Assembly: GCF_019649055.1 (NCBI RefSeq)
Contig: NW_026570223.1
Coordinates: forward strand, 682,001-746,000
Length of the DNA: 64,000 nucleotides
Reading direction: 5' to 3'
Origin: Paramacrobiotus metropolitanus
Lineage: Eukaryota > Tardigrada > Eutardigrada > Parachela > Macrobiotidae
Positions 1-64,000 of the stretch are shown piece by piece. The position numbers were made by a program, and so were the translations under genes. Under the pieces are notes generated by a model that worked only from the letters and a program-made list of their open reading frames with translations, was not told the origin of the DNA and made no database searches. Position 1 is the first letter of the stretch; the number at the start of each line of letters is the position of its first letter.

Positions 1-4
1 TAAT

Positions 5-946
5 ATGCAGGAATGTTTGGGTGAGTCGCGTAGTCCCTCACCAACGATTTCAGAAGTTAGCACAATTGCTTTGGCCAAGATGGAAGCCAAGGTTGCTGAA
101 CTTGATCGTCGTTTAAAGGAACAGGAAGCCAAGGGCGGTAGTACTGCTTCCGCTCCATTTGATATGGATAAGTTTACGAATGCTATGAAAGGTGCATTCA
201 GGACGGATACAATGTATCCTGAGAAGTTTGATGGGAAAACAGATACGAATAAGGTGGAACAGTTTATCCAGAGTGTAGATAACTGTAAAAACCACAACAG
301 TTGGTCGGACAGTGACGTCATCAGTAAGTGCTTGTCGCGCTGCCTTACTGGCACGGCACTTACCTGGTACTTGGATAAGTACGATTATAATAAAAAGTTG
401 AAGTGGTCTGAATGGAAGAAGATGATCCGAGAACATTTCTCGGATGAGAAGGATTTGATGGCTGTTCGTGATAAAATTGCTGATCGTCATTTTGGTAGTG
501 ACGATACACCGAACTCGTATGTGGATTGGTTCACTACGTCGTTCAGGAAGTTAGATCTGAACGAATTTGAACGTGTGTATTATCTGAAGCAAGGATTAAA
601 GAAGAACCGTTTCTTTTGGTTCAAATACATGGAAGAGAAAAGAGTGGCAGATGTTGAAGAATTTCTGTCAGAACTGAAACTGCAGTATAAGCTGCGTAAC
701 AGTAATCCCGGTTCTGGTTACTCTGAATCAAAACAGTTCAGTGGCAGGAAGCCAGTTGATGCAGATAGCAGCGCAGTTAAGGCTGCTAGTAATGAGGCGA
801 AGACGTCCGAAGGAAGTGCAGTTGATAATGGTAAGCAGATCACCATTAATTACACTAAATGGTATTTTCCAGACGGACAACCGATATGTTTTAAATGCCA
901 TGGCGCGCATGTGGGAAAAAAGTGCACCAGTTCGGAACCGCGGTAG
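5..946 (+). CDS. retrotransposon Gag polyprotein
   Basis: A 313-residue reading frame open from the window edge, so its true start may lie upstream. It begins with a short acidic coiled segment. A retrotransposon-gag capsid-like region follows at about residues 65-215, recognisable by YPEKFDGKTDTNKVEQF, a tryptophan-rich ALTWYLDKYD stretch and WSEWKKMIREHF. A low-complexity linker comes next. Near the C-terminus is a single zinc knuckle, CFKCHGAHVGKKC, with spacing CX2CX3HX4C, one residue shorter than the usual CX2CX4HX4C. The protein would coat element RNA in cytoplasmic particles. The frame ends about ten residues past the knuckle, where integrase-like sequence begins in another frame, so the normal gag-pol continuation is lost. 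The family is clear; the clade within Ty3/gypsy-like elements is not. Confidence 0.75.
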   Translation: MQECLGESRSPSPTISEVSTIALAKMEAKVAELDRRLKEQEAKGGSTASAPFDMDKFTNAMKGAFRTDTMYPEKFDGKTDTNKVEQFIQSVDNCKNHNSWSDSDVISKCLSRCLTGTALTWYLDKYDYNKKLKWSEWKKMIREHFSDEKDLMAVRDKIADRHFGSDDTPNSYVDWFTTSFRKLDLNEFERVYYLKQGLKKNRFFWFKYMEEKRVADVEEFLSELKLQYKLRNSNPGSGYSESKQFSGRKPVDADSSAVKAASNEAKTSEGSAVDNGKQITINYTKWYFPDGQPICFKCHGAHVGKKCTSSEPR

Positions 947-1139
947 ACACCGCGTAGTCGTACCGGAAGCTAGCCGTCAGGACTTGTTACGAGACTGCCA
1001 TGAAAGTTTTCATGCTGGTAATTTGCATGATTACTGGTCAGTCCGTAAGTATGTTTTGCGGAATTATTACTGGCCTGGGATGAATGCCGAATTGTGGAAA
1101 ATGGGAGCTGAATGTGAGCATTGTAACGCTCACGTTTAA
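939..1139 (+). pseudogene. integrase N-terminal zinc-binding (H2C2) fragment of pol
   Basis: In the frame offset from gag, sequence from about 955 reads VPEASRQDLLRDCHESFHAG, then H, DYW, YYWPGM and finally CEHCNAH. This is the H-H-C-C zinc-binding module found just upstream of Ty3/gypsy integrase cores. A stop follows directly after CEHCNAHV, so the catalytic core is missing. The fragment joins gag with no reverse transcriptase between them, which marks an internal deletion near 930-955. Reading through from gag would need a frameshift. Confidence 0.7.
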
Positions 1140-2100
1140 GTTCTGACTGCTACGTTGTGAGTCCGCTGTTCCGTTGTCTGTGGTGTACTGACAGTGTAAC
1201 TTGCTTTTGCTCATAACCGCAGGATTTATCAGCAAAAAGGGATGCTGATTGCTGAATTGTCAGAAAGTTATAAAAACTTGTTGACTGGCGAAAAGAAGTA
1301 CTTATTAATCGAGAACTGTGTTGTGTGCCGTAGCCGCCGGTGTGGTAGCTACGTGCATGGAAACGCTGTGCTGCGGTGCAGTGTTTGATTTCTGTAAAAA
1401 TGATTTTAAAAGCAATTTGATTTCGCAGTAGGAGCAGTAATTACGATTGCTGTTTGGTTTTGATAACTGGATGTGTATAATCCAGTTGGGATTTGAATCA
1501 ATCGTTCAAAAATAATTTGGATGATTGTGGTTGCGTTTTGTTTTATCATTGCGAAGAACCATGCTATCGTATTGGTTCTTGTGAACTGTTTATGATTGAC
1601 TGTGTTTTATCGTTTAACTAAAAATGCAGGCTTGCAGTGGGGGTAATTGCCAGTTATAAGTGGAAATTGAATATCCACTTTTTGGTGCACTGAAGATGCT
1701 GATAATGATCGGTATTTGCCGTTCTGATCTGTGTTTTTTGATTTGCTGTGGCCAGTGTTTTTAGAATGGTTGACATTTCTGGTGTGCTTGGCCTGTTCGA
1801 TTCTGGATCCTGGAGCTCTTCGGAGGGAGAGGATAGATGAAAGTCTCACCTGGATACGAAAAGATTGGATGGATGACTATAAAACTGGACGCGTGTGGAA
1901 CGAAAAACTTCGGAGAACTTGGATGGAACACCAACTTCATCAACTTGGACCTCCATTCGAACCCCCGTCACACCCCGGATTCCACACGCGAATGATAAAA
2001 TGGATCCCCCAGGATTACGGTACTTTCCTGGATTTTGATTTTCTTTGAATTTGGTTTTTGTTTTTTTGTTTGCTTTGATTAACGCGGACGTTAATTCTGT
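1140..2100. other. non-coding 3' part of the LTR element
   Basis: No convincing gene is seen. A 105-codon open frame at 1731-2048 has no recognisable domain. The string GCAGTGGGGGTAA occurs at 1634 and again at 2102, so a duplicated polypurine tract is possible. Confidence 0.35.
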
Positions 2101-2134
2101 AGCAGTGGGGGTAACGCGCTATGCGTAGTTTGCG

Positions 2135-2206
2135 CGTATTACGTACGTGTTATGACGTACGTGTTGTCTGTTCCGTATTACGTACGTGTTATGACGTACG
2201 TGTTGT
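2135..2206. repeat. two copies of a 33-bp palindrome-rich repeat
   Basis: The unit starts CGTATTACGTACGTGTTATG and ends GACGTACGTGTTGT. It occurs at 2135-2167 and 2174-2206, 39 bp apart. Each copy contains ACGTACGT palindromes. Its place just after the putative polypurine tract suggests an LTR U3 enhancer repeat. Confidence 0.7.
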
Positions 2207-2368
2207 TACGTACGATTTGCTGTTCTTATCTAACGCATTTGATCGCTAATGCGATCCACGATTCTGGTTTGACTAATCAGTCTGAAGTTTCTAACTTCAA
2301 CTAAATCTGTGAGCTTGTTTCTAGCTGAAAGGTCGTGTGACTCTAGGTTAGAAGGAAGTTCATACCTC

Positions 2369-2406
2369 GTTCTGTTCTGTTCTGTTCTGTTTGTTCGTTC
2401 GTTCGG
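2369..2406. repeat. TTCTG / TTCG microsatellite
   Basis: Four or five TTCTG units run into several TTCG units. Confidence 0.8.
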
Positions 2407-2841
2407 TTTGGTGATTAAACATTTGGGAAGTTCCTGAGTGTTTTGGTTTCGGTAACTTTCGTTAGGCACAGCAATCCGCTCGTACCTAGCGGAAGTAGGC
2501 AGTAGTACCACTTACGGAGTCCAGAGCATATTCCCACTCTACCGATTGAGTAGGTTTGGTCATCTAGTGCGGTTGTCGCGGTGCGACTTTCGCATAGCAT
2601 GTCAGTATACTAATTGTGAAACACCATCAGAAACTGAACTGATTTGCGATGTTTAATTCCAACGAATCATACCGAAACAAATAGAAAAGTCTGACGCTTC
2701 GAATAAAGCCAGCTTCTTCCTCGTTTTGTTATTTTAAATAATCAACGCCACAACACCGCCAACTAAGAAAATAAAACCAAACAGGCTACGACAGATTTCC
2801 TACTCGACTTCAGCTGAAGCACAGCATTTCTCACCGTTATT

Positions 2842-2993
2842 TAATATGGACAACCGCTATACACAAATGAAATTCCTTTACTGAACCTTGTCCCGGAATT
2901 CGGTATTATGATTTACGATTTTCTGTGGTGTTATGTTTACTTAATTGGGCAACCAAGAGCCTACCGCCGGTTAGGGCCGTCTTTAATCCCGGT
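2842..2993. repeat. dispersed repeat, copy 1
   Basis: About 150 bp, from TTAATATGGACAACCGCTA through CCTTTACTGAACCTTGTCCC to CCTACCGCCGGTTAGGGCC. It matches 4583-4740 with roughly ten differences. No coding potential; family unknown. Confidence 0.75.
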
Positions 2994-3119
2994 ACGGTAG
3001 CACAGCATTTCCCACCGTTATTTAACCCGTTCCCGACAATCCCTGTCAAATGGCAGGGTGGCGGACTTAATTCCTGCAGCGACCCATAATGGAGAAAGCT
3101 CGTAGTTAGTAGTTTTATT

Positions 3120-4560
3120 TCAGAGTAGGGATGTTGTTAGTTATTTTAAAAATTTGGGCATCAGATGCAGTATGTTTGGGGCACACAGCAAATGGCCAAA
3201 GATCACCAAAATGGCACCTTTGGGGTTCGCGGAGGTCTTGGCTGTATATACGGCCACCCCAGCACCCGATAATTCACATATAATTCATTTAAGCTAGCCC
3301 TATGGCAAACACTGCAAAGGCATTGCATGGTCTGAAAAATAGCTGGACGGTGGAAAAAGATGGTCATTTGAAATTTTCCTGCCACGCTTGACAGGGATGG
3401 GCTTGGTGCTACTTTAACAATAAATCTTATAAATTCAACATAAAATCTTAGAGACATAATAAAAAATAAAATATGGAATCAGAAAATTGAGAAAAAAGAG
3501 CAGCACGAACTCTAGTCTTTCCATGGTCGTCCAGATGGCCAGTGGTCAGCAACCCAAAAAATGTTTTAAAAATTCAATTTTTTGGATGGTAAAACTGTGT
3601 ACAAGTATAGCGTAAATTATAAAAATTATCGCAAATTACGGAGATGAGAGATGAGTGTGCTTTTTTGTTTATTGATATCGAAATTTTAGAGACCAGACCT
3701 AATTTACATTCAGAAAGCGAATGAAATTCGCACTTTATCTAGTCCGGCATATGGCGGAACGGTATTATTTGAATTAATGTGAGCGTGGTTAATGTAAAAA
3801 CGTAGTCATAAAGCTTTTTAAAGTTGTACTTAGCTGCTGCATCCCCTCCGCGTAGCAGCTTTGTGGAGTTGCCGAGCTTTAGCAGCTGGCAGCGGAAATG
3901 ACCATGCGGAAATGAATTATACAGCGCCACTGTGCTGTACGCCGGACACTGTTAGCAGTGCTGTGCGGATTGTTGCTGTGATTTTCGGCTCAAGACTGCT
4001 TGTTGGCTGTGTAGACTCTTACCGATATACCCGTTACTCACTTAAAAGTCCACCGAAAGTCAGCTTAGTCAGCGCCGAAAGTAGGCACAAGTTCTCAACA
4101 CACAGGTAAACACAGGATTAAGCGACAATCACCGCAAATTCACTGGAAAGGATGTATTTTGTCGCTTTTCTCTGCCTTCAGAACATTTTAAACGGTTTTT
4201 TATTCCAACATAGTGGACACTGTACCTTTTTTAACAAGTGACCGCCCAGAAATGTACGTTTTTTACAATTTTCTGTGTTGCTGACCACTGGTCATCTCGA
4301 TGACCACATTAGCATTTGAGAAATGTAGGGCTTATCAAAACCTTTTGTTTAAGTGGTCGTGCTCCTCAGTGCCATGTTCCCATGGTTTTCTATAAATTTC
4401 GGCGTGTGACCTGCCAAATGGCAGGATGCCCATCCCTGTCGGTTTGGCAGGCTATCGCCCTGCTTGACCTATGGTCACAAAAATTCCCCAAAAATTAATT
4501 TTTCTTAACTGAATTATTTTATTATGAAGTACCAATTTTCAGTTTGATATTCGCACTCCT
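3120..4560. other. gene-free stretch with a partial inverted match
   Basis: No gene is recognised. The stretch at 3520-3550 (ATGGCCAGTGGTCAGCAAC) matches the reverse complement of 4275-4300 (GTTGCTGACCACTGGTCAT). Weaker inverted similarity (CCCATCCCTGTC) extends outward. A decayed DNA transposon with terminal inverted repeats would fit, but its ends are not resolved. Confidence 0.3.
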
Positions 4561-4582
4561 TCGGGTAGCTGACTTTGGTAGG

Positions 4583-4740
4583 TTAATATAGACAACTGCT
4601 GTACACAAATAAAATTCCTTTACTGAACCTTGTCCCGGAATTCGGTATTATAATTTACGATTTTCTGTGGTGTAATGTGTGCTTAATTGGGCAACTAAGA
4701 GCCTACCGCCGGTTAGGGCCGGCCGGCTTTAATTCCGGGC
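4583..4740. repeat. dispersed repeat, copy 2
   Basis: Direct-orientation copy of 2842-2993. It has the same CCTTTACTGAACCTTGTCCC core and the same CCTACCGCCGGTTAGGGCC end, followed by a GGCCGGCTTTAATTCCGGGC tail. Confidence 0.75.
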
Positions 4741-4749
4741 CGGCTTTTA

Positions 4750-5110
4750 TCTAGTGAATATTAAACTCATCATAATTATTTTGCTTATAATTTTGATTAA
4801 GCTTATCATAATTGGAAATTGATCAATTTTAATTATGATCAGCATAATCAAAATTCAACAATTTTAATTAAACTGGAGCGTAATTAAAATTGTCCAATTT
4901 TAATTTTGCCTATCATAATTAAAATTCAGTTTTCTTTTGATCAGGCTATTTATATTGTTCATAATTTTACTCAGAATTAAGCTTAAGTATAATTAAAATT
5001 GACGAATTTTAATTATGCTTAAGCTTAATTAAAAATGCGCAATTTTAATTATGCTCAGCATAATCAAAATTGCCATAATTTTAATTGAATTAATCATAAT
5101 GTTTAATTCC
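4750..5110. repeat. AT-rich block of short inverted repeats
   Basis: Many alternating AATTTTAATTATG and CATAATTAAAATT strings occur on both strands, with CAGCATAATC interruptions. The DNA could fold into repeated hairpins. No coding potential. Confidence 0.65.
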
Positions 5111-5880
5111 CAGCAAAATTAAGAGTTTAATCATCACTACTTTTATCCAGGCTCTGGAGACTGGTACCATCTCTTCCGGCAGAATTATCCACATGTTCAC
5201 CGTGTTCCAAATGCAACAGGCTTTCAGGATGCAAGATGAATAAAATATCACAGGCACATACGCTCCAGAAATATTGTAACAAACGGCTACTCCTACCTGC
5301 TTCATGCAGCATGTGCAGCTGAGAGCCCACGGTTCGTCCAATCGAGTGTATGGAACCAGTGCACGTAATATACTTTGTAGCTTTACATATTGTACGATTG
5401 AAAGAGATTCCTTGAGTACAGCAGTGGTCAGGTACTTCTTCAACGGCAAAATTAAGAATACTTCGTGTCGATCAGCTTACGACCGCGTGCAGCATCCTTT
5501 GCCCTTTTAGAAATTTACTTGCTTGCATGTTTTTCCGTTTCTTACACTCTGCAGTGAACTTTAACTGCCCCTCACCGACTTTAGAACTACTGTTACCGTA
5601 GCAAGTTATCTTCATCGGAATCTGGTATACCGCAACTAATACTGATTTTACGTTACAGTATCAGGGATTAAACTATTTTTACGTATGGATCATGTGTAAA
5701 AAAAGAATCATGATTTTGTGAAAACGACTGGAAAATGAACCACATAAATTCAGACTGTGTGATGTACAGATACAGATAGTTCCGTCAGAAAGTTTTTTTC
5801 CGGTTTTACTCCCGTGGACTGTCATACTCACAAAATTTAAAAATATGCATGTGCAGTTATGCAGTACTTGTACGCTAGTA
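5111..5880. other. gene-free stretch
   Basis: A 119-codon open frame lies on the minus strand at 5090-5449, but no domain, paralogue or splice-site support was found. Nothing else is recognised. Confidence 0.4.
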
Positions 5881-5881
5881 A

Positions 5882-6433
5882 TGCTTATAGTGTTCGTTAA
5901 ACGTATTTTAGGACTGCAAATTCAGACAATTCATTTGGCGGGTGAATCCGGTGAACGGCTGTATTCTGTCTGCATACGCTGTTGTTGGCAGCTGAACGCC
6001 ACACTGATAAACAAATGGCCATTATTCCGGTATAGTACGTGCGCTTACTGTTCCCGGGTTTCTCGGTTTCCGCTAACAATCGACCAACACGATGCCGATA
6101 AAATTATAATGTCTCTGGAATCGCGTGCACTTTATCGGCATCTCGTTGAAAATCCGGACATGAAAACGTAACCAAGCACACGCAAACAAACAGAAACCAG
6201 GCACCAGTTTCCCATATCAGTATTCACATCAGTGATCATTTCCCCGCATAATTCCATTTTACACGTTGCATAAGCGTCATTTGCAATATGGTTTCGCTAA
6301 ACTTTTACTACCCTATTGAAATGCTGCCATAACGTTTAATCACTGTGACGTCTCCAGATTGACAACCAAAGTTGGCATGCTGCATGGAAAATTCATATAT
6401 AAACGGTTTGCGAAATCCGAAGCTTCCATCAGT
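5882..6433 (+). promoter_or_regulatory. promoter and conserved upstream block of secreted gene A
   Basis: TATATAAA at 6396-6403 lies about 33 bp before an initiator-like TCAGTT at 6429-6434. The upstream half-kilobase (for example TTTATCGGCATCTCGTTGAA near 6132) is shared with gene B and, more weakly, with C and D. The whole upstream region was therefore duplicated with the genes. Confidence 0.65.
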
Positions 6434-6508
6434 TGCACCGTGTCCAAGTTCCGCTTCAGCCTTTACGTGGCTCCTTGTTACATTTCCTAATTTTTCTCGC
6501 TTTCCATC

Positions 6509-7450
6509 ATGAAGCTCGCTATCCTGGCTGCTCTATTGGCTGTCGCGGCTACAAGCGGTAAGTGACCTTTATTAAGGCTTTAGCGAGCTGAAAGATTTGT
6601 TTTTCGCTGCCGTGACGCTTGTTCGTAATAACGCTGATGGTTGCAGTGGCTAGCGGACATCACCGACGACGCTCCGAATGCTGCAGTGCATGGAAGCGCT
6701 ACATTGTCCCGATTTCCTCCTCGGTGGCACCAACAAAACCCACCACTAAGCCGTGGCAGTAAGTTGTTTTTACTCAAATTTTAATTGACTGTTAATCTTT
6801 AGCCGTCGATGCACCAAATACCGTAAAGGCAACTCGCATGTGCTTCGTTTTGTACTGTTGAAGACACCCATGTCTAAATAAAGGCGATCATAATTGTTTT
6901 CGCTAAACAGTTTGTTTACAAATGCTTTTAATGACTACTGCTTATCGCCAGTGTTGCCACGGGTCGCATTGCTAACAGTAATGAGTTTTTTTTAATCAGG
7001 TACGCCGTCCGCGTGGGTCAGAGCCTGTTCATGACCTCGGTGCGCGCCTTCACTTCCTTCGCCAACCGCACCATCATCAGTCCGGGCGGCACCTACAACG
7101 AAGCCATCCAGGTGATGAGCTTGACGGAGCAGATCCTCAACGAAGCCGGCTGCACCTGGAACGACGTGCACGATGTAGTGGCGCTCATCACCGCCGGCCC
7201 CACCGACTACCCCGTCATCGACACCGCCATGAACGACTTCTGCGCCACCCACGGCTGCTCCGGCGTAAGTACAACGTAGTCTTCCTTGATTGCCTTTTTT
7301 CTAAGCGACTCTTCTTTATTTCCATAGTTCCCTTGGACTGGTCATCTGCGTACTTCTCCATCCTTCAGCGGTGGCGCCACCGTCGAATTCACCGTCCAGG
7401 CTAGCAACTGCAACTGGACAGGAGAAGATAACGAGTGCTCGTGCGAATAA
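6509..7450 (+). CDS. secreted RidA/YjgF-like cysteine-rich protein, copy A
   Basis: Four exons, 6509-6557, 6647-6758, 7000-7264 and 7328-7450, give 182 residues. All introns are GT-AG. Residues 1-17 form a signal peptide (MKLAILAALLAVAATS). A short ECCS and Pro/Thr linker (APTKPTTKPW) follows. The core, about residues 55-168, resembles the RidA/YER057c/UK114 fold: YAVRVGQSLFMTS, then SLTEQILNEAGCTWNDVHDV, VIDTAMNDFC and GHLRTSPSFSGGATVEF. Arg150 and Glu162 sit where RidA enzymes keep their catalytic Arg and Glu. The mature protein has eight cysteines, consistent with disulfides outside the cell. Cytosolic RidA proteins hydrolyse reactive enamines/imines; activity here is untested. The RidA assignment is from motif pattern only. 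Paralogues B, C and D share every intron position. Confidence 0.75.
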
Positions 7451-8289
7451 TGAGAAAGCCTTGTCTTTTTGCCGTGTGTCAGAATCATTTCTAGCTGTAT
7501 ATTAAGGAACTATCACTTATGTGACTGAGGAACTGAGGGTCAACAATTAATTACTGTCCAGTGAAAATGTTAAATTTACTCTTAAAACCGTAAATTAATA
7601 ATTCATGAGCTGATAATTTGTGAACTATCAACGAATGTTAAATTTGATCTTTAAAACTGTGAGTTACATGTATCTGTTGGTAATTCTGGAAACATTAAAA
7701 ACTTAACTGCTATACTGAACACTGATGCGCAATTCCAACGAACTGTAAGAAACCCAGGGAAGAACTACGTATGTAGTACATATGAACATACCAAGCACTA
7801 CGATCACAGCCAATCCCAAAAACCATTCTTTAGAAAGCTTCAGCAATAGTCAGACTGGAACGGCACATGAAGCCTAAATAACAAAGCGTCATTATTGATT
7901 TACGAGACATGACATAACATAATAATGACTCGTACATAAGTATTGTATATGACCATACAGTATTAGCTAAGAAATTAAACCGGAATTGCACAAACAACAT
8001 AATATCAAAATTAATAGTAAGCACCGGTTTGTATGTACGCAGAATTGCAGACCGCTTTTTGTACAGCGAATTCGTACTGAACTTTGCCAACAAAATTACC
8101 ATGTGTCAAGAAACGACTACCTTCTTGTTTTGACTGTTGATGCGAAAGCGCTTCTTAAATAAATGTCCTTGCGAATACGAAATTCAAACATTGGTATACC
8201 AATATGCCCTTCAAAGTTACAAAATTATCCAGTACACCCAAGTTTAATGAATTTTCAAATGTTACCTGCTTTGCATGCATAGCTCCCTG
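7451..8289. other. gene-free stretch
   Basis: 3' flank of gene A. The open frames are short and without recognisable domains. Confidence 0.4.
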
Positions 8290-8544
8290 TACAACCAGTG
8301 GTACTGTAAGACGGCGATGGATCCATAAAAGCCGGCTGCTGTAGAGGAACAACCTACGCTGGTTGTTGTCCCTTCACGAAAGGCAGTCGATCTAACACAT
8401 AAGCAGCTGCGCTGCGGGATAATGATATACCGGCTGCGTGCTTGCAAAAGTGTGATGAAGTCGGTAGCATTACTACGCAACTTGCACATATATACACAGA
8501 TACGGGTAGAGCAGATATAGAGTCAAAATGAACTGTCTCTGGCA
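8290..8544 (-). pseudogene. MS4A-like relic, 3' part (interrupted by the insertion)
   Basis: The minus strand reads MCKLRSNAT followed by a broken proline/glutamine-rich tail. At DNA level it aligns with the end of gene M3 (19713-20579), including GGACAACAACC and the CAGCAGCCGG TTTTCATGG-like stretch, with several indels. The homology stops at 8544, where the retroelement starts, and resumes at 11304. It is a dead paralogue of M3. Confidence 0.7.
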
Positions 8545-8650
8545 ATTATTGTTCCCTGGTTCTGTTACCGTACACACAAATAATGCCATATCAAAAAGGG
8601 GGGTGATTTATTGATTACTGACAACACGCCCGCGAAGCGGGAACAACCTC
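8545..8650 (-). repeat. split direct repeat B2
   Basis: About 106 bp, plus-strand start ATTATTGTTCCCTGGTTCTG, end CGAAGCGGGAACAACCTC. It forms the 3' terminus of the element and matches 8839-8945 apart from one A/G difference seen. Confidence 0.8.
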
Positions 8651-8653
8651 TGA

Positions 8654-8838
8654 AAAAAAAATCTAAACTTCATCATTGCCGGACGCAGTGCCAAGTGTGG
8701 GTGCATACACTGCGAACAGCTATATATAGTACACGCTGACCATTGACCATCAAACCACTGAACAGACAGGACAGACCACAGCGCTCCACCCACCATCACC
8801 AGGTCCAATAATATGCAGATTATTGGCATAATCTTTCC
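8654..8838 (-). repeat. split direct repeat A2
   Basis: About 185 bp, from AAAAAATCTAAACTTCATCA to GCATAATCTTTCCC. It appears identical by eye to 11119-11303. Confidence 0.8.
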
Positions 8839-8945
8839 CATTATTGTTCCCTGGTTCTGTTACCGTACACACAAATAATGCCATATCGAAAAGGGGGGTG
8901 ATTTATTGATTACTGACAACACGCCCGCGAAGCGGGAACAACCTC
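8839..8945 (-). repeat. split direct repeat B1
   Basis: Second copy of the B repeat, directly abutting A2. It is followed by the internal region of the element. Confidence 0.8.
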
Positions 8946-9639
8946 CAAACCCCCAAGAGCAGAAAAACACAACACAAACAGATGGGTAAGTTGGTTATGA
9001 TCCGGATATTCCGATGGCGAGGCAAGTTGGAGCAACCAAAAAATCAGGAACCTTGCGCGTGGTTACGTCGGAAATCCACAAGACATTGACGTAGTGCCAC
9101 ACAGTGAAAACTGTGTCAAGGCGGATTACAAACAGACAGAAACCGAAAGGTCACACTTAAATTTCATTAAGACTTAAAAGTGTGGAGCACTTTATCGCCA
9201 ATAAACTTAATGAAAGCCAGCCTTATGAGACATTATAAAAAAAAATAATTAAAGTAGCGCCAAGCAGAAAATGTATTACAGCGAAATTTTAATTAAGGAT
9301 ATGCGCGGCAGCTAATATAGTTTATGCGTATTTTCCGAAGCCGGTGGTAAATAAAGCATTATGCCAAACTGCGACAATGTAGAACACTGCTTTTAGTCGG
9401 CTTGAGAAATAATGACTCCAGTAAATGAATAATGCAAATGATATTGATATCACTTGTTTGATAAATCTGGCGGGTTATTATTCTGCACATATAAAGAGGT
9501 CTTTCTCCGCAAAGGTTAGCAGGAGCTGTCCCACTTTCCCAGAGAGAAGCCTGTGAAAACAGGGTTTGCCTCACATGTCAAATCGCACAACAAAAGCAAA
9601 AATGCTTCTAACCCACATTCAGAATAAACGATAAGACAC

Positions 9640-9713
9640 AATGCGTCGCCGAAGCAATGCAATAATGCGTCGCCGAAGCAATGCAATAATGCGTCGCCGA
9701 AGCAATGCAATAA
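9640..9713. repeat. three tandem copies of a 24-bp unit
   Basis: The unit AATGCGTCGCCGAAGCAATG plus CAAT is repeated three times inside the retroelement. There are no spacers, so this is a minisatellite. Confidence 0.85.
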
Positions 9714-9898
9714 TTAAAATTCCAAGAACACCAGATAATCAAATGCGGACACACTGCAAATTACAATATGCGCTACTGGCGCGCAATAACAAGATGACCC
9801 AGTAATAAAAATTTCTAGTCAGACCACAATACAGAGCCAAATAAAGGCGACGCAGACCCGTTGAGTCTGCACTGCCAAAGTAATTAAGACAAGCTAAA

Positions 9899-11111
9899 TT
9901 AATTATCAGTGTCAGTAGGGCTCGCAGCTCCTGAGTCTCGGTGGCCATGATAGCCATGCCCGCGTTTCCCGCCTTCACCACAGACGTGCGAATAATAGCA
10001 GGAAGCAGATGACCGAGAGCAGTTGTCTTCTTGAAAGGCAAAGCAGCATGCAAACTTATAGCGGGACATTTTGGCGCCACTGCGACCGCGAAAAGGCTGA
10101 CCTTTGTCGCTTTGATCGGCGCCATGCTCTGTTCGGCGATTAATCGCATGAAAATGCTTAGAACTGACAGTATTTCGTGCTTGGTAATCATTTAACGAAA
10201 ACCCTTCGTTCTCAGCAGAATGTCGAAGGTCAGTGTCAAATTCAAGAACAGCCTCATCCGTAAAATTACAACGCATAGAAGCCAAGTATTCGTTATATTC
10301 GAGATGCTCCAGGAGCGTCTCTGCATACTGTCCAGACAGAGTTTTGCACAATTTAACCGCTGTTCGCCAGCTGTGAACGGAAAACTCATCCAGTGAAAGA
10401 TCAAGAGGAGAAACATGCTTGCTTTTCGACCCTGGTTTAGGGCACGCCAGCTCATGCGGCCTCTGCAGTTTACGTGCTTCCGTTGGGAAGCAGTTAAAAC
10501 TTTTGGCCATAAACTCAGACTTATCACTCTTAACTGAAATGACTGAAACAGAGCGGTGCAAGCATGCCGGCTTCAGATTATCATACTCACCCGCGGGTAC
10601 CACTGCTGCGGGGAAGATTGACCTCCTTGCGGTCGGCGTGACCTTTGACTGCACGCTGGCCAGGACTGCCGTGCGGTGGGCTGGCTTCGCGGAAAGGGGG
10701 AATTGGCTTGGGTGGCTTTTCCCGACCGCGGCCGCTGTTCTCGGCACGGATGAATCGCTCCAGGATGCAACGAACTCCTTCACGGCTTACAATATCCAGG
10801 TTACTTGGGAACTTGGAAGATTCTCCAAGGCACAACAGGGCAGACTTGCTGGATATCCCTTCGGCTTCCAGTTCACTCTGGCATTTCCTGTCCAACTTCA
10901 GTTCTACAACCACTTTGGCAATGGAATCGGTGTCATCCACAGGGAACATCCGAGGCTCTAGAAGCTGCAAAAGTGCGTTCTTGCCGTCGGTATCCACATG
11001 AGAAATATCTAACTCAACACACAGTTCCCTCAACTTCTGAACGCTAAGCTTACGCAAAGCGGACTTTGACGCTGGCACTACCATGGCGTAAACAGATATG
11101 GGATTAACCAA
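9899..11111 (-). pseudogene. Gag-like ORF1 of the DIRS-order element (SAP-like domain and zinc finger), frameshifted
   Basis: Two overlapping minus-strand frames form one protein broken by a frameshift between about 10600 and 10780. The first (11111-10587) carries a SAP-like helix pair, SALRKLSVQKLRELCVELD, typical of DNA-binding proteins. The second (10783-9899) holds a PLDLSLDEFSVHSWRTAVKL region and ends in a cysteine/histidine cluster, CCFAFQEDNC then CYYSHVCGEGGKRGHGYHGH. That cluster resembles the nucleocapsid-like finger in DIRS-type Gag proteins. The frame ends 950 bp before B1, and nothing in between resembles reverse transcriptase or tyrosine recombinase. A second start at 11084 is possible. 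The family is inferred from this finger and from the surrounding split direct repeats. Confidence 0.6.
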
Positions 11112-11118
11112 AATTAGT

Positions 11119-11303
11119 AAAAAAATCTAAACTTCATCATTGCCGGACGCAGTGCCAAGTGTGGGTGCATACACTGCGAACAGCTATATATAGTACACGC
11201 TGACCATTGACCATCAAACCACTGAACAGACAGGACAGACCACAGCGCTCCACCCACCATCACCAGGTCCAATAATATGCAGATTATTGGCATAATCTTT
11301 CCC
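11119..11303 (-). repeat. split direct repeat A1
   Basis: The 5' terminal repeat of the element, beginning GGGAAAGATTATGCC on the minus strand. It matches A2 at 8654-8838. Confidence 0.8.
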
Positions 11304-11345
11304 GAAATCGAGCATGAGCGTCTGGAAGGTTAGGTTGGCATCGGT
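11304..11345 (-). pseudogene. MS4A-like relic, part upstream of the insertion
   Basis: GAGCATGAGCGTCTGGAAGG and GTTAGGTTGGCA align with M3 (AACATGAGCGCCTGAAAGGT, CAGGTTGGCA), encoding an ANLTFQ-like stretch on the minus strand. Similarity ends after this short piece. Confidence 0.6.
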
Positions 11346-11718
11346 GCTTTGTGTTGTGATCAAGCTACCAAGATCGATCATAACTACTCTGCACAAAACA
11401 ACTGCCGAGGAAGCGCGGCAAAATGCTTTTGTTACAGTTGTATGCGTATGTATGAAATCCTTTCGATTGCATCGGAATAAAACTTTGATATAACGGTGCC
11501 TCACCAATATCAGTTTTACCATCAATTTCTGTTTCCCCGTAACCGGTCACATAAGTTGACAGTCAACAATCAACCAATGGCTTAAAAGACATTTTGGAGA
11601 TTGAACCATAAAAAATTAGCCCTCTCAGACGTAAAATTCCAGTTGGTATCAACAAGATATAACAACTCGTAACAGAAAAGGAAGTCATTCCGTGACAAAA
11701 AGAAGCACCGTTAAACCA

Positions 11719-12500
11719 TCAGGCAGACCTTGTTCTGTTGGATGAGGGGCTGTCCCATGTCGATTCCCTGCTTTGTGGAGGCGCTGTCGGTCCAGCTGGT
11801 TGCGTCGGCACGAAGTACATGGGCTGACCTGCTTGATTGCAGACGAGAGCCTGTGCTCCAGGATAAACACCGGGTGGCGGAAAGACGATCTGCGCCACCT
11901 TCAATGTCTTGGGCATCTTGCACAGATTGATTCCCGCTGCGACCGTCTGTCCCACGTTGGCCAGAAACATGAGGATATGCAGACCAAACTGCACACAAAG
12001 TCCCAGAAAGGTACCTGACAGCGCGATCAACACCACCGAGGTCATGGCGCCCAGAATACTCATAACGGTACACGCAATCAGGAGAGCCCTTCGTGATGCT
12101 GGCGCAGTGTCCGTCGGCAGACGGGCACCGCCCACGATACCCAGAATCCCAGTGATGATGAAGAAGGTGCCCATGACGTAGAACACCGAACCGACGGCGC
12201 TGTACATTTTGGCTGGGTCGCTTAACAAAACGAAGAATCCTGCAGATCGCGATAGCATTTTAAGAACGTACAAGTTCCACCATGGCAACCATGACCAAAT
12301 AATTTACTTAACTTATGATTAGCTAATGCGCAGTGACAGACAGCACGCCAGAACCGTTATGCGCTAAGGTTACCTATGATGTCATTCAGGTTTAGCGCCA
12401 TTCCTACAACAATCTGTATGATGGCGAAGACCACCACCGGAATGCGGTTCCACAGGCGAGTGGCGTTAGGACTGGATGTCGGTGACGTTTGCCGATTCAT
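11719..12500 (-). CDS. MS4A/CD20-like four-pass membrane protein M1
   Basis: Exon 1 is 12374-12500 and exon 2 is 11719-12239, joined in phase 1, giving 215 residues. Exon 1 encodes a short N-terminus and TM1 (RIPVVVFAIIQIVVGMALN). Exon 2 encodes TM2 (GSVFYVMGTFFIITGILGI), TM3 (LLIACTVMSILGAM), TM4 (FGLHILMFLANVGQTVAAG) and a cytosolic tail with VFPPPGVYPGAQALVC and GQPMYFVPTQ. Paralogues M4, M5 and M6 end in GQPLIKQNN(V/I)YQ. In M1 that ending (GQPLIQQNKVCL) is present but out of frame, so a small indel near 11765-11780 has changed the last residues. The protein would sit in a cell membrane; partners are unknown. It may be a functional variant or an early pseudogene. Confidence 0.7.
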
Positions 12501-12758
12501 GATTGTCTAGCTGTGAAACAATACTGAAATAATCGGTTGGTGTTGCATAGAAAAACTCCTTCATTGCGTCAGCGAATCACTATTAAGCCAGGTTAACCGC
12601 CGCTAGGCGAGACGGTTAGACGGGTTTGGTAGTAGCTTACTGCATAGTTTTTACTAATAGCGGCAGGATTGCCCAGCTCTTTTACCGTGCAATACGAAAA
12701 AGAGCGCTGCGTTGAGCAAGCAAGTTAGAGACGTTTTACACTTCACGGTTTTCTTTTT

Positions 12759-13260
12759 GGTGACCACTCCGTACACACCCTTTCACACCCTTCCACTCCG
12801 TACACAACCATTCGGCACTACCTTTATCTGCGTGCACTAACTTTTATTTTTTTAATTTTTCACAGCAGAGTTATTTCTGGAACTGCAGAGTTTTTTCGTT
12901 AACAGCAGTTATTGCTGCATAATTCAAAGCATCATTGTCAGTTACAAAATCGAATTCCCGTGACAAAATTATTCTAGGCGCCCTTGTGCCGGTTTTTCTT
13001 CGCAGGGTTTGGACAGTGCCGCTTTCGAAAGAGTTTTCGACCCAGTTTCGTAGGTCTCTCCCTGTGTAAGAAGTTGCCGCAGGGTCTGGTAGTGCAATTT
13101 TGTAGGTAGCGCAGTTTAAAAGTTTAGTAGTGTAAGGTAGCGCGGATTGGTAGTGTACGGAGTGAATGGTAGTGTCAAAGGTTGTGCACGGAATGAAAGG
13201 TAGTGCAAAAGGTTGTGTACGGAGTGGAAGGGTGTGAAAGGGTGTGTACGGAGTGCTGAA
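12759..13260. mobile_element. foldback/MITE-like element with repetitive inverted ends
   Basis: The left end, GGTGACCACTCCGTACACAC then CCTTTCACACCCTTCCACTC, is mirrored on the right by GGAGTGGAAGGGTGTGAAAG and GGTGTGTACGGAGTGC. Each arm holds several degenerate units of the form CTCCGTACACAACC and CACTACC. No transposase is present. A third, partial end copy lies at 63719, so the family is dispersed. Confidence 0.65.
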
Positions 13261-14515
13261 AAAAGTGTAAAGTCCACAATGTACGTTTATGTACCCTATA
13301 AAAGACAGCAAGGTAATTCAAAGGAAGAGGATTGGGCAGGGTGCAAGAGCGCTAACAGAAAACATAAATTTCTTGAATGCCGTGAAATTATAGAAAGTAC
13401 GGTATGTATTGTACTTACCGTGGTGAATAAAAGTACAGGTAAATAAAAGTACAGATACGTGGCCCGAGACAGCAACAACTTACCATTAGCGACTGTGCCC
13501 CATCTCGTTAAATTGGACAGTACAAAAGTATAGATTTAGTCATAACATCAGTCATAAGTACAAACGGGCAAAAAATAAAGCAAGTACGTACTAAAAACGT
13601 AAAATTTAAAAATATACGAGAGACATACTGCACAGTATCGAGAATGTGTCGAGGTACGTGTTTATGCAACGTTGTCAATAGTGAAAACTTCGATATTTGG
13701 TTTTTATATGAGTTTGCTACCGTAGATCATTACACAGAACTACAAAATTATAGGCGTGTGTGCCACGGGAAATTACGAAATTAGAGAACGTTTACAACTC
13801 AAGAGCAGCGAGTTGGTTGATATCGTGATTAACCATAAATTCCTTGATTACTTGTTTCTTAAATTAAGTGCACTAATAAGGTTTATACAGTCATGTACTG
13901 TTTGACCGGTAAAAGTATACAGTCATGTACTGTTTGACCGGTAAATCGTATCCTGCAACGTACGATAACAAGAAGCGATGCGCTACTTTTCTCATCAGTA
14001 TTTCCCTTAACATGTTGTGTTTATCGTTTAACGTATAGTAATTTTTATCGTAATTTGTGCCAGTGCGATGCACGGTATTCGTTTAGCGGACAGAAGACCG
14101 CACAAATGACGCAGAATGAAATGCGGATAGCGCGGTGAACTTCAACTGCGTCTGTGGCCGGAGATGGAAATGCAGTCACGGTGGCTAAACTATAGAATCG
14201 TAATCGGGTACTGCTAATTTTCGAATACGGATAAAACTCTTGATTTTATGTTTTGGTAATTAGAACGTTTTTGCGTTTTGATATGCATATCCTGCATAAA
14301 AAATAATGATGATTTTGTTAAAATCAATGAACACCTTAAATATGGACTATGTTATCAGTTATGTGGTTTCGCCAGACTGTTTTTACGTGTTGTAAAGTAT
14401 TATTCATAGTCGCTAAAAATACACCCGCATATTGCACAGTAGAGTTATGTATGTACATAGTATTTGTGCGCTTACTCAAGTAACCTTGATTATGGTGTCG
14501 ACCTTGAAATGTTTA
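13261..14515. other. gene-free stretch
   Basis: No gene is recognised apart from the tandem duplication at 13881-13945. Open frames are short. Confidence 0.4.
13881..13945. repeat. 33-bp tandem duplication
   Basis: TATACAGTCATGTACTGTTT followed by GACCGGTAAA occurs twice, directly adjacent. Confidence 0.85.
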
Positions 14516-15090
14516 CAGTGTTCGTTAAACCCATTTTACATCGCAAATTTAGATGTTTAAATTTTGGCGGTAAAATCTGGTGCACTGCTTTCATCCATCG
14601 GCGGTAAGCCAGTATTTACTCGTACATTCACGCGCCATACTGATAAAAAGCAAGCAAATGGTTGACATTATTCTGGTACATGTGTTTACTGCTTCCTGGC
14701 TTCTCGATCTTTGGTTTCCGGTAAGAACTGGCCGGCACGATGCGGCATAGATGCCTTCAAAACGATAATGCCTCTAAAACCGCTGGCACTTTATCGGCAT
14801 CTCGTTGAAAATCCGGACATCAAAACGTAACCAAGCACATGAAAACAAGTTGAAACCAGCACTAGCTATTTCTCATATCACTGATATTATCGTTTTTTCC
14901 GCATAATTCCGTTTGTCAGGTTATATAAGCGTCATGTGTGGTACACTGTTGATCAAGCTATACTACTCTCTTGAAATGCTAACATAACTTTTTATTTCCG
15001 CCTCCTCTAGACTGAGAGTTAACATTAACGGCCTGGAAAATGCATATATATATGTATAAGCGGTGTGCAAAATTGAAGCTTCCATCAGTT
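14516..15090 (+). promoter_or_regulatory. promoter and conserved upstream block of secreted gene B
   Basis: TATATATATGTATAAG at about 15045-15060 lies 30 bp before TCAGTT at 15085-15090. The upstream region matches that of gene A (for example TTTATCGGCATCTCGTTGAA then AATCCGGACAT). Confidence 0.65.
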
Positions 15091-15171
15091 ATATAGTGTC
15101 CAATTCTACCTTGACCTTTTCTTGGAATCTTGTTATATTTTACAGTTCTTAACTTCCTTTCGCTTTCTACC

Positions 15172-16203
15172 ATGAAACTCGTTATCTTGGCTGTTTTGTT
15201 GGCTGTCGCTGCTACGAGCGGTAAGTGCCGGTAGCCAGCTGATCGACTGTTATTAGCAGTTATTCATTATCATAGATCCCTCAATTCATTTTCATGCTCT
15301 TGGCTTCAGTAGTCGGTGGACATAACCGAAGGCATCCAGAGTGCTGCAGCAAATGGAAACGCTACATTGTCCCGATTTCCCCGTCGGTGGCACCAACCAA
15401 ACCCACCACCAAGCCGTGGCAGTAAGTTGTTACTGTTTTCCCTAATGACGAAAGTTAATCTGACCTAACTTAGAAGTTTCTACATTAAGCCAAAAATTGC
15501 AATTTGCAATTTGCTCATATTTTTATGGAATTTTAATATTTTAGCCATCATAAACACTAAAATCTAATACCACAAAGGCAGCTCGTAGAGTCTCCCTTTA
15601 TAATAAATACTATTCCTAATAATGAAGATAACATAAATTACAATTTCTTGTAAACACATCAAGCTTTTGGTTTGCAAAAACTGTTGACTTGTAACCGGTT
15701 ACCGTTATCCCCGGCATTATTATAAGTAATTCCCTTTATGGATCACTAGGTACGCCGTCCGCGTGGGTCAGAGCCTGTTCATGACCTCGGTGCGCGCCTT
15801 CACTTCCTTCGCCAACCGCACCATCATCAGTCCGGGCGGCACCTACAACGAAGCCATCCAGGTGATGAGCTTGACGGAGCAGATCCTCAACGAAGCCGGC
15901 TGCACCTGGAACGACGTGCACGATGTAGTGGCGCTCATCACCGCCGGCCCCACCGACTACCCCGTCATCGACACCGCCATGAACGACTTCTGCGCCACCC
16001 ACGGCTGCTCCGGGGTAACTACATTGTGCTTTACCTTGATTGACTTCTTTTAATAAGCGGCTCTTCTTTTGTAACCGTAGTTCCCTTGGACTGGCCATCT
16101 GCGCACTTCTCCATCCTTCAGTGGTGGCGCCACCGTTGAATTCACCGTCCAGGCCAGCAACTGCGACTGGACCGGAGAGGATAACGAGTGCTCTTGCGAA
16201 TAA
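15172..16203 (+). CDS. secreted RidA/YjgF-like cysteine-rich protein, copy B
   Basis: Four exons, 15172-15220, 15310-15421, 15750-16014 and 16081-16203, encode 182 residues with the same intron phases as copy A. The signal peptide is MKLVILAVLLAVAATS and the mature N-terminus contains PECCSKWKRYIVPISPSVAP. Exon 3 (RidA-like core) differs from copy A at one base only, the last of the exon. Exons 1, 2 and 4 carry several differences and the introns are largely unalignable. Arg150, Glu162 and all eight mature cysteines are kept. Gene M2 lies immediately downstream in opposite orientation, mirroring gene A and the M3-like relic. Secretion is well supported; enzymatic function is not known. Confidence 0.75.
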
Positions 16204-16925
16204 TAATTCAAATCGCTAGTTTCTTGCTGGGTGTGAGCTGCATAATCTCCATCTCTGACACTCACTTTATGGGTGCATGCTTGCTAGTCAGTAGTCCTTA
16301 TTCGCTTATATTGAACTTTCTTGCTTAAAATGAGTGGTAAGTTATTGTCACTGTGAAAGCACTACCAAATGAACCGATTTCGCGAACTGATGCAAAGCAC
16401 GAGTACGGTATACTGTAATTCCCGTGAATGCAGTGAGTTGGCACTGTACAGTACAGTGTACTTAGTCCAGCGGACGAATCTACGTGTACTTGAAGTATAC
16501 ACATTTCGAACAAAGCATACTTACACAACTTGATTAAGGCAACAGTAGCTTAATTATACTAACCGCCATTAACAGCAGTCTGGTCTAGGAGTTTACAAGG
16601 TTCCACGATTTGCAATATGACTTCTTAATATGCACATTTGGCAACCCATCATACCTTCCAAAAACAGTAAAAGTAAGTAATTATTTCGCAGCTGTAGATA
16701 GGCTGACCGCATAATACGAATACACAATGCCGTGCACAGTATTATACATTCAGCAGTGCACTGCAGTATTGTTCAGTACATACTACCACTGGTACGAGTA
16801 CTACATGTTGTTGGAGATTTTAATTAGGCGGCGGGTCATAATTAACAAGTAAGTAGGGCGAAATCAGCTTTTCAGACATTCAGCAACAGTACTATAAAAC
16901 AGCGAGCGTGAACAGCAAAGGGGTT
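16204..16925. other. gene-free stretch between convergent genes B and M2
   Basis: AT-rich with short open frames only. It should hold the 3' ends of both transcripts; no clear terminator or RNA gene is seen. Confidence 0.4.
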
Positions 16926-17868
16926 CTACAAAACCGTTTGGCTTCGAAGTTTCCAGGAGTTGACACCGACGACAATGGCTTGCCCCAGGCCAGCGATAAA
17001 AACCAATACGTGGCATCCCAATCCCAGCCCCATCAAACCAAATCCCCGCTGCCAGTAGTCCGTGCATATATCTTCTTCCAACCACTGATCCAAGAAGTAC
17101 GTGCATGTATCAAAATCCGAACCGCCGCGGGAAAATGCTGCTACGTAAACACTGCGGACAATGATGGCACAAATGTTGACCAGCAGGGACAAAACACTCA
17201 CGACCAGCGCTGTTATGAAGAAACACTGGCGAAAACGGGGAGTTTGACTAACTCGCAGGCGTCCACCCATCGCAACGCCAAAGGCGCCGGTTATCATGGC
17301 AAATACACCAGCCCATGTTCCCGAAAACCACACACTGTGGAAGCCGGCACGATAGGTTGGAAGGATGCTAGATTCTGCATTAGAAAATATGGAACTAGAA
17401 AGACCGTTTTTGGTTGCTAGTATCTTATACGTGGTAACGGGTTTAACTACTCGTAGGAATACTCTGCCTACTCAGTACGACTGTACGAGTATAGTTTCTC
17501 GAATGATATTAGTAATTGTGATTGTTTTACATGTTGCTTATGTTCTGAACTATTTTATTTCTTCTACAACAGCGTCGGCAACTGTGGCTAACTGACATAA
17601 TAAAATACTTTCCGCGTAAGGCCCTGTATATGTTAACGCATCATTGGTTTACTTGTATGTTCATTTTCACAGCGACCCAAGAAGAACCGAAGAAAAAATA
17701 TACTAATCGAAGAGAACGTCTGCAGTACATACCGACGCTGTCTTCAATAATAATCAATCCGCATCCGCAAATCAACTGTAGTATCCCAAATGCTAAGAGA
17801 GGACGTAAACAGTATAAACGAGAGGCTGGAGCGGCAGGAACCGACGTACCATACAGACCAGCAAGCAT
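16926..17868 (-). CDS. MS4A/CD20-like four-pass membrane protein M2
   Basis: Exon 1 is 17733-17868 and exon 2 is 16926-17374, joined in phase 1, giving 194 residues. The acceptor TTTTCTAATGCAG is strong. Exon 1 carries TM1 (PLLAFGILQLICGCGLIII). Exon 2 begins ESSILPTYRAGFHSVW and carries TM2 (FAMITGAFGVAMG), TM3 (ITALVVSVLSLLVNICAIIV) and TM4 (GLGCHVLVFIAGLGQAIVVG). Between TM3 and TM4 is a long extracellular loop with two cysteines (DTCTYFLDQW, DICTDYW). The tail stops soon after the conserved GVNSWKLR, so it lacks the proline-rich C-terminus of M3. M2 and M3 form a subgroup distinct from M1, M4, M5 and M6. Function is unknown. Confidence 0.7.
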
Positions 17869-17899
17869 GCTGTACAGAAAACTTCAAACTTTATAAGGC

Positions 17900-19090
17900 G
17901 GCCGTGTTGGGGCAATGTGCGCTGTTATCCCAGTACACCAAAATGTAATTTCTTGAGGAAAAAATGCATTTCCAGCGTACTTACACCTACCTACGAAAAC
18001 TAAAGTAAGTATTGTATCGTCGAATAACAGATACAGACTGATAAATTATGTGCACTGTAACTGGAGACAAACACGGCACAAAAACAATGGTTCTCACAAG
18101 TGTTACACTGTACATTATTATGTACACGATACCGATATATATTTTAACGTCACCAGCAAATTTTCGGTTACTTACCAGTCGTTGGACCTTACAGAAAGCA
18201 CTTGGCAATGCAAACAGTAGGTGATAAGGTTATCGATAACAATATTTGCACTTTATAACGTGCGCTACATGTGCACTTTAGCACCTTATAGCTAGCGTGA
18301 ATAAATATAATTATCGTATATCTGACTCATTTAATAAGCATAACATATTAAGTATCTATTGCGTAAAACAGTAGCATTATGCAACAATTGCATGACTACT
18401 GCACTGCATGCAACTTGCATGCAGTGTGTCCCAAACCGAAATGTCACATGTAATATACATCATGTATGTTCAACGTCCGTATGTCCCGCGGCGCAATGTC
18501 TTTGTCTTCCGCAAAAAGTCGCGAATCGAATCTGAGTGCGGAGAAATGTCACTCTTATTTGTCCGGTGCGACGAAAAGTGCAAGGCAATAATGTATACAG
18601 GTGGAGTTCGTATTTGTTGCTTCCTTTCGTCATGCTAACGATGGCACTTCATTTACAGAAATTGGTAATATACACAGGTTCTCACAGCCACAGGCAAGCC
18701 TGCGCTGCACAGCGACGTAATGCAACCAAAACCTCCGAAACCGATAATTTCTAATAAATCTTCTGTTTATGAAAGGTCGAATATGAAGCACAAAACAAAT
18801 ATGACCTACAAGGGGAATAATCTTGAAAGGGCATCAAGACGAGATTACTGATGACGAGGACTTGTACTCTGTAGTATTGAGTCCAGTGGTGTTAATCGAC
18901 TGATTGCTCGATGCATTTGCTGATCGCTCGATCGTGTGCTGACCGATCGCGAGGCTGAAGTTACGCGCGACAGTAGCTCGTCGAGTACAGTCGATCCGAG
19001 GTGAGATATCCGTACTGCAACACCTTCCTGTTTTAAAAGCGCAGCATCCTGACAATGTGAAACAATACATGTACAAATTGCTTCTGCTTC
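17900..19090. other. gene-free stretch
   Basis: Only short open frames without domains. A perfect 12-bp palindrome GTTATCGATAAC lies near 18227. Confidence 0.4.
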
Positions 19091-19092
19091 AT

Positions 19093-19265
19093 TTACAAAT
19101 TACCGATGCCCGGTTATGCAAACCGGTTGCCGTTGGAATGGCTGGAACCATGCTGGTGCAGCGCTAGCCATAATGATGCGGTTCAAATGGTGTAATAAAA
19201 TCTTACCTGTTAAATAAAAGTACGTGGCGCTGTTCTACGACCTCTTGACCATGATCACTTACACG
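19093..19265 (-). pseudogene. MS4A-like exon 1 relic (M3 type) with upstream flank
   Basis: CCGATGCCCGGTTATGCA and the following 60 bases align with exon 1 of M3 (CCGATGCCCTGTTATGCAGG). The flank with GTTCTACGACC near 19230 also matches the flank of M3 near 20670. The frame is broken and the downstream exon is absent. Confidence 0.55.
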
Positions 19266-19712
19266 CCAAAAGTTCCATTGTACCGCACCATAATTTAAAA
19301 AGGCTTCGTCATTAATTTTTCAGATTTCGAAGTTGGTATACGTGGGCTCGGCATTTTTATTCGACTCAGAAAAAACGGCTTGCAGCAACAAGGATAAAAT
19401 GTCGGCTGCGTAAAGCTATCAGCAATTATTTTATGTAATGTCTAATGTACTACTGTACAACAGAAGGATCCCGTAGCATATCATGTGCGAAAAAGCTGAT
19501 CATGTGATTTTCTTCAACATCTGTAGCGCTTCAGAAGCAATCCGTAAACAGATATAGTAGTAATTATGAAATAATTCAAAAGTGAGAACCACATTACTAG
19601 ACCGATTGGCTACAAAATATAACTATGTAGTATGTACTGTATATGAATTACAATTTGCATCATATACTCCAGTAAAACTAATTATTTATAGCTATATCAA
19701 GCCATCCCGTTT

Positions 19713-20579
19713 TTAAGCTTTTTGAGATGGTGCTTGTTCGGCACTCGTAGGTGCTGGTTGAGCAGCGGCGCTATACATAGGCGGTGGACCCATGAAAACC
19801 GGCTGCTGGCCAGCAATAACGTACGCCGGTTGTTGTCCCGGCACGACCGGAAGTGAATTAAACGTAATCGGTTGTGTTGCAGGATAATACCCCGGCTGCG
19901 TGAAGACCACTTGTGTGACGGTGGCATTACAACGCAACTTGCACATATTGATACCGGCCGAAATAGACTGTCCCAGGCTGAAGATGAACATGAGCGCCTG
20001 AAAGGTCAGGTTGGCACTCAGGAATCCGTAGCCTTTCGACCAATAATTGTAGCACAGATAGGCATCCTGGTAATAGCCTTCGGAGCCGTACGGGCGATGA
20101 TAGCACCAGTTGAAATCGAAACCGCCAGCGTTGAAAATAATTAGGAAGACCATATAAACGATCGCCATGCTGATGGCCCACAGCGACGCCAGGATGCTCA
20201 GTACCATGGAGGTGATTAGCAGACATTTTCGCGAGCTTGGTAGCGTGCCAACCGGCAAGTATCGTCCAGCGGCGATCCCGAAGGAGGCGGCGATGATGTA
20301 GAAGACACCCAGGTAGAATCCCGAACCAGCACCGTTATATACGATCGCTCGATAGGGTGGAACAATGCAGAACGCTGTTAATTAAGGGAATTTGTTTTTG
20401 TCGTATACAGAGCAATTGGGATGCGTCTGTGTAAATAACCAGTACTTACAGACAATGTCGCTGATGATCATGGCGACGCCAAATATCAACTGGAGGATAC
20501 CGAAGGTTAGCACCGATGCCCTGTTATGCAGGTTGGTTGCCGGTGGATTCACCGGCATCATGCCGTACGGTGCAGCCAT
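19713..20579 (-). CDS. MS4A/CD20-like four-pass membrane protein M3 with long Pro/Gln-rich tail
   Basis: Exon 1 is 20450-20579 and exon 2 is 19713-20374, phase 1, giving 263 residues. TM1 (VLTFGILQLIFGVAMIISDI) is in exon 1. Exon 2 starts SFCIVPPYRAIVY and carries TM2 (FYLGVFYIIAASFGIAAG), TM3 (ITSMVLSILASLWAISMAIV) and TM4 (FQALMFIFSLGQSISAG). The extracellular loop holds CYHRPYG and LCYNYW. The cytosolic tail of about 75 residues is rich in Pro, Gln and Ala (VVPGQQPAYVIAGQQPVF). Two relics in the window (8290-11345 and 19093-19265) are dead copies of this subtype, and 56246-56319 is a third exon-1 scrap. Likely a plasma membrane protein; function not recognised. Confidence 0.75.
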
Positions 20580-21246
20580 ACTTCGAAGTAGCCATCGTGA
20601 TGCAGTACTACTTTACAGTAGTATAAAATTATTCGTGTTAAAAAATAAAACCTTTAATCAAAACAACGCAGCGATGTTCTACGACCGCTTGATCTTTAAT
20701 TACACGCTTACAGTTACGTTGCAGTGATTTAAACGCTGTACAGTTCCGCTTTATCACTTTTATGCGACCGAACTCTTTCTATAAATTTGTGGTAAACCTT
20801 ATCACTGCGTGCATTGTCACCTGTGTTGTTATCAAGCTGGCAATGTTCGTAATCATACACTGCTGATAAAATTAATGCGGCTATAATGTCCTTACACGCG
20901 AAGTATGAAATCATTGTGATAATTGTTATCAATGTAAAATTCGCATTAGGATGCACCACCAGTACTGATTTTGTCATTAATTTTGTGTTACCGGCCACTC
21001 GGGCAGTAGCCAACTAAACCAGCCTATCAACAAACTAACAGTCAAACGAAGTACCTAAATAAGAAAAATGCAGAGATTCAACGATCCCTGACCATGGCGT
21101 TAATTATCCCTGGAGAGAGGGAACAAAATAACAATTATACAAGTGCAGTTCGTATTCATATGAATAAGCTACAGCAACTCATAACAAAAAAAGGAAACAA
21201 TTCCGGGACAAATGATAACCAGAACTGAAAATTCACACAGGCCGTT

Positions 21247-22070
21247 TTAAGCCTTCTGGTAGACATTGTTCTGCTTGATCAGCGGCTGTCCCACATCGGT
21301 TCCCTGCTGCTGCTGCGGGGGTGCTGTCGGCCCAGTGGACTGCGTCGGCAGGAAGTACACGGGTTGGCCGTCGGGATCGCAGATGAGTGCCTGCGCTCCG
21401 GGGTAAGTCCCGGGGGACGGGAAGACAATCTGCGCCACCTTCAGGGTCTTGGCCCGCTTGGGCATCTTGCACAGATTGATCACCGCAACGACCGCCTGTC
21501 CGACGTTGGCCTGAAACATGAGGATATGCAGACCGAACTGCACACACAATCCCAGATCCACAACCGACAGAATGATCAACACCACCGAGCCAATGGCCCC
21601 CAGGATGCTCATAACGGCACAGGCAATCAGGAGGGCCCGGCGGGATGAGGGCGGCGTGTCCGCCGGCAGACGCGCACCGCCCTTGATGCCCAGGATCCCG
21701 GTGATGACGAAGAAGGTGCCCATGACGAAGAACACCGAGCCGACAGTGCTGTACAGCTTGGCGGCATACTCTCTATCCAGATAGCGTGAGTTGCGGAAGT
21801 AGATAAATCCTGCAAATCATATCCCAGCAGTGGAACACGTCAAGGACTATAACTGAACGTCGACACCGTCCTCTCATCCAGTAACCATCATTATTGTCAT
21901 AGAATTGATTTACGCCTTAGACTTTTATTAGAGTTATACATACCGATAATGTCGTTCAGGTTAAGCGCCATTCCGACAACAAGCTGGATGATCCCGAAAA
22001 CCAACACGGGGACGCGGTTCCACAGCCGAGTGACATTAAGACTGGATGGCGCGGCGGTTTCCTGCTTCAT
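21247..22070 (-). CDS. MS4A/CD20-like four-pass membrane protein M4
   Basis: Exon 1 is 21944-22070 and exon 2 is 21247-21809, phase 1, giving 229 residues. TM1 is RVPVLVFGIIQLVVGMALNL. Exon 2 gives TM2 (GSVFFVMGTFFVITGILGIK), TM3 (LLIACAVMSILGAIGSVVLI) and TM4 (FGLHILMFQANVGQAVVAV). The tail contains NLCKMPK, VFPSPGTYPGAQALIC, GQPVYFLPTQ and the subgroup ending GTDVGQPLIKQNNVYQ. The frame is intact over its whole length. The closest relatives in the window are M1, M5 and M6. The extracellular loop between TM3 and TM4 is very short, unlike M2 and M3. Confidence 0.75.
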
Positions 22071-22900
22071 GATCGTCTCACTGTGAAAGAAAAAACGTGG
22101 AACAATTATTGCGTGGGCCAGCGTGGCACAGCAGAAAACTGTGTTTTCAGCTTTCATCAGCAAACAATGCCGAACACGGCCTGTTCAGCAGAGTCAGTAT
22201 CACGATTATTCAGCTCTTTGTCTGCAGCGCGAAATCATATTTACTAAATCAGAATTACTTTTTATCATAATTATTCTGTAAAAAAGAGTATAGCCTAACA
22301 CTACTCCTATGCAGAATACCTTCTCTCACAAATACGAACAATAAAAACGGAAACGAGCGGAAACTGCCACAAGGAGTGAAGGAACCACAAACCGTGAAGC
22401 ACGGTCACATGTACAAACTAACAAACACAAGCTCGATTTCGGACGAAGACGGAAAACAAGGTGCAAAATTGCAAATACGATCAGATATGGACAAGCGGTA
22501 CAAAAAAGCAGCAGATTCAGAAGAAAATGCTAATAAAATTATAAAATTAATAGGAACCCGAGAAAAGGAGTACGGAGCGGACCCGAACCCAGGATATCAT
22601 CTCGCTATTATGTTATGGCGTTATCAGCGTTATGCTTTCAACTTGCCACTTTCTTAATCTTACTCCTACAGTAGTCTCTTTGCAGTGCTGCTTACCGGCT
22701 GTTATAATACGGACAAACAACGGTATACAATTAAACAGTTAGTTAAAAACAACAGGTCAGAAATTATGCAATGTCAACTTATAACTTACTAACAATAAGA
22801 AACAAAAAAACGCAGATTGCAGTCTTTCAGAGCAATGACAGAATTTTAGAGCGTGGATGCGAGAGTGCAGTGTGCAGAAATCTCGGACTTCAAACCTGCA
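22071..22900. other. gene-free stretch
   Basis: A 93-codon open frame at 22376-22657 has no recognised domain and was not called. Otherwise nothing is seen. Confidence 0.35.
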
Positions 22901-22971
22901 TTTTTTTTTAGTTTTTTTTTTTTTTATTCGCACCAAAGCATTTACAGTAACTTAGAAGGCAATCCCTCTTA

Positions 22972-25560
22972 TTAAGCATCAATCGAGAGGGGCGGCCTAA
23001 TTACAGAGAAAATTTGATCTAAATTTGCTCCCAATGGCGCTGTCCCCATGATCGATGCCGCATTTCCTCGTTGAATTTCAATGCTGATCCGTTGGCGAAG
23101 GTATTCCGTGGCACGTTTTTCGCCAGTTTCTTGTTGTATGAGCTGTCCAAATTCCGTTATCGTGCGGGCAGCTTCCGGTCCGGGCGGCCCGAGCGTTTCA
23201 AAACCCAGAGGACGGAACCAGTACTCTTGGCCGATATCGCGATATTTCTCGATCTTGCCCTGTTCGGCCTGTGCTGCTGCTGCTCCCGCTCGTGCGGATG
23301 TCGCAATAATATGCGATATGGCCATTGTGTTGACGCAAGTAGCATCCCATGCCAGCATTCGTCCTCTATCCCATGGTGTCAAGGTAACTCCGTCTGGTCG
23401 CTTACTGTCTGTTGGAAAGATACCTTGCGGTTCCAGTTCGCTTTCGAAACCAGCAGATGCGAGGCTACGTTTCACAATGGCGTTCAGGCATTTGTGTGTG
23501 GGGATTCGTCCTCGGCTTTTCTTGCAGCTTAGACCATGGTAGCCTCGAGCATCCGCCCATTCACCGCATACACAGCGGTGTGGGGTAATTACCGGTGCAC
23601 CCAGACGCAAACCAACGGCGATTCTTACCACGGAGTCCGTAAGAAGGTTGCCAAGGGAGGCAACCGGCAGCGCTCCCAACCATGCCCCATTTTCTTTCGT
23701 GCTCACACCTCTCAGCCTTGCCTGTTCGGAGATGTCATTCCCGGCTGTCGCTCGTAGCCGATCTGCGGTGTCGCGAATTATGGGATCGTCCCAAACTTTC
23801 TGGGTTGGTCGCGCGTCCAGGTGTGGGAGGTCATGTTGGGTTATTTGGAGCCATTGTGCAGTAGCATCACGACAGTAGACGTCCGGTTCGAATACAATAA
23901 TTTCCGATGTTAGTGGAGCTACCGAGTAAGCTGAGGCCAGAAAGGCCGGGAGTGCAAGCTTCTCGACGCTTCGAATTCCGAGACCGCCCTCTACAATCGG
24001 GAGAGATGCCTGCGACCACATGTCATCAGTAATGTTAACGTTAGTAATAGAGGTGAGGCTTTGGCGTATTGTATCATCAAACTTGCTTAATAACATCTTT
24101 TGTTGATAGCATCGGCTTGCGCGCAACTTGTAGCTCAGCCTTACAGTACCCATGCTGCATCTCAGCAGGTAAAGGGCCTGATGGGCCGGTATTAGATTTA
24201 GGCGCTCCGTCATTCGGGCGATTACCTCCGTGGCACTGACGAGTGCGCCCGCAACCGCATCATCGTGAATTGGTGCACCGAGGTAATGCAGATCCTTCAG
24301 CTGGGGACATTGCAGGTCTGGAAAGGCATGGAGGAATGCATCATACACAGTTTGGCGTTCTGCCTCTGAGCCTCCGATCACCATCAGCTCGCATTTAGCT
24401 ATGTTAAGCGTTAGCCCGCGTTCTCGTAGCGCTTCCTGAAGGGAGCAGAGGTCGTTAAAAGCATCTTCCGGGTCTCCGCCCAGCGCATCATCGTCCAGAA
24501 AGCTTTCTTTCAGCTTTGACTTCAGGCGTTTGTGTGGTGCGATAGTTGCAAGGCAGTACAGTAGTGGGCCGAGGGGGTCCCCCTGTTGGATGCCCGCCTG
24601 TGAAGATACGGTGTACTTGCCGTGTAGCAGTATTGATGGTTCACCGTAACACTGCCACACAAACTTGTAGTACTCCGGCATGAATTCTTCGGCACATTTT
24701 AGTATGTAATTTCGGTCTAGGGAGTTGAAAGCATTCTTGACATCTAGTTTAAGGAAAACCTGCGGCTTGTCCAACATCGCAGCATGCTCGATGAAGTAGC
24801 GTGCGGCATGAACAGCGGCTTCCACACCTCCTTTCGTTGCGAAACCCAGCTGGATGGGTTGCAAATCTTTACTTAAATGGCGTAATCTGAAAATCACAAT
24901 ACGACAAACCAAACGGCGCAAGCTCGTTCCCACTGCAATGGGCCGGATCCCATTATCTTTCTTCTTGAAGGCAAACAGGTTTCCACCATAAAATATCGGG
25001 ATTACGTCCTGGGGCACAGCCCCCTTCAGCATTATGTTGGCAACAGCAGCTAATGATTCACTTAACTTTTTACCCAATTCTTGGTGTTTCAAACTGATCA
25101 GCTCCTTCAGATATTGAGGTCTCAATCCATCAGGGCCAGCTGCCGATCCATTCGGGAAGGCACGAATTGCTTCCACAATTTCTGCCGGAGTAATATCGAG
25201 GGCTGTCGGAGTTGCGGGTCCCGGAGGCGGGTGACATATCGGTGGGTTCGAAGGGTGCTTCTCCATCAACGCAGCGAAGGTCTCTGGCGACGCGGGCAAA
25301 ATCGTTTCTTCGCTGGTTAGCTGCCGCACTGCACCGCTGACATTGCCATCCTGAAGCTTGCGGCTGACTCGTTTACGAAGCTGCACAGGAGCGTCGGGTT
25401 CAGCTGCGCGTGGAGCGCGGTCCGACGGCGGACCCTGTAATAATTCGGGAGGACCATGGTTTTGGATGTTTCGGCGAATTATATTGGGGTACGATATTCG
25501 TGGTCTGTGGCTTGGCGCTGCTTTTGGTTGCCCAAGTGTTGCGTAACTGAAAACAAGGAG
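22972..25560 (-). CDS. reverse transcriptase / restriction-like endonuclease of the non-LTR element
   Basis: A continuous frame of more than 800 codons runs down to the stop at 22972. In order: a PAEIVEAIRAFPNGSAAGPD fingers motif, FKKKDNGIRPIAVG, KLDVKNAFNSLDR, GIQQGDPLGPLLYCL and the catalytic FLDDDALGGD, in place of the commoner Y-x-DDG form. The C-terminal part has a zinc-binding CVCGEWADARGYHGLSC, then KRPDGVTLTPWDRG and MLAWDAT, matching the RPD and WD core of restriction-like endonucleases. Both catalytic regions appear intact. At its upstream end the frame is out of register with the zinc-finger frame, so one frameshift separates them at about 25500-25550. It would copy element RNA at a nicked target. 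The copy is probably dead or nearly so. Confidence 0.8.
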   Translation of the reverse strand, partial: LLVFSYATLGQPKAAPSHRPRISYPNIIRRNIQNHGPPELLQGPPSDRAPRAAEPDAPVQLRKRVSRKLQDGNVSGAVRQLTSEETILPASPETFAALMEKHPSNPPICHPPPGPATPTALDITPAEIVEAIRAFPNGSAAGPDGLRPQYLKELISLKHQELGKKLSESLAAVANIMLKGAVPQDVIPIFYGGNLFAFKKKDNGIRPIAVGTSLRRLVCRIVIFRLRHLSKDLQPIQLGFATKGGVEAAVHAARYFIEHAAMLDKPQVFLKLDVKNAFNSLDRNYILKCAEEFMPEYYKFVWQCYGEPSILLHGKYTVSSQAGIQQGDPLGPLLYCLATIAPHKRLKSKLKESFLDDDALGGDPEDAFNDLCSLQEALRERGLTLNIAKCELMVIGGSEAERQTVYDAFLHAFPDLQCPQLKDLHYLGAPIHDDAVAGALVSATEVIARMTERLNLIPAHQALYLLRCSMGTVRLSYKLRASRCYQQKMLLSKFDDTIRQSLTSITNVNITDDMWSQASLPIVEGGLGIRSVEKLALPAFLASAYSVAPLTSEIIVFEPDVYCRDATAQWLQITQHDLPHLDARPTQKVWDDPIIRDTADRLRATAGNDISEQARLRGVSTKENGAWLGALPVASLGNLLTDSVVRIAVGLRLGAPVITPHRCVCGEWADARGYHGLSCKKSRGRIPTHKCLNAIVKRSLASAGFESELEPQGIFPTDSKRPDGVTLTPWDRGRMLAWDATCVNTMAISHIIATSARAGAAAAQAEQGKIEKYRDIGQEYWFRPLGFETLGPPGPEAARTITEFGQLIQQETGEKRATEYLRQRISIEIQRGNAASIMGTAPLGANLDQIFSVIRPPLSIDA

Positions 25561-25883
25561 ATCCGTCCAGGCTTCGGGGAGTTATTTTCCGTAACCTTCT
25601 CCAGAGTCTGCAGTAACGCTTCAGCCACTATAACGCGGGTGCTCTTCGGGATGTGATCGGGAAGGTGGACTGTATCGCGCAGTTCCGCCAGGCGGGATGG
25701 TAAATCTGTTGGTACAGGGCGCTGCTGGTTGTTGGTCGAGGCGCTTGGTTGGGGCGGTTGAGAACGTAGTTGGCGTTGTTCTGCTTTGGCGCATTCTTTT
25801 GGTTGGGTTTCAAGGTGCTTGGACAGATACAGTGCACTGGAAAGGACTTTCTGGCACTTTGGACATTGAAGGGGATTCGTCAT
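25479..25883 (-). pseudogene. N-terminal zinc-finger part of the non-LTR element ORF (frameshifted)
   Basis: Starting at the ATG at 25883 the frame begins MTNPLQCPKCQKVLSSALYL followed by SKHLET and a further Cys, a C2H2/CCHC-like finger common at the N-terminus of R2-type proteins. A Gln/Pro-rich linker and a helical segment (STRVIVAEALLQTLEKV) follow. The frame runs into a stop at 25479, while the polymerase frame is already open here. Confidence 0.6.
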
Positions 25884-26268
25884 AGTCGTCCCTTTAATAA
25901 AGCGTTCGGCGAGAAAGAGATCTGAATTCAGGAGATCAGTGAGAGTACTTACACGGTGTGGAACTGTGGCGGCTCGATAACTGCGGGACAACTGCCACGA
26001 CAGTCTCTGGAGAAGATCTCCAGACTAGGTCCCGCAGCCACCCTTCGATACTGGATGAGGGAAATTTTTCATCCAGGGGCAAAAACGAACCCAGTAGGAA
26101 CAATCCAAAATAACATCATGATGGAGAATCAAGAATTGATTTACTTACTTTTTCGTGTAGTACCAATCCGTAGCCTTAGTTTCAGTTCATGAAACTGCAT
26201 GAAAGCGTGGCACAGTACTGTACTTGTACGTACGTCAATTTGACCAGTACCGAGCTGAAGCGTGAAGG

Positions 26269-26449
26269 CTAGGCTTAGGCCTTGTCCCGAATTCGAAGCG
26301 AATCTCGCTATGGTACGGTTGCTCAACCGCACGAGGTGGCTGTATGCAGTGGCCACGCCTATAAATACGGTACGCGAAACCACCTCGCGAGGTAGAGTTG
26401 CTGTATCGCAACGAGATTCGCTTCAAATTCGGGACGAGGCCTTAGGCTA
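26269..26449. mobile_element. MITE-like element with 38-bp inverted ends
   Basis: The left arm TAGGCTTAGGCCTTGTCCCG then AATTCGAAGCGAATCTCG pairs with the right arm (CGAGATTCGCTTCAAATTCG then GGACGAGGCCTTAGGCTA) with four mismatches over 38 bp. The loop of about 105 bp is non-coding. A TA or CTA target duplication is possible but ambiguous. Confidence 0.7.
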
Positions 26450-26782
26450 CTAATGGTTTATTTCTAATTGTTGTATAGACAATCCTTAGCAAAAGTTTTT
26501 TATTAATTTTTACAATTAAAATTTGCACACGACGCACCGCATAGTAGTAAATTAGTAACTTTTTTACCGGCTTTGTACACTTTCTAAGTTCTAACTACAG
26601 AACTCAACAATAATGTAAGTACACTACGTAGTGATTGCTTTTTTCCGCAGCAGCAAAGTTGAAGCACGAAGAACAATTAACGCAACAAGGAATGATAAAC
26701 CATTAACAGTTTCGTCTGTCAATAAAGTTAGAGGCAAAAAAAAACAGCAACGAAATAACTCAACCAAATAACCATACAGCAC

Positions 26783-27522
26783 TCAAACGTTCTGGTAGAC
26801 ATTGTTCTGCTTGATAAGCGGCTGTCCCGCATCGATCGCGTTCTGCGGAAGCGCTTTCTGCCCGGTGGGCACGAAGTACATAGGCTGTCCCTCCTGATTG
26901 CAAACGAGAGCCTGCGCTCCGGGATACGTCCCCGGAGCCGGGAAGACGATCTGCACCACCTCCAAGGCCTTGGGCATCTTGCACAGATTGATCCCGGCCG
27001 CGATGGCCTGTCCCAGGTTGGCCACCACCATGAGCATATGCAGACCGAACTGGACGCATGGTCCCAGATTGATGAGGGACAGCGCGATTAACGGCGCCCC
27101 GCCCGCCGTCCCCAGAATGCTCATCACGGCGCAGACTATCAGGATACGGCGTCGCGAGCACGTTGGAGTGTCCGCTGGCAGACGGTCACCGGCCTTGATG
27201 CCCACGATTCCTGTGAGGACGAAGAACGTTCCCAGTGCAAAGAACACCGAGCCGACGCGGGTGTAGGCCACGGCTCCGTAGCGCAGGCGCCGGTTCCCGT
27301 AGGTTGGGAATGCGATGAACCCTGCAAAGCGTAATATGTCGTTGAAATTCACAAAACACAAAAAGAACGGTTGCGCATCAGTTTGTTTTGCGGTTTACCG
27401 ATAATGTCGTTCATTATCAGCGTCACTCCGACGACAATCTGGATAATCCCGAAGACAACCACGGGGATGCGGTTCCACAAACGAGTGGAGTGGGGACAGA
27501 ATTTCGCGGTCGGTTCCTGCAT
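26783..27522 (-). CDS. MS4A/CD20-like four-pass membrane protein M5
   Basis: Exon 1 is 27399-27522 and exon 2 is 26783-27321, phase 1, giving 220 residues. An in-frame ATG at 27534 would add four residues. TM1 is RIPVVVFGIIQIVVGVTLI. Exon 2 gives TM2 (GSVFFALGTFFVLTGIVGIK), TM3 (LIVCAVMSILGTAGGAPLI) and TM4 (FGLHMLMVVANLGQAIAAG). The tail has NLCKMPK, VFPAPGTYPGAQALVC, GQPMYFVPTG and the ending AGQPLIKQNNVYQ. The frame is intact. It keeps the short M1/M4/M6-type loop. Function is unknown; conservation of tail motifs across paralogues suggests a binding role for the cytosolic tail. Confidence 0.75.
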
Positions 27523-27762
27523 TATGACTGCCAAAACTCTGACAGGATATTGAAAACAGATAAGCAGCTTTGTAGCTTGTTACCTTGTAAGAAAGAAATT
27601 CCTGCTTTCGTCAGCGAGAACAGTTTGTCCAGACAGTCAAACAAAAATTAAGTAATGTAACCAGTGACCACTAACCAGTGAGTTAACTGCGAGCGTGCAG
27701 TCCTGCAAGCCTGCAACTGGTTAAACTAGCTACGGTACCGGTGAGCAACTGAGTAAACCGTA

Positions 27763-27822
27763 AATCAGTTAGGTCCTGAGATATTTACGGTAAACCGTTA
27801 ACATCTAAGGATCCTAACTGAT
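27763..27822. other. inverted repeat (hairpin 1)
   Basis: AATCAGTTAGG pairs with CCTAACTGATT. The loop itself contains the smaller near-palindrome TTTACGGTAAACCGTTAAC. Confidence 0.6.
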
Positions 27823-27827
27823 TAACA

Positions 27828-27874
27828 GGAATAATGTCGAGAGGTAAACCGTTCACCTCTCGACACTTATTCCT
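27828..27874. other. inverted repeat (hairpin 2)
   Basis: AGGAATAATGTCGAGAGGT pairs with ACCTCTCGACACTTATTCCT with a single-base bulge and an 8-base loop. It is immediately next to hairpin 1. Confidence 0.7.
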
Positions 27875-27879
27875 GTCCT

Positions 27880-29140
27880 CCCTGCGCTTTTACTTACTAA
27901 CTTACAGCTGTGCCGATATATATCCATAGTCACAAAGCAAGAACATAGGACACAATGCACATTTCGCATTACATAACTCGAACACAAAAAAAACAAAAAC
28001 CCGGAAAGCCTTAGAAAGGCCACTGGAAAACAGATGAGAAAGTTAAGGATCCAGTGGCTCGGAATTTGCGAAGAAAAAACCGTAAGACATCTCTAAACAT
28101 CAGCACTTAGAACTTATCTCACTTGATGTCAGAGCCTCAGACTTAAGTACTATTATCAGCTGTGACTCCTGTGAGCGATCAACAAAACAATTACTTAAGT
28201 CAAGTTAAATATTTAAGGAGTAAGGACAAATCTAGACATAGCTTTCTTAGGAACCAAAAACGCTGCAGCTGGAACATTGGCTATTTCGTACTTACTGCTT
28301 ACCGCTTACGGAGTCTTAAGTACTCGTACTTACTTGTGCTTATCCTTAGATAAACGGGATGTCCGAATAACCGCTAATTATGCACTTTCAGTTAATCGTA
28401 AACAAAACAAAAGAAAAACAGGTTCGTCAGATAGTAACAAAAATTTAGAGCAGCACGTGCTGATACCATTTTGTGAATTTTCAATTTTAGAACAGTTTTG
28501 CCTGTTTTGGTTTTCCAAAATTGATCCCGGCACAGTGCTCAGGCAACGGTGTACGTTTTGCAGAATCGGTGGCGAACGGGCCGAACCGGCTGATCAACAG
28601 GCCGGACCGTGCTCGCTCTCCTCGTAAATCACCAAGCGTGCACTCACAATTCCGGATTTTTTTCCTACATTATTCGCTACTATTCATTAGGGAGAGTTTA
28701 CTATTAGGGAGAATTTTCTGTTGCCCCATTTTGCAGTTTTTAGTTTGTTCTGCTTCCAACGTCCCACCGCGTTTATTACATCGTTCGACCAGACTTGAAG
28801 TCCCTTTGGGGTTGTCTGCTCTTGTGCCGTAATAATAATAATAATAATAATATAACCGAAATAATTGTATGCGCATAGTCGGCATAGAAGATTCGTATCA
28901 CATTTTCGTGTCCCAAGTTCCAACTACGTAGAACTTCGCCATAAATTTACTTCCTGTAATTAAAAATCCGGAGATTTCGACCGTACACCATGAAATGAAT
29001 GTGCAATCGGAAGTGTCAAATCGCCCTTCTTTTATTTACATTGTACACAGATCACCATAAAAACAGCAAATCTCTTCAAAAACACACAAAAGATCTCACC
29101 AGAAATACAAAATAAATTACTCCACCCCCCACAAAACAGA
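27880..29140. other. gene-free stretch with an AAT microsatellite
   Basis: About seven AAT units lie near 28829-28851. A 116-codon frame at 28277-28627 has no recognised domain. Confidence 0.4.
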
Positions 29141-32100
29141 TCAAACTTCCCACAACTGACTCTTCGGCTCTATCCTCATGGAAGCCACACTTTTCGGCCT
29201 CTGCACCGACAACTGACTGCTGGAGGCGTGCAGATCCGCGGTGCTGGCACTATTCCCGGAAACGGAATCTTTCGTGGCTTCCGACAGCACGCGCACATGG
29301 CTGACGGTGGGTCTGGGCGCTGAGGCAGGTAGATTGCGGAAGTAGCGGTTAATCAGCGCGTTCTTCTCGGCCAACTGCTGCTCCAGCCTGGCAATACTAC
29401 AAACAAACGAAAACAAATTCAGGATCAATAATAAACGAATAAAATACTGTAAAATATCCTTCGATGTACCTTTCCTGCAGTTTGCCGGTGTCGGCTGGAA
29501 TTTCGGTGCCTTCTAAAGAGGTCCTTGTGGGATCGACAGCGGCTTCCGCTTTATTACCGGAACTGTCGGAGTTGCCGGAACCAGACAGGTGTCTGATTTC
29601 CTGTTTTAAATTGCTAATTTCCAGCTCCATCTGAGCACGCAGGCGTTTTTCGGTGGCTTCGCGTTTACTGGAGGCTAGTTGTACGCTGGCGAGGGCCTGC
29701 TGGACTTCTTGAAGTCGGTCGTTGGACTGTGTGCGTTTACTGAGCTACAAAAAACACAAAATAAAATTTTGGTAAACAATAAAAGTCTAGTATGCATATC
29801 TGTATACAACAATACTCACACAGCATTATTCTATAAAAAAATATGTAATATCACTGCAATTATCCTATGCAGGTAAACAGATGTCAAGTGCGAAAATTAT
29901 TTTAAACCTCGGAAACGGCGAATAATCCAATAAAGTTACAAACTTACAATGACAGGAACTACGCCGAAAGTATTTTCTGCTGGTAAAAGTATTTACCAAA
30001 GAATTATAATTTTGCACTCGATCAAAACGGGTGTCTAATAATTGTGATAGAGTTAGTACAGCGGCGTACCTCTTCCTCCAGTGCGGCAATATTAGCTTGT
30101 GCGCTGTTGAGGTAACTATCCAGGATACCAATGTGATTCCGCTGTTCGTCGAGGGTTGCCCGCTGTGCGGCCAGTTCAATGTCCTGCCGTTTGCGGCCCT
30201 CTATTAGCTCTTTATCTGTGGAAATAACGAAAAACAGTACAAACCATGATTTAACCATCCTCTATTACTTACAATAACTCTATCACAATTATTTCTACGG
30301 TTATTAATGTAAAAGGCAAAAAATGGTCCACCATCACGCGGTACTATATGCCTGCCCAAAATTTATCTTGCTGCAGTTAATCTTGACTTTTATCCTTGTG
30401 CGATGCACCGACGCGCTCAAAATCGTGTTGATCGGACGATCAACACGATTGTTCAATAACTAATCACTTCAATGCTATGCATATCAAAAACGATTTAATG
30501 CTCTACGCACGTATCAGAATCAAAAGCCAAGCAGTCATTTGATGCGATATTTTTGAGTGCACAACATGTACAGAATAATCAGGTGCAGCCGTAAAGGTAA
30601 ATATAAATTATATAATTATTGTAAAGGTTCGCAAAACCAGTTCATTTATTTATGCTGCTAGCTCACAAAGTAGAATAACGAAGAAGACATTATTTTCCAG
30701 AAATGCTACCTACTTTGTGCGGTCAAGCGCGAAACAGCCAACTGGAATTCCTTCACCGCCGCTTGGTAATCGACTTCCGATACTACCGGTGAGCGTTGAC
30801 TAATCTGCCGCGATAAGGCATCCACGTGTTCTGCAACAAAACGTAGATAATAATATAGATATTATAATAATATAATAAGCAACACAAGTACAAAGTCTTA
30901 GCGTTACATTTATAGCGAAGGAATTTCTGGCTTACTTACAACCGTAATAAAATTCTCGATTATGAAATAGCCATTAACCATAAGAATGTCAATATGCAAC
31001 CCCCGCTGACGTAAATCAAACTACAAAATTAATGTTAACTGTGCAGACGCTCTCATAGCAAATAACTACTCTGTATGTATAAGACAGGGAACAATCTACG
31101 AAAATAGTACTCACTGAAAAAAATAAACGAGGTCACTCAGTAAAAACTGGTATAACTCATGAATTGTTCTCGGAATCATTACATTACATCGAATGGAATG
31201 TGGCCGGTAAAACAAAAAAGAATTACTAATTGCAGATCGTTAATGAGAAGAAATCGAATTCGCACATCAACAAACAGTGCGTTAACATGTTTTAGCCGAG
31301 CAAAAATGAATATTCAACAGCAGGTGGGCATCGCTAAACAACATGGGCGGAAGAAACACTTGACCCACTTATACATGATCATAAGTTCCGCAGTAAAATC
31401 AACAATAAAACTCAATGACTACACTTGTTGCATGTGAGGAATGATATAATTTCATACCATTGTGGCACCGTGAGAAAAACCGACTAGGGGTAATAGTAGG
31501 ATATTATGCTGAAATGATAGTGGAATAAAAGCGATGATTAATTTTGGCGTCGCACCCTGAATTAAATTTATTACTTATACGATGACAGTTCCACCGATCA
31601 ATATCAATACGAATTTAAACTACACAATCTCCAATGGATCTACAGATTTAAAAAAAGAAAAAACGCTCGACTGACCTCTAAGCTGCTGATTTTCTTGTAG
31701 TAAAAGCTGTTTTTCCTTCTCCAACTGGGACCGGATAGCGTTTTCCAAGGCTTCCCGCTTCTGTGTGGATTTCTGCAGATGGGAATATAACTGCTGTATG
31801 TTATCCACTTCCATTTCCACCTAAAAGCGCGATAAAAGCCGCATGAATTAACTGGAGAATCACGACGCTAGCATTGTTTGCAGCGGGCGTTGTAACACTC
31901 AAGTACAGTACAGTTTTCAAATATATGTAAACCGAGAGTAAAATTTAAAGTTTAACGGTACCACCATCCGTTTTCATGCACAGAACGGACCTACAAAGAC
32001 AGGAATAAGATCCAGCCGGCGCTTAAAGCCACCGGAAACGCTGCACTATATGCTAGTAATTTGCTACGACTATCCTACTGTACTAAATAGCGTAATTACA

Positions 32101-33554
32101 GTAGCAGCGATTTCCTCACCAATTTTAATACAACAACGTAACGGTGTAGAACAAATTCAACAATTATACGAGTACATCATACATACATGTCAATATATCA
32201 ACAGGAAACACATTTTTTTATACTACCTTACTTTAAAATCTTAATGCAACAGGTGGTTCTAAATCCACCAGCAGGCTACCGGAAAGATAATATTAACTAC
32301 CGTGTTAATTTAAACACTTCAAAGTAAAATATTGTAAACTGGCAAATTCCGCTGATCTCCGTAATATACGAGTATTTTACCCAGTTCGAGTTTGAAAAAT
32401 AAACATTCAAACATGCCAGAGCTGTCGACATAAGGAAACTAGACAGCTGTTTTTAACATGGCCAATTCATTTCAAATATTAATTTTCATTCGTGCTTAGA
32501 CTCTGTATTTGCCAGACCTGTTCTATACATTTGTAGACACCAAAACGCGACAGTAAAATCAAACCTCCCGTTCCCGCCAAGTGTTCGATTTACTGGTTGC
32601 TGGTTGCATATTAAAAATACCGGAAAACTCAAGACTGCTCTAATTTTAAACTGCGGGCATCGAAGTATGTTTCAAAGGAGAGGTCCGCAAAAACACGAGG
32701 AAAATACACTAATAATAAATGATAACGCTGTTGAAAGAAGCAGTAATTTTATATAAATTATATGCTTGCCCTATCGGTATTAACGATAAATTGTGATGTT
32801 TTCAAATTGTGTCATCTGAAGCGGAACGCAAGAACCAACACCAATAATCGACCAAATGCAAAAAATAAAAAATGGTAAAGATAAAAATATGTAAACACGA
32901 AAATATAGCAGAGTCAGTTGTTAGCGTATCAAATAATTAGTGCTGCCTCTGTTGGTATAATTAGTGTACTCTGTATAAGGCTACAGCACCGGAAGTACAG
33001 ATACGCGTATATAGTGAACTTCAGCATAAGTAAACTTTATTTTTTAAAATTAAAACAACTACTCTAAACAATAAATTAGTGCAACAATCAGCCAAGCGAA
33101 GTGGGGTGTCGACAGTAATATTTTTAAAATTTAAAACTGCGCTCACCTTCTGCATCTTGGACAGTTTGGCAACCAGGCCTTCAATATCCTTCCGCAGCAC
33201 CGCGTTCTCCGTCAACACACTCTCGACACTGCCCGTTTCCGTCCCCTTGGGACTGGGTGTATGACTGCGGGACCCTTCGGCCACGGGTTGCCTGGCTAGT
33301 TTGGCATTCTTCTGATAATGCCCGTGCACGACAGGCCGCACTTGCGACATCATCCGGCTGGGCATGGCGGCGCAGTGCAGCAACTGCTCCGTGGAATTAC
33401 GCTTAATATCCCGCGTTAAATACTTCAAAATATCCGAATCCTCCAGATCCCGCTGCTGCAGCTCCTCGTACGAAGTCGAGCCCATTTTGTGAGCGTCGTC
33501 GCTGACGGATGGTTTCAGGGCGTCCAGACTGGCGGAATGCAGACGCGCGTTCAT
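29141..33554 (-). CDS. angiomotin-family protein
   Basis: Six exons (33147-33554, 31676-31820, 30714-30830, 30070-30215, 29470-29744, 29141-29396) join in consistent phases to give 448 residues. The N-terminal 100 residues are Ser/His/Gln-rich. From about residue 110 the protein is a long coiled coil: ENAVLRKDIEGLVAKLSKMQ, QKREALENAIRSQLEKEKQL, VDYQAAVKEFQLAVSRLTAQ, QDIELAAQRATLDEQRNHIG, LQEVQQALASVQLASSKREA, IARLEQQLAEKNALINRYF. Order and spacing match the angiomotin C domain, including the KREALE repeats. Angiomotins scaffold tight junctions and actin and hold YAP/Yorkie in the cytoplasm. No PPxY motif for YAP binding is visible, so an upstream exon may be missing or the motif lost. The C-terminus, SQLWEV, could be a PDZ ligand. 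It lies head-to-head with the LENG8-like gene. Confidence 0.75.
30421..30450. other. perfect 14-bp inverted repeat in an angiomotin intron
   Basis: AATCGTGTTGATCG, GA, CGATCAACACGATT: two perfect 14-bp arms with a 2-base centre. It lies between exons 3 and 4 of the angiomotin gene. No other copy was noticed. Confidence 0.8.
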
Positions 33555-33599
33555 CGTTGAATGAGTTTTGCAGAGTGAAGATGACACACATAGAAAAAC

Positions 33600-34905
33600 G
33601 TCTTCAACCACGCTTGATTGCGGCAGCTGTTGCGTTCACGGGCGATTACACGTATGGTCGAAGAATGCACCCGCAGAATGAATGAGTTTATTGATACACT
33701 TTAGGTTAAAAAGGTATCTGATTAAATTCCATGACGGTTTATTGTCAGGCAGAACAAGTGGCCAGAATGATCAGCACATCTGGCGGCAACATTTTTCGCA
33801 TTCCTAACATTTTTAATGACGATGGCGATACAAGTGATACACACAGCCGAGGCCGAGCGAATGGAAATGCAGGCGACGAGCAACACGTTGGCTGAATAGC
33901 GTTCATTGATGCAACATTCCTGGGGTGGTCCACTTGACGCGTAACGCACCGTAACGAGGCGAAGGTCCAGCGGAAAATATCGTGTAGCATATTGGCTCCA
34001 GTCTGCATCGGCAGCAACTCGCAACAACCGCAAACAATTTTTTCATTTTCGAGCCTGAAACCTGGAAAAATAAACATTAATATTTCAAAATAATCAGTTT
34101 TATAGGATCACTTCCGTTCATTTGTGCTTTTGTGGTCAGAAAATCAGAAACCCAAATGATCATCGCAGCTGTGACTGTATTCTGATTGCGCTGGTTGGAT
34201 ACCTGCAGCCAATCACGATCGGCCTTTTTCTAGCAGCATTCGTAAAGGAACCCCCGCTAAACCGAATGTCAGGCATAGAGTTTTTGGCTTCGACATCATC
34301 TGTGAGCAGAGCCACTGAGCCAGTTTGAAGATTTTTAAATAATTTAATTTTTAAACATATACTTAGATAGAACCCACATCCTTTAAGTTTCTTCGCTGGA
34401 AGATCTTTTTGTTTCGCTCGTTGTTTAATGAAAAGTTGAATACTGTTTTTAGGATGGCATGTGCCACGTTCTTGCAGGTAAATGAGAAGATTTGAAGGCT
34501 ACGTCACACCCTGCGTTGCGTGAACGAACACGATTGCTGGCGCTGCACAGCACTCCATCATTTCGTTTCTTGTTTTGGTTTGCAGTTCCTTATTGCTCCC
34601 TGTTTGATTCAGGTTTTATTAATACCGACACCATAGGAATCTTCTTCCACTCAACTAAATTATTATCGGATACTTCCAGAACCCATTCTTCCAAGACAGA
34701 AACGGGAGTCATCCTTGCAGTATAAATTCTTGTTATCTTATTCTTGCCAATTCTCTTACTGGGATCGAAGTCTTCCTTGGATTCTGTCTGCGTTATTTGC
34801 ATTCTGCCTCATCGCGCACACACCGCCTCCGTCAGCACAACTTAATCAAAGCCACAGGTACAGTGTAAACTCTCTGGTTAAAAACGGCTGACACCGTGAC
34901 ACGCG
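33600..34905. other. intergenic region between angiomotin and LENG8-like genes
   Basis: It should hold both divergent promoters. A minus-strand open frame at 33722-34033 (103 codons, one hydrophobic stretch NVLLVACISIRSASAVCIT) is followed by AATAAA near 33690. It could be the last exon of a small gene, but no consistent upstream exon was found. Confidence 0.35.
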
Positions 34906-37900
34906 ATGGACATCGAGTGCATCCCCCCACCACCGCCCGAAGAGTTCGAGGAGCCCAGTCAGTCTTCGGCGTACTCCCACCCTTATCACAATCACGCTTC
35001 CTCTGCGCTCCACGATGTGCCTCTGCCCCCCGGGGAGACCGCGCATCCGGGGGGCTACGGTGGCGCCGCCACTGACAGCAACAGTCGGGGTCTGGAGTGG
35101 CAGCGGGCCATGGAGGCCCTCAATCAGTCCAATGCCAGCACGCAGCAGATGGCGAAAAATGCCTATCCCACCTATACGTCGCCCTATGCCATGCCTGCGA
35201 CACAGTACTACGGGTAAGACTGTAAGAGATATGCAGGTTTGATGAACATTTACTTACAGAATGTGTCGCATTAGAGTCTAATGATTAGACTTTAGAGTTG
35301 CTGCAATTATGTAACAATTCCAGTGAAGGCATATGGTAATATTCATGATTTTATCCTCGTTATATTCTTTAACCTTCTACTGAATTACAGAGAGTTTGCA
35401 GTGTGAAATCAAAATTTAAAAAATGGAAACGTTAAGGAAAGCGAGTAATTTGATCTGATTGCAGCTTTGAGAGTTTTATCACTTTTATGCGACATTGAAC
35501 AGTTTTTATTGTTTTATGTCCGATTCACCCCGGATATAAGTACCACTGCACTACGACGCATTACACATTAATATATCACGCATGTGCAGACTCTCGAAAC
35601 TCGAATGTATACTTCTATGTAAACTGTCGATTGTAAACTATCAGTTCATTAATTCAGGTAGAATTAGTGAGTGTAAAATTTAATTAGTTAGTGATTAAAT
35701 ATTTTAAATACTAATCTCTACTTGGATCATCGTCAGTGTATATATGCGCGACAAATTCATTGTGCAGTTTAAACTTTAATTTAAATTTTAAACGGAAAAA
35801 TTGTGGATCATTGAGCGTTCGTTGCATTTTTTGTAGCTATGGAACTGGATATTCGTCAGCGTACGTGGCTCCAGCTTACAGTTCCATCTCCGCGTATCCG
35901 AACTTTGCAGTGCAGTATGCTCAAGCTCAGACAGCTTCCCACTCCTCCAACTCCTCTTCCTCATCCAACCTCAGTCCCGTTTTCACTCCCCGCGGGGCAG
36001 CCGCCCGGCCGCGGCTGCGCGGTCTGTCCAAATTCTCGCCCTACAATGTCCCAGGCAAAGATACCAATCCACCGCAGATCACGTATCAAGCGCCGCCCAC
36101 CACCTACTCATATAACAGCAATGCCCCCGCGGTAGGGAAAAGCAACGAGCCTGAGAGTATGGATCTGGAAGAGGATAGTTCCGCCGGTGCCATGACGGCT
36201 ACCCCGTCGGCTACTGGCAGTTTATTCGGCAATAGACTGGCTCGCAAACGTAAGTTCTGTCTGTACGAATACTACTCATGGTCAGTAGCACTTAATGTTG
36301 GAACATGTTCTAGAAACTTTTGATAATGTTATCATAATTTTACTTTGCCTTTATAAAAGATTGAAAATTTGGAGCGAATTTTGGAAAATTTGGAACGAAT
36401 TTTGGAGCAACAAAGGTTGTTGCTGGTTTCTTGAATAAATTTTAACTTTAAACCTTTTAGTTTTCCTTTTACGGTTACGTTTCTGCCAGCGTTTCTTCGC
36501 AGACCGTACATTCATCTTAATAATTTTTCATCTGTTGGGGCAAGTTAGCTGTTTGAATGCGTGTTTAATATTTATTTCATGATTCAAAGTGATCATAACA
36601 AGAAATCATGAGTTAATTGCGAATTTTTAGATTAACTAGAAGGTTAACATCACTGTTAACGTTTTTGTTGAATTTCCATTGGTTAATTTTCTTCCATCGT
36701 GATAATATTTAATCTACTATCACCGTTTTACAATTCTTTTACAATTCAGTAACCCTGTTTGGCTCTGGTTTACAGCAGGGTGTTAATTTGGAAACGTTTT
36801 CTTATTGCAGAAGCTCCTGGGGCTGGTGGCATTCGATTTCAGCTGTCGAAGAAAATTCCCACTGCTTCTTCTGCTACGGATGTCAAAGTATCCACTCCTT
36901 TATTGCAGAGACCCCCAACACAGTCGTCCAGCAGCCAAGCGACTCGCCTGTCCTTTGCTCAGGAAGACGCCGACACCACCGTCATAACAACCGACACTGG
37001 ATTTAGCAGGTACTGACTCAGATTTTTGGAATTAGGATTAAATGGTCATTTTATCTATTGCAAAATGCAAATATTGCCGTAAATAAGCAGTAAGCCGTTA
37101 ACGATTTATTAAGCAATATGAATAAGAAATAGTAGGATAAATCGCAGATTCGCAGTTATTTTATTAATTGTACAGTTCAGATAAAAAGTCAGTGTACATA
37201 TTTAACTTTGGCTTTGATAAATGCTCAAAGTTCTGTTTTAAAAGTAATTAATTTTTTCCTTTTTTTCATACGTTCTTTGTAATCAGTCGAGCGATGCCAG
37301 CCTGGTTTTCGATTTTGTCTGTTTTATTTAACGAAATTAGAATTAGGCACTCAACTTTTACGTTTACTAACATTCATGCAGGACCGGAAACGTATCCCGC
37401 TTCAGCTCGGCACCCAAACAAGATTACCCGCCTAGTGGACAGCCGGGCGGGGCTGTTAGCTCGAAAGACTGGCCGCTTAGCTTGCAGTAAGTGTCGAATA
37501 ATGGCGTAATGATTTTACTTCATTACTTACTTTTTGAAAAAAGCATTGACTGCTTACGCTGTTACGCGCTGGAATTGTCTTAACTTGATTGTTCCACGCT
37601 TTCCTGTTTAAGCAATTAAATATTCTCCTCTTTCTGCCTTGTGCTAATGCGGTGCTTTTGATTTGTTTTTCAGGGAATACGTCACAAAGGCCATCGAAGT
37701 GACCCCGCCGGAGAAACGTGAACAGGTTATGCAAACGATTACTATGATGATTACCAACGCGTACAAAACCAATACCATATTCACCGTCAAATGGGAGAAT
37801 GCGCCCATGCCCTAGTAAGTTTATGGTCGACGACAAAAAATTATCAGAGTAAAATTCGCAGTACATAAATCTAAAGCAGATTAAAAGACTGAGCTGCAAG

Positions 37901-40564
37901 AATTTTATGCGAAAATTGATTTACTCGCACTGAAGTGTTTATGGAACTTCTGGTATTCTTCAGTATATCTGATACGCTTTCTTATTTTTTAGTTCGAACG
38001 ATAAAGGTTCGGAGATCTTTAATTTGAGCCCGAAACGGGAGAACGAACGGCCGCAGTCGGTCAACAGCGGGTCGACGTCGTCGCGTGGTGGCCGGCGCGG
38101 CAGTAATCGGCGCACGGGCAGCGGCGGCCGGTACGGATCGGATTCGGAGGACGATGACGACTCTAGTTATTATTCAATTAAGCCGGGTAGTGGTAGTGCT
38201 AAGGAGAGTAGACGGTTTAATGCGTCGCCCAGTAAGAAAACGCAGCAGGATAATTCCGCACAGGATTATATGCCGTTGACGGGTAAAGGGCTCAGTTTAT
38301 CCGCTGGCGCCAAGGGACAGAAGGCCGGCAAAGGCAAAAAAGCCGCTCAGAGGTATGTTTTCTATGGTTTTGTGGTTTTTTCCCCAAATTGTACTTCACA
38401 AAGTTAATTTTGCTGCCAGAGGTAAGTAATATGTTTGTCGCTCTGATATCAGTGGAAATAATGAATTATTCATTTTGTGTGAATTTTAATGTCATGGTAA
38501 AGAGTGCCATAAGAATGTTCAGACGTTCCTGACGCGACTAGTATGAGTGATTATTGTGATTTATTGTTTGCGTCAGTTGAATTTGAAATCGTTGTTGTTA
38601 AAATAAGATTCACTGGAAAATTGGTCTATTTTAATATATTAATTTAGAATAAAATATTACCTGCGTAATTTACTAATTTAGATTAAATCCCCACAAATTA
38701 GATAATTTTTATCCTGATTCTGTAATCTGGAAGACTCTTTTGGTTTGAATGCCTTGATGCGAATCATACATGCTTACAGCGCCCGTGGTAAGTTAATGGG
38801 TATGGGCACCGAAGCCCCGATGACGGCCGCCGAACTCGAGCGTCTCCGCCGCCGGCAAGAGCGCTTCGGCGACCTGTTGACCTCCGACGCCCCCGACTCC
38901 CCCGCCGCCGACACCCCCGTCCCGTCCCTGCCCAAGGCCAAAAAGGCCTTCAACACCGTCTCCCCGCTATCCTCGCTGCGCAGCCAGAAACCCAACCGCT
39001 CTATCTCGGCGCCGCGCACCATCATCGGCACGTGCCAGACGGTGGAGAAGGACTACTTCCGGTTGACGGACCACGTCGATCCGGCGCAGGTCCGCCCGGT
39101 GTACATCCTGGAGCAGGCGCTGGATCTGGTCAAACGCAAATGGAAGGCGGAGAAGGAGTACCGGTATGCGGAGTCGCAGTTGAAGAGTATGCGGCAGGAT
39201 CTGCGGGTGCAGCACGTCTTCAGTCCCTTCACGGTGGCCGTGTATGAGACGCATGCGCGCATCGCCCTGGAGGTCGGCGATCAGGCTGAGTTCACGCAGT
39301 GTCTGGCGCAGTTGGAATGGCTGTACGATGTGCTGATGAAGACGGGCGGGGGTGGGGAGCAGCTGGTCAAGGGATGTGAGCATCGACGGGAGTTTTTGTC
39401 GTACAGAATTCTGTATGTGATGAGGCAGAATCGGACCACAGGTACGCTATACAAATAACACAAATTAGAATGTGAAAATTAAAATAATACGATATAACAT
39501 CTCAAATTAAATACTGATGGTTTAAATTAAATGATATAAATTAAAAGATGTTTCCGATAAAACTAAATATGAAAATGAAAAGCAGGGTTAAAAAGGAAGT
39601 TCATAGGCATGTGTTGAAACGGAAATGTACTGTAGAATAAAAAAAGAATTTCTGAGGAATGTTTGACTGACTTATTCAGCCTATGATATTCAATCTAGAC
39701 CTAGTATTTTATAAACTTATCAGCTATTGGCTTTGATATTTTTATCTCATGTGAAGTTCCAAGTTTGTTGAGTTCTCCATCTTCGTTAATGATTATGGAG
39801 AAATGATCTCTTGGTAAAGCGAAGTAAAACTTTCCGATTTTAGTGAGTAGTATACGTGCTTTTGTCGGATATTGTTTTTGTCGGAAAGTTTACAGATAGT
39901 GAATTCTTTGCCGACCCGACGAAGTTGTGAATGATCGTAGATGCGGCCAAAGCGCGTATGAATCTGTCAGTGGATGACAAGAAAGACACGTGCATCGCCT
40001 TTGCCTTCTCCGTGCTGTCAGCCTACTTTGCGGGTGATTATCAGCAGTTTTTTACATTTTATAAACTTGCTCCTCTTATGGCTAGCTACGTGATGGATGT
40101 GGCCATACCGCAGTTCCGCCAAAAGTCCCTCATTAAACTGTGCAATGCGTAAGTCGATCTCCTCTCCAGTAATGCTGATTAATTAATATTATTTTGTAAT
40201 AATAATTCGTAATATGAATTAAATGAATTAATCGGCAGTATTAATTAATTTTTGTGTAGCATAATTCGTAATATTAATTAATTTTGGCGTTGTGATTTGC
40301 AGGTATCGTCCCAACTTGCCCGTGATGGCCTTGAAGGAGTTATTGTGTTTCCCCACCGAGCGGGAGATGCGCGACTTCCTCAAAGCCTACCCGAAGATGG
40401 TGTACACGTGGATGAACGGGCTGGAGGAGATCGACACCAAGGCCTCGCTGACCATCGTCAAAGCCGGCCCGGAACCGGTCACCGATGGGCCCGTAGTCAA
40501 GCCGACGCCCATTACACCGCAGAAGACAGGGAAAACCGGCAGATTTCGGGCTAAGGTTAAATGA
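34906..40564 (+). CDS. LENG8/THP3-like protein with SAC3/GANP domain
   Basis: Nine exons (34906-35213, 35837-36249, 36811-37009, 37382-37486, 37674-37814, 37993-38352, 38780-39441, 39941-40148, 40303-40564) give 885 residues with consistent phases. The N-terminus is Pro/Ser/Tyr-rich. Residues about 241-260 hold APGAGGIRFQLSKKIP, like the GGLKF-type motif of LENG8. EYVTKAIEVTPPEKREQVMQ and FTVKWENAPMPY follow. Then comes a basic, acidic, disordered stretch (GSDSEDDDDSSYY). The C-terminal third is a SAC3/GANP/THP3 helical domain: IIGTCQTVEKDYFRLTDHVD, PVYILEQALDLVKRKWK, FTVAVYETHARIALEVGD and EFTQCLAQLEWLY. The yeast relative Thp3 acts with Csn12 in transcription elongation and mRNA processing, so a nuclear role is likely. 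The start of exon 8 was chosen by phase and alignment because an upstream AG leads to a stop. Confidence 0.85.
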
Positions 40565-41122
40565 ATAACGTTTTTAATCTTGTTTTCAATTTGGCTGTGA
40601 TAGCGGTGATGCATAGAATAACGATGGGAATTGTGTTTCGTTCGTCGGCTAATGGCCATGAGAGAGAATCTGTTGTAATGTTTAAGTTTGTTTTTATTTT
40701 AAACGGGGAGGTATTTTGTGCTTGTTTCGACTATGTTTTTTAATCTTCTAAGTTGTTTTTGTGCCGATGTACATTATTGTGGGCACCGTCGAACGATGGT
40801 TGGTTCATCTGTTGTGTTGTGGCGTAAATGCACATTATGCGAGCCGAAATGGCGAAGAAAAGCGCGCTTTATATGATGCGGTTGGACGTCGTGCATGGTT
40901 GTTACAGCACAGTTCGTTGGAATTAAATCTCGCATCAGTGCTTAGTATATCATTTCAGGTGTTGATGTTGTCGCAATTAACACACCCACCGTTTTTTAAA
41001 GAAGACAGTTCAAAATTACTTTTTCAAATAGCAAATGGCGCACAGATGGCTGGTGTTGGTAGCCAATTCGGTATGCAGTTGATGAAGATGCTTAAACACG
41101 GCAAAAAGGCAAATCCAAATCA
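40565..41122. other. 3' flank of the LENG8-like gene
   Basis: A plus-strand frame at 40761-41231 runs antisense into the last exon of gene C. It has no domain and was not called. Confidence 0.4.
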
Positions 41123-42308
41123 TTATTCGCAAGAGCACTCGTTGTCCTCTCCGGTCCAGTCGCAGTTGCTGGCCTGGACAGTGAATTCAACGGTGGCGCC
41201 GCCACTGAAGGATGGAGAAGTGCGCAGATGACCAGTCCAAGGGAACTAGGTTACAAAGAAAAGTTGCTTAATAAAAGAAGGCAATCAAGAAAAACTGGCT
41301 TGTACTTACGCCGGAGCAGCCGTGGGTGGCGCAGAAGTCGTTCATGGCGGTGTCGATGACGGGGTAGTCGGTGGGGCCGGCGGTGATGAGCGCCACTACA
41401 TCGTGCACGTCGTTCCAGGTGCAGCCGGCTTCGTTGAGGATCTGCTCCGTCAAGCTCATCACCTGGATGGCTTCGTTGTAGGTGCCGCCCGGACTGATGA
41501 TGGTGCGGTTGGCGAAGGAAGTGAAGGCGCGCACCGAGGTCATGAACAGGCTCTGACCCACACGGACGGCGTACCTAATTAACAGAACAAATTACAGCCA
41601 ACGTCGGCTATGACTTGTAACCAATAAAGATATTATTTTGTAAACGAAATGCTCAACTTAGAAATCAAAATCCTTGTTAATTTTTATTGTTATCACATTG
41701 TAAAGAAAGATATATATTGTACATATTTGTAAGTGACCTTTAGCACGTTAGGAACTTAATGATGATTAAGGGATAAAAAGTCATTATGAATGTGTCCCGT
41801 TAGTGGATTATATATTATCATTTACGAAGAAGGTGTAAACGATTAACGTATGATGTGCAAAAGATTATTTATGCTATTTGGATGAAAAAAGTCGCAAAAG
41901 TAGCAATACACATGTATAAGGCATAAGCTGGTGACCTTATTATTAAGTACACAAACATAAGTATCTGCTGGCATGACCTTTATGCTGTCGTTGGTATTTG
42001 GTGCAAGTAGGAAACTTACGTTAGCTTTCAAAAAGATACAGAACTTACTGCCACGGCTTGGTGGTGGGTTTGGTTGGTGCCACCGACGAGGAAATCGGGA
42101 CAATGTAGCGTTTCCACGCACTGCAGCATTCGGAGTGTCGTCGGTGATGTCCGCCAGCCACTGCAACAAAAGCAGCATAATGAGCTAATCCATGACCGTT
42201 GCATCAGCGAGTAACATCCACTAACACGCAAAAGCTCAGGATATGCAAAGGTCACTTACCGCTAGTAGCTGCAACCGCCAGCAAAACAGCCAAGATAGCC
42301 AACTTCAT
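41123..42308 (-). CDS. secreted RidA/YjgF-like cysteine-rich protein, copy C
   Basis: Four exons on the minus strand (42260-42308, 42049-42160, 41310-41574, 41123-41245) encode 182 residues with the same phases as A and B. The signal peptide is MKLAILAVLLAVAATS. The linker carries SECCSAWKRYIVPISSSVAP. Exon 3 differs from copy A at one synonymous base noticed by eye (CGC to CGT). Arg150, Glu162 and eight mature cysteines are kept. The promoter is shared with copy D almost base for base. This gene and the neighbouring small gene at 43716-44480 form one unit of a tandem segmental duplication whose second unit is 48922-52644. Confidence 0.75.
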
Positions 42309-42383
42309 GGTGGATGGCGAGGAAAACGGAGGACTGTGACGAGAAACGAAGTAAAGACTGAAATGGAACTTTAGACACGATGT

Positions 42384-42422
42384 AACTGACGAAAGCTACG
42401 GATTTTGCAGCTCGCTTATATA
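42384..42422 (-). promoter_or_regulatory. core promoter of secreted gene C
   Basis: On the minus strand TATATAAG (42415-42422) lies about 30 bp before TCAGTT (42384-42389). The region back to about 42800 matches the upstream blocks of the other three copies. Confidence 0.7.
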
Positions 42423-43715
42423 CTGTGAATTTTCCATACTGCAAGCCAAGTACTCTGGTCTGGAGCACAGGGATAAAAAGTTATGTCAGCAATCAAAATA
42501 CGGCAGTAAACCGTAAGCTAAACCGTACTACACATGGCTCTTATGCAACCAGTAAAACGGAATATGCGAAGAAAACGATCCCTGATATCAGTGAATATGG
42601 GAAACTGGTGCTGGTTTCAGTTTGTTTGCATGTGCCTTGTTACGCGTTGACGTCCGGCTTTTCAATGAAGAACCGATAAAGTGCGAACGCTTCCAAAGAC
42701 ATTACCGTTTTACGACCGTTTTGTCGGCTGATTGTTACCGGAATGTGGAAACTGAGAATCACGGGAACAGTAAATGCATATAACGGAATTATGACCGTTT
42801 GCTCACGTTTATCAGCGAGGCGCCCGAATGTGTTTGTAAATAGCGGCGTACAGCCGACGGATTAAAGCAGTGCACCAGGTTTCTCTGCCAAATGGATAAA
42901 TTTCCGCTGTAAAACCGGTTATCGAACACTGTAAATATTGCCAAGGTCGATACCGTTTAATCAAGGTCTTTTGTGTAAGCGTTCAACTGACCGTACGTAC
43001 AAATGCAACACCTGTATTAATACCAGCAATTTGATGTACTGTAAACCGTACAATTCATTAATATTGTCCACAACGTACATTTCATGTAAAAACATTAAAG
43101 TGTTTGACGAACACAGTTTGCAGAAAACTGATCATTCTATTTGACACAGGATACGCATTTCAAATGAACGTAAAAAACTCGCTGTTCAGAAACTTCTGGA
43201 AAATTCTCAGCAATAAAAGCGCAAGATCAGCTAAAAAAATTATACAACTGATGAGACAACTGACGACGTAAAACATAACAAAAAGACGAGTAAGCCGAGC
43301 GTTGCCGGTTGCTTCCACATTTGCTGCTTATCGCAGATAGTGGCACAAGAACGGTCTTGGTTCGCAAAAGAGTCGAGTGACTTCTCGGCCGGTGGTCACC
43401 GATCTGTAAAAAATGCCTTAAAACGTCAAAAAGTGAAACCAGCAACGGTTAATTCGAAACTGGCAAAGACTCTTGATTATTCTCTCTTGAACGCAGTTTA
43501 TATTTTCGTGCTCTCTGGCTTTTTCAGCTCTATCTAAATGGATTAATTTTGTTTGAAAATTCGGAGGTTTTTGTAATAACTGATCATATTCTTGGAATAA
43601 CACTGTAAAAGTAAAGTCACTTTAGAACCCGACGAAATAAAAATCCAGCAACGACATTAGTAAACACTAAACATTGCAGAAACACCGGACACGATTCATT
43701 TCCCATGGGACTGAC
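42423..43715. other. upstream flank of gene C, duplicated at 50223-51518
   Basis: Non-coding as far as can be seen. It aligns with the flank of gene D over most of its length (for example AAGTTATGTCAGCAATCAAAA and the CAGGATACGCATTTCAAA stretch), with indels. Confidence 0.6.
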
Positions 43716-44480
43716 TTATCTTTCAGCTGCCATGGCCATCCGCTTATTTCCGTTTGGCACTCTTTGAGTCTTACCGGTTAGCTGGGCTTGCTCTTTCCCA
43801 TTGCGGTAGCTGGGCGGACGGGGATCAACGAGAGGAACAGCGGCCACTTTCCGCACCGGCGCGGGAACATCATCGTCCAACGGTACCATATTCCTGCAGT
43901 CGAATACCAATTTAAGTACCTACGTTATTACTCAACAACAATCATCATCCAAATACAGATGCTACCAATAAAACCATAAAATACACCAACTATTATTAAG
44001 AAACACTAAATGCTCATTACTTTTCCGACTAACAGGAAGATTATCAGGATAGTTCACAAATAACGAGAACATTGTACATCTTACCTCCACATTTTCATTT
44101 GTTCTTTCCGGAATAATCTATGCTTTACAGGATAATACTTAAATACGGTCTTAAAAATGAATCCAGCCAGTAAGGCTTACGCTGCAAAACGCTGCATCGT
44201 AGCAGCAGCATTCGGATTCTCCTTGTTCCCATCAGGTATCACGTTACATTCGTGCTGATAACGAAACGCTTCCGTGGCGAAGGCGAGACGACAAGGACGG
44301 GCGAAAGGTTCAGTCTGAAAAATCCTGAATTAAAAAAAGCGCAAACTAACAGGCTTATGGGCGACAAAACACGTGCGGTAGCGGCCATATTGGTACGGCA
44401 ACGGATTGCGCTGGTGGAAAAGGAGGAATGGGAGCGATAGCAGCCGTGCGCGTTCCGGGAGTTGATGAATTTCCATGGCG
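43716..44480 (-). pseudogene. frameshifted copy of the small KEN-motif gene
   Basis: Exon 4 (43716-43893) and exon 3 (44181-44314) align with the intact copy at 51519-52644, and exon 2 sequence is recognisable up to about 44480. Exon 4 reads PLDDDVPAPVRKVAAVPLVD, parallel to the other copy. In exon 3 the intact copy has TATCACCGTTGC where this copy has TATCACGTTAC, a one-base loss near 44241 on the plus strand that brings an immediate stop. Exon 1 was not found. The copy is therefore probably dead, although C-terminal coding sequence looks well kept. Confidence 0.6.
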
Positions 44481-44676
44481 ATCTGCTGCAGAGAAAAGAT
44501 CAGGACGGCGGCTCGGCAGTTGGAAGAGCAATAATGTTTTTGGCGCTTCAGTTTAGTAATGCATATGCCAGAGTTTCCAATACTTTTTGTACCTGTATGC
44601 GTTGTTGAGTGCACATGCACACTGTGTACAAAGCATGCGCCCATCGTGCGATTTTCCCCGTTTACAGTACATAATT

Positions 44677-44715
44677 AAATTTTATGTTAAATTATGATAA
44701 TTTAACATAAAATTT
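44677..44715. other. perfect 19-bp AT-rich inverted repeat
   Basis: AAATTTTATGTTAAATTAT and its exact complement are separated by a single G. A cruciform could form. No coding role is seen. Confidence 0.8.
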
Positions 44716-45581
44716 TAATTTTGTCAAAGTTTATCTCTTGTTTTCGTACGGGCGCCAGCTGTACATAACACCTGTTGTATATTATTGGGTTTCATTCATT
44801 ATGAACCGATGAAGTTCGAGACAAGACAAACCATTGCTAAACATTAACAACAGTAAAAGCTTATTAAATCCTTCTGCCCTTTCATTATTGTACCTGCCAG
44901 GCTGCCACAGATGCCACCAATTGTATATTGTACTACGTTTAACTTACTGTATTAACGATAAGGTTTTTACCAATGAACAATTATTTTTCGGAATGTGTGA
45001 TGGATTCAAAACCAAAGACTCTTAAGTATACCTCGAGTATACGTAAATCGTATTTCAAAATGCGGAAATTCTGAAACCCTTAGAATAGAGCAGATTTTTT
45101 ACTGGCAAAGGGAATTCTGCGACATCTACTGTAGCCGACAAGCGGTACTTCTGTCTGTTCAAGTACAAGTACTTACTTTACGGGTTTTAACGCGTTACCG
45201 GCCGGAGGCGTACTGTACAGGTTTTTGCTCTTGTGTTGGATCTTACGTTCGATAACATACATCCTTCATACTGGCAAATGGTGTACTGTACTTCGTTATT
45301 TATGTACTTTTAAACAGTTCTTAGTTTTTCGAGATTTTATGTGGAATAGCAAAAGCAGAAATTTGAAATTCTGCTGTATGCATAAGTATGGATTATCTGT
45401 AGGGGGAATTTAAGGGCTGGGGCAAGCACTCTCTGTACTTGCTGCCGTCACCCTGCTAGTGTTTTACGTTGTGGCTGAACATGGAGATAAACAATATGAT
45501 GGATCCTTGCTGGCGAATGGTGTACTAGTACTTCGATATACATGCATGTACTAACTAATTTGTGTTTTTCCACTACTTTAG

Positions 45582-45624
45582 ATACGTACCACATAGTCAC
45601 ATACAATCTGTATGTGGTACGTAT
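45582..45624. other. 14-bp inverted repeat with extended flanks
   Basis: ATACGTACCACATA pairs with TATGTGGTACGTAT. Outside this, CTACTTTAG (45572) pairs again with CTAAAGTAG (45634). Confidence 0.7.
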
Positions 45625-46102
45625 ACCTAAAGACTAAAGTAGATTCATTTTAAGTTACTTCGGCACCAGCAAACTTAAACTGTTAAAATCAATGAAAATT
45701 CACGTAGGTACCTATGTAACGCTTGTCGCATGGCACACCACACGCGGGGTGCATGAGCCGTAAGTACGTCAGCAACAAGCGCTCTCGCTTCACGATCGCA
45801 GCCTGATCTAGTGATCTGCACAGCTGACAGCTGATCGTCATTTTTCTTTACCACTGCACTGACATTGAATATTGCTGCATATTGCATCTGGTTTTGTGGA
45901 TAAATGGTGTTAATGAAGTGGTGGTGGTGTTAATGATTTTGTATTCCGTCGTGCTCTATCCCCTTTCTCACATTATATCGTGCTTTTGGTGGAGAGTTCT
46001 CCGAGCTGCTTAACAGGGAGAACGTCCTGCATCGTCGGTTCTTCAGCTTTGGTCTGCATATCAGTGTGCAGTGTAAAGTGTTCATTACTGATAACAGCTG
46101 CA

Positions 46103-47972
46103 ATGGCAGACCGTCAGGAACCCGTTGCTGGCATTATCGACCATTTGCGGCGCACGCTGGCCAGTGGTAATCACAGCGACGTCCAGTTTACGGTAGGACG
46201 GCAGTTTGGGGAAGTGAAAACGCTGCAGGCACACAAGTACGCTGGATGCTGGATAGTAGATACGGTGGTGCATGGCCAGCCAACGCGGATGTTTGTACGG
46301 AATTTAAGGTGGTAATTTTGCAGGTTGGTGTTGAGCATCAACAGTGACGTCTTTGAGCGGATGTTCTACGGGAGTCTGTCGGAAAAAATGCGACGCTCCC
46401 ATCGATGTTCCTGATATTCTGCCAGACGCTTTCCTCAACATGCTCAGGTACAATACGACTTTACGTAAAAGTGGGTTTCTCGTTCTTGTGATTGAGAAAT
46501 GGTTTTGTTGTATTTGCGTTTATTTACGTTAGCTTTATGTATTCGGATACCGTGGAACATCTGGATATGAGCAACGCTGTGCAGACCATGTTTTGTGCCG
46601 TGAAGTACCACATTCAGCCGCTGTTTGATCGGTGCTCGGAGTTTATCGTTGGTCAGCTGAACGCGGAGAATTGTCTGTCTGTTCTGCAAAGTGTGAGTCT
46701 ACCGATTGTTTATGTGTGTTGTGATTGAAAGCGGGAGAGTCCACGCCAGTGTTTCGTAGGTCAAACTTCTGCATCCACCTACCGTTATCACGAAATGCTT
46801 GGAGCCTTGGAACTAGTGGATGAATACTCTGAAAACGTCTTGCAGTCGGAGCAGCTGATGTCCGTTGACCGTGACATCTTGGCGATGATTCTCGTACGTG
46901 ATACACTGTCGGCTGCGGAGCATCTCATCTACGAAGCTGTCGAAAAGTATGTGGTGAAGAGTGTACTTTTTCTACGGCATTCATTCCAAGAGTTAATGTT
47001 GAAAGGCTCGAAAAGGACGAATTTTTCTACGGTTTTGCGCAAACTTTTACTTAAACCCCTGCGCGCATACTGTATTTCCTCACGTTCAGTTAAACGTCGT
47101 CCTACTTAATATGATGATGACTTTGGCTGTCTGCATTCGTTTCGGATTTAATTTACTGAAGTTAAATTCAGTATCAAAATTTAACTAACTTTAGGCTCGC
47201 AGGATGGTATTACAACGTATGGTAATTAATGCATTGACTTTGAGAATAAGCATGAAATGTGCAGTTATCAGTGGATGCGGTGTCTCACAATCAGTGCGAT
47301 TCAGTTGCTGACTGCTGAGTGACTGAATACCTGTTTTTTTTTGAATGGACGCGCTATTGTACAAAATCTTTTGCATTTTCTTGCAGGTGGGCTGTGAATG
47401 CTTGCCAAATGCGCGAGCTGGATCCATCGGGCCAATCGACGTCAGATGCTGGGTACACTGTATCATGTCAGATTTCCACTCTTGCCGAATGTTTTGTTGG
47501 CGGATGGTCCCTTGAAGGTAACACAATTATCAACAGCCAGTTAAACATGATAGACGTCGGTTTTCATAATAACGTGGATATTATAACTTGGTCGTTATTA
47601 TAAAAGTGTATTGAATGTACTTACTGTATTGGTTTTTGCTGCAATGGGAGTAAGTACTGTATACTGGAATGGAATCCTGGATATAGTAGTGCTAACTGCT
47701 ATAGATATTTTATAACAGGATAACCATATACGACCCGTATGTAATATGGAGGTTGGCTGTAAACGGGTTTACTGACGATGGAGGAAATGGGGAGGATCTA
47801 CCGAATGAAGTATGCCACGGAGAAGCCGGTTGATCATTTCGTTGCGGCACGTCGTCAGCCTGTGAAGCGTCTAACAGCCTCCCAGAAAAGTGACACAGCC
47901 TTTCGCCACTGGTCTCGTGAAGATTTTTTCACACTATTCACGACCCTGGACACCGGAAATTCGGAGCAATGA
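46103..47972 (+). pseudogene. BTB-BACK domain protein (BTBD6-like), two frameshifts
   Basis: Six exons are traceable: 46103-46236, 46324-46447, 46533-46690, 46760-46946, 47387-47517 and 47784-47972. Exons 1-3 encode a BTB domain (SGNHSDVQFTVGRQFG, VLSINSDVFERMFYGSLSEK, DTVEHLDMSNAVQTMFCAVK). Exons 4-5 encode a BACK domain (ALELVDEYSENVLQSEQL, LIYEAVEKWAVNAC, RRQMLGTLYHVRFPLLPNVL). The frame is broken twice: an extra A in the run at 46382-46389 inside SEK-CDAP, and again near 47412-47425 before the RRQMLG segment. Splice sites and phases are otherwise consistent. BTB-BACK proteins of this type usually serve as cullin-3 adaptors. This copy is a recent pseudogene unless the two sites are assembly errors. 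Confidence 0.65.
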
Positions 47973-48921
47973 AGACACTAAGTCTTGCCAGTGCATGCCG
48001 AATGCGTGTGCGCGAAGGAAGCCCTGGAGAATGGAGATACTGGCACTTCCTCGTTTTCTTTGAAGATTCGGCGATGATACACAATCAGAATATTATCGGA
48101 AATACCGTGCTGCTATTTTTTCTGCTGTGATATTATGTGTTTAAAGCGTACGTGCTCACAGTTCTGTTTAAATTCTGTAGGGTTTTCTTATTTTGTGCGA
48201 AATGATTCTTACCGGTTAGTAATTAATTTTTATTATTGATGTACAGTACGTACTAGATACATATTTTACACGTGGCCGCTGTGCTGTACGTACGATACGA
48301 AACTGTACTTATACTACGTGTTGTCTTTCGCGTTTTTTGGCAGTAGTTCCATTATTGTGACCATTAATATTACTGCGCAACTGCGTGTCTCCTCGTTTTA
48401 CGTGGGTACGATTCCTGATTCTTCAGCTTCGGTTGCGAAAACTAGTAGTACTTAACTGCGAATTGCTGTTTGCGTGGCAATCATCAATAGCTACAAATTT
48501 ACGATTGAAATGGGTACTGTAATACTACTGACTGGTATAGATATTGTAAAAGTTTATACGTATGCTTCAATGTACATACCGCCATACCGGCTTATGGGCA
48601 CACAGCAATGCTGAGTGGCCGCTGATTTAATTAGCACATTAGTTGTTGTATTGAGGAGTTGTGCCCTACGTGGACATCGCTACGAACCGAATGCCTTTGA
48701 AACAGCGGGCTTTATTTGAATTTGTTGAAGGCTCGTTTGGTGGTCAGAGGACATTAAATTTAAGTAAGTGGAACAATACATGCATTGGTGCTCTTGCTAG
48801 ATAAATCATCTCATGAGCTGTTGGTGCTTTCACACTTAACGCGCCCATAATCGATAACACAATTTCGAAGAAAGAATTAATTCTTATCATTACTGACACT
48901 CGGCCAAAAAGGACGATCGCA
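47973..48921. other. gene-free stretch
   Basis: 3' flank of the BTB relic and of gene D. Nothing is recognised. Confidence 0.4.
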
Positions 48922-50108
48922 CTATTCGCAAGAGCACTCGTTGTCCTCTCCAGTCCAGTCGCAGTTGCTGGCCTGGACGGTGAATTCGACGGTGGCGCCG
49001 CCGCTGAAGGATGGAGAAGTGCGCAGATGGCCAGTCCAAGGAAACTACGGTTACAAAAAAAGAGCCGCTTACTAAAAGAAGTCAATCAAGGTAAAGCACA
49101 ATGTACATACGCCGGAGCAGCCGTGGGTGGCGCAGAAGTCGTTCATGGCGGTGTCGATGACGGGGTAGTCGGTGGGGCCGGCGGTGATGAGCGCCACTAC
49201 ATCGTGCACGTCGTTCCAGGTGCAGCCGGCTTCGTTGAGGATCTGCTCCGTCAAGCTCATCACCTGGATGGCTTCGTTGTAGGTGCCGCCCGGACTAATG
49301 ATGGTGCGGTTGGCGAAGGAAGTGAAGGCGCGCACCGAGGTCATGTACAGGCTCTGTCCCACACGGACGGCGTACCTAATTAACAGAACAAATTACTAAA
49401 GATAAGAATACAGCCAACGTCGGCCATGACTTGTAACCAATAAAGATATTATTTTGTAAACGAAATGCTCAACTTAGAAATCAAAATCCTTGTTAATTTT
49501 TATTGTTATCACATTGTAAAGAAAGATACTGTACATATTTTAAGTGATGAATAAGGGACCAAAAGTCATTATGGATGTGTCCCATTAGTGCATCATATTT
49601 TATCATTTACGAAGAAGGTGTAAACGATTAACGTATATAAAATGTGCAAAAGATTATTTATGTTATTTAAATGAAAAAAGTAATGAATAAAGTCGCAAAA
49701 GTAGCAATACGCATGTATAAGGCATAAGCTTGTGACCTTATTATTAAGTACAGAAACAGAAGCATCTGCTGACATGACCTTTATACTGTCGCTGGTATTT
49801 AGTGCAAGTAGGAAACTTACGTTAGCTTTAACAAAATGTACAACTTACTGCCACGGCTTGGTGGTGGGTTTGGTTGGTGCCACCGACGAGGAAATCGGGA
49901 CAATGTAGCGTTTCCACGCACTGCAGCATTCGGAGCGTCTTCGGTGATGTCCGCCAGCCACTGCAACAGAAGCAGCATAATGAGCCAATCCATGACCTTT
50001 GCATCAGCGAGTAACATCGACTAACTCCTTAATGCACTGGAATCGCAAAGGTCACTTACCGCTAGTAGCTGCGACCGCCAGCAGAACTGCCAGGATAATC
50101 AACTTCAT
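48922..50108 (-). CDS. secreted RidA/YjgF-like cysteine-rich protein, copy D
   Basis: Four exons (50060-50108, 49849-49960, 49111-49375, 48922-49044) encode 182 residues. The signal peptide is MKLIILAVLLAVAATS. The stop is TAG, unlike the TAA of A-C. Exon 3 has about four differences from copy A, one of them changing Phe to Tyr (QSLYMTS). Arg150, Glu162 and the eight mature cysteines are conserved. The third intron uses a GTATGT donor where A and C have GTAAGT. The gene and about 3 kb of flank are a tandem duplicate of the copy C unit. Secretion is well supported; a RidA-type deaminase activity is inference only. Confidence 0.75.
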
Positions 50109-50183
50109 GGTGGAAGGTGAGAAAAACTAAGGATAGTGACGGGAAACCAAGTAAAGACCGAAATGGAACTTTAGACACGATGT

Positions 50184-50222
50184 AACTGACGAAAGCTACG
50201 GATTTTGCAGAGCGCTTATATA
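50184..50222 (-). promoter_or_regulatory. core promoter of secreted gene D
   Basis: TATATAAG (50215-50222) and TCAGTT (50184-50189) on the minus strand, spaced exactly as in gene C. Confidence 0.7.
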
Positions 50223-51518
50223 CTGTAAATTTTCCAGACTGCAAGCCAAGTACTCCGGTCTGGAGCACAGGGATAAAAAGTTATGTCAGCAATCAAAATA
50301 AGGCAGTAAACCGTAAGCTAAACCATACTACACATGGCTCTTATGCAACCTGTAAAACGGAATTATGCGAAGGAAACGATCCCTGATATCAGTGAATATG
50401 GGAAACTGGTGCTGGTTTCAGCTTCTCTGATTGTGCCTTGTTACGCGTTAATGTCCGGCTTTCAACGAAGAACCGATAAAATGCGAGCGCCTCCAAAGAC
50501 ATTACCGTTTTATGAACATTTTGTCGGCTGATGGTTACCGGAATGCAAAAATCGAGAAGCACAGGAACAGTACGTAAATGCATATAACGGAATTATGACC
50601 GCTTGCTCACGTTTATCAGCGTGGAGCCTGAATGTGTTTCTAAACAGCGGTGTACCGCCGACGGATTAAAGCAGTGCACCAGGTTTCTCTGCCAAATGCA
50701 GAAATTTCCGCTATAAAGCCGGTTTATCGAACTTTGTAAACATTTCCAAGGTCGATACGAGTAATGTTTAGTCATGGTCAATTGTGTAAGCGTACAAATG
50801 CTACACATAATTTTATTGCCAACAATTCTTTACACACTTCACAATTCAACGATGCACTTTTCGTGTAAAAACGTAAAAATGTATGACGAACACAATCTAC
50901 AAAATATCAATCATTCTGACTGACACAGGATACGCATTTCAAACGAACGTACAAAATCGGTGTTCAGAAAATACTTGAAAAACCTCAACAATAAAAACGT
51001 AAAACCATCAAACAAATACAATTGATGAGAAAATTGACGACGTAAAACATAACAAAAACATGAATAAAGCTGCGCATCGCCAGGAGCGTCCACATCTGGT
51101 GCTTTTCCAGATAGTGGCGCAAGAAAGGTTTTCGCCCTCAAAAGAGTCGCCGGCTACTCGGCCGGTGGCGCGCGATCTGCAAAGAAGTGCGACATGTAAC
51201 TCATAATTTCAATTAAACGCCAAAATATATAACCAATACGGTTAATTCGAAATTAGTCAAATTATTAACGTGCCATTCCCTTTCAAACGCCATTTGTATT
51301 TTTGTTATTCTTTGCCTTTATCAGCTACATGTGATTTTATTAAGTAATGTTACTTTGAAATACGAACAAGCTTTTCTGTGGAAAAACTGATAGCATGAAC
51401 GGCATGAAACAGGCATTTAAACGTAGAATACCCAATGCATCAGATAGAAATAAGTATTAATCAGCAACGATACTGGAAACTTTCCAGTAACATCGAAAAC
51501 AACGCACACAGAACTTAC
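50223..51518. other. upstream flank of gene D
   Basis: Homologous to 42423-43715 with indels. No gene is recognised. Confidence 0.5.
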
Positions 51519-52644
51519 TCATCTTCCAGCTGCCGTCCGCTTGTTTCCCGTTTGGCACTGCTTGAGTTTCAGCCGGGCCTGCTCTTTCGCTTTGCGGTGG
51601 CAGGGCTGACGGGGATCAACGAGGGGAACAGCGGCGGCCTTCCGCTGACGCGCAGCCGGCATGCGAACATTTTCGTCCAGCGGCTCGATATTCCTGCCGT
51701 CAAATACCTCTTTATACTAGCATATTCAACAACGAAGCAACAGCCAATATCAAAAAACAGTACTGTAAATAAATAAGGCTATCATATGCAATACTGCTGC
51801 AACTGTTGTAATACAAGGCAAGCATTTTAAACTGTTAAATAGTTTTCAAGATGAACAGCCACGTAGTTAAGGCAGTTAACAAGAAGAGAAAATCTTTGCA
51901 GTTCTTTTAATGCGTTCGTTCCGGAAATAATTACAAATATTTCGTAAATACTGTCGTCTTGTTACTGTTTTTATCGCTTACTCTTCGAAATGCTGCATTG
52001 CACCATCGGCGTTCTCATTCTCCTTGTTCCCATCGGGTATCACCGTTGCAACAGGGTTGATCGCCACACGTTTCCGTGGAGAAGGCGGGATTACTGGGAC
52101 GGGCGACAGGTCCAGTCTGTAAAATCTCGAATTAAGAAAACTGCAAAGTGACAATGAAATGGGGTTATAAGCGACAGAAATACGTACGGATATGGCCAAG
52201 CTGGTACTGCAACGGGTTGCGCCGGTGGAAAAAACGGAAGAGGAGCGACTGCGGGCGCGCCGTCTTGGACAGGAGCGTTATTCCTATCAAACATAAATGA
52301 TCAACTGCTACGCATATAACTCGCAAAGTGTCTTGCATAATCTGGCAGCTTAATCGTGAATGTCATAAATTCACAAATAATAATAACGTCCACTGCTTAA
52401 GAAGCGTTGTCGAAGCGTCGTTGTAATAATTTCACATATTTCCCAAACCGCAATGGACGATGAAACCGTACGTTTAACACTTTAACAGCTAATTATGACT
52501 TAATTACTTTACGTACACAGTAGCGGGCGGATTGGGAAAATGATCGTCAATGTGGACATCCACATCATCCTCCACCAAACCGATCGCATCAAAAAACGCG
52601 GTGACGTCCGCATCCAGAGCAGGTGCCGGCGTAACGGGATCCAT
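51519..52644 (-). CDS. small unknown protein with KEN motif
   Basis: Four exons (52517-52644, 52188-52283, 51982-52116, 51519-51693), all joined in phase 2, give 177 residues. The family is not recognised. The N-terminus is acidic (AFFDAIGLVEDDVDVHIDDH). The middle is Pro/Ala-rich (PLPFFPPAQPVAVPAWPYP). Then comes a short basic patch with SPRKR, a KEN motif in DGNKENENADG, and a basic C-terminus with AAVPLVDPRQPCHRKAKEQA. No signal peptide or membrane segment is seen. A KEN box can target proteins for destruction by the anaphase-promoting complex; here it is only a sequence match. Charge polarity, small size and disorder recall cell-cycle regulators such as securins, but there is no alignment to support that. 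Its paralogue at 43716-44480 is frameshifted. Confidence 0.6.
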
Positions 52645-53118
52645 AGGCCCCGTCAGTCTGGACCAGCATCGCCTCAACTACAAGGAACAACAAATTAACA
52701 GAGAAAATAATTTCAAGAAACGAGCTACAAGTTGTGAAATGAAACGGTAATCGACTGCCGTGTCTCCGGCGTATCAGCAGCATACTCTAATAGACCAGAC
52801 AGTGCAGAAAGAGAAAACGGTACAGAATCACGGAAATTCAGGAGAGCATCAAGCCTTGATGATCAAGGCACAATCACAGCATACGTGAATACGATGGTAC
52901 GTACTTGTTCATCAATATATCTATATCTATAGAAGATACGTATAAGAGTATTTCTTAGTTCCGTACACAGTTTGTAAAAATACACATTAAAGGATCAAAC
53001 AAATATATAGCGATGAATTACAATACACGGCTGTTTCATGCGTTGATAACACATTTATTATTATATCGACTATCGAGTAATACCGTAGAAAAACAGAGCA
53101 GCCTTGACTGTGGATTCC

Positions 53119-53819
53119 TTACATGTACAGAATGTACTCACGCACCTTGAACAACACGTAGGCCAGATGCCCCACGAAGGTACAGCAGACTCCGACGCTG
53201 ACGATGCAGATGCTGTTGACGTAACGCTGCATGACACAGTCCGGATCCTCCAGCATAACCTGGAACAAGCAGAACATCCATACTGATGATGCAGTCAATG
53301 CAGGAAGCTGAATGATAATAATTTTCTGCATATTTCACAATTTTTATCATACCCGCCTGGCTTCCCCGAGGAGGAGAAACTGCTTAGAATCCGTGCTCTT
53401 CAGAGCGTCAGGATGGCTGCAAATCAGTAATAAATTAATAAAAATAAGTCGTTCCATGTAGTAGACAACTCAAAACAGCAACCACCGATGCGCATGGTAA
53501 TAAATTTTACAATGTTGCTTAAATTGGTAGAAGCGTCAGTGCGACGGCAGCCAACAGGTCAACGACCAGGCAGCACGGTTAAGCACACGTTCACTGACCA
53601 GACTTTGGCCTGCGCTCGGTAGGCCCGCTCCACGGCGTCAGCGGCACTACCGCACGGTATGCCCAGCGTCTCTTCGGCCCAGCGGAAGGCGTTGAGCGAT
53701 CGGACGTTCCAGAGGATAACCGCTACGACTGCCAGGACGACGGCGACGTGGAGACCCAGTTTGCACAGCATGATCGACACTGGACTGTGCACACGGACAG
53801 AAGCCAGCGGAAAATACAT
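53119..53819 (-). CDS. small membrane protein, family not recognised
   Basis: Three exons (53599-53819, 53353-53416, 53119-53259) join in phase to give 141 residues; a later start at 53771 would give 125. Exon 1 has a hydrophobic segment (HVAVVLAVVAVILWNV) then FRWAEETLGIPCGSAADAVE. Exon 2 is a short polar link (HPDALKSTDSKQFLLLGEAR). Exon 3 has a second hydrophobic segment (ICIVSVGVCCTFVGHLAYVL) and ends FKVREYILYM. The downstream splice site GTGCGT after LFK could extend the gene, but no matching exon was found. Two membrane spans are predicted. No known family is evident. Confidence 0.5.
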
Positions 53820-54512
53820 GCTCAACAGTCAACGATCAACGCAAAGCAGCACCAGTAAAAGATTAAAATAAAAAGCCAACCAGGTGCAAGTTGCCATTGA
53901 AAGGTGAAGCAACTAAACTTACTACAACGAAATTATTCAACGAAAACAAAAAATGCAAGGTTTTGAAAAAGCGAAAACCAAAAACTAAAATTGCCAGGAA
54001 TTACGCTAACTCGCGTTCGTTGAGTTTTAATGTGCCCTGAAGGCCTGATTGTGACGGTTGAGCACACCTCCTGCCAACTCGTGGCGGTTGTACTGTGCAC
54101 AGCGTCAGTTACGTCACCTGCTTTACGTACTACCTAGCAGGTGTTCAACGGAATCATACAGCGGAATCAACTCCAGGAATCCCAACTTTTTATTTAGCTC
54201 CCGATTACCTCTAAGAAATACCTGTCTTGGCATTTTCTTGAATAATTTTAGATTCGTACCGGATTTGTTAGGTGGTGGCTTGTGGATAGTGGCGCAGCAA
54301 GTCAAACCACAGAAAGAAGACGGGCACAGCGTCAGGCTGTCATCAGTAGTCTCTACCCTAGGCAGTCTGAAACTGGCGTTTATCCAATCGCTCAGAAACG
54401 AGCAGTTTTCAACTCGCAGGCTAGAGAAGCTGTGTTCTCTGTAGGAAGTAAAAATTTCTTCCGTGAAACTTAACCTGTTACTCCCTTTTTATTAGTTGTT
54501 TATTTGGTAACC

Positions 54513-55500
54513 ATGATGCCGGAAATGACCGCGACATCCTGTCCCAGTCCCACTCGTTTGTGGAACCGCGTCCCCGTTATGGTTTTCGGGATCATCCAGA
54601 TCGTTGGTGCAGTGGCGCTGATGCTGAACGACATTATCGGTAAGAGTCTTACCGATAAACGGTAAACGTCAGGCATGTAAACCCTAAAACGGTGTAAAAC
54701 ACTGTCGTAAAAAGTGTCCTGGCATATTTTAGTGGGGTTGCACTCTCAGGACTCGCAAATTCAAAAAAGATAGATTTCAGTGTTTGTTTTACTTTTACCG
54801 TTTCCGAAAACGGACTCCTGGTATAGCGTATAGGGAATAGCAATTGACTTGCGTTTATCATTAAATATCATCCAGTATAGCGTGGCTAACCGAACGGGTT
54901 GCAGGGTTTATCGTACTCCCACATCACGAAAACTCCATCTCCTGTCATGCTGATGACTACTCCCGAACTTTGATCACCGTTCGCCGCTATGGATCCATAG
55001 TGTATACCCTCATGGGCTCCGTGTTCTGCGTCGTGGGAATGTTCTTCACCATCACCGGCATCCTGGGCATCAAGGCCGGCCAGCGACTGCCACCGGGTGC
55101 TCCCCCGTCATCGCGACGCCGCCTTCTGGTCTCCTGTGCCGTGATGAGCATCTTGGGAGCGATGGGCGGTGGGCCGTTGATCGCGGGATCCGTGATCAAT
55201 CTGGGACCGTCTGTCCAGTTCGGTCTGCATATCGTCATGTTTGTGGCCAACGTGGGGCAGGCCATTGCGGCCGGAATCAATCTGTGCAAGATGCGGCCCA
55301 AGACCCTGAAGATGGCGCAGATCGTCTTCCCGCCGCCCGGCGCTTATCCCGGGGCGCAGGCTCTTGTTTGCGATCACGACGGACAGCCCATGTACTTCGT
55401 GCCGACGCAGCCCACTGGGCCGACAGCGCCGCCGCAGCAGCAGGGAACCGATGTGGGACAGCCGCTCATCAAGCAGAACAATATCTACCAGACAGCTTAG
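54513..55500 (+). CDS. MS4A/CD20-like four-pass membrane protein M6
   Basis: Exon 1 is 54513-54639 and exon 2 is 54905-55500, phase 1, giving 240 residues. This is the only plus-strand full copy. TM1 is RVPVMVFGIIQIVGAVALML. Exon 2 has a longer lead (HHENSISCHADDYSRTLITV), then TM2 (GSVFCVVGMFFTITGILGIK), TM3 (LLVSCAVMSILGAMGGGPLI) and TM4 (FGLHIVMFVANVGQAIAAG). The tail has NLCKM, VFPPPGAYPGAQALVC, GQPMYFVPTQPTGPTAPP and GTDVGQPLIKQNNIYQ. The frame is intact. It lies 27 kb from M5, beyond the housekeeping genes, so the cluster has been split or a copy has moved. Confidence 0.75.
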
Positions 55501-56245
55501 GCGGCGTTTGTGTTGTCACGAATTGATTCCTTTTCTGTTATGAGTTGTTGTAGCTTATCATACGGATGGAAATTGTACCTGGGTTATTGTTGTGTTTTTC
55601 TTGCGATAACTCATCCTCACAAATCAGGGAGATTAATCACTGACTGTTTTCTTATACGGCTTTTCGACTTTTTCTTTTTTCTCGTAATTCTTTGGTTGGC
55701 TGCTGATAGTCAAGCTTAAGTGCTTAATCAGTGGTAAATTAGTTGGTAGCGCTGCTTTGATAGAGACGTTGATAGAGACGGCAATGACTTTCGGAATGAT
55801 TTCCTGTATAGATACATACATTCTGTAATCAGTGTTAATGTACCGTACGGTGTAATACTATACACATCACACAGTATCAGCAGCAGTATCGCAAAATATT
55901 AACGATAAGTATTTTCGCGCTTTCTCAGAGTTGTTGTCTTGTTGATATTGTTGTTACTGATCTTGCTAACTTGGTAACCACACAGGTCGCAAAGCATTCA
56001 CTAAGTATTAAAGTAATATCAGTACTTCAAGGATAAGGTGTAACAGGTAATAACAATTAAAAACAGTTCGCTCGCATACAACCGAGTTGAACCGACCTAC
56101 TTACTTCTATACTCAGTGTCTAATCACTGCAGTATCGCCATTACTCCATTAGCCTGTAAATAATCGCGCAGTTGTTGAACACAGCAGGGCTTTGCAAAGA
56201 ATTGCCATAAGAAAATTAGAAACTTTGAAGCTGTACGAGTACCGG
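55501..56245. other. gene-free stretch
   Basis: 3' flank of M6. Nothing is recognised. Confidence 0.4.
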
Positions 56246-56319
56246 AAGGTATGATTCCCGTCATTCCACCAGCAACCGGCCAGCTTAACCGGGCATCGGT
56301 GCTAAAATTCGGTGTCTTC
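56246..56319 (+). pseudogene. MS4A-like exon 1 relic (M3 type)
   Basis: Reads MIPVIPPATGQLNRASVLKF then GVF and a stop, parallel to MMPVNPPATNLHNRASVLTF of M3. The frame ends where TM1 should continue, and no second exon follows. Confidence 0.65.
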
Positions 56320-56562
56320 TAGTAGTCGGTACGTGTTTGGAGTTGCGAGTTGCGACTACCGTAATGTACCATAATTATCATAATTTTATTATTATTATAG
56401 TTATATTGTTGGTAATACAGAAACTGAAATTTTACGAAACTTCTGGTTAGACCACATAAAAACAGGCTGCAGGAACTTAACAAATATTTAAAGTACTTAT
56501 CCAACTAATTACCACCTATCAACTAACCGTAATATTAGGATTATCTTCGATATCTTAAAGGA

Positions 56563-57536
56563 TTAGTATTCACGAGCCTTTGCACATTCGGCATATGCGA
56601 ATCTCATAGCGCCCCGCAGCTGCCTTAACGATAATGTAAAGAGAACGGGATCGAGGATGAGCTGCAACGAATATATGATATCAGCAAATACCATTCGGTA
56701 AACTTCCGGCACCGTTACATCGCTGAACAGGATGAGAATACTGATGACCTTCGAAGGAGTCCAACATATCAATATGCTGCCAGTCAGCGCTGTTAGAATC
56801 CAGAAAGCGTGCCGCGTTTCGCTGGTTTCCCTTTTAACGCTTTTAGCATTGAAATTCTTATCAGTAATGACAGACTGACGAATTTGTAATCTACCGACGC
56901 CAACGCTTCTCCTTATGCACAATAAATACGGATACGCTGCGAAAATCACCAGTACCGGCATCGTATTAATCCAAATGCGCAAGAATCTGCGCAGAGTCGG
57001 CTGGGCTTCGCTTACCACCTCACATTCGGTGACAGTCAGCATATTGGGCCGAAAATACAGAAAATCGGTTAGCAATAAAGGTGACAAGAGCAAATGACAA
57101 TAGGCCAGCATTAAGCAGCTGATAATCACTGCGGTCTTCATGGAATGATGGTTGCGATAGTTGAGAGGAAGGTCAACGCCCAAATGCGGTTTAGTGTGAT
57201 TAGAAGGTGCGCGTGCAGGATAAGGGCTCTTCCTAAGTGGTCCATGTAGATCTTGATGTTGCACAGTGCGGATGTGAAAAACCAACGCACCTGTAGAGAT
57301 TCCATAATAAGGAAAGGATCCGCCAAAGTTATAAAGATATTGGATAGGAAAAGGGTAATCAGGTAAACAGCGAAGGGCGTGCACAAACTGCGGTTGCTCA
57401 GGAAAAGGAACAAAGGGTATGCATTTAGCAAAAGCTTGACTGCGGCAAAAATCCCAAGTAATATGGAAGGTCCACTTGAGATCGGATCAAAGGAACTCGT
57501 ATTGGAAAAGTTCGAAGGCATGTTCTGACTGTTCAT
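56563..57536 (-). pseudogene. class A (rhodopsin-like) GPCR with one-base deletion
   Basis: A single-exon receptor of about 320 residues in two frames. The first (57536 to about 57165) has TM1 (ILLGIFAAVKLLLNAYPLFL), TM2 (YLITLFLSNIFITLADPFLI) and TM3 ending LLITLNRIWALTF, where NRI replaces the usual DRY. The second (about 57165 to 56563) continues LNYRNHHSMKTAVIISC, TM5 (TMPVLVIFAAYPYLL), TM6 (FWILTALTGSILICWTPSKV) and TM7 ending LDPVLFTLSL. Joining them needs one extra C in a CTTCCTCTC run at about 57165-57170, exactly where class A receptors have a FPLxYR-type loop. All seven segments are otherwise clean, so inactivation is very recent or the base is an error. The ligand is unknown. Confidence 0.65.
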
Positions 57537-58500
57537 AGCTGCTCACTCCGCAACATACTGTGCTATGATATTCTCGGTGCCCATAGCTTTCTATAATCCA
57601 ACATCTACCGTAGCATGCAAGACTGAACAGATCCAGAAAACAATTGAATAGCATTCCGCGACATTTTATGAACCTGCACTTTCAAAACTGCACAGAGCTG
57701 CATTAAGCGACTGCCAAAATGAATCTCTAGGGGATGCGAACTGTTTACTATCTATATAAGCAAATAATACTGTTTTAGTAAATATTACAACGTAATTTCA
57801 TTCAGTGATCATGATGGCACTAATAGGATGAGAAGTGCTTGATCACAGTGCAAAACATGCGAATGCGTTGCATGACGAAATGCAGGAGAGTGTGAAAATG
57901 ATTTGCTTACTCCTAACTTGACACTGTCACAATGCAAAATTGCAATACTCAATACTGCTTTTCGGCTGTATGTTGTGGTATTTTGAAAGATTCACTGATC
58001 CGAAACCTTAATTTTACAGTGTCGTTTTTTGTTTACTGCAGATTTCATTGATTGACTATTACAGTCCTTCCTGGTTTGTTGCCTTAAAGTTTCCGATTTG
58101 TTTAAAGTTTATCAGGGCAGAAGAGTTTCAGAGGTATAATCGGCATTGGAATCGGCTTTTATCCGTACGCTGCTGCCGTAGAGTCATCGCTTAAAATTAA
58201 TGTTGTATCTGAATTAATGTTTACTAATTGTTATTTGTTAGTAGTGCGACAAGCAGTATTTACGAGTAATAATACGCAATGATGAAAATTGCAATATCAG
58301 AGGAGGTGGCAAATGATAGCGATGTACCTATAATTATAAGCTGGTCGTGACAAATGACGATCAAAGCAATCCGCGTGCGTAGTACAGTATACCAGTCATT
58401 TCACATACAATGCTCTCTGGACGATTGTACACGGAACGAGACCATTGTCATTTGCCGCTATCCATTACGATTCGAAGATCGAATGATCCGTTACAATTTG
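57537..58500. other. gene-free stretch
   Basis: Upstream flank of the GPCR. No gene is recognised. Confidence 0.4.
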
Positions 58501-58528
58501 TGACAAGGTGGAGATGCAGCTGCTGGAG

Positions 58529-58660
58529 TGGGTTATAAAAACAACATCCAACAGAGAAATGCCACCATCAAACAACTCTCTTCCTCACCATGACCCGCCT
58601 GCAGCAACGAGCCCTGCGCAACCCTATAACTGTCCTGGCATTCGGCATCATCCAGGTGAG
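58529..58660 (+). pseudogene. MS4A-like exon 1 fragment with TATA box
   Basis: TTATAAAA at about 58532-58539 precedes an ATG at 58588. The frame reads MTRLQQRALRNPITVLAFGI then IQ and meets GTGAGC. NPITVLAFGIIQ parallels the start of TM1 in M2 and M3. The rest of TM1 and exon 2 are not found, so this is a truncated relic, or the start of an unrecognised gene. Confidence 0.4.
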
Positions 58661-59041
58661 CCAGCCGCGTCATGGTTCTCTGGGTCGGGGTCCAGATAGC
58701 GCTGTATTGACCTTTCAATTTTTCAGCGGCTGTGCTGTGTACTGATATGAACATACCACTACTGCACTACATCTATTGCACCAGAGATATCACCCTATAC
58801 AGAATTTCGATGCAATGCTTGGCCGTTTTTTAACGATTTTTTGTCTTTGATCGGTTCGATGTTACGTTGTACTGTAGTGGATTGCTACTTGAGCTGCATT
58901 CGCCCGATCGTTGCATTCCCCTTGCAGTAGAAGTATACTACGTACGTTAATATCGGATTCAGTGAAACTTTCTGTATTTCATTTTTATGTATTACCAGTG
59001 AGCTTGGTAGCACAATTGTATTTTTGTTATACTACCTAAAA

Positions 59042-62000
59042 ATGGAAGATTCCACGACAGCCAATTCCACTTTTTTATGCAGCATACTGGACATTGAAAT
59101 CGTCACTCTGGCAATTATACACCCAGTTTTGCTTGGATCTTTACCATATCTTGGACCGGCATATATTAAAGGATTACAGGATATTCGTCAAAAGTATCCA
59201 TCTTTGAATGTGACGCAGACAATCCTTTGGGAAAAGTCTTATCGTAGCTGTCAGGATCTCCAAGCAGATGGCGTAAATAAGGTCACAGCCAACGTAGACA
59301 AAAAATACCAGCGCTCTGAGTCAGATCCCTGCTCTACCACTGTATTAATGTGGGCTGGTAAGTAGCATCTCCAGTACGGCAGTACCTGCATCAGAACACC
59401 GATTCCAGACCAACTGTCTTTTGTTTCTTCGCATGTACTAAGGCAGCGTTCAGAGATACTGTCAGACTGGCATAATGGACATGCATATGGTTTTGGTTCG
59501 GTTTTTCAGGGTGCAGCGAAGTTGCAGAGGTTAATCCCATAGCGAGGGAACTAGATCTTTTCATGCTCACCAGGTAATTTTTAACAGCATCCGTAAGTTA
59601 TCTGGTAGGACGAGATACGGGCAAGCTCTGGCAAAAATTTTTTATCTGGTTTACAGTACTGCCAGCAACGTGCCTGATCTGCGCAAAAAGCGATTAGCGC
59701 CAACCTGGATAACAATTACTGTCCTCTCGATGTCGACATACGTAAATATTTATGTCAATGTTGTCTCAATGTTCAACTGGACCTCTTTCGCCATAATCGT
59801 GGATAACGGTGGCAATCCGTACTTCCCGCAGCTTGCCCAATCCCTGTATCCTCAAATTGCTCCCGGGAGGCAAGTGCATCGCGAAAATATTAATACGAAA
59901 GAGGATGTGGACTTTAAAAAGATATTTCTACATCTGAATTCTCTTACAAGAGGTATATACTGTGCTCAGTTGCATTAATTTTTGAATATATAGTGCAAGG
60001 TTCTGCAAAATTCGTGTTTGCTGATATGCGGGTGTGATTGTTGCAGTGTTTTTCTATTTGGGTGACCCCAATGGATTTCGTAAACTGTTGGTATACTGAA
60101 GCGCAGTTTCATTTCATTTCTGTAACAGGTGTTGTACATCTAGTATGTTCTTAGTTTCGTGATCTTTGCTTTTATACATTCGCAGTTGAAAGCGACAGAA
60201 CTGAATTCGACCAACGGAGAACATGTATGCCGAACCGGGTTCCAGTACAGTTGCTTGACTGCTCTTGCAATCATTAAAAATAGTTTTCTTAACTTTCAGG
60301 TTTACGTCATCGGTACGCCTTTTAGATTGAGCTCCGAGCCCGGGTACCTGCACTGGAAGAAAAACGATGAAGATGACGAGGTTCAAATCGATATTTAAAC
60401 TTACAATTTTGTTAAAATTTATTCAGCTTGGACCCCTGATATTTGCACTGCATTATTAGCGCACTGCATATTAGCTCGTATGCATGGTGATTGCCAACAC
60501 CGCCACCAATTTAACGCTCACGTATTTTTATGATTGTGTCATTTTATTACCGGCATTTTATTAGGTCGTTCGATTCGCCTACCGATCTGTCTTGATTATC
60601 GAACCAGATGGCTCAGTTTATGGTCAAACCGATGGTTCGGATTCATTTTCTTTAGAAATGAGGAATTTGTCGAAAACTAAATACAACTATACTTACGGGC
60701 CTTACGAGCTGGTAAGGCTGAAATACCGACAGTGATGATTGCGTGCTATTATCCACTCATATCACGCGGAAAAATTTTTGGCTAGCAGCAGATTAACGGC
60801 AATGCATTATATACTGTGTTCTGTGTCAACCAGATCAGTCCACATCCGGCTTCTACGTATGCCGGCATGATGATGCTGGCGCAGGTACATGCCCTTTGTC
60901 TCGGCTGGAAACTGTACGCAAAAGAACCAATTACCGATGTCCACTAACGAGCGGATTTATGAAGGTTATGGAGAACCTGCGCTCTACCAACGCGTGTGAG
61001 ATGTGGTCATCAGGAAGAGAAACCGCAAAACTGTTTCTGAATCGCTCTTTTGAGACGGATGTAGGACGGTTTTATATTGGTCCGCTCGGCGAGCGAATTC
61101 CGACTGTACAAGTAAATCAACTTGACTGGAACACATCACAAATTCGGGTACGACGTAATATTTAATAGGAACATGTTCTGGCTCCATGCAGCGATCGTGT
61201 ACGGCAGTGCACGGGGTGGTACCGGTAACCAGTTCTTTGTAGCCACTTTTCGTACAAGACCCTGCTGATCTGCGTCTGCACGCTGTTAATCCACCACAGT
61301 GGCCGGGCACATGGCCACCACTTAACGAACCTAAGTGTGGATTTCGGGGTGATGCGCCCTTGTGCACCCCAAAAGGTTAATGTTATTGTTCTGCATGCAA
61401 AATTAACAATGAGCTCATTTCCGCAATTATTTCATCTGAAAATGTTTTGCTGTAGATGAAAGGAAAATCAAAGATTTACTAAGAATTAACTAATAAAACC
61501 CAAGAATTGACTACTTTCTCTCATGACATTAACACGAATTAATTTTGACAGGGAATACCGACCTTTATATTGGTTCCGGTGGTGGAGCTGTTGCCTTGAT
61601 CATACTGTTAACTTGTGTGGTTTTCATGTTTACAAGGTATGCCTACATTAAACTTTTGTACATTGTGGTTGAAGTGTTTCGAAATCTGAATAAACGGTCC
61701 TCAGTTGTAAGCGAAAACTGCTAGCTACTGATCACAAGAATTACTACTCTAGTACTTTGAAAACCGTATTAATTAACTAGGTTTTAATTCACTGTAATTA
61801 CAGAAAAATCGTTTCTTTACCTCTTAAAATTTAAACTGATAAAAACGGCCCGAAAGCCCTCTGATTTTTTGCAAAAGTGAGTTTTGCATAATTCTTCTTA
61901 TTCAACCAATTCGCATAGGCGCACAGCAAACAATGCACTTCTGAACAACGATTCATGGAGAATCGATTCTACCAATCTCCGTGCAGTTGGTGACACAAAC

Positions 62001-62242
62001 CAAGTGTCCGTTCCCAAAACTCTATCGGTAAGAAAACTGGGCATTAACCAGGACTCGAAATTAGCCGTATCTAATTTTAATAAAGACTTAATCATTAGGA
62101 AATCATTGGCAATGAAAAGAATGTGACAATGAAATACGTAAACGACCAACTGGTTTGGGTTACTGCTGCAACCAAGTTATCTATTCCGTCGACAATTCAG
62201 GCATTTCGTCCTAGTCCAAGTGCACTGCTGTTGATAAACCAT
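59042..62242 (+). CDS. receptor guanylyl cyclase (natriuretic-peptide-receptor-like), 5' part
   Basis: Twelve exons are proposed: 59042-59357, 59510-59573, 59657-59952, 60047-60090, 60300-60380, 60565-60711, 60834-60884, about 60925-61147, 61243-61375, 61552-61636, 61919-62027 and 62120-62242. Exons 1-9 encode an ANF-receptor ligand-binding domain: VTLAIIHPVLLGSLPYLGPA, ILWEKSYRSCQDL, HWKKNDEDDE, LSKTKYNYTYGPYE, TDVGRFYIGPLGERIP, WPGTWPPLNEPKCGF. Exon 10 is the membrane segment (GGGAVALIILLTCVVFMFT). Exons 11-12 begin the kinase-homology region (DSWRIDSTNLR, VTMKYVNDQLVW). The cyclase domain is not seen, so the gene either continues past the window or is truncated. Phases fit everywhere except the exon 7-8 junction (60885-60925), which may hide a break. 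No signal peptide is seen at this ATG; an earlier exon is possible. Confidence 0.65.
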
Positions 62243-62445
62243 GTACGTATTTGGAAACCGACTTTTTCATAAATATTTCGCTTCATGCAAAACTATACTG
62301 CAGTGATCTTTGCGTTCTTGGATGTAAAAGACGTTCTTATGGTATATTTTTGATCGTAGACCGTGGCTAAAATTAGCATTTATAATCTTAAGCGGCTTAT
62401 CGTCAAATGTGCACACTAGGATTAATTATAGATTATAATAAGGAA

Positions 62446-62520
62446 ACCGTTATAGGCACCCCCTAAAACCCCCGTTTATTATAGGCACCCCTTTCCACAC
62501 CCCGTTTATTATAGGCACCC
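62446..62520. repeat. tandem repeat with TTATTATAGGCACCCC unit
   Basis: Three degenerate units of about 30 bp, each containing CCCCGTTTATTATAGGCACC. Confidence 0.75.
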
Positions 62521-62699
62521 TTTTTAAATTAATATGATAATTATATATAACAGATTCAGTATTCTCAGGTAGTAATGCAATTTATTCGGATAATAGTACA
62601 AAAATTTTGTCTGGCGTCGATCGAGTTAAGTACACCAACTGTCACCAAGCTACTTCCAGTCTGTGTGACACGCTTTAAATGCCTGGAAAAAAGCATCCA

Positions 62700-63520
62700 G
62701 GTTTACAACCTTCTCAGAAGACATTAGCCCCAATGCCGCCGGCCTTCCTCTTCCATGTCGGTCCTGCACGACAACAACGAACAAGAATAATTCTCGGCGT
62801 TGATTTTGTATGTTCCGTCGATAAAGCACAAAGATGGACTGTCCCGGTAATTCTTCTGCATTTGAGATGTAATGATAGTGATATTCACACGTATTTCGTT
62901 TAAAACGTGATTAACCATTCCCCCTTCCGTACGTCCACCACGATCCACTTTTTCCGCTTAGTTGCGGACATTTTGGATGTCTTGGGCTGTTACAGCTTTG
63001 CCGGTCTCTTAAGCAATTTGACATTGAATTGCCTGTGCAGGGATGAATGATTTCTGCATTTGTACTACCTTCTCAGCCTGAACATGGCTAAGGCGACGAT
63101 TTTCCGGTAGATTTTTCCACCTGTTTGCTGTTAATGGATGGTAATGGCCCATTCCTCGTTCTAATATCGTAGGACGTGGCCGCAAATGATGGCTGCAAGC
63201 CTGACGCGAGTTGGGCACTGGTTTCGTCGGCTATGAGTGAATGTCCGAGCGCCAACGCCCTTCTTTTCGTATTCTCTGTGGTGCACGCATTCGTAGAAAA
63301 TCTTTCTGTACTTAAGGGACCGCTCCAGATTTTCTCCGTTCTTGAACTTTTCGGACCGTCGTATTATGAATGTTTGGAACGTCGCTTCCTGATAGGTCTT
63401 AAAGTCTTTCTCGAGTTCTTCAAATGAAGGGTATTCGTCCTTCAGGTCAACGACATTGTCGAGTGAGGGGAATACTAAATCAGTTATGGCTTCCGATGGC
63501 CCCGACGCCGGAGGGCTGTT
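62700..63520 (-). pseudogene. decayed MULE-type (ZSWIM/FAR1-like) transposase
   Basis: Minus-strand order: a FAR1-like N-terminus from about 63500 (SFEELEKDFKTYQEATFQTF, then LKYRKIFYECVHHREYEKKG, VGARTFTHSRRNQCPTRVRL), then ENRRLSHVQAEKVVQMQKS and finally SPSLCFIDGTYKINAENYS, the start of the MULE catalytic domain around its first Asp. At least two in-frame stops occur (near 63010 and 62957), and a frame change separates the first part from the rest. The remaining catalytic domain and SWIM finger are missing. It is either a transposon relic or a dead ZSWIM-type domesticated gene, lying antisense to the receptor cyclase gene. Confidence 0.6.
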
Positions 63521-63718
63521 TTAACCCGCCATAATATGATATTTGCCGGTATTGAGAACAAAATTATTGATACATATGTAATATGTATGTATAACCCTAT
63601 TGCACTGAACTTTTGTCCAAAGTAAGTTTTTACGGTCATAGTAACTGTATAAAATGATTAGAATAATTTCTGGAATATGTAAATTATATTCCGTTTACAT
63701 AATATTATGGTGACCACT

Positions 63719-63800
63719 CCGTACACACCCTTTCACACCCTTTCATTCCTTGCACAACCTTTTTGCGCACTACCATTCACTCGGTGCGCTACCAAACTTT
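63719..63800. repeat. end of a foldback element (second family member)
   Basis: GGTGACCACTCCGTACACAC and CCTTTCACACCC match the left end of 12759-13260 exactly at first, then diverge (CATTCCTTGCACAACC). The partner end lies outside the window or is lost. Confidence 0.65.
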
Positions 63801-64000
63801 TATATATATTTATACAGCCCTGCTCCGCCACACGCGGGCAGTTGCACAAAATAAATTTAAAAATACTTCTGTCCGCCGTTTAATTTTTTTCTTTGCATTT
63901 TTCTGGTGTAACTTTTTGTTGCGGATTCAGAGATACTAAAATTGAGATCTTTTGAAGTGTCAGTAGCGAGCCAAGCCGTGTTTAAGGGGAGGGGGTAGCG

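What the first reader, a model, noticed from the sequence alone, without database searches (positions are those of the whole stretch)
6509..50108. A secreted, disulfide-rich RidA/YjgF-like family in four copies
Seen: four genes (6509-7450, 15172-16203, 41123-42308, 48922-50108) encode a signal peptide, a short Pro/Thr linker and a core with the RidA pattern (ILNEAGCTWNDVHDV, HLRTS, ATVEF). Arg150 and Glu162 sit at the positions of the RidA catalytic pair, and eight mature cysteines are constant. Known: RidA family members are normally cytosolic or organellar enamine/imine deaminases. Inference: this is an extracellular, disulfide-stabilised offshoot expanded in this lineage. It could be an enzyme or a recruited structural/defence protein.
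Basis: partly seen in the sequence, partly recalled or inferred. Interest (0 to 1): 0.82.

Follow-up and report, generated by a model that had tools for sequence, protein, structure and literature searches.

The report
Secreted disulfide-rich RidA-like tardigrade proteins
A water bear genome carries about twenty genes in which an ordinary household detoxifying enzyme fold has been given a secretion signal and extra cysteines and has lost key contacts of the parent enzyme, so it probably does a new job outside cells.

Summary
All four genes lie where stated: four exons each, a 182-aa product, a hydrophobic leader, a Pro/Thr linker and eight mature cysteines. Assembly size and longest contig nearly equal those of Paramacrobiotus sp. 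TYO; CAHS motifs agree with a tardigrade. The genome holds at least 21 copies: five on this contig, fourteen on C97, one each on C16 and C78. One is frame-broken.

The core is homologous to RidA: the family profile hits Rid proteins in 44 of 45 solved-structure matches, profile-profile E is 5e-13, and an intron shares site and phase with the genome's two canonical RidA genes.

It is not an orthodox RidA. The trimer-bridge lysine is aspartate in 20 of 20, and its acidic partner is lost in 20 of 20. Glu162 matches RidA Glu120 in 120 of 120 resampled alignments, but Arg150 matches the essential Arg105 in 18 of 60 with one RidA set and 0 of 60 with a broader one. The likeliest reading is a secreted Rid-fold protein with a remodelled ligand site.

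The parts
6509..6557 (+). copy G1 exon 1: signal peptide MKLAILAALLAVAATS
   Evidence: open frame, GT donor, hydrophobic leader
6647..6758 (+). copy G1 exon 2: ECC motif and Pro/Thr linker to KPW
7000..7264 (+). copy G1 exon 3: most of the Rid core, near-identical in all five C3 copies
7328..7450 (+). copy G1 exon 4: last hairpin (HLR, VEF; by homology), C-terminal cysteines, stop
15172..15220 (+). copy G2 exon 1
15310..15421 (+). copy G2 exon 2
15750..16014 (+). copy G2 exon 3
16081..16203 (+). copy G2 exon 4
42260..42308 (-). copy G3 exon 1
42049..42160 (-). copy G3 exon 2
41310..41574 (-). copy G3 exon 3
41123..41245 (-). copy G3 exon 4
50060..50108 (-). copy G4 exon 1
49849..49960 (-). copy G4 exon 2
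49111..49375 (-). copy G4 exon 3
48922..49044 (-). copy G4 exon 4
6396..6401 (+). TATA-like element 113 bases before the G1 start codon, followed 33 bases on by TCAGT
   Evidence: consensus match only
42417..42422 (-). TATA-like element 114 bases before the G3 start codon, TCAGT 33 bases on
   Evidence: consensus match only
50217..50222 (-). TATA-like element 114 bases before the G4 start codon, TCAGT 33 bases on
   Evidence: consensus match only
15045..15050 (+). TATA-like element 127 bases before the G2 start codon (a second match at -82)
   Evidence: consensus match only

Best explanation
This is a family of at least 21 tardigrade genes derived from an animal RidA gene. It was moved into the secretory pathway by a signal-peptide exon, given a cysteine framework, and remodelled at the RidA ligand cleft. 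Shown: gene structure, leader, copy number, homology to Rid proteins, shared intron, and loss of the trimer-bridge pair. Inferred: the product is exported and folds as a Rid/chorismate-mutase-like domain whose disulfides replace the lost inter-subunit salt bridge. Inferred and less sure: some of the invariant residues His148, Arg150, Glu162 and Gln166, on the last two strands where RidA has its cleft, form a site that binds a small carboxylate or carbonyl metabolite in extracellular fluid and perhaps hydrolyses it, as RidA hydrolyses imines.
For: Rid homology. Shared phase-2 intron directly after the PY/PW residues. Hydrophobic first exon before a Cys-bearing second exon in 14 of 20 family members modelled. 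Ser67, His111, Asp112, Trp145, His148, Arg150, Glu162 and Gln166 are invariant in 20 of 20 rows, 18 of them distinct, although the 15 members outside contig C3 are only 48-60% identical to the C3 core. NG86 dN below dS in 7 of 7 pairs tested, ratios about 0.31 to 0.84. TATA-like element 113-127 bases upstream in all four window copies.
Against: No structure, expression or activity data. Arg105, essential for RidA activity (PMC4433059, passages), is not securely matched. With all 39 Rid rows Arg150 falls on 108 in 56 of 60 resamplings; by strand alternation 108 would point away from the side of 105 and 107, which counts against Arg150 lining the cleft. Trp145 recalls the Rid4 and Rid7 subfamilies, which have Trp in place of that Arg and presumably serve other functions (PMC4433059, passages). 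Six of 20 members have no convincing signal exon in my automated models. TATA plus TCAGT-like element at 24-40 bases was paired in only 6 of 15 members examined.
Confidence: 0.42

Rival explanations
1. The Rid fold was recruited as a non-catalytic structural or protective secreted protein (cuticle, eggshell, body-cavity or desiccation protectant), much as the secreted tardigrade SAHS proteins form a beta-rich, abundant family of their own.
For: Leader, cysteines, tandem expansion, and loss of the trimer salt bridge; the essential RidA arginine is not securely retained. The SAHS precedent (secreted, beta-rich, abundant) was seen in passages of PMC3429414.
Against: Strict conservation of His, Asp, Arg, Glu and Gln in 20 of 20 rows is more than a scaffold seems to need.
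Confidence: 0.33
2. It is a genuine extracellular imine/enamine deaminase with RidA chemistry, in which Arg150 is the equivalent of Arg105, cleaning up imines released by secreted amine oxidases.
For: Glu162 matches Glu120 in 120 of 120 resampled alignments; the unresampled alignment to the 30-row RidA profile puts Arg150 on Arg105.
Against: That placement needs two indels (+4, -3) within one hairpin and was recovered in 18 of 60 resamplings with the 30-row set and 0 of 60 with all 39 rows; Tyr17 is Trp in 15 of 18.
Confidence: 0.08
3. It is an effector or immune-type secreted protein, for example antimicrobial or feeding-related, diversified under conflict.
For: Tandem expansion with divergent copies on C97; in the window copies exon 2 gathers amino acid changes while exon 3 does not, though exon 3 seems to be homogenised.
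Against: dN/dS below 1 in 7 of 7 pairs tested; Pfam gives the window protein no match but PF01042 and one chance-level hit.
Confidence: 0.08
4. Not a Rid protein at all; the motifs are chance.
For: The window copy alone is below the Pfam and NCBIfam cut-offs.
Against: 44 of 45 profile matches in PDB sequences are Rid, hhalign E 5.3e-13 over the whole core, and the intron site and phase are shared.
Confidence: 0.02

Closest known systems
RidA/UK114/YjgF (PF01042, TIGR00004), e.g. goat UK114 1nq3, human 1oni
   Same: Homologous core; Glu120 equivalent kept; intron after PY at the same phase as in this genome's two canonical RidA genes
   Different: Leader, 6-8 cysteines, trimer Lys replaced by Asp, acidic partner lost, Arg105 match unresolved and unlikely with the broader set
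Canonical RidA with a signal-like N-terminus in the same genome (G000 C84:79608, locus L022)
   Same: Also carries a hydrophobic N-terminus; strong PF01042 match, 116.2 bits
   Different: Keeps PAR and VVK, has no such Cys framework, and ends in an Asn/Ser-rich stretch plus a hydrophobic tail that could be a GPI signal (hydropathy only); groups with the C1 RidA, not with this family
Rid4 and Rid7 (YjgH-like) subfamilies
   Same: Rid proteins without the essential Arg, which is replaced by Trp (PMC4433059, passages); YjgH 1pf5 is among the profile hits at E 5.3e-4
   Different: Largely confined to bacteria (same paper); no leader or Cys framework mentioned in the passages I saw; whether Trp145 is the same position was not resolved
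Tardigrade SAHS proteins
   Same: Works-like parallel only: a secreted, beta-rich, multi-copy protein family in tardigrades (PMC3429414, passages)
   Different: No sequence relation seen; no lipocalin or FABP chain among the 45 profile matches

Membership tests
RidA subfamily | Curated score cut-offs of PF01042 and TIGR00004 | tested here: not met
   Window copy 21.4 against 27.3 bits and 17 against 106.25 bits. Four C97 paralogue exons do pass PF01042, one of them only with its neighbours in the frame
RidA subfamily | Essential Arg105 (R165 in Arabidopsis) | tested here: inconclusive
   Arg150 on 105 in 18 of 60 resamplings with the 30-row set, 0 of 60 with 39 rows. The reference has Arg in 31 of 39 rows; all 8 rows without it were among those dropped to make the 30
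RidA subfamily | Conserved Glu120 | tested here: met
   60 of 60 and 60 of 60 resamplings; Glu in 20 of 20
RidA subfamily | Tyr17 of GPY | tested here: not met
   Trp 15, Tyr 2, Val 1 of 18 rows with that column; Tyr 35 and Phe 2 of 37 filled reference rows
RidA subfamily | Lys-Glu salt bridge between subunits (K136-E182 in Arabidopsis, PMC4960622) | tested here: not met
   Lys in 38 of 39 reference rows, Asp in 20 of 20 here; partner Glu/Asp in 37 of 39 reference rows, Thr/Ala/Lys/Ser in 20 of 20 here. Columns equated by alignment and spacing, not by structure
RidA subfamily | Imine/enamine hydrolase activity | not testable with these tools
   Needs purified protein
RidA subfamily | Homotrimer | not testable with these tools
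   Structure prediction switched off
Rid superfamily (YjgF/YER057c/UK114) | Profile-level homology over the whole domain | tested here: met
   hhalign E 5.3e-13 from PW to the last strand; 44 of 45 PDB-sequence matches; PF01042 in 16 of 17 members at E<=1
Rid superfamily (YjgF/YER057c/UK114) | Chorismate-mutase-like fold | not testable with these tools
   Inferred from homology only
SAHS | Sequence relation to SAHS or FABP | tested here: not met
   No lipocalin or FABP among the 45 chains matched at E<=10

The most novel reading that the evidence does not exclude
Tardigrades turned a housekeeping Rid enzyme into a secreted, disulfide-locked and perhaps non-trimeric protein family with a new active site built from invariant His, Arg, Glu, Gln and an Asp that replaces the trimer lysine. 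This would be a second case, beside SAHS, of an intracellular metabolic fold exported and expanded in this phylum, with its own extracellular chemistry.
Probability: 0.3. Interest if true: 0.78.

Novelty: new variant of a known kind. Interest (0 to 1): 0.6.

Why it matters
Rid proteins of known structure are trimers with ligand clefts between subunits (PMC4960622, passages). A branch with a secretion signal that has lost the inter-subunit salt-bridge pair yet keeps a strict set of polar residues is a natural experiment on what the fold can do without its standard assembly. It also adds a candidate extracellular protein family to an animal group studied for surviving desiccation. Two searches that pair tardigrades with UK114 or imine deaminase returned one mite genome paper and nothing (listing only).

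Tried and rejected
Bacterial origin: a scan of the prokaryote genome collection with two conserved peptides of the family gave 29 pattern matches and no relative. The patterns are strict, so this is weak evidence of absence. Canonical RidA queries in viral contigs also found none; these were made to widen the RidA set, which one search then did.

Descent from the signal-bearing C84 RidA: not supported. In the tree (quick method) C84 groups with C1 (SH-aLRT 88) and about 3 changes per column separate the family from the RidA rows, so its exact sister is not resolved.

SAHS test through the lipocalin family: two FABP-like genes found, no SAHS among the matches shown; abandoned in favour of the CAHS peptide.

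It was used for no conclusion; alignment A3 that contains it misaligns the last hairpin and was dropped.

Rows dropped: 9 of 39 Rid sequences (L050, L052, L054-L060) before the 30-row RidA profile. L061 and L062 of the 38 loci were never used. The frame-broken copy at C97:376059 was left out of all counts of 20. Alignment A1 holds 17 of the 20 intact cores: two identical C3 cores and G1 (one residue different) were left out. The 60 resamplings of each test alternate two hhalign settings (with and without realignment).

Automated exon-1 models failed or looked spurious for 6 of 20 members, and mis-chose the exon 2 acceptor in G3 and G4; the models are used for those.
Full report
What is there. 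G1 and G2 are on the plus strand, G3 and G4 on the minus strand. Each has four exons (49, 112, 265 and 123 bases) with GT-AG introns and codes for 182 residues: a hydrophobic leader, a short basic stretch, ECC, a Pro/Thr linker ending in KPW, a core of about 115 residues and a Cys-bearing tail. Eight cysteines follow the leader. A TATA-like element lies 113-127 bases before each start codon.

Organism. The genome is 169.8 Mb in 533 contigs with C1 at 4,484,719 bases. The published Paramacrobiotus sp. TYO assembly is 170.5 Mb in 684 scaffolds with a longest scaffold of 4,484,941 (PMC8277472, passages). A peptide of CAHS proteins, a family reported from tardigrades and not found in other phyla (PMC3429414, passages), matches 13 places at E<=0.1, best 7.3e-7. 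I take the organism to be Paramacrobiotus metropolitanus or a very near relative; that species name is my inference.

Family size. Three queries found the same 21 core loci: five on C3 (four in the window and one about 2.3 kb before it), fourteen on C97, one on C16 and one on C78 (the tool calls such counts lower bounds). Twenty have open cores; C97:376059 is frame-broken. The 15 members outside C3 are 48-60% identical to the C3 core. In seven of seven pairs tested dN is below dS, so they behave as real genes. A convincing signal-peptide exon was modelled in 14 of 20.

Homology. The single window protein is a weak Rid match (Pfam 2.6e-4, below cut-off; best PDB chain 5.5e-4). The family profile makes it firm: 18 PDB sequences at E<=0.001, all Rid, and 44 of 45 at E<=10 (one of the 44, 2ig8, by recall); PF01042 matches 16 of 17 members at E<=1; hhalign gives 1.2e-9 against three animal RidAs, 5.3e-13 against 30 RidAs and 1.5e-9 against all 39. 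Independent of score, intron 2 of the family and the first coding intron of both canonical RidA genes of this genome fall after the second base of the residue that follows PY/PW. Descent from an animal RidA gene is therefore likely.

What changed. In 39 Rid reference rows the VVK lysine is Lys in 38 and Arg in 1; here it is Asp in 20 of 20. The second glutamate of the IEIEA strand is acidic in 37 of 39 reference rows; here it is Thr, Ala, Ser or Lys in 20 of 20. In Arabidopsis RidA, K136 and E182 form the inter-subunit salt bridge, and K136A severely impairs assembly (PMC4960622, passages). I equate K136/E182 with these two columns by alignment and spacing, not by structure. Tyr17 is Trp in 15 of 18 rows with that column. 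Invariant in 20 of 20 are Ser67, His111, Asp112, Trp145, His148, Arg150, Glu162 and Gln166, together with Cys105, Cys140 and Cys170 (18 distinct sequences).

The catalytic pair. The glutamate claim holds: all 60 resamplings in each of two tests put Glu162 on Glu120. The arginine claim does not. With a 30-row RidA set, from which the eight rows without Arg105 had been dropped, Arg150 falls on 105 in 18, 107 in 16, 108 in 16, a gap in 9 and 104 in 1 of 60. With all 39 rows it falls on 108 in 56, 109 in 2 and a gap in 2. The unresampled 30-row alignment puts it on 105 with two indels; the three-row alignment puts it on 109. My own reading, anchored on the shared FP as, puts a variable Thr/Ala on 105, His148 on 107 and Arg150 on 109, one strand face; the 39-row result (108) would instead turn Arg150 away from that face. 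Only a structure can settle this. Arg105 is essential for imine hydrolysis; it is Trp in Rid4 and Rid7 and variable in Rid5 and Rid6 (PMC4433059, passages).

How it may work. Shown: leader, cysteines, homology, lost trimer pair, invariant polar residues. Inferred: export, disulfide locking in place of the inter-subunit bridge, and a cleft around Glu162 with some of His148, Arg150 and Gln166 that binds a small carboxylate or carbonyl compound, possibly with hydrolysis. A purely structural or protective role is the main rival. I put about 0.42 on the first, 0.33 on the second and 0.08 on classical RidA chemistry.

Exon 3 puzzle. Among the five C3 copies, 3 of 46 four-fold sites vary in exon 3 against 8 of 20 in exon 4 (Fisher p 0.002). 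Between the four window copies introns are 64-81% identical, except 86-94% for introns 1-2 of G3/G4 and 94% for intron 3 of G2/G4. Third-position GC in exon 3 is 0.90-0.92 in C3 copies against 0.57-0.83 in the 15 others. Short, GC-biased gene conversion held in by diverged introns fits; over-polishing of a long-read assembly is the artefact to exclude. It also means the near-identity of these four proteins is not by itself evidence of extreme constraint.

Novelty. A new variant of a known kind: a Rid-superfamily branch with a secretion signal that fails three tested RidA-subfamily features, keeps one and leaves the essential arginine undecided. Paper searches pairing tardigrades with RidA, UK114 and imine deaminase found nothing relevant in their listings, nor did the 15 of 90 papers listed by a looser search; only open-licence full texts are held. 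I could not examine other tardigrade genomes.

Noticed in passing
window 7000-7264, 15750-16014, 41310-41574, 49111-49375 and L020:1220-1484: Exon 3 of the five C3 copies is almost identical even at silent sites (3 of 46 four-fold sites vary) and very GC-rich at third positions (0.90-0.92), while exon 4 and most introns have diverged: looks like exon-confined, GC-biased gene conversion, or assembly over-polishing.
   Followed up: partly
L022 (G000 C84:78001-81000): A canonical RidA with PAR and VVK motifs carries a hydrophobic, signal-like N-terminus, five N-glycosylation sequons and a hydrophobic C-terminal tail that could be a GPI signal (hydropathy only): possibly a second route of RidA to the cell surface.
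   Followed up: partly
window 11804-12103, 21353-21652, 26865-27164, 54985-55294: A repeated family of small proteins with several hydrophobic stretches lies between the RidA-like genes; the one translated (11719-12288, minus) has no Pfam match above cut-off.
   Followed up: partly
L016:9541-9990 (G000 C97 about 376,041-376,490): One family member is frame-broken inside exon 3 while its exon 4 is open: a young pseudogene or an assembly error.
   Followed up: no
window 8655-8839 and 11119-11303: A 185-base direct repeat, 100% identical, 2.5 kb apart, outside the genes studied; nature unknown.
   Followed up: no
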